Positions 1-33,131 of a DNA stretch of 33,131 bases are shown one piece after another; the first letter of the stretch is position 1, and each line of letters starts with the position of its first letter. The notes under the pieces are model-generated. The model ran no database searches and was not told the DNA's origin. It was given only the letters and a program-made list of their open reading frames with translations. The position numbers were made by a program, and so were the translations under genes. Source of the DNA: Syntrophobacteraceae bacterium. Lineage in GTDB: Bacteria > Desulfobacterota > Syntrophobacteria > Syntrophobacterales > Syntrophobacteraceae. Location of the stretch: positions 1 to 33,131 of the forward strand of contig PLSV01000306.1 in NCBI GenBank assembly GCA_003165235.1. Reading direction: 5' to 3'.

Positions 1-76
1 CGCCGTCGCCACCGCCGCCGTCGCCACCGTCACCGCCGCCGCCGCCAAAGTCACCGCCGGCTAAGTCACCGACCTG
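1..76 (-). repeat. Gly/Asp-coding low-complexity triplet repeat
   Basis: The first 76 bases are near-perfect iterations of GCC/GTC-type triplets on the plus strand, read as GGC, GGT and GAC codons in the minus-strand DUF3300 gene. The tract continues beyond the window edge, so its full length cannot be given. It encodes a flexible Gly/Asp-rich tail and is likely to vary in length by slippage. Confidence 0.7.
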
Positions 77-760
77 CCCGCCCCAGCCTGCTCCAACGTC
101 TACAGCCCCAAAAAACCCGAGCGCTCCAACGTCAGCATCCATCACCGGGAAATCCGGGTAATAGGCGAGGGGAGGGTATTGAGGCCACCCCCAGGTCCCG
201 TAGACAATCTCTGGGTCGTAACGCGGCACATAGACAAATTGAGGATTAACCAGCTCAATTTCGATAGTATCTCCTGCGACAACCACCCGCTGTTCGGAAC
301 TCGTCTTGAGATAGCCCTTGGCATATGCTTGCGAGCGAAGTCTTTGAATCGACGCCATCACATCGTCTTCTTGAGCCGAGTAGGCTTCGCCCAACTTTTC
401 GGTCCACGCCGACTGCCCAACCATCATGTCGAGAATCTGTGGGAAAGGCGCCAGCGCCTTGACGCTCGAGTTCCAAGCCATTGTATCCATAGCGGCAGTG
501 AGCCGGGCCTTCGCAAGATTCGCGTTTCGCTTCACCCATCGGTCCGCTTCCGCAATCTGATCCGGGAAACTCGCGGCCGCCAGGATTTGATCTAGCAGCT
601 CGTTGGGATATAGCGCAATTGGGGCAAGCATTTGGTCAAGCTCAGCCCGGCTGAATGCCTTGCCTGAGGTGACTGTTTGCTTTGAAAGCGCTCCAAAGGG
701 GATCAGCATCACAATGAGTGACCCGATCAGGGATCGCTTAAGAAATCTATTTATCTTCAT
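1..760 (-). CDS. DUF3300-family exported protein, partial (C-terminus outside window)
   Basis: This gene reads leftward from an ATG at 758-760 and is still open at base 1, giving at least 253 codons. A strong ribosome-binding site (AAAGGAGG, about 6 bases from the ATG) fixes the start. The N-terminus is a signal peptide (basic KINRFLKR, then a hydrophobic stretch to about residue 26). Residues about 40-185 carry the DUF3300 pattern: LDQMLAPIALYPNELLDQIL, a WVKRN segment, W-x-SVKALAPFPQIL, and RYDPEIVYGTW. From about residue 225 the chain becomes a run of Gly and Asp encoded by GGC/GGT/GAC codons, ending in low-complexity sequence at the window edge. DUF3300 proteins are exported proteins without a settled function, and Gly-rich tails are common in them. 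The gene is divergent from the sensor kinase at 1168. Family assignment is from recognised motifs; function is unknown. Confidence 0.87.
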   Translation of the reverse strand, partial: MKINRFLKRSLIGSLIVMLIPFGALSKQTVTSGKAFSRAELDQMLAPIALYPNELLDQILAAASFPDQIAEADRWVKRNANLAKARLTAAMDTMAWNSSVKALAPFPQILDMMVGQSAWTEKLGEAYSAQEDDVMASIQRLRSQAYAKGYLKTSSEQRVVVAGDTIEIELVNPQFVYVPRYDPEIVYGTWGWPQYPPLAYYPDFPVMDADVGALGFFGAVDVGAGWGGQVGDLAGGDFGGGGGDGGDGGGGDG

Positions 761-1110
761 GATCTGCCTCCTTTCGGTTGTACATCCAATACATAATTTT
801 AAACGTAAGTATGCGGTCATGCACAGACAACTCGGATGAGCTATAAATTCCAATCTCGATTCCAGACAGCATTTATAGGACCGTTGTGATGGGCGGCAGC
901 GATGCGGAGGAAGGCATGCCGGCAACCGGGGTTCTCAGGCAAAGTGAAGTGAGGGGCGACTTTTTCTGCGTCGAGAATGGGGTCGATCATTTCTCGAATT
1001 CCTCAATTCCTCAATCTCTGAATTCAACAGCATTGCCCTCTATTGTCATTTTTCGCTTTTCTGCGCTTTTCCAATGATTTACTATTACTGGCATTTAGGA
1101 GTCTGATGCA
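761..1110. other. Intergenic region between divergent DUF3300 and kinase genes
   Basis: No gene is supported here. The only open frame (886-1077) lacks a ribosome-binding site and recognisable protein features. The stretch around 995-1027 contains two copies of AATTCCTCAA; a similar AATTCCTCAA-rich stretch occurs at 13560-13590 in another gap, so it may be decayed dispersed repeat material. No confident promoter could be placed. Confidence 0.5.
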
Positions 1111-1161
1111 CGAGCCCGGCCGGGTGCTCGATCTCCACACCTCGCGGAGGGTGGATTTTTT
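1111..1161 (+). promoter_or_regulatory. Two-hairpin leader with terminator-like stem before the kinase start
   Basis: Two hairpins lie directly before the kinase ATG at 1168. The first (1111-1130) pairs CGAGC-CC with GG-(GT)-GCTCG around a GGCC loop. The second (1134-1155) pairs TCCAC-a-CCTC with GAGG-GTGGA around a GCG loop and is followed at once by six T residues (1156-1161), the form of an intrinsic terminator. No plus-strand gene precedes it that would need terminating, and the only purine-rich candidate ribosome-binding sequence (GGAGGGTGG) lies inside the second stem. The sequence therefore suggests attenuation or translational masking of the operon. The regulatory role is inference. 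Confidence 0.5.
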
Positions 1162-1167
1162 ACGCCG

Positions 1168-2619
1168 ATGAAGATAAAATTTGGAATACTGGTCAAGCTT
1201 TTTTGCTGGTATCTTTTAGCCTGTCTTATTTTCTACGGGACCATTCTTTTTCTTTTTGTCCACATTCAGGAACTCGGCAAAATCTCAGAGAATATCGTCA
1301 ATCGAAAATACCGCATTGCAACCGCGTCCAAGAAGATGATAGACACGCTTTGGTGGATGGCGGAGAATCAAAAAAAATACGACCTTTTGCAAAAAGAAGA
1401 GTATAAAGAATACTTTGCAACCGGCCAGAAAGATTACGAAACTAACCTGTTCGAAATCCTTTGGCTCGGTGGGGGCGGAAGTGATGATAATCCCTGGGAC
1501 GGTCTTTACCGGGAATACCAGGAGCAGTTCACATCCGGCAAGCAACAGGCCGATGCGGAACATTCGGACGTCCCCTGGCTCAAGGAAGAGCTGATAAACG
1601 AATGGGTCGAGAAGATACAGAAGGCCAGGGCGGCCAACGAACAACAGATCGAAAGGATGGTCAAAAATCTCAACGCGCAGGGTCGAACAGCGATGGAGTG
1701 GGGGGTTGTCGGCGTTTCGGCCTCTCTGTTGGTCGGACTGTTCGGGGTCATTGGTTTCAGTTTCGGGATGATCCGCCCGCTCCGCGAGTTGAGGAGGGGG
1801 ATCAAGTCCATGTCTCGCTCAGGGCTTACTGACCCCATCCGAATTTATTCAAACGACGAATTCGGCGAGCTAGCGGGCGCTTTCAACGACATGGCCACCC
1901 GGCTCACGGAAGAAGAGCGCATGAGGTCGGATTTCATATCGATGCTCAGCCACGAAATCCGAACGCCTCTGACCTCCATCCGCGAATCGGTGAATTTGAT
2001 TGCCGAAGAGGTCATGGGGGACATAAATGAAAAGCAGAGGCGGTTTCTGCTGATAGCCAGCCGTGAATTGGAGCGCATTACGACGCTGCTCAACCATCTC
2101 ATGCAGATATCACGTTTGGAGGCAGGAGCGGTCGAAATCCGTCCGCATGAGATCGATCTTGGCGAATTCGTCCAGGGCGCCATATCGCGATTGATTCCAG
2201 CCGCCGAGGCGAAGGATATCTCGATCCATTCGGAAATCGAATCCGGAATATCGGGATTTTACTGTGATCCGGATAATTTGCAGCAGGTTTTGCTCAATCT
2301 GATCGGAAATGCTATAAAGTTCTCGCCGCACGGGAGCGCAATTCTGGTTTTTGTAAGGAAGGACGACTCGGTAAAAGCCCCCCATCTGGCGTTCTCGGTC
2401 ACAGACGCAGGGCCGGGGGTTCCTGATGCTGAGCAAGCTCTTGTCTTTCATAAGTATTACAGGGCATCCGGTGTTCGGGACGAGGTTGACGGAGTTGGCC
2501 TTGGGCTGAGCATTTCCAAGTACATCGTCGAGGCGCACGGAGGCGAAATTGGCATTCGCAGCAAACCGGGCGAGGGCAGCACCTTCAGTTTCACCCTTCC
2601 TTTAAATCGGAAAGAATGA
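1168..2619 (+). CDS. Membrane sensor histidine kinase (HAMP-HisKA-HATPase), GlrK/QseE-like arrangement
   Basis: A 483-residue two-component sensor kinase. Transmembrane segments at about 8-32 and 177-201 enclose a charged, probably helical periplasmic sensor region (about 33-176). A HAMP linker follows (about 202-255), then the dimerisation and phosphoacceptor region with H262 in SMLSHEIRTPLTSI, then the ATPase domain: N box at about 370-386 (LQQVLLNLIGNAIKFS), G1 at 413-418 (DAGPGV) and G2 at 442-447 (GVGLGL). All catalytic motifs are intact. It is first in a tight operon: the next gene starts 3 bases after its stop, and a sigma54-type regulator follows. The gene order resembles glrK-qseG-glrR of enterobacteria, where the kinase responds to envelope conditions; the stimulus here is unknown. 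The ATG is poorly placed for a ribosome-binding site and follows the leader hairpins described separately. Confidence 0.93.
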   Translation: MKIKFGILVKLFCWYLLACLIFYGTILFLFVHIQELGKISENIVNRKYRIATASKKMIDTLWWMAENQKKYDLLQKEEYKEYFATGQKDYETNLFEILWLGGGGSDDNPWDGLYREYQEQFTSGKQQADAEHSDVPWLKEELINEWVEKIQKARAANEQQIERMVKNLNAQGRTAMEWGVVGVSASLLVGLFGVIGFSFGMIRPLRELRRGIKSMSRSGLTDPIRIYSNDEFGELAGAFNDMATRLTEEERMRSDFISMLSHEIRTPLTSIRESVNLIAEEVMGDINEKQRRFLLIASRELERITTLLNHLMQISRLEAGAVEIRPHEIDLGEFVQGAISRLIPAAEAKDISIHSEIESGISGFYCDPDNLQQVLLNLIGNAIKFSPHGSAILVFVRKDDSVKAPHLAFSVTDAGPGVPDAEQALVFHKYYRASGVRDEVDGVGLGLSISKYIVEAHGGEIGIRSKPGEGSTFSFTLPLNRKE

Positions 2620-2622
2620 ACG

Positions 2623-3264
2623 ATGGTTCTGAGGTTGCGGATTCAGCGGAAATTTTTTTGGCTCGTCATGTTTCTTTTGCTTTCCGGGTCTTCTGCATTC
2701 TCGTTGGCTGCCGAAGAAAAATCGACCGGCGCTGAGTCTATTCGGCGTGATGTCGAGCAGGAAGCCTTGGCGGACGCGATGAACGCCTTCAACGCGGGCG
2801 ACTTCAAGAGGGCGAAAATCGGGTTCCAGGTGCTGAACGAAAGTTCGCGATATCCCGAAATCAGCCGCCAGGCCCTCTTTGGGCTTTCATCAGTCGATCT
2901 TGTCCTAGCCAATACCGCAGAGGAATATGAGGATGCGATATCAAGCTGGAAAAAATGGAGCTCGCAGGTTAATTTCTCGCAGGGGTGTGAGGACCCGAGA
3001 ATGATTACCCCCTTCCTGCTGCGGCTCCAGTCCTCAATCAAGGGCGCTGGCGGAAGCCCATCGGCAGGCAAAAGCCGCAGAACCGCTAAAGACAAAAACA
3101 TAGATTCCAAAGTGATTCTCCAGACAAAGGAGAAGGAGATGCAGACTCTCAGAGCCAGGCTGGAGCTGCGCGAGCGTGAAATCCGGCGGTTGCGCCACCA
3201 GCTTGAATCTATCGAGGAGATACACCGCAAATATCAGGAGAAGAAGCAGGAAGCCACCCAGTGA
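2623..3264 (+). CDS. Exported coiled-coil protein between kinase and regulator (QseG-like position)
   Basis: A 213-residue protein of unknown exact function. The first 30 residues form a signal peptide (basic start, hydrophobic FFWLVMFLLLSGSSAF, then LAAEE). No lipobox cysteine is visible, so unlike E. coli QseG it is probably a soluble or tethered periplasmic protein. Residues about 40-110 are helical with repeat-like spacing (NAFNAGDFKRAKIGFQVL resembles a TPR-type helix pair), and residues about 165-210 form a highly charged heptad region (KEMQTLRARLELREREIRRL) predicted to be a coiled coil. It starts 3 bases after the kinase stop and ends just before the response regulator, so translational coupling is likely. 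By position it is a candidate accessory protein of the kinase; this is inference from synteny. Confidence 0.75.
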   Translation: MVLRLRIQRKFFWLVMFLLLSGSSAFSLAAEEKSTGAESIRRDVEQEALADAMNAFNAGDFKRAKIGFQVLNESSRYPEISRQALFGLSSVDLVLANTAEEYEDAISSWKKWSSQVNFSQGCEDPRMITPFLLRLQSSIKGAGGSPSAGKSRRTAKDKNIDSKVILQTKEKEMQTLRARLELREREIRRLRHQLESIEEIHRKYQEKKQEATQ

Positions 3265-3268
3265 TCTC

Positions 3269-4669
3269 ATGTATCCGGAGATGAAGTTGTCCACCAAACC
3301 AATAATTCTTGTAGTTGATGATGACCTGAATATCCTGGCTGTTCTGGAAGCCAGGCTTTCCTCGATCGACTACCGGGTCCTGACCGCATCAGGGGCCGAG
3401 GAAGCCATTGAACTGCTGAAAAACAGGCCCGTAGACCTGATGATCACTGACGTAAAGATGCCGGGTATGGGAGGCATGGACCTCTTTTCCGCCGCCCATG
3501 AGATTCGACCGGGGCTTCCCGTAATGTTTCTGACAGCCTATGGGACAATCCCGGATGCGGTGAAGGCCCTTAAAGCGGGGGCCTTTGATTACCTGACAAA
3601 ACCCTTCAATGGACGCGAACTGATCTCGAAAGTCCAGGAAGTGCTCAAGAACAGCGCGCCAAAACCAACACCCGACGCGCTCCCTCCATTGAACGAGTCG
3701 CTCTGGGGCGGGAAAAGCCCGGCAATGCGCGAATTGTACGATCTGGTTGACCGCATTGCCAGAAGCGATGTGAACGTATTGCTCCTTGGCGAGAGCGGGG
3801 TGGGCAAGGAGCGAGTCGCGCGCCTCCTGCACCAGCGGGGCCACCGCCGCGAGCAGCCCTTTATTGTTGTGGACTGCGGCTCCACTCCGAGCGGATTGCT
3901 GGAAAGTGAGCTTTTCGGGCACGTTCGTGGCGCCTTTACCCACGCGATCAAGGATAAAAAAGGACTCATCGAGGCGGCTGACAAAGGCACTCTTTTTCTC
4001 GATGAGATTGGAAATATTTCCCATGACATGCAGGTGAGGCTCCTGAGGTTCCTGGAAGACAGGAAAATCAGGAGGATCGGAGAAATTAGAGAAATCCCGG
4101 TAAATTGTCGGGTAATTTCGGCAACCAACGTCATCCTCTCCGAGGAGGTCGCCGCAGGGAATTTCCGCCAGGACCTCTACTACCGGCTTCGCGTAGTGAC
4201 CCTGAAGATTCCGCCCCTGCGGGAACGACGCGAGGATATACCCATCCTTGCGCAGCAGTTTGTGGAAAACTTCTGCAAAAACCAGAACCTACCGCTGGTC
4301 AAGCTGCCTGCCGAAACGATCAAATGGCTTTGCGAATATCCCTGGCCGGGAAATGTGAGAGAACTCAAAAACGCCTTGGAGGGCGGAGTGGTCCTGTGTA
4401 GCGATGGGACCCTGCACAAAAGCGACCTTAGCCTTTCCGGACTCCCCGATGCTCCGCAGAAGTCCCCGGCGGCTTCAGGCGATACTTCCTCGCTGTCTCT
4501 TGACCAAAGCGAACGAAACGCGATTTTGCGGGCTTTGCAGCAGGCGGGCTACGTTCAGAAGGAAGCCGCTCATCTTCTGGGAATAAGCCGAAGGGCTATC
4601 CACTACAAGATCAAAAAGTACGGAATCGATTGCGGAAAGCGCTCGAGCGCCGGCCATGAGGGTGATTGA
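3269..4669 (+). CDS. Sigma54-dependent NtrC/GlrR-type response regulator with GAFTHA motif
   Basis: A 466-residue enhancer-binding response regulator. The receiver domain (about 10-125) has the acidic pocket VVDDD and phospho-acceptor D61 in ITDVKMPG, then the switch threonine (FLTAYG) and lysine (LTKPF). The AAA+ domain (about 145-370) has Walker A GESGVGKE at 164-171 and Walker B LFLDEIG near 232-238. The loop that contacts sigma54, normally GAFTGA, reads GAFTHA at 211-216. The C-terminus carries a Fis-type helix-turn-helix (about 423-455, AAHLLGISRRAIHYKIKKYGI). Two starts are possible: ATG at 3269, and ATG at 3281 directly after GGAG. The reading frame can be extended upstream to 3176, but that would overlap the preceding gene by about 90 bases. 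It is the output partner of the kinase at 1168. Target promoters are unknown, and no clear -24/-12 site was found nearby. Confidence 0.92.
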   Translation: MYPEMKLSTKPIILVVDDDLNILAVLEARLSSIDYRVLTASGAEEAIELLKNRPVDLMITDVKMPGMGGMDLFSAAHEIRPGLPVMFLTAYGTIPDAVKALKAGAFDYLTKPFNGRELISKVQEVLKNSAPKPTPDALPPLNESLWGGKSPAMRELYDLVDRIARSDVNVLLLGESGVGKERVARLLHQRGHRREQPFIVVDCGSTPSGLLESELFGHVRGAFTHAIKDKKGLIEAADKGTLFLDEIGNISHDMQVRLLRFLEDRKIRRIGEIREIPVNCRVISATNVILSEEVAAGNFRQDLYYRLRVVTLKIPPLRERREDIPILAQQFVENFCKNQNLPLVKLPAETIKWLCEYPWPGNVRELKNALEGGVVLCSDGTLHKSDLSLSGLPDAPQKSPAASGDTSSLSLDQSERNAILRALQQAGYVQKEAAHLLGISRRAIHYKIKKYGIDCGKRSSAGHEGD

Positions 4670-4759
4670 TCTCCCTACAAAAATATTGAATCCTCAAAGG
4701 CCTTATGCTACAAACGAAAAAGCGCTCTTTTACACATCCACATATTTGGAGTGATGCTG

Positions 4760-4957
4760 ATGAACTGGGCATGGTGCTTTGGAATGATAGTTCTTTCGGG
4801 AGTTCCTGGGATTATTGGCGGCGGAATTACTTATGGACTGACGGGAAACTGGACTGCAGTCATTGTCTGGGAAGCCATCCTCTTTTGTCTGCTGGTTGCA
4901 GTTCTCATAAAGGGCGGGAAAGCCGGCTCAAACCATCATCAGGTTGCGGTTCACTGA
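4760..4957 (+). CDS. Small membrane protein, two predicted helices
   Basis: A 65-residue protein, almost entirely hydrophobic in two blocks: about 5-25 (FGMIVLSGVPGIIGGGITYG) and 32-50 (TAVIVWEAILFCLLVAVLI), with a short polar tail. The ATG at 4760 is favoured because GGAG lies 8 bases upstream; in-frame alternatives at 4751 (GTG) and 4754 (ATG) are too close to it. Its stop overlaps the start of the next gene as TGATG, so the two are probably translationally coupled. No family is recognised. The length, hydrophobic pattern and coupling support a real gene. Confidence 0.6.
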   Translation: MNWAWCFGMIVLSGVPGIIGGGITYGLTGNWTAVIVWEAILFCLLVAVLIKGGKAGSNHHQVAVH

Positions 4958-5160
4958 TGGAATGCAGGAAAGAACAAAACAGCGGCAAATGTGCGTGCAC
5001 CTATAGTGGATGCCCCAGGTCGGGTGTGTGCTGCGAGTGTATTGAGCACCACCTGAAGAGCAGGCAACTCCCAGGATGTTGCTTCCCCCCGGATGCTGAA
5101 AGAACCTATGATCGTTCGTTCGATCATTTCGCCCGGCTGGTCGCGGCGAGAAAAGTCTAA
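4957..5160 (+). CDS. Small cysteine-rich protein, DUF6485-like
   Basis: A 67-residue protein with nine cysteines, mostly in the first 42 residues: C3, then CACTYSGCPRSGVCCEC and, after a histidine pair, CC at 41-42. The second half reads FPPDAERTYDRSFDHFARLV. This matches my recollection of the DUF6485 family: short proteins starting MEC(K/R)KE with C-x-C-x-Y and CCEC blocks and a C-terminal ERTYDRS segment. The cysteines could bind a metal or an iron-sulfur cluster, but no function is established. The ATG overlaps the stop of the upstream small membrane protein. The frame is open further upstream to 4705, but the conserved part begins at this ATG. The family match is from memory. Confidence 0.78.
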   Translation: MECRKEQNSGKCACTYSGCPRSGVCCECIEHHLKSRQLPGCCFPPDAERTYDRSFDHFARLVAARKV

Positions 5161-5190
5161 TCTCCGGAAAATCCCCTTAGAGCCTTGCGA

Positions 5191-6333
5191 ATGAAGCCTG
5201 AGCGGGAAAACTTCAGTTTATTTCTCACCCTGGCTTTTCTGGCCGCTATCGCCTTTTGCCTGCCCCAAACTTTCTCTCCGGCCGCAGATTACCCACCTGT
5301 CTCCAGCTCCTGCAACCTTAGATTTCCGTTGGATCATGCTTCGCACCCGGACTACCGCGTCGAGTGGTGGTATTACACGGGCAATCTGCTCTCCGATGAT
5401 GGCGTCCGGTACGGCTTTGATCTCACCTTTTTCCGGATTCGCTCAGTCCCGGTCCAAGCAGAGAAACTGAGGTCCCGAAAGCCGTCAGCGTGGCGCACCG
5501 ATCAGGTGTTTGCTGTCCACGCCGCCCTTTCGGATATTTCATCCAATGCATTCCTGCATTCTGAAAATATGTCCAGGGCCGCTCTGCAACTTGCCGGCGC
5601 CAGAGGAAGAGAGGGTCGATTCGAAGTTTTTGTGAACGGCTGTGAGGCGGTAATCGCGCCTGGACTTCATCATCTTTCGGCAAAAGCGGCCGATTTTTCG
5701 TTCACCCTCGATCTTGTTCCTCGCAAAGACCCCGTCGTGCACGGAGAGTCGGGCTTGAGCCGAAAGGGGGAAGGGCACGGGGAGGCCAGTTGTTATTACT
5801 CGATTTCCCGCCTGGAAGCGACCGGTGCCGTCACCGTTGCCGGGCGGAAAAAGCCGGTGCACGGGACCGCGTGGATGGACCACGAATTTATGAACGACCC
5901 TCTTGGTCCAGGATTGGCCGGTTGGGACTGGTTCAGCCTGCAATTATCGGACGGAAGCGATCTAATGATCTATCTGATACGCGAAAAAAACGGCGAGTAC
6001 AGCCCGGTATCGAGCGGGACATTCGTGGACAGCGAAGGAAAATCCACCCGGCTTTCTTCCAAAGACTTTCGGGTGCGGGTTCTCGGCGCCTGGAAAAGTC
6101 CTCATTCGGGCGCACGCTATCCGGCTTTATGGCTGCTGGAGGTAATTACGCTCGACCTGCGGATAAGAATTGTTCCCAATATGGCCGATCAGGAGATGCA
6201 AACCCCCGGCAGCACGCGTGTAACCTACTGGGAAGGAAGTGTGAGAGCTGAAGGCTCCGGGGCGCAGGGGCGGGCCGTGACGGCGGAAGGCTACGTCGAG
6301 TTGACCGGGTATGCCGGCCCTGTAGAGTTCTGA
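5191..6333 (+). CDS. Exported lipocalin-like protein of the CrtC/AttH (carotenoid 1,2-hydratase-like) family
   Basis: A 380-residue protein with an N-terminal signal or anchor (hydrophobic FLTLAFLAAIAFCLPQTF, about 10-28). Family signatures include FPLDHASHPDYRVEWWYYTG at about 45-65, the GFDLTFFR strand, VHAALSDIS, and GTAWMDHEF with GWDWFSLQL near 225-250. Members form two lipocalin-like barrels; CrtC hydrates carotenoids, while many bacterial AttH-like members have no proven substrate. No carotenoid genes lie nearby, so a CrtC function should not be assumed; a periplasmic lipid- or pigment-binding role is plausible. ATG 5191 is chosen over an in-frame TTG at 5185; neither has a strong ribosome-binding site. 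The gene is convergent with cimA, 18 bases from its stop. Confidence 0.83.
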   Translation: MKPERENFSLFLTLAFLAAIAFCLPQTFSPAADYPPVSSSCNLRFPLDHASHPDYRVEWWYYTGNLLSDDGVRYGFDLTFFRIRSVPVQAEKLRSRKPSAWRTDQVFAVHAALSDISSNAFLHSENMSRAALQLAGARGREGRFEVFVNGCEAVIAPGLHHLSAKAADFSFTLDLVPRKDPVVHGESGLSRKGEGHGEASCYYSISRLEATGAVTVAGRKKPVHGTAWMDHEFMNDPLGPGLAGWDWFSLQLSDGSDLMIYLIREKNGEYSPVSSGTFVDSEGKSTRLSSKDFRVRVLGAWKSPHSGARYPALWLLEVITLDLRIRIVPNMADQEMQTPGSTRVTYWEGSVRAEGSGAQGRAVTAEGYVELTGYAGPVEF

Positions 6334-6364
6334 GGCTAAGACGCCGGCGCCTCAACGCGTTTTT
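6332..6364 (+). terminator. Weak candidate terminator between convergent CrtC-like gene and cimA
   Basis: GAGGC at 6332-6336 can pair with GCCTC at 6349-6353, with a GCCGGC inner palindrome in the loop, and TTTTT follows at 6360-6364. The T run is separated from the stem by six bases and lies within the last codons of cimA, so this is a weak call for the plus-strand gene ending at 6333. Confidence 0.3.
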
Positions 6365-7962
6365 CTTCTCTCTACTGACTTTTCGGCGCCGTTGTCTTTC
6401 TCTGCTTTGTACATCTTGTAGTTGATACTGTCCACGAGGGCCTGCCAGCTTGCTTCGATGATGTCGTGGGAAACGCCGACCGTACCCCATTGGTCTTGTC
6501 CGTCAGTGGATTCGATGAGCACGCGCACCTTTGACCCGGTGCCGGCAAGGCTTGGCAGCACGCGCACTTTATAGTCAATGAGCTCCATGTTTTTCAGCTC
6601 GGGATAGAATTTTTCGAGAGACTTTCGCAAAGCTTTGTCCAGGGCGTTCACCGGGCCGTTGCCAAGGGCGGCGGTATGTTCGAGCTGGCCCCCCACCTGA
6701 ATCTGGATGGTCGCCTCGGCCACAGGGTCCTTATTTTCGCTAAGCTTCTGGTCGATTACGCGGAAGCTGACAAGCTCGAAATATTTCTTGCTCTTACCCA
6801 TCGTCCTGTTGATAAGAAGCTCAAAACTCGCTTCCGCCGCTTCGAACTGAAATCCCTGGTTTTCGAGGTCCTTTAGCTCTTCGAGCACCTGCATGGCCAC
6901 CGGGTCGCTCTTTGAAAACTTCAGGCCGAATTCCTCGGCTTTTCGCTTTACGGCGGTGCGCCCGGAAAGATCCGAGACCAGGATCCTGCGTTTGTTGCCA
7001 ACCAGTCCGGGGTCGATGTGCTCGTATGTCTTCGGGTTTTTTTCGACTGCGCTGATATGAATGCCCCCTTTGTGCGCAAAGGCGCTTCGGCCGACAAATG
7101 GCTGATAGGGGTTTGAAGGGATGTTCGCCAACTCCAGAATGAACCGGCTCACCTGCCGCAATCTCTTAAGGTTCTCCGGCCCAAGGCAGGCATATCCCAT
7201 TTTCAGGCAAAGGTTAGCCATTATGGAGCAAAGGTCTGCGTTCCCACACCTTTCTCCGACCCCGTTGATCGTTCCCTGGACCTGCATGGCGCCCATCTCG
7301 ACGGCTGTCAGGGAGTTTGCGACGGCAAGGTCCGAGTCATTGTGAGCGTGAATACCGAATGGAATACCGGGAAATTTCTCCTTGACGGCATTTATGCCCT
7401 TCTGGATTTGACTGGGCAGAGACCCTCCGTTGGTGTCGCACAGGATCGCGCACTCAGCTCCGGCCTCCATCGCCTTGCCAACAGTGGCCAGCGCGTATTG
7501 CGGGTCGGCGTTAAATCCATCAAAGAAATGTTCCGCGTCGTAAAAGACGGTTTTCCCCTGCTGCCGCATAAATTTAATGCTCTCGGAAATGAGATCGAGG
7601 TTGCGGTCGAGGGTCGTGCGCAGCGCGTCTTTTACATGCACCGTCCAGCTCTTTCCGAATATCGTAACCAGTTCGGTATTTGCTTCGAGCAGGGCCTTGA
7701 GGTTGGGATCGGAAGCTGCGGTCGAACCCGGATGGTGAGTTGAGCCGAAAGCTGCGATTCTGGCCTGTTTTAGCTGATAGTTCCGGATTTCCCGGAAAAA
7801 CTCCGCATCCTTAGGATTTGATCCCGGCCAGCCTCCCTCAATATAATGTATGCCGATATCATCGAGCTTGAGAGCTATGCGGACCTTATCTTCCGCCGAA
7901 AAACAAAAATCTTCGGCCTGCGTGCCGTCACGGAGCGTGCTATCGTAGATTTTCACTTCCAT
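6352..7962 (-). CDS. cimA: (R)-citramalate synthase
   Basis: A 536-residue member of the isopropylmalate/citramalate synthase family. CimA condenses pyruvate with acetyl-CoA to (R)-citramalate, the first step of the threonine-independent isoleucine route. The TIM-barrel catalytic motif STLRDGTQ lies at residues 8-15 with R11 and D12; other markers are the metal-ligand motif [23 protein letters not shown], and [11 protein letters not shown] after the barrel. A regulatory LeuA dimer domain fills about residues 385-520 ([31 protein letters not shown]). Length and domain order match the long CimA type of Geobacter and relatives, not LeuA. A GGGAGAA sequence precedes the ATG at a suitable distance. 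It lies 181 bases downstream of lysC on the same strand, so the pair probably serves branched-chain and aspartate-family amino acid synthesis together. Confidence 0.93.
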
Positions 7963-8143
7963 CGCCGATTCTCCCGACTAATTTGCTCATTTTTACAATC
8001 CCCGCAATTCATTGCGGTCGTGAGGCTGGAGGCCCAGCAAAAGTTTGAAAACCGGGGCGGAGATCGAGGGGAAGTGTTTGCGCTAAACGTTGAGCCGTCT
8101 ACCGGGGAATGCGACAGGGGCTTCGAACAGGCATATTTCCGGC

Positions 8144-9406
8144 CTATTGCTTTTCTTCCTGAATCTGAATGTTTCCGCCCCCTGGCGATTTCCTGTCCAG
8201 TTCGAAGGCGTCATGGAGGACCCTCACAGCCAATTCGGTATACTTTTCGTCGATTATACAGGAAATCTTTATCTCCGAGGTGGCGATCATCTTGATATTA
8301 ATGTTTTCTCGGGCAAGCGTTTCGAACATCTTGGTCGCCACTCCGCTGTTGCTCCTCATTCCAAGCCCGATGATGGAAACCTTGGCAATGCCGGGATCGC
8401 CCATCACCTGGCAGTCGCCCAAATCGGGCGCAAGTGACCCCAGGATGCCAAGCGTCTGATCGTAATTGATCTTGGGAACCGTAAAGGAAATATTTGCCCT
8501 GCCCGGAATGCCGCTGGCGCCCTGGACAATCAGGTCTACGTTGATGCTTGCAGCCGCGATGGGCCGGAAAACCTGGGCGGCGATTCCAGGTTGATCGGGG
8601 ACGTTGGTGATCGTTACCCGGCCTTCGTTTTTATTGTAGGTGATTCCGGAAACCACCATCTTTTCCATTGTTTCATCCTCCCGTGTGACCAGGGTGCCCG
8701 GCGCATCTGTGAACGAGGATAGCACCATGATGGGCACATCGTACTTCTTGCCGAATTCCACCGAACGATGGTGGAGGACCTTGGCCCCCATGCTGGCCAG
8801 CTCCATCATTTCTTCGTAGCTTATTTTATCCAGCTTGCGCGCCCTGGAGCATACGTTGGGGTCTGCGGTGAACACCCCTTCAACGTCCGTGTATATCTCG
8901 CATACGCCGGCATGAAGCGCCGCAGCAAGCGCTACCGCCGTAGTATCGGAGCCTCCACGCCCCAGCGTGGTGATGTTCCCATTGTCGTCATATCCCTGGA
9001 ACCCGGCCACCACTACGATCTTGCCCTCCTGCAGACTCTCGATGATGGGCTGGGTCTGTATCCAGCTTATGCGGGCATGGCCGAAATGGCCGTCTGTCTT
9101 GATCCCGGCCTGGTATCCGGTCATGGAAACAGCCTCGGACCCCATTGCTTTTACGGCAATGCAGAAGAGTGCTATCGTGGTCTGCTCGCCGGTGGCAAGC
9201 AGTACGTCCATCTCACGCGGGTCGGGATGGTCGGTAATCTCGCACCCCAGCTTTATGAGCCGGTCGGTTTCACCGGCACGCGCCGAGAGGACCACAACCA
9301 ACTGGTCGCCCGCTTGCTTCCTGGTGAGGACCCGTTCCGCCACCGCATTGATTCGCTTCGCATCGGCAACCGAGGTTCCGCCGTACTTTTGCACAACAAG
9401 AGCCAT
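8144..9406 (-). CDS. lysC: Aspartate kinase
   Basis: A 420-residue aspartokinase that phosphorylates aspartate, the first step toward lysine, threonine and methionine. The N-terminal kinase signature VQKYGGTSV is at residues 5-13. Other conserved parts are [10 protein letters not shown], the [13 protein letters not shown] segment that binds substrates, and [14 protein letters not shown]. Two ACT regulatory domains occupy about residues 265-410 ([17 protein letters not shown] and [19 protein letters not shown]), as expected for a feedback-controlled monofunctional enzyme. GGGGGAA upstream of the ATG can act as ribosome-binding site. The gene lies upstream of cimA on the same strand. All expected motifs are intact. 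Confidence 0.96.
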
Positions 9407-9622
9407 TTATTTTAGTTCCCCCATATTGAAGAAACTGAATGCTAAAATACTTTAGGCAAGTAACCAAAATGTGCGGAGTTGTCCACTAGAAAACAATAAA
9501 GGGACAGTATAATCTGTGAGTGCTGCGGATCTTCTGTTGACCTGGGAGCAGGCAGGCTGTAAACTTCGGGCATTCATGCCAGGTGATCCACTTGCGGTTT
9601 CTCTTCAGAATAAAGGGCTCAA
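9407..9622. promoter_or_regulatory. Divergent intergenic region between lysC and radical SAM gene
   Basis: This 216-base region must hold promoters for both genes. TATAAT at 9508-9513 is a good -10 hexamer for rightward transcription, but the nearest TTGTCC (9479-9484) is 23 bases away, so the -35 match is poor. No leftward promoter, riboswitch or leader peptide could be recognised ahead of lysC. Confidence 0.35.
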
Positions 9623-11146
9623 ATGAAGATTCTCCTCGTGTATCCAGAGGTTTCCGAAACCTTCTGGAGCTTTAAACACGCTCTTAGAGTAGTGCGAAGA
9701 AAAGCGGCGTTTCCCCCTCTCGGGGCTTTGACCGTAGCCGCAATGCTCCCGCATTCCTGGGAAAAAAGGCTGGTCGATCTAAACGTAAGGGCGATCGAGG
9801 ACCAGGACTTGCTGTGGGCGGATTACGTCTTCATCAGCGCCATGATCGCTCAGAAAAATTCAACTCGGCAGGTCGTGGACCGTTGCCGCGCGCTTGGCGC
9901 CAGGGTGGTCGGGGGCGGCCCTCTTTTTCGGGTATATCCGGACGATTTCGCCGATATTGACCACATGGTCATCGGAGAAGCCGAGTCGATAATTTCCGAA
10001 GTGATAAAAGACCTGGAGACGGGGCGGCCCAAGAGGTTTTACAGGGCCTCCGACTTCCCGTCTCTGGGCGATGTCCCTGTTCCCCTGTGGGACCTCATTA
10101 ATCTGAACGACTATGCATCGATGTCCATTCAGTATTCCAGGGGATGTCCATTCAACTGTGAATTCTGTGACGTAATAGTCATGAATGGGCGGGTCCCCAG
10201 GCTTAAGCGGGACGAACAGGTGTTGGCCGAGCTGCAGGCGCTCTACTCCCGTGGTTGGCGCGGGACGGTCTTTATTGTCGATGACAATTTTATCGGCAAC
10301 AAGGAGAAGGTAAAGGGCGTGCTTAGAAGCATTATAGCGTGGCAGAAAGGCAAGCTGCGGCGCTTTAACTTCTTGACGGAAGCTTCCGTAAATCTCGCGG
10401 AAGATTCGGAATTGATGAACCTGATGGTGCAGGCCGGGTTCCACAAGGTGTTTCTCGGCCTGGAGACGCCCATCGAAGAAGGTTTAAGGGAATGCGGCAA
10501 GGGGCAGAATCTCAGACGCAACCTCTCTGAATCGGTCGCAACGATACAAAAACACGGCCTGGCGGTCATGGGAGGGTTCATAATCGGCTTCGACAGCGAC
10601 CCACCGGACATTTTCCAGAGGCAGGTGAACTTTATCCAAAAAAACGGAATCGTGACCGCCATGGTCGGGTTGCTTACCGCTGTTCCGGGAACTCGGCTTT
10701 ATGCGCGCCTGGAGAGCGAGGGAAGAATGCTCTTCAAATCTTCCGGCGATAACACGGATGCGAGCGGGTGTCTGAACTTCATCACCAGGATGGACCGGGA
10801 AAAAGTGATCGAGGGCTACCGCTGGGTTATGAACAGCGTTTATTCCCCGGAAATGTATTATAACCGGATACTTGCGTTTCTTAGGACCTACCGTCCCAGG
10901 ACCAGGTTTCACTTCGAAAACAATGACCTGCTGACTCTTGTCCGCGCACTTTGGTACCTGGGGATTGTCGACCATAAATTCAGAAATTATTACTGGAAGA
11001 TCATGAGGAAGACAATCTCCAATTACAACGGCGCTTTTGGTGAGGTAGTCGCCATGGCCATACAGGGTTATCACTTTCGCAAGCTTTTCTGGTCCCCTAA
11101 ACTTCCGATGAAATTGGAAGAATGGCCGAGCGGGGTGACCTTGTAG
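9623..11146 (+). CDS. Cobalamin-binding-type radical SAM protein with DUF4070-like C-terminus
   Basis: A 507-residue radical SAM protein. An N-terminal B12-binding-like Rossmann domain spans about 1-140 (MKILLVYPEV, FPPLGALTVAAMLP, ADYVFISAM, VVGGGPLF), without the classic DxHxxG base-off histidine. The radical SAM domain (about 165-390) carries C175, C179 and C182 in SRGCPFNCEFCDV, then FIVDDNFIGNKEKV and FLGLETPIEE. The C-terminal ~110 residues (RILAFLRTYRPR onward) look like the DUF4070 extension. This family includes the hopanoid C-2 methylase HpnP and many uncharacterised relatives; no hopanoid genes are nearby, so the substrate is open. It stands alone, divergent from lysC, with a weak ribosome-binding site before ATG 9623. 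Confidence 0.86.
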   Translation: MKILLVYPEVSETFWSFKHALRVVRRKAAFPPLGALTVAAMLPHSWEKRLVDLNVRAIEDQDLLWADYVFISAMIAQKNSTRQVVDRCRALGARVVGGGPLFRVYPDDFADIDHMVIGEAESIISEVIKDLETGRPKRFYRASDFPSLGDVPVPLWDLINLNDYASMSIQYSRGCPFNCEFCDVIVMNGRVPRLKRDEQVLAELQALYSRGWRGTVFIVDDNFIGNKEKVKGVLRSIIAWQKGKLRRFNFLTEASVNLAEDSELMNLMVQAGFHKVFLGLETPIEEGLRECGKGQNLRRNLSESVATIQKHGLAVMGGFIIGFDSDPPDIFQRQVNFIQKNGIVTAMVGLLTAVPGTRLYARLESEGRMLFKSSGDNTDASGCLNFITRMDREKVIEGYRWVMNSVYSPEMYYNRILAFLRTYRPRTRFHFENNDLLTLVRALWYLGIVDHKFRNYYWKIMRKTISNYNGAFGEVVAMAIQGYHFRKLFWSPKLPMKLEEWPSGVTL

Positions 11147-11396
11147 GGCGTCATTCCAGGTCTTGCTCTGAAAGAGTCAGGGATTTGAGGGGATGAGGGA
11201 ATAATTCCTCCGGACCGGATGCAACGGGTGGACTTTAAGCTTTCCTGAGGCGGTTCGAAGGCCCGCCCCAAAATCTCCCAACAGCGAAGAATCTCTCAAT
11301 TGACGCAAAAATGCAAAACTGCTCTTTGTGCGGCAGGGCCAATAACTTAGACAGACCCACCCCCTTTCGTGGGAGAAAGGGCCCGGCGCCCGCCTC

Positions 11397-11675
11397 TCAT
11401 TGGGCCTGTGTCTGGTCTGCGCCTTTGAAAAGAGCTTCCGCCCTGACGAAGTTCTCATCCACAGCCTTCTTGAATTCCGAACAGCTCTTCCTGAGCATGG
11501 CGGTCATATCCGAAATGGCTTTTTTCCCCTCGCTGGGAATCCAGTCCGCCTGTTCAACGAACGTGGTCATCATTTTTTCCGACTGCTCCTGAAACATGCA
11601 CATGGCGCCAAAAGTGTTTGCAAAGGTAGTCCTGTTGAAATCGAGCAATTGTTTTGCGAAAGCAAACTGGTTCAT
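11397..11675 (-). CDS. Phasin-like polyhydroxyalkanoate granule protein
   Basis: A 92-residue, almost fully helical protein beginning MNQFAFAKQLLDFNRTTFAN and containing FGAMCMFQEQSEKMMTTFVEQADWIPSEGKKAI and FKKAVDENFVRAEALF. The pattern of amphipathic helices with FDFNRTTF and FVEQADWIP segments fits small phasins, which coat PHA granules. The inner ATG at 11673-11675 is chosen because GGAGG precedes it by 5 bases; the in-frame ATG four codons upstream overlaps that site. A good sigma70-type promoter is visible upstream. It is divergent from phaR, the regulator that controls phasin genes in other bacteria, which supports the assignment. No PHA synthase is in the window. Confidence 0.77.
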   Translation of the reverse strand: MNQFAFAKQLLDFNRTTFANTFGAMCMFQEQSEKMMTTFVEQADWIPSEGKKAISDMTAMLRKSCSEFKKAVDENFVRAEALFKGADQTQAQ

Positions 11676-11740
11676 TTCCGCCTCCATTGTTTTGCCAATT
11701 AAGTTGGACCAATAATTCCCGTCTCGACAAGTTGAAGTAA

Positions 11741-11768
11741 ACTATAATAATTTAGGCTGGGGAGTCAA
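11741..11768 (-). promoter_or_regulatory. Predicted sigma70 promoter of the phasin-like gene
   Basis: On the minus strand TTGACT (11768-11763) and TATAGT (11746-11741) are separated by 16 bases, a near-consensus promoter. Transcription would start near 11734, about 60 bases before the phasin ATG. The palindrome at 11777-11791 lies 8 bases upstream of the -35 hexamer. Confidence 0.55.
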
Positions 11769-11776
11769 GGGGTGTA

Positions 11777-11791
11777 TTGTGCAATGCACAA
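11777..11791. promoter_or_regulatory. Perfect 15-bp palindrome, candidate PhaR operator
   Basis: TTGTGCAATGCACAA is a perfect inverted repeat of 7+1+7 bases between the divergent phasin-like gene and phaR. It contains TGCAATGCACAA, which fits the PhaR/AniA consensus TGCRNYGCASMA as I recall it from rhizobia. A second GCAATGC core lies 26 bases to the right (11807-11813), and a further inverted repeat TTGCTG-N5-CAGCAA is at 11844-11860. A weak rightward promoter (TTGTGC at 11777, TATAGT at 11798) would overlap the palindrome, so binding could autoregulate phaR. Binding itself is inferred. Confidence 0.6.
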
Positions 11792-11884
11792 ATATTTTAT
11801 AGTGGCGCAATGCCTTGTTATGTATTATTATATCAAGGTAATATTGCTGTTTTGCAGCAAAAACCGGCGTGGCTGGAGCAGGCA

Positions 11885-12358
11885 ATGGCTGAAAAAGTTG
11901 TGCTCAAGAAATACCCGAACAGGCGGATCTACGACACCGAAAAAAGCGCCTATATAACCCTTGAGCAGGTCTGCGCACTCATAAAAGGCGGCCGCCAGGT
12001 TTCGGTAATCGACGCCAAGACCGGGGAAGATGTGACGGCCTTGATTCTCTCGCAGATCATCGTAGAGGAAGCGAAAAACAAGAACATCCTTCTGCCTGTT
12101 CCTTTTCTCCACCTGGTGATCCAGCACGGCGAAAATGTGTTGGGAGAGTTTTTCGAAAAATATCTGGAACTCACCGTCAAGAACTACCTGTTTTACAAAG
12201 CCGCCTTCGATGAGCAATTCAAGCGGTGGCTCGATGTTGGCAAGAACTTTTCCACGATCGCCCAGAAAACCCTGCCTGCATCTACGCCTTGGGAATCCTT
12301 GCTCGATCTGTTCCTCAGCCCTGGGAAAAAGGCCGGGAAGAAAGATTCACAGCCGTAG
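11885..12358 (+). CDS. phaR: PhaR-type polyhydroxyalkanoate synthesis regulator
   Basis: A 157-residue DNA-binding regulator. The N-terminal PHB/PHA accumulation regulator domain (about 1-65) shows the hallmark VVLKKYPNRRIYDTEKSAYITLEQV and VIDAKTGEDVTALILSQII. It is followed by the second conserved module (about 70-115, FLHLVIQHGENVLGEFFEKYLE) and a Lys-rich tail. PhaR proteins bind PHA and DNA and repress phasin genes and their own gene until polymer forms. The ATG at 11885 is set by GGAG 6 bases upstream; the longer frame beginning at 11777 would read through the operator-like palindromes and is unlikely. It is divergent from a phasin-like gene. Confidence 0.92.
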   Translation: MAEKVVLKKYPNRRIYDTEKSAYITLEQVCALIKGGRQVSVIDAKTGEDVTALILSQIIVEEAKNKNILLPVPFLHLVIQHGENVLGEFFEKYLELTVKNYLFYKAAFDEQFKRWLDVGKNFSTIAQKTLPASTPWESLLDLFLSPGKKAGKKDSQP

Positions 12359-12570
12359 CTTCAAAATTCATTATCGCTAATTTGCGGGCTACAATCCCCG
12401 ACTTGCCGATCCTTCCCTTATGTCTTACAATAATCGTCGGAATTCAGCGCATTCGGATGTTGTTCCCGCTCAACAGACTATTTCCGCTTGCATTCACAGT
12501 CAGAAATTGGTCTTGATTCGTCTTGGGCGCAGTCTGTTTTTGTCTTTCTCCAGTTTCGAGGACAAGACCG

Positions 12571-13119
12571 ATGGCCGAATCAGAACGAGAAGACAAATCT
12601 TATGCCGTTCTTATGATTGACGATGACGAGGACGATTTTATTCTGGTCAAAGAGGCCCTCGAATCGCAGGGGCTTAACGTAGACCTCTACTGGGCCAAAG
12701 ACGGCGATGAGGCAATGAATTTTCTGTTCAGGCGGGGCGGATATGCGAATGCTCGAACTCCGGATTTGATCCTGCTCGATTTGAATATGCCTGGAAAAGA
12801 TGGCTTCGAGGTGCTTATGGACCTTAAAGCGCACGGGGGCCTTCGAAAAATTCCCGTCGTAATACTTACCTCTTCCAGGGACCAGAAGAGCGTCTCGCGC
12901 GGATACCACGTCGGAGCCAGCTCGTTTATGTTGAAGCCCTTGTCCTTTGACGAAATGGCCAATGCGATGCAGTCTCTGTGCGAATACTGGTTCGCTATGG
13001 TCCAACTGCCGAAAAGCTCTGCCGGACCCGCCCGCAAAACGGTGAAAAAAGCTCCGAAGTCGCCTGATTCAACCACTTTGGGGCCGCTCCAGCGGGGTTT
13101 TCCCTCTGAAAAAAGATAA
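12571..13119 (+). CDS. Single-domain response regulator, Rcp1-like
   Basis: A 182-residue protein with one receiver domain and no output domain. Residues about 10-145 show the acidic pocket (MIDDDEDDFILVKEAL), the phospho-acceptor aspartate in ILLDLNMPGKDGFEVL, the threonine in VVILTSS and the lysine in FMLKPLSF. The DDDEDDF opening and the long loop FLFRRGGYANARTPD are typical of Rcp1/CheY-like partners of phytochrome-type and hybrid kinases. The last ~35 residues are Lys/Pro/Ser-rich and probably disordered. GAGGA 8 bases upstream supports ATG 12571. No cognate kinase is adjacent. It is convergent with the small gene at 13360. Confidence 0.88.
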   Translation: MAESEREDKSYAVLMIDDDEDDFILVKEALESQGLNVDLYWAKDGDEAMNFLFRRGGYANARTPDLILLDLNMPGKDGFEVLMDLKAHGGLRKIPVVILTSSRDQKSVSRGYHVGASSFMLKPLSFDEMANAMQSLCEYWFAMVQLPKSSAGPARKTVKKAPKSPDSTTLGPLQRGFPSEKR

Positions 13120-13141
13120 GGGCGGGTTTTGGTCCCCGCCC
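13107..13141 (-). terminator. Intrinsic terminator of the small 57-aa gene
   Basis: GGGCGGG (13120-13126) pairs with CCCGCCC (13135-13141) around an 8-base loop. Read on the minus strand, the stem is followed by TTATCTTTTTT, the expected U-rich tract. On the plus strand no T run follows. It therefore best serves the minus-strand gene ending at 13187 and overlaps the end of the convergent response regulator. Confidence 0.65.
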
Positions 13142-13186
13142 GGTGGTTGAAAGTGTAAAATCGTTTGGTTTATGAACGTGACTCGC

Positions 13187-13360
13187 TTATTTCTTGAATA
13201 TGCAGGACGCATATAGCTTCTTGCCGCCCTCATCATGGCAGTAGGAGCAGGACTTCACTTTCCAGGATTCGCTCGACCTGCTGTTGAGGAATTTTGTGAA
13301 TTCCCGGTCAAAAGAACTTGCATCCGCATTGAACGTTTCAAATTTATAGTCGTCTTCCAT
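13187..13360 (-). CDS. Small 57-residue protein with CxxC-type cysteines
   Basis: A short gene reading leftward from the ATG at 13358-13360 to TAA at 13187-13189. A perfect AAGGAGG ribosome-binding site lies about 8 bases before the ATG, and an intrinsic terminator follows about 45 bases after the stop, so expression signals are excellent. The acidic, helical N-terminal half is followed by SWKVKSCSYCHDEGGKKLYA and SCIFKK. Three cysteines (C38, C41, C53) could bind metal or form a disulfide. The W-x-V-x-x-C ... A-x-C-x-F-K-K ending reminds me weakly of small DUF4177-type proteins, but no family is claimed. It is a solitary gene facing the single-domain response regulator. Confidence 0.72.
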   Translation of the reverse strand: MEDDYKFETFNADASSFDREFTKFLNSRSSESWKVKSCSYCHDEGGKKLYASCIFKK

Positions 13361-13591
13361 GAAGCAGCCTCCTTATCTGGACCACTTCTTAAACATAAAA
13401 TGCTGGAAAGCGATGTCAAGGGAAGGTGAAAACGAAGCGATGACGGGGAGACCCCGAGGACGCGGGAAGAAAGAACCTCTTGCGGCGGAGGCGCAGGGGA
13501 CGCAGGGGAGATGAAGGTTGCAAAACATAACCCCAAAGGGATTCAGGGATTTAGCCTCTGATTCCTCAATGCTCCAATTCCTCAATTGTTC
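13361..13591. other. Intergenic region with AATTCCTCAA-type and short G-rich repeats
   Basis: No gene is supported. The segment holds two imperfect tandem copies of a GGCGCAGGGGA / GACGCAGGGGA unit (13488-13510) and an AATTCCTCAA-rich stretch (about 13560-13583) related to one at 995-1027. Confidence 0.4.
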
Positions 13592-15091
13592 TCATAACGC
13601 TGCCCTCTCTCCTTGACGGGACTTTGCCCCGCCTCTGCGGTGGGATTTCTCTTTCTTGCTCGCCTCTTTCGGAAGGCACTCGGGATCGTGGGGAAGGCTG
13701 CCACGGTTGGAGCGAAGGAAGGCGGTAGGGGTCACGTACAGGAAATTTGAAACGCGTGCGGTGTAGATATCGGCATAGCGCTCGATCTGCCTTGCCAGGT
13801 GGCTCTTGTCTATGCCGGTTCGCATGAGCAACCCCCAGTTCTTGTTGAGAAGCTGCCCGGAAGCCTGTGCGATTGGGGCGATCCTGGAATCGATTTCCAG
13901 TATCCTGCGGTGCAGCTCGGACATTTGCCGCTGGAGGTCCATGATTTTGGCGTTCTCACGAGGCCCGTATCCGTGCTGAATGCGCTGGGCGGCCAGCCGG
14001 AGCGAGCAGTATTGCGACTCCAGGCGCTCCTTGGTCTCCATCAGCGTGCTCAGTTCAGCCTGTTTGGGCAGAAATTGGTCGACCGCCGCTATCTCGTCCT
14101 CAAGCTCTCGAAGCACCAGGGCGGTTCGCCACCTCGAAATGCTCTTCGAAATATTTACGTCCGTAAATATGTGGTCTCCAACATACATAAGCTCTTCGCC
14201 GGAAAGGCCCAGGCTCTCTTCAACGAGTGCGGCGTTGGCGCCCAGGTAGATGTGGCCCGGACTCAGCAGCCCACGGTGCTCCCGAAGAAGCCCCTCGGCA
14301 TTGATCACCTCGAAAGCCGGCATTGAGAGGGTGAAAAAATCGGGCTTTCTCGCCCCGATAATTACTATATGAAACAGGTCGCGCCATTTAAGGGATTTTG
14401 GCAGGAAAGGGTCGAACGCACAGCTAAGTATCGGTTCCACATAAGACCATTCGGAATTGGTTATCAGAAGCAGTTTCTTGCCGGATTTTTTTTGGTCAAG
14501 AAGGGCCAGGGACGTTTCTTCGTCAGGTTCGACGAACTGAGCGGGGTTGGCGAGGATTTCGGCCTTGAGCCGTCCCTCCATGTGAGCCTCCTCAGCGCAG
14601 CGGCGCACTCTCCTGAAGATCTCCTCGTAGCCGATGCAGCCATGCAGTTCCCCGGAATCAAGCAAATCGACAAGCTGCATGAAGATGCTTGCCTCAGAGA
14701 TGGAGAAAAGGGTGTTCAGAAAATGCCACCGGGGTTCGCTAAGGTCCACGAGTGTGCGCTGATAGACCCTGCGCAGCTCTTCGAATTCGAGCGGTCTTGT
14801 CCCGTGGAATGCCCGTTTTATGTAACCGAACCGGTTTGCCTTGACGACGTTTCCCAGTTGCGTGTCGATCACAAGTCCGCGCATCGCAAGTTCTGAGTCG
14901 AACACCAGGGTTTCCAAACTCCATCCCGTCAGGCGGATGCCCTCTTTTATATAGTTATAGGCGCGGTGCTCCCAGGATCTCATACGATAATGGACGAGGG
15001 TGTAGTCCATATCGTAGCCGATTGCGCGGATTGCGTTCAGATTGAGCGTTCGATTGCAGAAGATTCCGCGAATATTGAGATTGCAGTTCAT
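13592..15091 (-). CDS. HAD-IG family 5'-nucleotidase
   Basis: A 499-residue HAD-superfamily hydrolase of the HAD-IG 5'-nucleotidase type (the cN-II purine nucleotidase-like group). Motif I is IGYDMDYTLVHY with D27 and D29. The long cap segment follows, then motif II/III region KLLLITNSEWSYVEPILS, a second block LYHI-like RDLFHIVIIGARKPDFFT, and motif IV GEELMYVGDHIFTDVNISK. The C-terminal helical region (ERLESQYCSLRLAAQRIQHG) is followed by VSNFLYVTPTAFLRSNRGSLPHDPE, and the end is Lys/Arg-rich. The expected activity is dephosphorylation of nucleoside monophosphates. ATG 15091 begins the conserved NIRGIFCNRTLNL segment; the frame is open to 15310, but that part has no conserved look. It is divergent from the GH57 gene. 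Confidence 0.88.
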   Translation of the reverse strand: MNCNLNIRGIFCNRTLNLNAIRAIGYDMDYTLVHYRMRSWEHRAYNYIKEGIRLTGWSLETLVFDSELAMRGLVIDTQLGNVVKANRFGYIKRAFHGTRPLEFEELRRVYQRTLVDLSEPRWHFLNTLFSISEASIFMQLVDLLDSGELHGCIGYEEIFRRVRRCAEEAHMEGRLKAEILANPAQFVEPDEETSLALLDQKKSGKKLLLITNSEWSYVEPILSCAFDPFLPKSLKWRDLFHIVIIGARKPDFFTLSMPAFEVINAEGLLREHRGLLSPGHIYLGANAALVEESLGLSGEELMYVGDHIFTDVNISKSISRWRTALVLRELEDEIAAVDQFLPKQAELSTLMETKERLESQYCSLRLAAQRIQHGYGPRENAKIMDLQRQMSELHRRILEIDSRIAPIAQASGQLLNKNWGLLMRTGIDKSHLARQIERYADIYTARVSNFLYVTPTAFLRSNRGSLPHDPECLPKEASKKEKSHRRGGAKSRQGERAAL

Positions 15092-15394
15092 TGACGATCC
15101 ATTGGTGATGGGTTGCCGGGGATGCCGAATCAATGACGATACGCTGCCAACATTATGGGACCGCAAAGTTTCCCGCTCCTCCGGACGCATGAATCTAGTG
15201 AATAAGGCCTGTTTTGTAAACAGGCGGGATGACGCAAAATTGACCAATAAGCCGTTGCTGTCATAAAATATGGAAACGACGCTGGCAAAGAGAAACTGCA
15301 AGCGGTACAATTAAATCTTGCGTTACGAAGGAACAGCGTCTTGGGCTTCGGATGGTCTTTACCTGAATTCATTATAACCGGGAAGCAGGACTGG

Positions 15395-17941
15395 ATGAAG
15401 AATTCGGCTGAAACAAAATACGTTTGTGTTCATGCACATTTTTATCAGCCTCCGCGCGAAAACCCCTGGACCGAGGAAATCGAGCGTGAGGATTCCGCAG
15501 CCCCTTATCATGACTGGAACCAACGCATCAACCTGGAATGCTATCGGGCAAACACGGCGTCGCGCCTTGTCGATAACCAGAATCGAATTCTGGATCTGAT
15601 GAACAACTACAGGTATCTCAGCTTCAATTTCGGCCCCACCCTGATGCACTGGCTCGAGCGCCACGATCCCTGGGTTTACCAGACTATTCTGGAAGCCGAC
15701 CGTCAGAGCGTGGAGGCCAACGGGGGCTACGGCAACGCCATCGCGCAGGTCTATAACCACATCATAATGCCTTTGGCGAATCAGCGGGACAAACTCACCC
15801 AGATTCGCTGGGGCATTCGCGATTTCGAACACCACTTCGGCAGGCGTCCCGAAGGGATGTGGCTGGCGGAAACGGCCGTTGACAGGGATACACTTTTGCT
15901 CCTGGCGGAGGCCGGAATAAAATTCACGATCCTCTCTCCCCACCAGGCGGCGCGGTGGCGGTTTCGCAAGGGCGACACCCGGTGGAGGGATGCCGCCGGC
16001 GCGACGATTCCCAGCGGACGCGCCTATCGTTATTCCTGCGGCCCGGGGAAAGATATCGACATTTTTTTCTACGACTCCGCCCTGGCGCACGGCGTGGCTT
16101 TCGGCCGGTTACTTGAGCACAGCTCCATGTTCCTGGAACAGATCGACAGGACATGGTCCCTGCGCGACCCCCTAATAGGGGAACCCTGGCTGGTTCACGC
16201 AGCCACCGACGGAGAATCCTACGGGCATCATTTCAAATTCGGCGACATGGCTCTTGCCGCCGCTTTTGAGGAACTGAGGCGCAATGCCTCGGCCGAGATA
16301 GTCAATTATGGATGGTTCTTGTCCCAGTTCCCGGTTGTTGCCGAGGTTGAAATACTCGAACGAACGGCTTGGAGCTGCGTTCATGGGCTGGGGCGATGGA
16401 GCAGCGACTGCGGCTGCCATCTGGGAGGCGAACCGGGCTGGACTCAGAAATGGAGAGCACCTCTGCGTAAAGCGCTCGAATATGTCAGGGACTGCCTGGC
16501 CGTCCATTTCGATACTCAGATGGCAAACCTGTGCTCAGACCCTTGGACCGCCAGAGACGAATATATCGATTCAATTCTGGACAGAAAGAATCACCTGGCC
16601 CCGTTTTTGGAAAAACACCTCAGGGGTGGGTCGCGCTCATCCAATGTCTCACGATTCCTGGAGCTTTTGGAGATGCAGCGGTTTTCGCTGTTGATGTTCA
16701 CATCCTGCGGCTGGTTTTTCGATGAAATCAGCCAGCTTGAGCCGGTCCTGATTCTCAAGTACGCCGCCATGGCAATCCGGCTTGCCGAAAAGACGGGATC
16801 GCCCCCCCTGGACACGGAGTTTCTCAGGTTGTTGGAGTTGGCGCCCAGTAACCTGCCTGAGTACGGAAACGGCGCAAACGTTTTTCTCCGCGCGGTCAAG
16901 CCTAAGGAGTTCGGCCGGGCGAAGGCTGCGGCGAATTACGCCATTCAGTCTCTGGCCAGGTCCGCTCAGCGGGAGTTCCAGATATACGCATACAGCATCC
17001 TGCCACAAAAGGAGGAGGATTTAGGGGCGAGTCCGGTGAGGTGCCTCTACGGTCTGGTTTCCATTAAAGACGACAGAACGCTGGATACAGAGGATTTCCT
17101 TTACGCTGTGACACATTTCGGCGGGCTGGATTTCCGCTGTTCGGTGAAAGCCTATCTGAATGAGGGCGAGTATGAATCCATTCTTGCCGCCCTCCAGGAT
17201 TCCATCGAAGAGCAAAATACGATCAAGATCGTGCGCGTTCTGGATGAAAAATTCGGGACCGGTTACTTCGGACTCGAAGACGTTCTGAAGGATCTGAGGG
17301 CTTCGATTGCGTTGGACATAAGCCGCAAAACACTCGGCGCCTACACGGATCTTCAGCGGAACCTGTTCAATACTTACAAGCCACTCCTCTTGTCACTCAG
17401 GCAATGGGGAATAAAGATTCCAGGCGATCTTCGGGTTTCAATCCGCCGTGTTTTGAGCGAAGAGGTGGAAAGCCTGGTGGAAGACGTCATGATGCATGAG
17501 GTTGAGCGCGTCTCTGCGGATACGCCCTGGGATTCTGTCGACTTCTTTTTCCGGGTGCACATGGCCAGGCTCAACTCACTTAAGGAAGAGGCGAAATCAT
17601 GGGGCGTTTCGCTCTATCTCGTGGAAATCTCCGAAAGGCTGGGGCGGTTCATGGTGAGCGTTATTTCCAGGCTGCTCCTAACCTTCGACGAGGCGGACGC
17701 GGGGCGATTGTTCCGGCTGCTTACTCTTTGCCGCGCATTGGCGATCTGGCCGGAGACCTGGAAGCTGCAGACGCTCTTTTTCCAGTTTGTAACCAAAGGA
17801 ATTGAAAATCCGGCGCTCTTAACAAAGATTGACCGGGTTGAGAATTTTGCAGATGAACTCGACGGAATGCTCAACTGCCGGTTTGCGCAAATTTTGCGCC
17901 GCAGCTCCCTGCAGCCTGCCAGCGCGGCGCAACGGACCTGA
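15395..17941 (+). CDS. Glycoside hydrolase family 57 protein with DUF3536
   Basis: An 848-residue protein. The N-terminal GH57 catalytic region (about 8-330) starts with the family motif VHAHFYQPPREN (H13, H15). It contains EGMWLAETAVD with E159 as the candidate nucleophile, and AATDGESYGHH with D272 as the candidate acid/base. The remainder (about 400-840) is the helical DUF3536 region, including CGWFFDEISQLEPVLILKYAAMAI. GH57 enzymes act on alpha-glucans (amylase, 4-alpha-glucanotransferase, branching enzyme); the exact activity of the DUF3536 group is not established. No signal peptide is seen, so it acts in the cytoplasm. ATG 15395 with AGGA upstream is preferred to a TTG at 15341. An alpha-glucan phosphorylase is encoded 10 kb away, so glycogen metabolism is a likely context. 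Confidence 0.88.
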   Translation: MKNSAETKYVCVHAHFYQPPRENPWTEEIEREDSAAPYHDWNQRINLECYRANTASRLVDNQNRILDLMNNYRYLSFNFGPTLMHWLERHDPWVYQTILEADRQSVEANGGYGNAIAQVYNHIIMPLANQRDKLTQIRWGIRDFEHHFGRRPEGMWLAETAVDRDTLLLLAEAGIKFTILSPHQAARWRFRKGDTRWRDAAGATIPSGRAYRYSCGPGKDIDIFFYDSALAHGVAFGRLLEHSSMFLEQIDRTWSLRDPLIGEPWLVHAATDGESYGHHFKFGDMALAAAFEELRRNASAEIVNYGWFLSQFPVVAEVEILERTAWSCVHGLGRWSSDCGCHLGGEPGWTQKWRAPLRKALEYVRDCLAVHFDTQMANLCSDPWTARDEYIDSILDRKNHLAPFLEKHLRGGSRSSNVSRFLELLEMQRFSLLMFTSCGWFFDEISQLEPVLILKYAAMAIRLAEKTGSPPLDTEFLRLLELAPSNLPEYGNGANVFLRAVKPKEFGRAKAAANYAIQSLARSAQREFQIYAYSILPQKEEDLGASPVRCLYGLVSIKDDRTLDTEDFLYAVTHFGGLDFRCSVKAYLNEGEYESILAALQDSIEEQNTIKIVRVLDEKFGTGYFGLEDVLKDLRASIALDISRKTLGAYTDLQRNLFNTYKPLLLSLRQWGIKIPGDLRVSIRRVLSEEVESLVEDVMMHEVERVSADTPWDSVDFFFRVHMARLNSLKEEAKSWGVSLYLVEISERLGRFMVSVISRLLLTFDEADAGRLFRLLTLCRALAIWPETWKLQTLFFQFVTKGIENPALLTKIDRVENFADELDGMLNCRFAQILRRSSLQPASAAQRT

Positions 17942-17983
17942 AATAAGGGTGAAGGGTGCGGTTTTTCCTTTTTGTCTCTTCGC

Positions 17984-18094
17984 CCTCGTATGATAGACGC
18001 ATAAACAACCCTGTGCGATGTATGAGCGCGTAGCGGGAAGGCCGACCGCTCGGCGTGCCTATCGTGGGCGTTGGGCCGTGCGCGGGAGGCCTTG
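17984..18094 (+). repeat. Structured dispersed repeat, copy R1
   Basis: This 111-bp element begins CCTCGTATGATAGACG and ends GCGGGAGGCCTTG. It aligns over its length with copies at 23764-23910 (minus strand) and 31248-31376. The core GCGTAGCGGGAAGGCCGACC is shared. Outer arms GATAGACGC and GCGT-GC-CTATC can pair, AGCGG and CCGCT form an inner hairpin, and AAGGCC in its loop is complementary to GGCCTT at the 3' end. It begins 42 bases after the GH57 stop and ends 95 bases before the CooT-like gene. Confidence 0.8.
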
Positions 18095-18189
18095 ACTCTT
18101 CCAAAGGTATTGAATATCGCCCCGAAAGCGTATTAGTATTACAGATGGTTCGAGATATGCTTGGAATCCTACTCATCAGGAGCTGAATA

Positions 18190-18375
18190 ATGTGTGAAGC
18201 AAATGCTTACTTTGTAAAGGAAGGCAAAGAGGAACTCATCCTGGAGGCGGTTGACAAAGTCGAGAGCGAGGGGGACCACATCAAGATCGAAAATATTTTC
18301 GGAGAGCAAAAAATGGTCCACGGGCGAATTCGCAGCATGTCCCTCGTGAATCACAGGATAGTGATCGCAGAGTAG
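18190..18375 (+). CDS. CooT-family small nickel-binding protein
   Basis: A 61-residue protein beginning MCEANAYFVKEGKEELILEA, followed by VDKVESEGDHIKIENIFGEQKMVHGRI and ending VNHRIVIAE. This is the CooT family pattern. In Rhodospirillum CooT, the cysteine at position 2 takes part in nickel binding for CO dehydrogenase maturation, and that cysteine is present here (C2). The family is widespread in anaerobes, including those without a cooCTJ cluster, and was earlier annotated as a predicted RNA-binding protein. No CO dehydrogenase gene is in the window, so the partner is unknown. AGGAG about 8 bases upstream fixes the start. Repeat R1 lies directly upstream. Confidence 0.87.
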   Translation: MCEANAYFVKEGKEELILEAVDKVESEGDHIKIENIFGEQKMVHGRIRSMSLVNHRIVIAE

Positions 18376-18438
18376 GGCGCCTAACGTCCTCGATGGGCAA
18401 TAGGCGCATGGCCCGCAAGGTCCCCCGTCCAGGAACTT

Positions 18439-19188
18439 TTACTTTTCTTCCTGCGGGGCCTTTGCAGTCTTCCTGAAACAGTACCAGTCGATCTGCCTGC
18501 AAATGCCCCGAATCAGTTGCACATCACGGCCGCGGAGCTGCATTCTGCTGAAAAACCGCCTGATGCTCTTCATCCAGTAATCGGGATTTTCCGGGTTTAT
18601 AAAATTGATCTTCGTCAGCGTGTCTTTCAACTGAACGTACATGGATTCGAGTTCGCCGCGGGTTGCAAGACGCGGCGTAAACCCCTCCTTTTTTTCGGAT
18701 GCGGCGGTGAAAATCTCATAAACCATTATCATGACGGCCTGCGCCAGGTTTATGGAGGAAAATTCGGCTGTCGGTATGGTGACCAGGGCATCGCAGTACG
18801 TGATATGTTTATTGGCCAGTCCGCTTGCCTCGGGGCCGAAAACAAGCGCGACATGGTTTTTCTGGCTGATGGGTATAAGTTCCAGGGCAAGTTGCCGGGG
18901 ATTTTTCACGAACTGGCGGTGAGATCCCGTTCGGGCGGTGCTTCCAACTACGTATTGAAAGGATTTAAGCGCCTCTTCGAGCCGGTCGTGGACTTCGATG
19001 GCCAAAACGAGGTCTTCTGCATGGTAAGTGGCCATCCTTAAAATCCGCGTAAGGTCGCAGTCGGCCGGATTTACGACCAAAAATCGCGAGATTCCCATAT
19101 TCTTGGCCGCACGAACCGCTGCGCCTATGTTTTCCGGATAATGAGGCTCATATAGCACGACGGCTATATGTTCGAGGTTTATTTTCAT
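18439..19188 (-). CDS. SPOUT-family RNA methyltransferase, TrmJ-like
   Basis: A 249-residue methyltransferase of the TrmJ/TrmH (SpoU) type, which 2'-O-methylates tRNA (position 32 in the E. coli enzyme). The SPOUT knot domain spans about 1-160: VVLYEPHYPENIGAAVRAAKNMG, LVVNPADCD, VVGSTARTG, and the SAM-binding segment VALVFGPEASGLAN with IPTAEFSSINLAQAV. The C-terminal ~80 residues form the helical extension seen in TrmJ (LESMYVQLKDTLTKINFIN, FSRMQLRGRDVQLIRGICRQ), and the total length matches E. coli TrmJ (about 246). The ATG at 19188 begins the conserved part; a longer frame to 19299 runs into hairpin repeats. It is convergent with the CooT-like gene. Confidence 0.88.
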   Translation of the reverse strand: MKINLEHIAVVLYEPHYPENIGAAVRAAKNMGISRFLVVNPADCDLTRILRMATYHAEDLVLAIEVHDRLEEALKSFQYVVGSTARTGSHRQFVKNPRQLALELIPISQKNHVALVFGPEASGLANKHITYCDALVTIPTAEFSSINLAQAVMIMVYEIFTAASEKKEGFTPRLATRGELESMYVQLKDTLTKINFINPENPDYWMKSIRRFFSRMQLRGRDVQLIRGICRQIDWYCFRKTAKAPQEEK

Positions 19189-19273
19189 TCCGCCTGGTTT
19201 TCTTCGTATTGGTCCACCACAGTTGCTTATGTCCCTGCGGGCCGCCACAAAAGAACTCCACGCTCCGCGAGAG

Positions 19274-19311
19274 CCCTGCCAACAGGGTCCCCGGATCAAG
19301 TCCGGGGGACC
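19274..19311. repeat. Tandem palindromes in intergenic DNA
   Basis: CCCTG-CCAA-CAGGG (19275-19287) is followed by the hairpin GGTCCCCGGA / TCCGGGGGACC around CAAG (about 19286-19311), and then another CCGGGG-containing segment. No T run follows on either strand. It resembles REP-type intergenic hairpins and lies between trmJ-like and the AbfD-like gene. Confidence 0.45.
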
Positions 19312-19445
19312 AGATCCGGGGCGGGCCTCGCCTGCGATGAACTCTCCGAAGCACAGGCGCTGAGGGCGTACAGTATTGCTGCTAAATGGGTTTCGATGGG
19401 CCGGGACAATCCTTGCCCGTGATAATCAATTGTCCATCACTCCAC

Positions 19446-20897
19446 CTAATCTTCTTCCATGCGCATAAGCTTTTTCGCCATCTTCTTTTTGGACTCAAAG
19501 TCGGTAAGGTAGGAAATCATTACCCGCTGGCTCTGAGGCGCCCCCGCTCCGTGCCAGGTGCCCGGGCCGTGGAGGCCGGCGGTCCAATGCTGGAGGAATT
19601 TGGCGACCTTGAAACGCTTGCCCGCAGGCGCTGCGCTCTGAAATAATTTCTTGAGCAAAGGCCCGACCTCGGGGTGATCGAGGTCCTTTATCCGTGGCAT
19701 TGTCACAAGGAGGCCGCCGCCGATATCGCCCGCAAGCTTCATGATTTCCCAGAAGCCGTGGGCTATGTTCAGCTTGGCTACGTTGCCGAACAGGTCGTCG
19801 GGCATGAAAACGCCCGAGCCCTGAGGTTCCTCCCTGCCCTTCGCCGCCGCTGCGATTGCGCACGCGTGGGAGGTTTCGCTCAGACGCACCATTTCTATCA
19901 GCTTGTCCTGGATGTGAGGTATCTTCTCTACTCCGCTGCATTCAGCCGCCATGACAGTCGCGCCGATTACGAGGTCGGCGAATCCCACCTTGCAGGCCCC
20001 TCCGCAGTTCATCCGGTGCGTTTTGGCGAATCTCGTAATCAGCTTTCCGCAGTACTTCGTTTCGCCACAAAGGAAAACCCTGTCCCAGGGGATGAAAACA
20101 TTGTCGAAAACCATGGTGGAGGTCTCGCGCTGGCCGAATACCGGGTTGCCAAGCTCCGATTCGTCTTGGGCCATCTCTCTTTCAGCAGAGTATGCATTGT
20201 ACTGGCATATGTAAGTCAGTCCGGGAGATCCGTTCGGGACGGCAAAGGCGACAGCGAAGTCCTCCTCGCCCTCCTTGAGCGCCCCGCCGGGCAAAACGAG
20301 CGTTTCGTGCGCGCCTATCGCTCCGCTCTGACTGACCTTTGCGCCCCTGACCACGATCCCGTCGCTGCGTTTCTCTGTGATGTGTATGTACACGTCCGGT
20401 TCGTCCTGCTGGGACGGGCGTTTTTTCCGGTCGCCCTTGGCGTCCGTTATCGCCCCGGAAACGGCCAGGTCCTTTTCCTGAATGCCGGCAAGCCACCTGT
20501 TGAAGCGCTCGTTGTACTTCGTTCCGAGGGTGCGGTCCATTTCCCATGTAGTGGATGCGAGGCCGTTTAATGCGTCGCAGCCGACGCAGCGGTAGTTGCA
20601 GGTGCCAACCGTCTGGCTGGTAAGCAGGGCCATTTCCTGCCGCATGTCCAGATCGTGATTGCTGCGGCAGACGTTAACGTTTCGGTTGATCGGGTTTCCG
20701 GTGAGGTGAGAGGTGGCGACCATCACGTTTTGGAACGGCTCTTGCTGCGCCAGGTCGTAAATGGCGGCATTGGCCATGACCATGGATCTGGTGATAGGAT
20801 GGTCCAGCAGGCTCGAAACCCATTTGCCGCCCACATAGACTTTAGGGCTGAGCTTCTTTACGCTTTCCAGGTATTCCTGGGAGGTCTTGAGGGCCAT
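19446..20897 (-). CDS. 4-hydroxybutyryl-CoA dehydratase-like (HpaB/AbfD family) enzyme
   Basis: A 483-residue member of the 4-hydroxyphenylacetate 3-hydroxylase/4-hydroxybutyryl-CoA dehydratase family (FAD, acyl-CoA dehydrogenase-like fold). Cysteines in GTCNYRCVGCDA (C100, C104) match the C99-x3-C103 cluster ligands of the Clostridium aminobutyricum dehydratase, which argues for a [4Fe-4S] dehydratase rather than an oxygenase. The second ligand region reads KTHRMNCGGACKVGFADL: H294 and C302 are 8 apart instead of 7 as I recall (H292, C299), and the position of the catalytic Tyr296 is a Cys. The substrate may therefore differ from 4-hydroxybutyryl-CoA. ATG 20897 has AGGA 7 bases upstream, so it is preferred to the start at 20927. 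It is divergent from a Nudix/beta-hydroxyacid dehydrogenase gene. Confidence 0.83.
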   Translation of the reverse strand: MALKTSQEYLESVKKLSPKVYVGGKWVSSLLDHPITRSMVMANAAIYDLAQQEPFQNVMVATSHLTGNPINRNVNVCRSNHDLDMRQEMALLTSQTVGTCNYRCVGCDALNGLASTTWEMDRTLGTKYNERFNRWLAGIQEKDLAVSGAITDAKGDRKKRPSQQDEPDVYIHITEKRSDGIVVRGAKVSQSGAIGAHETLVLPGGALKEGEEDFAVAFAVPNGSPGLTYICQYNAYSAEREMAQDESELGNPVFGQRETSTMVFDNVFIPWDRVFLCGETKYCGKLITRFAKTHRMNCGGACKVGFADLVIGATVMAAECSGVEKIPHIQDKLIEMVRLSETSHACAIAAAAKGREEPQGSGVFMPDDLFGNVAKLNIAHGFWEIMKLAGDIGGGLLVTMPRIKDLDHPEVGPLLKKLFQSAAPAGKRFKVAKFLQHWTAGLHGPGTWHGAGAPQSQRVMISYLTDFESKKKMAKKLMRMEED

Positions 20898-20981
20898 AAA
20901 GAGATCCTTTCGTTTGGGGGTGTGCATCGCTCGTCACTCGCCACACGGGATAGTAAATGATTTATCATATGGAAAAAAGAG

Positions 20982-20987
20982 TATAAT
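20982..20987 (+). promoter_or_regulatory. Candidate -10 hexamer upstream of the Nudix/dehydrogenase gene
   Basis: TATAAT at 20982-20987 sits in an AT-rich patch of the divergent intergenic region, 104 bases before ATG 21092. The -35 region (about 20959-20964, GATTTA) is poor. It is the only good -10 in the gap. Confidence 0.3.
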
Positions 20988-21091
20988 TAAGGTTTGGCGG
21001 CAAAGCCTTCGGGCAGTTTCGGGCTTTTCAGATAATGCGTTAGCATATAGACTGGTTGAAGTCCAGGTTTACCGGGGAGGCGCATATATTT

Positions 21092-22540
21092 ATGAACTTC
21101 CGCTTCTGTCCCCATTGCGGCGCTTCGCTTACAAGGACAGCAGAAAAAAAGGGAGTCAGGTCTTTTTGTCCTGATTGCGGCAAGGTTTTTTATCGTAACC
21201 CTACGGCAGGCGTCGCAGTTTTGCTGGTCGAAGGGGGAAAAATCCTGTTGGTCAAGCGCGTGGGATCATACGGCGGACGATGGTGCATTCCGTGCGGCCA
21301 CCTCGAGTGGGACGAGGAGGTGCGTGAAGCCGCCGGGCGTGAATTCTTCGAGGAAACCGGTATAACGGTGCGGGTTGGGCGGGTTTTTTCCGTTCACTCC
21401 AATTTCCACGATCCTGAGTCACAAACGGTTGGAATCTGGTTTTGGGGAACGCGCGCGGGAGGCCAACTCCACCCGGGATCGGACGCCAGTGAAGCCGCTT
21501 TTTTCAGCCTGGACGATTTGCCTGACCTGGCGTTTCCCACGGACAGAATTGTATGCAGGGAGTTGCAGGATTACTTTGAAGCCCACTTGTTTGAAAAGGA
21601 GGTTGTCATGCCCGGCAGCATTTATGAGGTTCCCGCTGTTTCTCTAAAAACGCGCATCGGATGGATCGGGACGGGGGTGATGGGGCTTTCCATGTGCGGG
21701 CACATTATGGAAAAAGGCTACAGCACTACCGTTTTCAACCGTACGAAGGAAAAAGCGCTCCCACTCATCGAAAAAGGCGCCGCCTGGGTTGATTCCCCTC
21801 GGGAAGCCACAGAAAAGTCTGACGTCATCTTTACCATGCTGGGGTTTCCTGAAGACGTGCGGGCGGTTTATTTTGGAAAAGGAGGCATTCTCGAGGCGGC
21901 CCGCCAGGGTGTCGTTCTCGTTGATATGACCACCACCGAACCATCGCTGGCGGCGGAAATCTATAAGGCCGCCAAGGAACGGGGGGCCTTCGCCGTGGAT
22001 GCTCCCGTCACGGGTGGCGACGTCGGGGCGCGCAATGCCTCTCTTTCCATCATGACGGGAGGAGATCGTGAAGTGGTTGAGGCCATTCAGCCCATCCTGG
22101 AAACAATGGGAAAAAACCCCGTCTACCAGGGACCTGCGGGTTCGGGTCAACATTCTAAAATGTGCAACCAGATCGTCGTCGCGGGAACGATGATCGGCGT
22201 CTGCGAAAGCCTCTTGTACGGTTTCAAGGCGGGCCTTGATCTGCCGACGATGCTGGGCTCCATCCAGGGCGGCGCGGCCAAGTGCTGGAGCCTGGACAAT
22301 CTGGCCCCACGTATACTGCGAAAAGATTTCGCTCCCGGTTTTTTTGTTGAGCATTTTATCAAGGATATGGGCATTGCGCTCAAGGAGTCGGCGAGTATGG
22401 GTCTTTTTCTTCCCGGTCTGGCGCTGGCCCACCAGCTATACATTGCGGTAAAGGCGCAGGGACACGGTAAGTCGGGCACCCAGGCGCTCATCCTTGCCCT
22501 TGAACAGATGTCCCGGACCGTGGCCCGGGAAAAAGACTGA
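21092..22540 (+). CDS. Zinc-ribbon Nudix hydrolase fused to beta-hydroxyacid dehydrogenase
   Basis: A 482-residue open frame with two complete enzyme modules. Residues 1-30 form a zinc ribbon (C6, C9, C26, C29). A Nudix domain spans about 38-165 with a perfect Nudix box at 69-91 ([20 protein letters not shown] then TGI), so it should hydrolyse a nucleotide diphosphate derivative. Residues about 188-482 form a 3-hydroxyisobutyrate dehydrogenase-type enzyme: Rossmann motif [10 protein letters not shown], substrate motif [13 protein letters not shown], and the catalytic lysine in [11 protein letters not shown]. This group includes glyoxylate/succinic semialdehyde reductases. At the junction, AAGGAGG (21596-21602) stands 5 bases before an in-frame ATG (21608), which could start a free 310-residue dehydrogenase. 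GGGGAGG upstream supports ATG 21092, with long spacing. It is divergent from the AbfD-like gene. Confidence 0.85.
21596..21610 (+). promoter_or_regulatory. Internal ribosome-binding site and start codon at the Nudix/dehydrogenase junction
   Basis: AAGGAGG is followed after TTGTC by ATG, in frame with the long fusion gene at residue 173. A TGA at 21592-21594 lies in another frame just before it. This is the layout expected between two separate genes, and it would allow independent initiation of the dehydrogenase module. Confidence 0.55.
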
Positions 22541-22645
22541 AAAGATTGACCGACGATCCTTCATCTGCGGCATTACCCGGCCGGCGTCCAATTCCGAGGT
22601 CATGCCGCAGTTCATTAAAGAGCTGATGCAAGCCGGATGCGATTT

Positions 22646-23503
22646 TCAGGCGCTCTGCTCGTCGATCTTCAACCACTTATCCAAATCCAGCGCTTTCGCG
22701 TATTCTTTGTATGTGAAGAGATCGTCCATTATCTCTTTGATGGAGCCGGTCTCCTTGAGGCTCACCACGACCCTTTCCACCGCTTTCATTGCGGCGAAGA
22801 GCGGGAGGTACCAGTAGAGCACCATCTTCACACCGGTTTGCTTCCATTGGTCCAGGGTGAAATCAGGTTGGATGAAGAAGTGTTCGGGGTCGGCGGCACA
22901 TACTACCAACGGGGCCCTTACCTCCCGGACAAGCCGCAAATATTGGTCAAAAGTATATAAGTCACCGACCATGGCCATGTCGGCCCCGTTTTCAATATAC
23001 ATATTCAGCCTTCTTATAGCTTCATCAATTCCTCCCACCACCTTGGAGTCGGTTCTGGCGATTACGACAAAGTCTCCATTTTTCCTCGCATCGGCTGCGG
23101 TCCTGATTCTTCTTGCGAATTGTTCCGCGTCGATGAGCCGTTTCCCCCGAAGCGCCGCACATCTCTTGGGAAAGGTCTGGTCCTCGAGGTGGATAGCGCT
23201 CACGCCTGCAGCCTCGAACATCCGGACGGTCCGGCAGATGTTGAGTCCTCCCCCAAAACCCGTATCGGCGTCACAGACGACCGGGACATTCACCACTCCG
23301 GCTATATTCCCGGCTTTCCTGACAATTTCCGTAACAGTGGTCAGTCCCAGGTCGGGGTACCCGAGGTCACTGGCTTCGTTGCCAAGCCCGGTCAGATACG
23401 CGAGCGGGAACCCCGCTTTCTCAATGATCTGGGCGGACACCACATCATAGGCGGCCGGGGCGATAATGACCTCTTCTTTATCCAACAGTTCTCTGAATCT
23501 CAT
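22646..23503 (-). CDS. Isocitrate lyase/PEP mutase-family enzyme (carboxyphosphonate/methylisocitrate lyase-like)
   Basis: A 285-residue TIM-barrel enzyme of the PEP mutase/isocitrate lyase superfamily, which makes or breaks C-C or P-C bonds next to a carboxylate. Metal-binding motif CDADTGFGGG has D78 and D80, and HLEDQ holds E107 and D108. The flexible active-site loop, usually K-(K/R)-C-G-H in lyases, reads KRCAAL at 113-118. C115, the proposed acid, is kept, but the following Gly-His is Ala-Ala. The N-terminus (IIAPAAYDVVSAQIIEKAGF, TGLGNEASDLGYPDLGL) matches members annotated as methylisocitrate lyase, dimethylmalate lyase or oxaloacetate decarboxylase. The precise substrate cannot be called. 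It is convergent with the Nudix/dehydrogenase gene. Confidence 0.86.
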   Translation of the reverse strand: MRFRELLDKEEVIIAPAAYDVVSAQIIEKAGFPLAYLTGLGNEASDLGYPDLGLTTVTEIVRKAGNIAGVVNVPVVCDADTGFGGGLNICRTVRMFEAAGVSAIHLEDQTFPKRCAALRGKRLIDAEQFARRIRTAADARKNGDFVVIARTDSKVVGGIDEAIRRLNMYIENGADMAMVGDLYTFDQYLRLVREVRAPLVVCAADPEHFFIQPDFTLDQWKQTGVKMVLYWYLPLFAAMKAVERVVVSLKETGSIKEIMDDLFTYKEYAKALDLDKWLKIDEQSA

Positions 23504-23763
23504 TTATGTTCTCCCTGTGGTAGATGCTTTAACGGCTCCAGAACCTGGCCGGCTTTTTCTAGAAAAAAAGCGCTGCCTGCAAACCCAAATAATACATCAA
23601 TGACCGCTAAGGGAATACTGAAGATTCATGAAAGCATTCAAGGCTGGCGAAATCCACCGGTCCCTATGCCATACCGGCAGCAAGGCGCCTTCTATTCCCC
23701 CTCCGACCAGAGCAGGATTATAATTTCCTTCCTGGCGGCTTCCATGGTAGTAAGGGCTGCCCT
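23504..23763. other. Intergenic region upstream of the PEP mutase-like gene
   Basis: No gene is supported. The minus-strand frame at 23597-23803 lacks a ribosome-binding site and partly reads through repeat R2. The promoter of the PEP mutase-like gene should lie here, but none was clear. Confidence 0.4.
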
Positions 23764-23910
23764 CAAGGCCTCCCGCGCCCGCCCGACGCGCATGATAGAC
23801 CATCCCGCGGTCGGCCTTCGCGCTACGCGGCGGACCTTCCGCACAGAGGCGGTAAGAGGAATGACCAGATTATTATCGCACAGGGTTGTTTATTGGTCTG
23901 TCATGCGAGG
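23764..23910 (-). repeat. Structured dispersed repeat, copy R2
   Basis: On the minus strand this 147-bp copy begins CCTCGCATGACAGACC and ends GCGGGAGGCCTTG, the same ends as R1 and R3. It shares ATAAACAACCCTGTGCGAT with R1 and has an extra internal segment of about 35 bases before the core GCGTAGCGCGAAGGCCGACC. Its outer arms GCATGACAGACC and GGTCTATCATGC are complementary except for one pair. It ends only 10 bases before the plus-strand ATG at 23921, so its edge supplies the GCGAGG that may serve as that gene's ribosome-binding site. Confidence 0.78.
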
Positions 23911-23920
23911 ATTGTGATAG

Positions 23921-25090
23921 ATGAAGCAGACTCAGGGATTACCCCGCGCCATAGAGTTGATGAATGCTTTTGCCGCTATGACCGGACTTGCGCCGGCGAG
24001 TGAGGCGCCAAGACGATACCTGTGGACCGATGCTTTTGCGGTTTGCAATTTCCTCGGGCTGTATCGGCAAACGAATGATGAAGAGCACAAAAAACTTGCT
24101 CTCCTGCTTGTCGATCAGGTCCATAACATTCTTGGACGGCATCGTGACGACGATCGGCGAAAGGGCTGGATCAGCGGTCTCGATGAGCGGGAAGGGGAAC
24201 GGCGCCCCACTGTGGGAGGACTGCGGATTGGCAAGAAAATGAACGAACGGGGCCCCGATGATCCTTTTGACGAGCAGCTCGAATGGGATCGTGACGGGCA
24301 GTATTATCACTACCTCACTAAATGGATGTACGCCCTCAACTGCGTCAGCTCGATCACGGGGGACCCGGCCTACGTACGGTGGGCCGTTGAGCTTGCAAAA
24401 ACGGCTTACGCCAAATTCACCGTTGGCCCTTCTTACGGAGACCAGAGACGAATGTACTGGAAGATGAGCATCGACCTGTCGTACCCTCTCGTAGCATCCA
24501 TGGGGCGTCACGACCCTCTCGATGGGCTCATTGTCTATTGTGAGCTTCAGGCAGGGTTGGCCGGAGGTTCGGAAGACTCTTTGGATCTGACCGGTGAAAT
24601 CGAAGGTCTGGCTGCCATGTGCAAGGGAAAAGATTGGACAACCGATGACCCTCTCGGTATTGGCGGTCTTTTATCGGATGCCTATAGAACAGCCCAAATG
24701 ATGGTGAGCGGAGCTTTTCCGCAGGCCGGTCTTTTAGCGGTCCTGTTGGACGCGTGCCGGCTCGGATTGCGCGCCTATCTGAGCACGGATTCGCTGGAAG
24801 CTCCGGCTCGGCGCCGGCTGGCATTCAGGGAACTGGGGGTTTCCATCGGGCTGCATGCTCTTGAAAGGTTGCAGCGGCTCATTGAAGGAAAGCCGGGCAT
24901 TTTCGACAAGGCGCCATCGCTGGCCAGGCAAGTTGAAATCCTGATGCGGTATGGACCTCTGGCGGAAATCATCGAAGACTTCTGGCTCGATCCGGCTAAC
25001 AGAGAGGCGCCCAGTTTTACGGACCATCGCGACATCAACACAGTCATGCTCGCTACAAGTCTGGCGCCTGACGGATACCTGATGCTCTAG
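23921..25090 (+). CDS. Conserved-looking helical protein, possible six-hairpin glycosidase-like fold
   Basis: A 389-residue cytoplasmic protein whose family I recognise only loosely. The sequence alternates amphipathic helices with short aromatic loops: YLWTDAFAVCNFLGLYRQT, GWISGLDEREGERRPTVGGL, EWDRDGQYYHYLTKWMYALN, YWKMSIDLSYPLVASMGRHD and HRDINTVMLATSL. Helix pairs carrying W/Y/D-rich turns are typical of (alpha/alpha)6 barrel proteins such as six-hairpin glycosidases, and the conserved acidic residues in DRDGQYY and SGLDERE could be catalytic. This is a structural guess, not a family match. There is no signal peptide. A weak GAGGA ribosome-binding site lies at the edge of repeat R2. The gene appears intact and monocistronic. 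Confidence 0.75.
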   Translation: MKQTQGLPRAIELMNAFAAMTGLAPASEAPRRYLWTDAFAVCNFLGLYRQTNDEEHKKLALLLVDQVHNILGRHRDDDRRKGWISGLDEREGERRPTVGGLRIGKKMNERGPDDPFDEQLEWDRDGQYYHYLTKWMYALNCVSSITGDPAYVRWAVELAKTAYAKFTVGPSYGDQRRMYWKMSIDLSYPLVASMGRHDPLDGLIVYCELQAGLAGGSEDSLDLTGEIEGLAAMCKGKDWTTDDPLGIGGLLSDAYRTAQMMVSGAFPQAGLLAVLLDACRLGLRAYLSTDSLEAPARRRLAFRELGVSIGLHALERLQRLIEGKPGIFDKAPSLARQVEILMRYGPLAEIIEDFWLDPANREAPSFTDHRDINTVMLATSLAPDGYLML

Positions 25091-25094
25091 GCGC

Positions 25095-25130
25095 TGCGGT
25101 CCCTCGCCGCTACGCGGCTCATTTCAGCGG
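25095..25130 (-). repeat. Degenerate relative of the dispersed repeat (R4)
   Basis: Read on the minus strand this contains ATGAGC-C-GCGTAGCGG-CGAGG-GACCGC, close to the core of R1 (ATGAGCGCGTAGCGGGAAGG then CCGACCGC). GCCGC-GTA-GCGGC forms a perfect hairpin. The outer ends of the R1-R3 family are missing, so it may be a decayed copy or a related hairpin. Confidence 0.4.
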
Positions 25131-25160
25131 TCGGCCACACGCGCTTGCGCGTGTGGCCGA
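25131..25160. repeat. Perfect 14-bp stem hairpin
   Basis: TCGGCCACACGCGC and GCGCGTGTGGCCGA are exact complements separated by TT. The hairpin lies between the helical protein ending at 25090 and the SDR ending at 25244, which converge. No T run follows on either strand, so it is either a factor-assisted or bidirectional terminator or part of the adjoining repeat. Confidence 0.7.
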
Positions 25161-25243
25161 AATCCTGGGGAGTGCGGGGTATCTTTAAAATGAAAAAAAT
25201 CCCCCGCTCAGTTTGGGGTGATTAGACGCTCTACGAATGCATA

Positions 25244-26017
25244 TTAGCGGCGCTTCGCGCCGGTAAGTCGTAACAGCCAAAGCACAAGCGCCGGCGCCAG
25301 GCGATAGCTCCAGCCGTAGAGCCGAAGCATGAAAGGATGCAGCGAATCGCGCCTCGGACGTTCTGCAAGTCGCGCGATTATACGGCCGCATTCGTCGGTG
25401 GACAAGGTCCGTATGGTATTGGCGATGCGCGGCATGTTCTCTGCTGCGCCGGGATTGTGTTCGTAGTATGGGCTGTTCACCCGGCCGAAGACGACGTTGC
25501 AGCTTCGGACTCCCGTGCCGCTGAGGTCCTGGCATAGGGATTCGTGCAGACCGCGCAGCGCCCAGCGCGCAGCCGCATAGCCTACCGACGACGGCCATGG
25601 AAAGATTGAAGCTGGTGAATTGACGTGGATGATCACGCCGGACCGGCGCGCCAGCATGTCTCGCATGAAAGCATGCGTGATATTGAAGGCCGCCAGGTAT
25701 GGCGCCTGCATCATGAAAAGCGCCTCAACTGGAGTCGTGTCCTCGATCAGCTTCCACTGTCCCGCGCCTGCGCAATTGACTATAACGTCCGGGCTGCCGT
25801 AGTTGCGCCGAACACGCTCTGCGAGCGTCAGCACATCTTCGCCGGAGGCGGCGTCACAAACCTCTACGGCCGCAGAGCCACCGACGCCGTTGGCGACACT
25901 TTCGAGCTCCGCGCGCCGTCGGGCAACCAAAATGACGCGGAAGCCTCGATCCGAGAGGTGACGGGCAGCGTCCGCCCCGATGCCGCTGGAGGCTCCAGTG
26001 ATCAGCGCAATCTTCAT
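25244..26017 (-). CDS. Short-chain dehydrogenase/reductase with Arg in place of the catalytic Lys
   Basis: A 257-residue SDR with the NAD(P)-binding motif TGASSGIG (7-14), RRR after the second strand (favouring NADP), NCAGAG at 81-86, and the active-site Ser S134 thirteen residues before Tyr Y147, as usual. The canonical Y-x-x-x-K reads YAAAR: the lysine that activates the tyrosine and binds the ribose is R151. The C-terminal ~30 residues are hydrophobic and basic (MLRLYGWSYRLAPALVLWLL), suggesting membrane association. The substrate is unknown. By eye the gene is more GC-rich than its neighbours, which may indicate transfer. It lies 91 bases upstream of the ferredoxin-type gene's end, on the same strand. 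Confidence 0.87.
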   Translation of the reverse strand: MKIALITGASSGIGADAARHLSDRGFRVILVARRRAELESVANGVGGSAAVEVCDAASGEDVLTLAERVRRNYGSPDVIVNCAGAGQWKLIEDTTPVEALFMMQAPYLAAFNITHAFMRDMLARRSGVIIHVNSPASIFPWPSSVGYAAARWALRGLHESLCQDLSGTGVRSCNVVFGRVNSPYYEHNPGAAENMPRIANTIRTLSTDECGRIIARLAERPRRDSLHPFMLRLYGWSYRLAPALVLWLLRLTGAKRR

Positions 26018-26108
26018 GAAACTGCTCCTCGGATCATGTCACCCAATGCCGGACCTAAGCCGCGGCCTGCAGGCTGTAGGCTGTAGGGTCATATGCCTGG
26101 GGCCGGCC

Positions 26109-27179
26109 TTAGGGTTTGGCCGTTCGCTCCTCAGCAATGCGCTGGGATCTTTCCATTTTGTTCAAAGGCGGTATGGATTTTTGCGCCTCGGGCTTTTCCT
26201 GAAGGCGTATCGCCTCTTCCGGACAGGTTGTAACGCAAAGACCACACCCGATACAGCGTTTGCGGAGGATAGAGGCAGACTCTCCATCCATTTCTATGGC
26301 CTCCATCTGACATCGGTCCATGCAGGTCCCGCAGCCGGCGCATAGCTCCTGGTCAATGGTTGCAAAATAATTCGATGCGGCATGATTGGCCGGTTCCGGA
26401 AGCCGTTTGAGATTTATGAGAATCTGGCAGCAGCACCCGCAGCAGGTGCATATATTGCTCACTTTTTGGGTGTTGGAAGGTTGTAGAACCAACCCGGCCT
26501 TTTCCGCCCGATCGAGTATCTCCAAAGCCTCCTGCTGATCGATCGGGCGCCCCAGCCCGTTTTCTTCGTAATATCGAGCCCCCAGGCCAAAAACCAGGCA
26601 GGCCTCAAGCGGCCTGTCACAGCCAGCGCCCGTCATCTTGTGCTCCCTTCTGCATATGCACGGAGCGACTATAATCTCATCCTCGCCGGAAATAATCCTG
26701 CGGGCCTCCTCATATGGCATTATCACCTGTTCGGCCGCGAGCGCCCTGGCGACGGGAATGGTCCGAAGCTGCGGGTTTTTCAACTGGCTGCTCTGTTTGG
26801 AAAAATAGGGCATGAATTCGCGCACATCTTTGATGAGACCCTCATCGAGGTCGTTTACGTGATACTCCCAGATGCCAACCATGAAGGGTGCGGCCATGTA
26901 TCGGACTTCCGGTCCTTTGCGGATCCGGAAGATCAAACCCTTGAGGGACATCTCTTCGAGCTTTAGGGCGGTGTTCGCGGGGTCGAGTCCGCTCCGGGCT
27001 GCGATGGCGCCCGGAGGTTCGGGCTTCTGGGTGACCAACTGAGCCAACGCGGCCTGCTCCGGGGTGAAAAGCCTGCGAAGGATGCGAATCTCTATTCCTT
27101 CCGGGGTCCGAGGATATCCTTCAGGAAGCCGGTCGAGGTGGTCCGCCAGTTTCTCATAGACTTCATGGCTTTCATCCAT
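26109..27179 (-). CDS. 4Fe-4S dicluster ferredoxin-type protein with N-terminal winged-helix-like region
   Basis: A 356-residue protein. Residues about 1-105 look like a winged helix (EQAALAQLVTQKPEPPGAIA, GLDPANTALKLEEMSLKGLI, then a wing EVRYMAAPF). A central cysteine-rich part follows (CICRREHKMTGAGCDRPLEA, then CTCCGCCCQIL). The C-terminus holds two classic [4Fe-4S] motifs, CAGCGTCMDRCQMEAIE and CIGCGLCVTTCPEEAI. Such proteins are common in sulfate reducers and syntrophs and are presumed electron carriers or redox-sensing proteins; the partner here is unknown. The ATG at 27179 has AAAGG 8 bases upstream. An alternative ATG at 27233 would add 18 residues including an extra CPGC, and cannot be excluded. 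It is followed on the same strand by the SDR. Confidence 0.85.
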   Translation of the reverse strand: MDESHEVYEKLADHLDRLPEGYPRTPEGIEIRILRRLFTPEQAALAQLVTQKPEPPGAIAARSGLDPANTALKLEEMSLKGLIFRIRKGPEVRYMAAPFMVGIWEYHVNDLDEGLIKDVREFMPYFSKQSSQLKNPQLRTIPVARALAAEQVIMPYEEARRIISGEDEIIVAPCICRREHKMTGAGCDRPLEACLVFGLGARYYEENGLGRPIDQQEALEILDRAEKAGLVLQPSNTQKVSNICTCCGCCCQILINLKRLPEPANHAASNYFATIDQELCAGCGTCMDRCQMEAIEMDGESASILRKRCIGCGLCVTTCPEEAIRLQEKPEAQKSIPPLNKMERSQRIAEERTAKP

Positions 27180-27590
27180 AACGCTTGCCTTTCCGTACGC
27201 ATCCCGCCACCGGGAAAGGCAGCCGGGACACATAACATTTTAGTTGTTCAGTTATTGTCGGATTCGCCCGTTCACCCCTTCTTCCCTCAAGGCGTCAATC
27301 ACCACGCAGAGGTCCCTGCAGAACTGGTTGAAGGTCCATAACGCCTTCCCTTTTTACATCTATAGATCATATAGCGCTACGATATATGTGTCAAGGGGAA
27401 AATGCTGCCGCAAGAACTCACAAGGCGAAATCGATAAGGGCTGGGCCATGGCCGGTGAAACAATCTCGACGCTCCGCGAGGCGGGGACCGCAACCGGGAT
27501 CGGCGGTCAAACCCTCGGATCAGAGCCTGTCCCTGACTCGAACCGGGGCTAGGGGCAGGCTTCGGCCGCCCCTGAAACCTTCTCCTTCCC
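27180..27590. other. Intergenic region between ferredoxin-type and phosphorylase genes
   Basis: No gene is supported; the plus-strand frames at 27244-27640 lack ribosome-binding sites. An AT-rich patch (27355-27395) may hold the leftward promoter of the ferredoxin-type gene. A hairpin pairs CCTGTCCCT with AGGGGCAGG (about 27522-27557) shortly after the phosphorylase stop, without a T run; it may help end phosphorylase transcription. Confidence 0.4.
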
Positions 27591-29222
27591 TTACCTGTAA
27601 TAGTTGCGAAAATACTCGAGCACCATCCTGTGGGTATTGAACTGAGGGGTTATGTCGGAGATGGACCGCCTCATAATGGATAGCCATTTTCTGGGGTTGG
27701 CATAGTAGGTCGTAACCATGTCTTCAAGGTCACGGTAGAGGTCGGCGGTGGCTGCTTCATCAGCCTGGTCCTCGTCGTCGCCTATGGCCCACCCATTCAC
27801 CCGGTCTTTGCAGGCTTCCCGCCACCATCCGTCCAGAACGCTCATATTTACTCCGCCGTTAAAGCAAACTTTCATGCCGCTCGTGCCGCTCGCTTCCCTT
27901 GGACGGCGAGGTGTATTGAGCCAGACGTCCGCCCCCGAAGTCATCAGGCCCGCCACCCAGATGTTGTAATTTGGAACAAATACCAGCCGAAGCTGTTTTT
28001 CGTATTGCTTCCCGATATTTACTACCGCCCGGATCAACTCTTTTCCTGCTTGGTCCTGCGGATGGGCTTTCCCTGCGAATACCAACTGCACTCGGTCATG
28101 AGACAGATTGAATAGAAATTCCAGATCGCTGAAAATGAGGGTTGCGCGCTTATAAGCTGCCGCGCGCCGCGCAAAGCAGATCGTGAGCTGTTCCTCTGTA
28201 AACCCTGCGGCGGACAGGGAATTTATGTATCTTATGAGCCGCTTTTTGGCCTTCCTTTTGGCCTCGACGATGTCGTTGTCCGGAATTGCGGAAATGTCAC
28301 CGAGTTGTTGGGGGTCCTGCCGCCAGGCCGGGAGGTATTTGTCGTATAGATCCCTGAATTCAGGGCCGGTCCAGCTCAGGTGGTGCACGCCGTTTGTGAT
28401 GTGGGCGATGTTGAACCCTGGAAACATCTGCCTGGATATTTCCCCGTGCAGTTGACTCACCCCGTTTGCGGCGCGCGACAAATTGAGGGCCAGAACGGTG
28501 GTGTTTAGAATATCGCCGCCAGCAAGTTTCCTGATATTTGAGGGCAGGTATTCCCCGATTACCTTCCATGCGAGGTTGTAGTCGAATTTATCGTGGCCGG
28601 CGGCGACCGGTGTATGCGTTGTGAAGACGCACCTCGATCTTACCTGCTCCTCGTCTCCTCGAAGGTCCTTGAGCATGGCGAGAGTGAGGAAGACCGCGTG
28701 CCCCTCGTTCATGTGATAGGTGGTGATTTGCGGCTCCAGGCGTTTGAACGCCAGGTATCCGCCGATTCCCAGAATCGCTTCCTGCGATATCCGGGTATGC
28801 TGGTCTCCACCGTAGAGATACTGGGTTATGAGCCGGTCTTCGGGCGCGTTTCCCGGAAGATCCGTGTCGAGAAAATAGACCGGGACGCGTCCCGATCCGG
28901 TCTCGTTATGCATCCCAACCACGTTGTGCTTCCAGACGCCCACCTGCACGTCCCGGCCTTCGATCCTTACGGTCACCTTGAGCGGCAGAGGCTCCATGAA
29001 CGCGCGCGGGTCGAAGTAAGGGTACATCTCTTCCTGCTGCCCAAATGGGTTTATATTCTGGATGAAGTAGCCCCGCTTGTAGAGAAGAGTTACGGCGACC
29101 AGCGGGATGCTGAGGTCGGCGGCGGATTTGATGTGGTCCCCGGCCAGAATGCCAAGCCCTCCGCTGTAGGTCGGAATGCTTTCATTGAGCCCTATTTCCA
29201 TGCTGAAGTATGCGACTTTCAT
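27591..29222 (-). CDS. glgP: Alpha-glucan (glycogen/maltodextrin) phosphorylase, short form
   Basis: A 543-residue GT35 phosphorylase that releases glucose-1-phosphate from alpha-1,4-glucans using pyridoxal phosphate. It starts MKVAYFSMEIGLNESIPTYS with GGLGILAGD, the N-terminus of the short bacterial and archaeal type that lacks the long regulatory region of about 800-residue enzymes. Other conserved parts are HMNEGHAVF, FTTHTPVAAGHDKFD, HITNGVHHLSW, FARRAAAYKRATL, and the PLP site EASGTSGMKVCFNGG with its lysine. All look intact. It is monocistronic and divergent from a radical SAM gene; upstream lie purine-rich heptamer repeats. With the GH57 protein it implies glycogen turnover. Confidence 0.92.
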   Translation of the reverse strand: MKVAYFSMEIGLNESIPTYSGGLGILAGDHIKSAADLSIPLVAVTLLYKRGYFIQNINPFGQQEEMYPYFDPRAFMEPLPLKVTVRIEGRDVQVGVWKHNVVGMHNETGSGRVPVYFLDTDLPGNAPEDRLITQYLYGGDQHTRISQEAILGIGGYLAFKRLEPQITTYHMNEGHAVFLTLAMLKDLRGDEEQVRSRCVFTTHTPVAAGHDKFDYNLAWKVIGEYLPSNIRKLAGGDILNTTVLALNLSRAANGVSQLHGEISRQMFPGFNIAHITNGVHHLSWTGPEFRDLYDKYLPAWRQDPQQLGDISAIPDNDIVEAKRKAKKRLIRYINSLSAAGFTEEQLTICFARRAAAYKRATLIFSDLEFLFNLSHDRVQLVFAGKAHPQDQAGKELIRAVVNIGKQYEKQLRLVFVPNYNIWVAGLMTSGADVWLNTPRRPREASGTSGMKVCFNGGVNMSVLDGWWREACKDRVNGWAIGDDEDQADEAATADLYRDLEDMVTTYYANPRKWLSIMRRSISDITPQFNTHRMVLEYFRNYYR

Positions 29223-29332
29223 CAGGCGGGTTTCGCTCCTGTGGTCTGATTGTTTACAGATTTGAACCTGAACTTATATCACACCGCCGGTGGTTTTGAA
29301 AAAAAACATGCCGCCATAACGGACGGGTTTTT

Positions 29333-29372
29333 TCTTCCCTCCGTCTTCCGTCCTTTGTCCTCCGTCCTCCGT
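29333..29372. repeat. Purine-rich heptamer repeat tract
   Basis: On the minus strand this reads as iterated 7-mers of the form GGACGGA, GGACAAA and AGACGGA. A similar tract occurs on the plus strand at 32917-32956. It lies in the gap between phosphorylase and the second radical SAM gene and encodes nothing recognisable. Confidence 0.55.
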
Positions 29373-29445
29373 GTATTTATCTTTGCTCCTAAGATTTGCG
29401 GTAAAATGTTACCATGAGGATCTGAAAAAGAACCGGGGAAAAACC

Positions 29446-30729
29446 ATGCGCGCGCTGCTGATTTCAGCCAATACCGAGCAACTTCAGATGCCTGTCCTGC
29501 CGATGGGCCTGGCGTGTGTCGCTGCAACGGCCGAGCATGCAGGCCATGAAGTCAGGCTTTTGAACCTCATGACGAAAGACGAGCTTCAGGAACTAACACT
29601 TGAAAATGCCGTTTCAGGTTTTAATCCTGAACTTATCGGGGTTTCGGTCAGAAACATCGACGATCAGTTCATGAAGTCTCCCAGGTTTCTTCTGGATGCC
29701 GTAAAAAATGTCGTGGCTTCCTGCCGCAGACTCACGTCGGTCCCTATCGTTCTGGGAGGAGCGGGATACAGCATGTATCCTCGAAGCGCACTGGCCTATC
29801 TTGGAGCGGACATGGGGATAAGAGGCGAGGGAGAAGCCGTTTTTGTGAAGCTGTTGAACGCACTTTCCCGAAAAGAGGACCTGGCCGTCGTTCCGAACCT
29901 GGTTTTGGCTGAGTCGGGCCGCGAAAATAAGACCGAGGTCCTAAAAAGGCTCGACGACTCCGTGTTGCCCGATCCCAACGGCCTGTTTTCATTTCCCACC
30001 GAATTCAAGGATCAGAAAATCTGGCTTCCTTTCCAGACCCGGAGGGGCTGCCCGATGGAATGCAGTTACTGTTCGACCGCAACCATAGAGGGGCGGATTT
30101 TGCGGAAAAGGTCCCCTGAAATTGTTGCCGATTCAATTTCACGGTTCGCTGAAGCAGGGTTTAAGAATTTTTTCTTTGTGGACAATACTTTTAATTTTCC
30201 TGCCTCGTATGCACGTGAGCTTTGCGGCGCGCTGGCCGGGAGAAATCTGGAAATCCGGTGGCGCAGCATACTCTATCCCTGGAAAGTCGATGAGGGTCTT
30301 ATCGAAAGGATGGCCAGGGCAGGGTGCGTCGAAGTGGCCCTCGGATTTGAGAGCGGGTCGAGGAAAATATTGCGTTCGTTCAACAAGAGGTTTCAGCCTG
30401 AAGAAGTCCGTATGATTTCGGAAATGCTTGACAAATACGGAATCGGGCGAATGGGGTTTCTTCTTCTCGGAGGGCCGGGAGAGACCAGGGAAACAGTCGA
30501 GGAGAGCCTGGAGTTTGCGGATTCTCTCGAATTGGAAGCAATGAAGATCACCACCGGAATCCGGATTTATCCATATACGGCCTTGGCCGCAGCCGCTGTA
30601 GCCGAGGGGGTTGTTTCACCCCCTGACAATCTCCTGCGTCCGGCGTTTTATCTGGCCGCGGGGCTTGAAGGTTGGATAGAGGAAAAGGTTTCCGATTGGC
30701 TCAAAAGAAGACCCAACTGGCATAGTTGA
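29446..30729 (+). CDS. B12-binding-type radical SAM protein
   Basis: A 427-residue radical SAM protein with an N-terminal cobalamin-binding-like domain (about 1-145: MRALLISANTEQLQMPVLPM, GLACVAATAEHAGHEV, LIGVSVRNID, VLGGAGYSMYP, GIRGEGE). The radical SAM core (about 190-390) has C202, C206 and C209 in RRGCPMECSYCST, then FFVDNTFNFP, VALGFESGS and LLLGGPGETRET. This layout is shared by methyltransferases and ring-modifying enzymes of the B12 radical SAM class. The product is unknown, and it is only distantly similar to the other such protein at 9623. GGGGA about 8 bases upstream supports ATG 29446; the longer frame from 29371 begins in non-conserved sequence. It is divergent from the phosphorylase. 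Confidence 0.85.
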   Translation: MRALLISANTEQLQMPVLPMGLACVAATAEHAGHEVRLLNLMTKDELQELTLENAVSGFNPELIGVSVRNIDDQFMKSPRFLLDAVKNVVASCRRLTSVPIVLGGAGYSMYPRSALAYLGADMGIRGEGEAVFVKLLNALSRKEDLAVVPNLVLAESGRENKTEVLKRLDDSVLPDPNGLFSFPTEFKDQKIWLPFQTRRGCPMECSYCSTATIEGRILRKRSPEIVADSISRFAEAGFKNFFFVDNTFNFPASYARELCGALAGRNLEIRWRSILYPWKVDEGLIERMARAGCVEVALGFESGSRKILRSFNKRFQPEEVRMISEMLDKYGIGRMGFLLLGGPGETRETVEESLEFADSLELEAMKITTGIRIYPYTALAAAAVAEGVVSPPDNLLRPAFYLAAGLEGWIEEKVSDWLKRRPNWHS

Positions 30730-30763
30730 AGGTCCTGCCGCCCCGGCCGGGGGAGACGCAAAT

Positions 30764-30830
30764 ATGCCGAAAGTCACGATCCACCCCGCAAGCTATGAAA
30801 CTATCCGCGCTGTAAACAGGAGGATGAAAA
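30764..30830 (+). pseudogene. Possible 5' remnant of a DUF362-type gene
   Basis: An ATG at 30764 preceded by GGGGGAG opens a frame MPKVTIHPASYETIRAVNRR that resembles the start of DUF362 iron-sulfur proteins as I remember it. After about 20 codons the frame runs through the holin-like gene and loses any family look. It may be a truncated gene start, or a coincidental leader. Confidence 0.25.
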
Positions 30831-31226
30831 TTGAAAGGTATTATGATAAGATGGCTGCTCCTGACGATTTCGATTATTCTTACCTCTTACCTGGTCGACG
30901 GCATATATGTCGCGAGCTTCTCTGCGGCCCTTTTCGCCGCGTTGGTGCTCGGCGTACTGAATGCCCTGTTCCGGCCGATACTGATCATCATCACCCTTCC
31001 GATCAATATCCTCACTTTGGGCCTTTTTACATTCGTTATAAATGCCCTGCTTTTGAAAATGGTCTCAGGAGTAGTTCCCGGCTTTTACGTCCATGGGTTC
31101 TGGTCGGCAGTTTTCGGCTCTGTCATAATCAGCCTCGTGAGTTGGTTGCTCAGTTCATTTGTCAATGAGAGGGGCAGGATCAGTTACATCGAGCTGAAGA
31201 AAAAGAACGGGGATTTCTGGGAATAA
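30831..31226 (+). CDS. Membrane protein of the YvlD/phage holin 4 superfamily (PF04020-like)
   Basis: A 131-residue protein with four hydrophobic segments at about 5-22, 28-45, 48-70 and 88-108. The family landmarks LVLGVLNALFRPILIIITLP and INILTLGLFTFVINALLL are those of the small four-helix membrane proteins annotated as phage holin family 4 or YvlD. Despite the name, chromosomal members are not phage genes and have no proven function. Two starts are possible. TTG at 30831 has a perfect AGGAGG 7 bases upstream; ATG at 30843 has AAAGG 4 bases upstream. TTG is preferred on the stronger ribosome-binding site. Repeat R3 begins 21 bases after the stop. Confidence 0.87.
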   Translation: MKGIMIRWLLLTISIILTSYLVDGIYVASFSAALFAALVLGVLNALFRPILIIITLPINILTLGLFTFVINALLLKMVSGVVPGFYVHGFWSAVFGSVIISLVSWLLSSFVNERGRISYIELKKKNGDFWE

Positions 31227-31247
31227 CGGGCGTGAAATGCCGGCCCC

Positions 31248-31376
31248 CCTCGTATGATAGACTTATATAGTACACTACCTAAGAGAATAAGCACTGTGCG
31301 TCGTATGAGCGCGTAGCGGGCAGGCCGACCGCGCGACACGTCTATCTGGCGCGTTGGGCGTTCGCGGGAGGCCTTG
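31248..31376 (+). repeat. Structured dispersed repeat, copy R3
   Basis: This 129-bp copy has the same ends as R1 (CCTCGTATGATAGAC and GCGGGAGGCCTTG) and shares CTGTGCG, then GTATGAGCGCGTAGCGGG and AGGCCGACCGC. Its outer arms GATAGAC and GTCTATC are exact complements. It differs from R1 mainly in the AT-rich segment after the left arm. It lies between the YvlD-like gene and the small gene at 31469, with 92 bases to the latter's ATG. Confidence 0.8.
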
Positions 31377-31468
31377 TTCCCGGGAAAAATATCGGCGCCG
31401 TCCTATGTCATTCGACGCGATGATGATTACTAAAAGAGGGTTAGCGTTTAGTTTGGAGGAGTTAGATT

Positions 31469-31678
31469 ATGAAACCTGATACGTTGATTTGGGCTAAAGA
31501 TAAGGCGGGGCGAAGGCATCTTTGTCCCATGAATGAATTGAGTGACCCCAATTTCGTCAGGACCAAGGAAATAAGCAAGTGTGTCGATGACGACCGTCGA
31601 CTCAAGAGCCGGGATTATGTGCCCTCAAATGATCCCCGAGGGAAACTGAAGTTTCCTAAGTCCTTGAGTCTGAATTAG
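31469..31678 (+). CDS. Small protein of unknown function with CPM and YVPSN motifs
   Basis: A 69-residue hydrophilic protein: LIWAKDKAGRRHLCPMNELS, DPNFVRTKEISKCVDDDRRL, then DYVPSNDPRGKLKFPKSLSL. Two cysteines (C19 and C38) flank a DPNFV segment. The sequence looks like a short conserved hypothetical of Desulfobacterota that I cannot name. Expression signals are strong: TTTGGAGGAG about 7 bases before the ATG, and an intrinsic terminator 30 bases after the stop. It appears to be a monocistronic unit behind repeat R3. Function is unknown; no signal peptide or membrane segment is seen. Confidence 0.75.
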   Translation: MKPDTLIWAKDKAGRRHLCPMNELSDPNFVRTKEISKCVDDDRRLKSRDYVPSNDPRGKLKFPKSLSLN

Positions 31679-31707
31679 CTTTAAGTTCACTAGCACATAA
31701 CCTTTTG

Positions 31708-31738
31708 GCCGGACCGCATGCGGTCCGGCTTATTTTTC
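31708..31738 (+). terminator. Strong intrinsic terminator after the small gene
   Basis: A perfect 22-bp palindrome (31708-31729), with arms GCCGGACCGCA and TGCGGTCCGGC, is followed by TTATTTTT. It ends transcription of the gene at 31469. It also argues that the epoxide hydrolase frame, which is open from 31705, does not start before the terminator. Confidence 0.85.
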
Positions 31739-31749
31739 TGGATCTGGAT

Positions 31750-32916
31750 ATGAGTCAAACAAAACCGAAGCCGTTCAAACTGAGCATCCCCGATAACGTG
31801 CTCCAAGACCTCCATGACAGGCTGTCCCGCGCGCGCCTGCCCGATGAGCCGCCGCTCGAGCCGTGGGCCACCGGCGCCAGTGTCGCCTACATGCAGCGGC
31901 TGATTAGCTATTGGCGCGATGGTTTCGACTGGCGTGCGCAAGAGGCGATGCTCAATCGCTTTCGCCAGTTCAGCGTGCCGCTGGCAGGAATCGAGGCGCA
32001 CTTTATCCACGAGCGCGGCAAAGGACCTGACCCGATGCCGCTGCTGCTGTCCCATGGCTGGCCGGGTTCAGTGGTGGAGTTCCACAAGCTCATCCCCATG
32101 CTCACCGACCCGGTGCGCTACGGGGGCGACCCTGCCGACGCCTTCACGGTGGTGGCGCCCTCGCTGCCGGGCTACACGCTGTCTTTCCGGTCCGGGCAGA
32201 AGCGCTTCAGCATTGAGGAGATCGCGGAGGTATTTGCCGCGCTGATGACTGATGTGCTGGGCTACCAGCGCTTCGGCGCGCAGGGAGGCGACTGGGGGGC
32301 TTTCGTAGCTTCGCGCCTGGCTTACCGGTTCCCACAGCGCGTGACCGGGATTCACCTCAATCAACTGGCGGTGCGGCGCAGTCGGAAGATGTTCGAGGCC
32401 CCGACCCGTGAGGAGAAGGTATTTCTCGCGCAACTGGACGAATGGCTCAAAGAGGAGACCGGGTACCAGTGGATCCAGGGTACGCGGCCGACTACCCTTG
32501 CTTTTGGGCTGACCGATTCCCCGGTCGGCCTGGCGGCGTGGATTGTGGAAAAATTCCGCGCCTGGACTGATAACAGTGGTGAGCCGGATAGCGCCGTGAG
32601 CCTGGACGAGATGTTGACCAACATCACTCTCTATTGGGTTACCGGCGCCATTGGGTCTTCGTTCTGGCCCTACTACGCGCTAAGGCACGGCGGCTGGCCG
32701 ATCCCGGAGGGCGCCAAAATCACCGTGCCGACGGGTTATGTCGAGTTCCCGCGCGAGATCATACGCCCGCCCCGCTCGGTGGCGCAGAGCGTTTACGCCA
32801 ATATCAAAAGGTGGACCGTCATGCCTGAAGGCGGCCACTTCGCCGCACTTGAGCAGCCTGAGGCCCTTGTGCGGGAGATCCGGGAGTTCTTCAAACCACT
32901 GCGGCGCAATGACTGA
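31750..32916 (+). CDS. Epoxide hydrolase, microsomal-type (EHN plus alpha/beta hydrolase)
   Basis: A 388-residue protein. The N-terminal epoxide hydrolase domain spans about 5-110 (FKLSIPDNVLQDLHDRLSRA, RLISYWRDGFDWRAQEAMLN, IHERGKGPDPMPLLL). The alpha/beta-hydrolase fold then shows the oxyanion motif HGWPGS, the nucleophile elbow GAQGGDWGAF with its Asp, and the catalytic His in EGGHFAALEQPE. This is the domain order of microsomal-type epoxide hydrolases, which open epoxides to diols. No signal peptide is present. ATG 31750 is chosen because the upstream part of the frame lies in the preceding terminator; the ribosome-binding site (GGATCTGGAT) is weak. By eye the gene is richer in GC at third positions than its neighbours, and it sits beside repeats and a probable new unit at the window edge, so transfer is possible. 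Confidence 0.9.
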   Translation: MSQTKPKPFKLSIPDNVLQDLHDRLSRARLPDEPPLEPWATGASVAYMQRLISYWRDGFDWRAQEAMLNRFRQFSVPLAGIEAHFIHERGKGPDPMPLLLSHGWPGSVVEFHKLIPMLTDPVRYGGDPADAFTVVAPSLPGYTLSFRSGQKRFSIEEIAEVFAALMTDVLGYQRFGAQGGDWGAFVASRLAYRFPQRVTGIHLNQLAVRRSRKMFEAPTREEKVFLAQLDEWLKEETGYQWIQGTRPTTLAFGLTDSPVGLAAWIVEKFRAWTDNSGEPDSAVSLDEMLTNITLYWVTGAIGSSFWPYYALRHGGWPIPEGAKITVPTGYVEFPREIIRPPRSVAQSVYANIKRWTVMPEGGHFAALEQPEALVREIREFFKPLRRND

Positions 32917-32956
32917 GGACGGAAGACAGAAGACAGAAGACGGAGGACGGACGCGA
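32917..32956. repeat. Purine-rich heptamer repeat tract
   Basis: Directly after the epoxide hydrolase stop, 7-mers of the form GGACGGA, AGACAGA and AGACGGA are repeated about five times. The same units occur in opposite orientation at 29333-29372. Confidence 0.6.
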
Positions 32957-33000
32957 AGAGGGTGAGGCGTAAAGCCTGGTCTCACGCGAAGCTTGCTATA

Positions 33001-33029
33001 TTTCAGTGAGGGTCGCGCATTAACTGAAA
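33001..33029. repeat. Inverted repeat upstream of the right-edge gene
   Basis: TTTCAGT (33001-33007) and ACTGAAA (33023-33029) are exact complements separated by 15 bases. The hairpin lies about 70 bases before the gene cut by the window edge. It could be an operator or the end of an insertion sequence. Confidence 0.4.
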
Positions 33030-33098
33030 ATGGCTATACTCACTTTGATTTGAGCCAATTGCGAGTTGGTTAACACAGATCAAAGGAGGAGCATAGCC

Positions 33099-33131
33099 AT
33101 GAGACAAAATAAAACAAAGAAGCTCGGAAAG
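33099..33131 (+). CDS. 5' end of an unidentified gene, cut by window edge
   Basis: ATG at 33099 is preceded by AAAGGAGGAG at a suitable distance, an excellent ribosome-binding site. Only 11 codons are visible (MRQNKTKKLGK), too few to identify. The very basic, AT-rich start differs from neighbouring genes and is of the kind seen in transposases and other DNA-binding proteins, but this is only a guess. Confidence 0.5.
   Translation, partial: MRQNKTKKLGK

Follow-up and report, generated by a model that had tools for sequence, protein, structure and literature searches.

A repeat family in a Syntrophobacteraceae genome that is probably a non-autonomous mobile element with a core paired to its own 3′ end

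The repeats R1, R2 and R3, which lie in a 33,131-nt stretch of contig PLSV01000306.1 (Syntrophobacteraceae bacterium, GCA_003165235.1; the whole stretch is called the window here), belong to a family whose mobility is well supported. A non-autonomous mobile element had been one option of the first-pass annotation, and it is supported by empty sites, sharp ends and about 120 copies in one genome only. We favour, at a probability of roughly 0.55, an element of the REP/IS200-IS605-like kind which a Y1 HUH enzyme mobilises in single-stranded form; the enzyme class is what we infer, and no transposase was tied to the family.

Copies in the window and in the host genome

The coordinates, strands, shared ends, core and lengths (111, 147 and 129) first given for the three copies were confirmed, at a likeness far above chance. 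The quoted 3′ ends are shared, but their last two bases (TG) belong to the flank, by analogy with the empty sites of other copies. Length differences had been placed in one internal segment, but the extra length of R2 is partly an independent hairpin repeat of about 36 nt, which occurs at other positions too, also outside the R1/R2/R3 family. The copies and their parts are:

17984-18094, + strand: R1, A-type core, 111 nt as drawn
17987-18092, + strand: preferred R1 element, preceded by CCT at 17984-17986 and ending in CCT at 18090-18092
18030-18033, + strand: GTAG tetranucleotide of the R1 core
18038-18049, + strand: R1 core:end helix, 5′ strand, AAGGCCGACCGC, with AAGG as proposed guide
18082-18093, + strand: R1 core:end helix, 3′ strand, GCGGGAGGCCT plus the first flank base T18093
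23764-23910, − strand: R2, B-type core, 147 nt; preferred element 23766-23907
23836-23874, − strand: nested hairpin repeat of about 36 nt in R2, ATAATCTGGTCATTC..TTACCGCC..GCGGAAG
23807-23818, − strand: R2 core:end helix, 5′ strand, AAGGCCGACCGC
23765-23776, − strand: R2 core:end helix, 3′ strand, GCGGGAGGCCT plus the first flank base T
31248-31376, + strand: R3, A-type core, 129 nt; preferred element 31251-31374
31321-31332, + strand: R3 core:end helix, 5′ strand, CAGGCCGACCGC
31364-31375, + strand: R3 core:end helix, 3′ strand, with T as flank base 1 facing the core C

The first-pass annotation depended on further copies in the host, and the 7.07 Mb assembly gave at least 123 covariance-model matches (E<0.01); copy counts are lower bounds, the best 150 of 1823 first-look candidates having been scored in the host and 88 in each other genome. 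Among the 88 candidates scored in each of 38 other genomes of the order the same search found no family member, and an extra 0.58 Mb of host DNA held no additional copy. With up to 3 mismatches the core pattern was found at 86 places in the host genome (37 of them exact) against 2 for a reversed-pattern control; the left-end pattern gave 70 matches against 0, and the right-end pattern at least 104 against 1. Elements measure about 100-218 nt and fall into core types A, B, C and D. The set analysed below was reduced from 124 nhmmer matches to 123 distinct, 104 full-length, 102 with both ends anchored (L122p5214 and L158m4633 dropped) and 101 with a typed core (L089p14723 dropped).

Searches of plasmid sequences and viral contigs found no copy of the family. 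In GTDB contigs, unrelated taxa yielded five exact matches, each a single one; these are taken as chance, judged without a computed expectation. Rfam gave no match in the window and none up to E=5 in six loci. An integron attC site, a group I/II intron, an HDV-like ribozyme and a TnpB/IscB guide RNA, none with an Rfam match, were dropped by eye on their general features.

Insertion sites and element ends

Insert-free versions of four target sequences exist within the host genome (CCCC-CCTTG-AAGTTC, GTC-CCCTC-AGTG, CAT-CCTGG-TGGAAG and AATT-CCT(CT/TT)-TGG), and in seven congeners the gap orthologous to the R1 site lacks the repeat. Spanning matches came from seven copies, with L145p3473 discarded, its left flank being another family copy. 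Comparison of filled and empty sites places CCT or a one-base variant at both junctions with no other duplication, and the bases after the right-hand CCT derive from the target. The ends are sharp, with flank signal confined to 1 base on the left and 3 bases on the right; over 25 positions the left flanks are almost free of information (0.30 bits for T at −1, at most 0.14 elsewhere).

A miniature element (MITE) of a double-strand cut-and-paste (DDE) transposon, with CCT as target and a 3-bp CCT duplication, would explain why CCT stands left of 84 and right of 90 of the 102 copies and only once in empty sites. When direct repeats of 2-10 nt were compared with permuted flanks none stood out, the greatest excess being 3 copies against 0.4. 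Being constant, CCT itself lies beyond the reach of this test, and a 3-bp CCT duplication may have occurred. However, terminal inverted repeats were not seen by eye, and the left end CCTCGTATGA and the reverse complement of the right end, CCAGGCCTCCCGC, share at most CC/CCTC. Non-CCT triplets (18 of 102 on the left, 12 of 102 on the right) are identical on both sides in one copy only (TCT/TCT), a pattern that later mutation could also explain. The target GTC-CCCTC-AGTG has CCC on the left and CCT on the right of its insertion; by hand count, assigning the left CCC to the target and the right CCT to the element costs 2 changes at this site, against 4 otherwise. Nor does a DDE MITE predict that the core should pair with the first target base (described below), and we consider this explanation improbable.

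The helix between core and 3′ end

What the copies support is a single nested helix with 12-14 nt in each strand. In it the core, (C/A)AGG-CC.GACCGC or its subfamily variants, pairs with the 3′ end and usually with the first target base, closing a loop of roughly 30-80 nt. Types A and B have two internal mismatches, seen as GA/GA in 40 of the 53 A copies and 9 of the 13 B copies. With RNA energy parameters the own pairs of 101 copies averaged −18.24, against −15.73 (sd 0.23; best of 300, −16.45) when strands were shuffled over all copies and −17.71 when shuffled within subfamilies, where 0 of 300 shuffles matched the own value. Judged by comparison of the copies' sequences, core and 3′ end co-change between subfamilies. 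GTAG occurs in 78 of the 101 typed cores and GTGG in another 2; this tetranucleotide precedes the helix by 4 nt.

The core base facing the first base after CCT forms a Watson-Crick pair with it in 86 of 97 classifiable copies (C-G 40, A-T 43, G-C 3), four copies being unclassified. The other combinations are C-T 4, C-A 2, A-C 2, A-G 1 and G-T 2; R3, with T opposite core C, is one of these exceptions. Fisher's test on the C and A rows gave p=3.6e-18 without correction for relatedness, and the independent guide switches may be fewer than the copies owing to shared ancestry.

The first-pass annotation had drawn an AGGCC:GGCCT pseudoknot, an inner hairpin and outer arms, and had set many copies with no stem covariation against its own proposal. 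AGGCC does pair with GGCCT, with co-change between subfamilies, but as part of the longer nested helix rather than from loop to end. The R1 hairpin AGCGG/CCGCT is not preserved in core types B, C and D and competes with the core:end helix. The outer arms (GATAGAC/GTCTATC) are complementary beyond the shuffled domain, but do not co-vary (own −8.12 kcal/mol, swapped −7.96 kcal/mol; swapping did no worse in 62 of 300 trials), so that the pseudoknot has no comparative support. Covariation is thus absent from the outer arms and present in the core:3′-end helix.

RNAalifold on alignments of 26 and 16 copies, chosen for identical core, found one co-varying pair each with an unfavourable covariation term; these single pairs were the first pointer to the core-end helix. 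In alignments A1 and A2 the loci were picked by exact core match, and their invariant core columns arise by construction and are no evidence. Mutual information on a MAFFT alignment mainly reflected subfamily structure, with an effective number of about 10, and was not used.

The helix might instead belong to a functional non-coding RNA, either a cis regulator or an sRNA family, which was duplicated and whose mobility is incidental. Its co-change between subfamilies would agree with this, as would private changes below expectation in the 10-nt GTAG core (3 against 15.5, P=1.4e-4) and in the 3′ helix strand of the C and D group (1 singleton against 4.9 expected). However, across nine inner helix pairs of the A subfamily (477 cells, the outermost, target-facing pair excluded) no change was compensated; 30 of 36 one-sided changes break the pair and 6 give G.T. 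Single copies thus accumulate changes in the inner helix that are not compensated, which speaks against a function of the RNA copy by copy. In addition, orientation relative to genes is biased to antisense (18 sense, 42 antisense, p=0.0027), neighbouring genes in the window are unrelated, the repeat is absent in relatives and from Rfam, and four copies tested fold no better than shuffles. The cis- or trans-acting RNA also offered by the first-pass annotation is therefore weak, and we give it little credence. A co-varying helix of this kind illustrates that a structured repeat can mimic a non-coding RNA family yet be a mobile element, which concerns RNA discovery pipelines.

Transposase genes

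No transposase lies within any copy read, and truncated left-only copies examined for a hidden transposase had the appearance of decayed copies. Among the end matches listed outside the model matches, no pair of ends surrounds a gene. No Y1 transposase was found in the element or in a relative with the same ends, the assembly being incomplete. REP-associated transposase (RAYT) genes are present in the host assembly, and an intact one, at C66, has a GTAG hairpin repeat of another kind on its flanks. No family copies were found on either side of the C66 and C402 genes or on the 3′ side of C221, nor at other Y1 matches as scanned within the retrieved loci; the best similarity in 700-base flanks had E=0.087. 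The REP-associated transposase family has matches in 9 of 10 congeners (6 of 10 over the cut-off), all without the R1/R2/R3 repeat. A loose right-end match with 2 mismatches adjoins the C156 fragment.

Proposed mechanism and comparison with known systems

In the mechanism that we favour, the element would be transferred in single-stranded form, with a Y1 HUH enzyme of REP/IS200-IS605 type acting in trans. The GTAG-plus-stem structure would be its recognition feature, and cuts would fall after (C)CT at the left flank, the right end and the target. The guide would be CAGG, AAGG or GAGG, the tetranucleotide on the 5′ side of the stem, and a subfamily with a change of base here would prefer another target (CCTG, CCTT or CCTC). 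In published parallels, E. coli TnpAREP cuts at CT 5′ or 3′ of REP and requires GTAG and a two-mismatch stem (PMC8266576), the IS608 target is chosen by base pairing and can be re-programmed (PMC5934647), and the guide sits immediately 5′ of the foot of the hairpin (PMC6006769). With some 100 insertions that can be read, four empty targets and apparent natural guide/target switches, this one family allows the base-pairing model of target choice to be tested with short oligonucleotides.

Several findings count against the Y1 reading: the transposase-free copies, the different repeat at C66 and the 9 of 10 congeners that have the transposase family and lack the repeat; a helix loop and element size exceeding those of described REPs; ATAG in 12 of 15 D-type cores; no assignable guide at the left end; no sign that insertion follows the replication strand (54 of 123 copies show positive GC skew on the strand of the element); R3 off the rule and the fourth target mostly so, with the expected first base in its minority variant only; and the single co-varying pair per RNAalifold alignment with its unfavourable term.

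REP/REPIN sequences with TnpAREP resemble the family in having many copies in one genome, no coding capacity, a GC-rich stem that has conserved mismatches and is preceded by GTAG, and CT where the cuts are inferred to fall. A classical REP family of the host, moved by one of its REP-associated transposases, would account for these features and for the genes present; we regard it as unlikely. REPs are short-loop palindromes of 20-50 nt with GT[AG]G 0-2 nt from the stem foot, and flank the RAYT gene (REPtron), whereas here size and loop lie outside that description, no copies were found beside the RAYT genes checked, and C66 has its own REP. The spacing of the tetranucleotide from the helix is 4 nt here. 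REP cuts are at CT 5′ or 3′ of the structure, and the empty sites put our junctions at CCT or one-base variants. A further difference is the correlation, in our family, between the base in the core and that in the target.

IS200/IS605 elements and their non-autonomous PATEs are alike in lacking a clear target duplication, in a short target by the left end and in an internal tetranucleotide 5′ of the stem, which here would pair with right end and target (86 of 97; right end only). Their insertions are at a short fixed target, and the sites here are CCT-like with no other repeats standing out. They differ in carrying two small subterminal hairpins; our family has one long right-end stem whose pairing includes the +1 target base, no transposase in the copies read and no left guide found.

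Alternatively, the whole 100-218 nt element may be a guide, that is, a lineage-specific minimal mobile nucleic acid whose internal strand pairs with its own end and target bases, and whose subfamilies have re-programmed their target through a change of one guide base along with the landing site. All would be moved by one enzyme in trans, which might be a Y1 HUH enzyme of divergent type or a recombinase guided by RNA; taken as a whole this is unlikely.

It is very unlikely that the element is little more than a guide RNA gene moved in trans by an IS110-like, bridge-RNA-guided recombinase that joins the CT core of target and donor. CT is kept at both junctions, and the internal segment complementary to the right end and first target base resembles the right guides and shared CT core described for IS621 (PMC11208160). 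That paper analyses a nine-base left guide, whereas left flanks here are nearly random; the IS110 target is about 11 bp, and here only a few bases count. IS110 requires a DEDD recombinase, and the host genome holds one truncated IS110 transposase domain (39.8 bits).

BOX elements of Streptococcus pneumoniae are modular, with conserved ends, a variable middle, a length of about 100-200 nt and over 100 copies, a description that the present family matches; in the R1/R2/R3 family, by comparison, the insertion site and the guide-target relation are readable.

Copy number and distribution of the repeat

All three copies of the dispersed repeat described in the first-pass annotation were found in the window, at the positions and on the strands it gave:

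17984-18094, + strand: R1, core type A
23764-23910, - strand: R2, core type B
31248-31376, + strand: R3, core type A

A Pfam scan of a chosen subset of window ORFs placed 18 of 20 in ordinary chromosomal families of unrelated function. Across the 7.07-Mb host assembly the core pattern, allowing up to three mismatches, occurred at 86 places, 37 of them exact; a reversed-pattern control gave 2. The covariance-model search proposed in that annotation, with a model built from 26 copies, recovered further host copies, at least 132 places at E<=1 and at least 123 of these at E<0.01. The copies it was to look for in relatives did not appear, as the model found none among the candidates scored in 38 other genomes of the order, 10 of them congeners. 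The best blast E value outside the host was 0.068 in a comparison of 40 genomes (host included), GTDB contigs contained five isolated exact matches, all in unrelated taxa, and no match was obtained in viral contigs, plasmids or Rfam. Window DNA matches congeners in many stretches at ~64-83% identity. The host assembly has 8.88% contamination and its ten congeners measure 3.7-5.5 Mb; its large size may reflect a mixed bin or a truly enlarged genome.

Anatomy of the element

A profile search of 1.1 Mb of fetched host DNA gave 124 hits (123 distinct), of which 104 were full-length and 102 anchored at both ends. These 102 copies begin with [T]CCTCGTATGA and end with GCGGGAGG-CCT, and conservation stops abruptly at both boundaries: the left flank carries <=0.14 bits per base except for T at -1 (0.30 bits), and the right flank 0.65, 0.66 and 0.42 bits at its first three bases and <=0.08 beyond. 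Element length ranges from ~100 to 218 nt. The middle varies in two ways. Alternative 5' and 3' segments combine variously with the core types, the second kind of 3' segment being present in 30 of the 101 typed copies, and 13 of the 101 contain an independent hairpin repeat of ~36 nt, which lies at more than one place in the element. This hairpin repeat, ATAATCTGGTCATTC..TTACCG(C/G)C..G(C/G)CGGAAG, lies at 23836-23874 of the window inside R2 and also at host loci L107, L165, L167, L260 and L261; it shows a compensatory stem change and also stands alone, outside the family. By crude ORF calls, placement of the copies is not cleanly intergenic: 64/123 overlapped called ORFs by less than one fifth and 41/123 by more than half, the ORFs in the latter group being mainly short, with some of 240-560 codons.

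Sequence comparison supports a helix joining the core with the 3' end as the structural element of the family, predicted for each core type as follows.

Predicted helix between core and 3' end, by core type
Type A: CAGGCC-GA-CCGC paired with GCGG-GA-GGCCTG
Type B: AAGGCC-GA-CCGC paired with GCGG-GA-GGCCTT
Type C: GAAGGC-GA-CCGC paired with GCGG-GAT-GCCTTC
Type D: GAAGGCATCCC paired with GGGATGCCTTC
Type E (a mixed set of six copies): best read as GAAGGCGCCCCGC paired with GCGGGGCGCCTTC

The mean duplex energy of a core with its own end was -18.24 kcal/mol, compared with -15.73 (sd 0.23) when ends were shuffled across 101 copies and -17.71 when they were shuffled within core types, where 0/300 shuffles reached the real value. 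The GA/GA mismatch in the stem is kept by 40/53 type A and 9/13 type B copies. RNAalifold on early core-selected alignments returned, for each, one pair in which both partners had changed, and the covariation term was unfavourable. In the 71 copies whose 3' segment is of the first kind, the outer arms, also proposed to pair, are complementary beyond a shuffled domain (-8.12 vs -5.33), but copy-specific pairing was not upheld, with partners swapped among copies performing no differently (-7.96 vs -8.12; 62/300 at least as good). Folding of four copies (R1-R3 and one other) was no better than that of dinucleotide shuffles, either as DNA (z 0.15, -1.33, 1.00, 0.45) or as RNA (z -0.83, 0.09, -0.20, 0.39).

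Empty targets and probable mobility

For each of the 102 anchored copies, the two flanks were joined and compared with fetched host DNA. Spanning hits were obtained for seven copies; one was an artefact and six were insert-free versions of four target sequences.

Target sequences with insert-free versions in host DNA
Target 1: CCCC-CCTTG-AAGTTC, common to two copies (contigs C184, C221); empty version elsewhere on C184
Target 2: GTC-CCCTC-AGTG, holds the copy on contig C368
Target 3: CAT-CCTGG-TGGAAG, holds the copy on contig C361
Target 4: repeat holding two related copies; empty versions AATT-CCT-CT-TGG, less often CCT-TT-TGG and others

At filled sites the triplet at each junction is CCT, except that the C368 copy has CCC at its left and the C361 copy CAT at its right, each a one-base variant. 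Past the right-hand triplet, the next two bases are the target's own at targets 1-3; at target 4 they are TC, the first of which fits the CCTT variants only. Compared with permuted flanks, no direct repeat of 2-10 nt stood out. The C368 insertion (target CCC; left CCC, right CCT) is better read as having a target-derived left triplet and an element-derived right triplet. In 7/7 congeners aligned, the gap orthologous to the R1 site, downstream of a DUF3536 gene, lacks R1; the alignment is too diverged for a base-exact junction. The empty targets, the sharp element ends and the many copies in a single genome favour the non-autonomous mobile element offered as one option in the first-pass annotation, and we put the probability that the family is mobile at about 0.88. 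A further dispersed repeat, AGAAAATAATTCCTCTTGGTTCTATCGCTTCGCG (L138:4271, L260:15947, L244:9627, L131:5353-5416), has served as a landing site for the family and often adjoins GTGAGCAGTGAACAG-like simple repeats.

The cis-acting RNA option fared less well. Across nine inner helix pairs of the A subfamily (outermost, target-facing pair left out) there were 36 one-sided changes, 30 breaking the pair and 6 giving G.T; one cell was altered on both sides and unpaired, and compensated changes numbered 0/477 cells. Helix compensation is thus present between lineages and none was seen within copies, as expected if only replicating master elements need pairing. Copies between same-direction neighbours (ORFs >=200 codons) were sense in 18 cases and antisense in 42 (p=0.0027), and selection or insertion bias may have caused this excess (42/60). 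The uncompensated decay and the antisense bias speak against a per-copy cis-regulatory RNA role.

Singletons fell on helix strands at about the expected frequency in the two A groups, and less often on the 3' helix strand of the C+D group (1 vs 4.9 expected). They were uneven in the A-Y group (3' middle, 14 vs 25.1 expected; left end, 11 vs 5.5). The 10-nt GTAG core CGCGTAGCGG had 3 vs 15.5 expected (P=1.4e-4), a scarcity which is not predicted by neutral decay and may be partly an effect of the lenient core filter.

Proposed guide base and candidate enzyme

The base 5' of core AGG and the base immediately following the right-hand CCT were Watson-Crick partners in 86/97 classifiable copies (C-G 40, A-T 43, G-C 3) and non-partners in the others (C-T 4, C-A 2, A-C 2, A-G 1, G-T 2); four copies without a readable core base fell outside the 97. 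The association (p=3.6e-18, inflated by subfamily relatedness) holds for R1 and R2 and is broken by R3 (C opposite T). Since the base is target-derived at three of four empty sites, the correlation reads as probable target choice by pairing.

According to PMC8266576, E. coli TnpAREP cuts at CT adjoining REP and requires GTAG and stem mismatches. IS608 selects its targets through base pairing with a tetranucleotide immediately 5' of the foot of the hairpin (PMC6006769, PMC5934647). The right end of the repeat likewise has GTAG, a putative guide abutting the stem on its 5' side and CCT abutting it on the 3' side, and for this reason a Y1 HUH mechanism is preferred; by analogy it is somewhat favoured as what moves the family. 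Bridge-RNA recombination of the IS110 type would likewise keep CT on both sides, but its target read-out, as given in PMC11208160, is longer than the family flanks show, and IS110 in the host amounted to one fragment found, which makes it the less probable mechanism.

With regard to a Y1 enzyme, host (G000) contig C66 carries an intact gene for a REP-associated tyrosine transposase (RAYT) at 2535-2933 (loci L068, L181; NF047646, 98.5 bits vs cut-off 80), whose best solved relative is TnpArep 4er8 (E=1.8e-8). It is flanked by its own GTAG hairpins of form GTAGNNTAGCCCCTTGTGGGCG; together with this hairpin repeat, which 1.68 Mb of host DNA matched at 4 places, the gene constitutes a candidate REPtron. 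NF047646 matches occur in 10/11 genomes of the genus (host included), 7/11 above the cut-off, so that transposase presence leaves the host-only confinement of the repeat unexplained.

Relation to known families

The family behaves like REP and IS200/IS605 alike in the testable traits. It was not assigned to REP, from which it departs in size and, at the loci checked, in RAYT linkage, or to demonstrated IS200/IS605 derivatives, as no transposase was found in the copies read. Searches of an open-access library, covering the papers cited above and PMC3733652, turned up no earlier description of such a family. At 25101-25241 of the window lies another dispersed repeat, which has strong hairpins (CCGCTACGCGGCTCATTT, GGCCACACGCGC..GCGCGTGTGGCC); it has two further host matches and, in congeners, at least 14 among the matches listed for G005 and one each in G002 and G006. 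It has short motifs in common with the family (reverse complement GCGTAGCGG, GGCCGACC).
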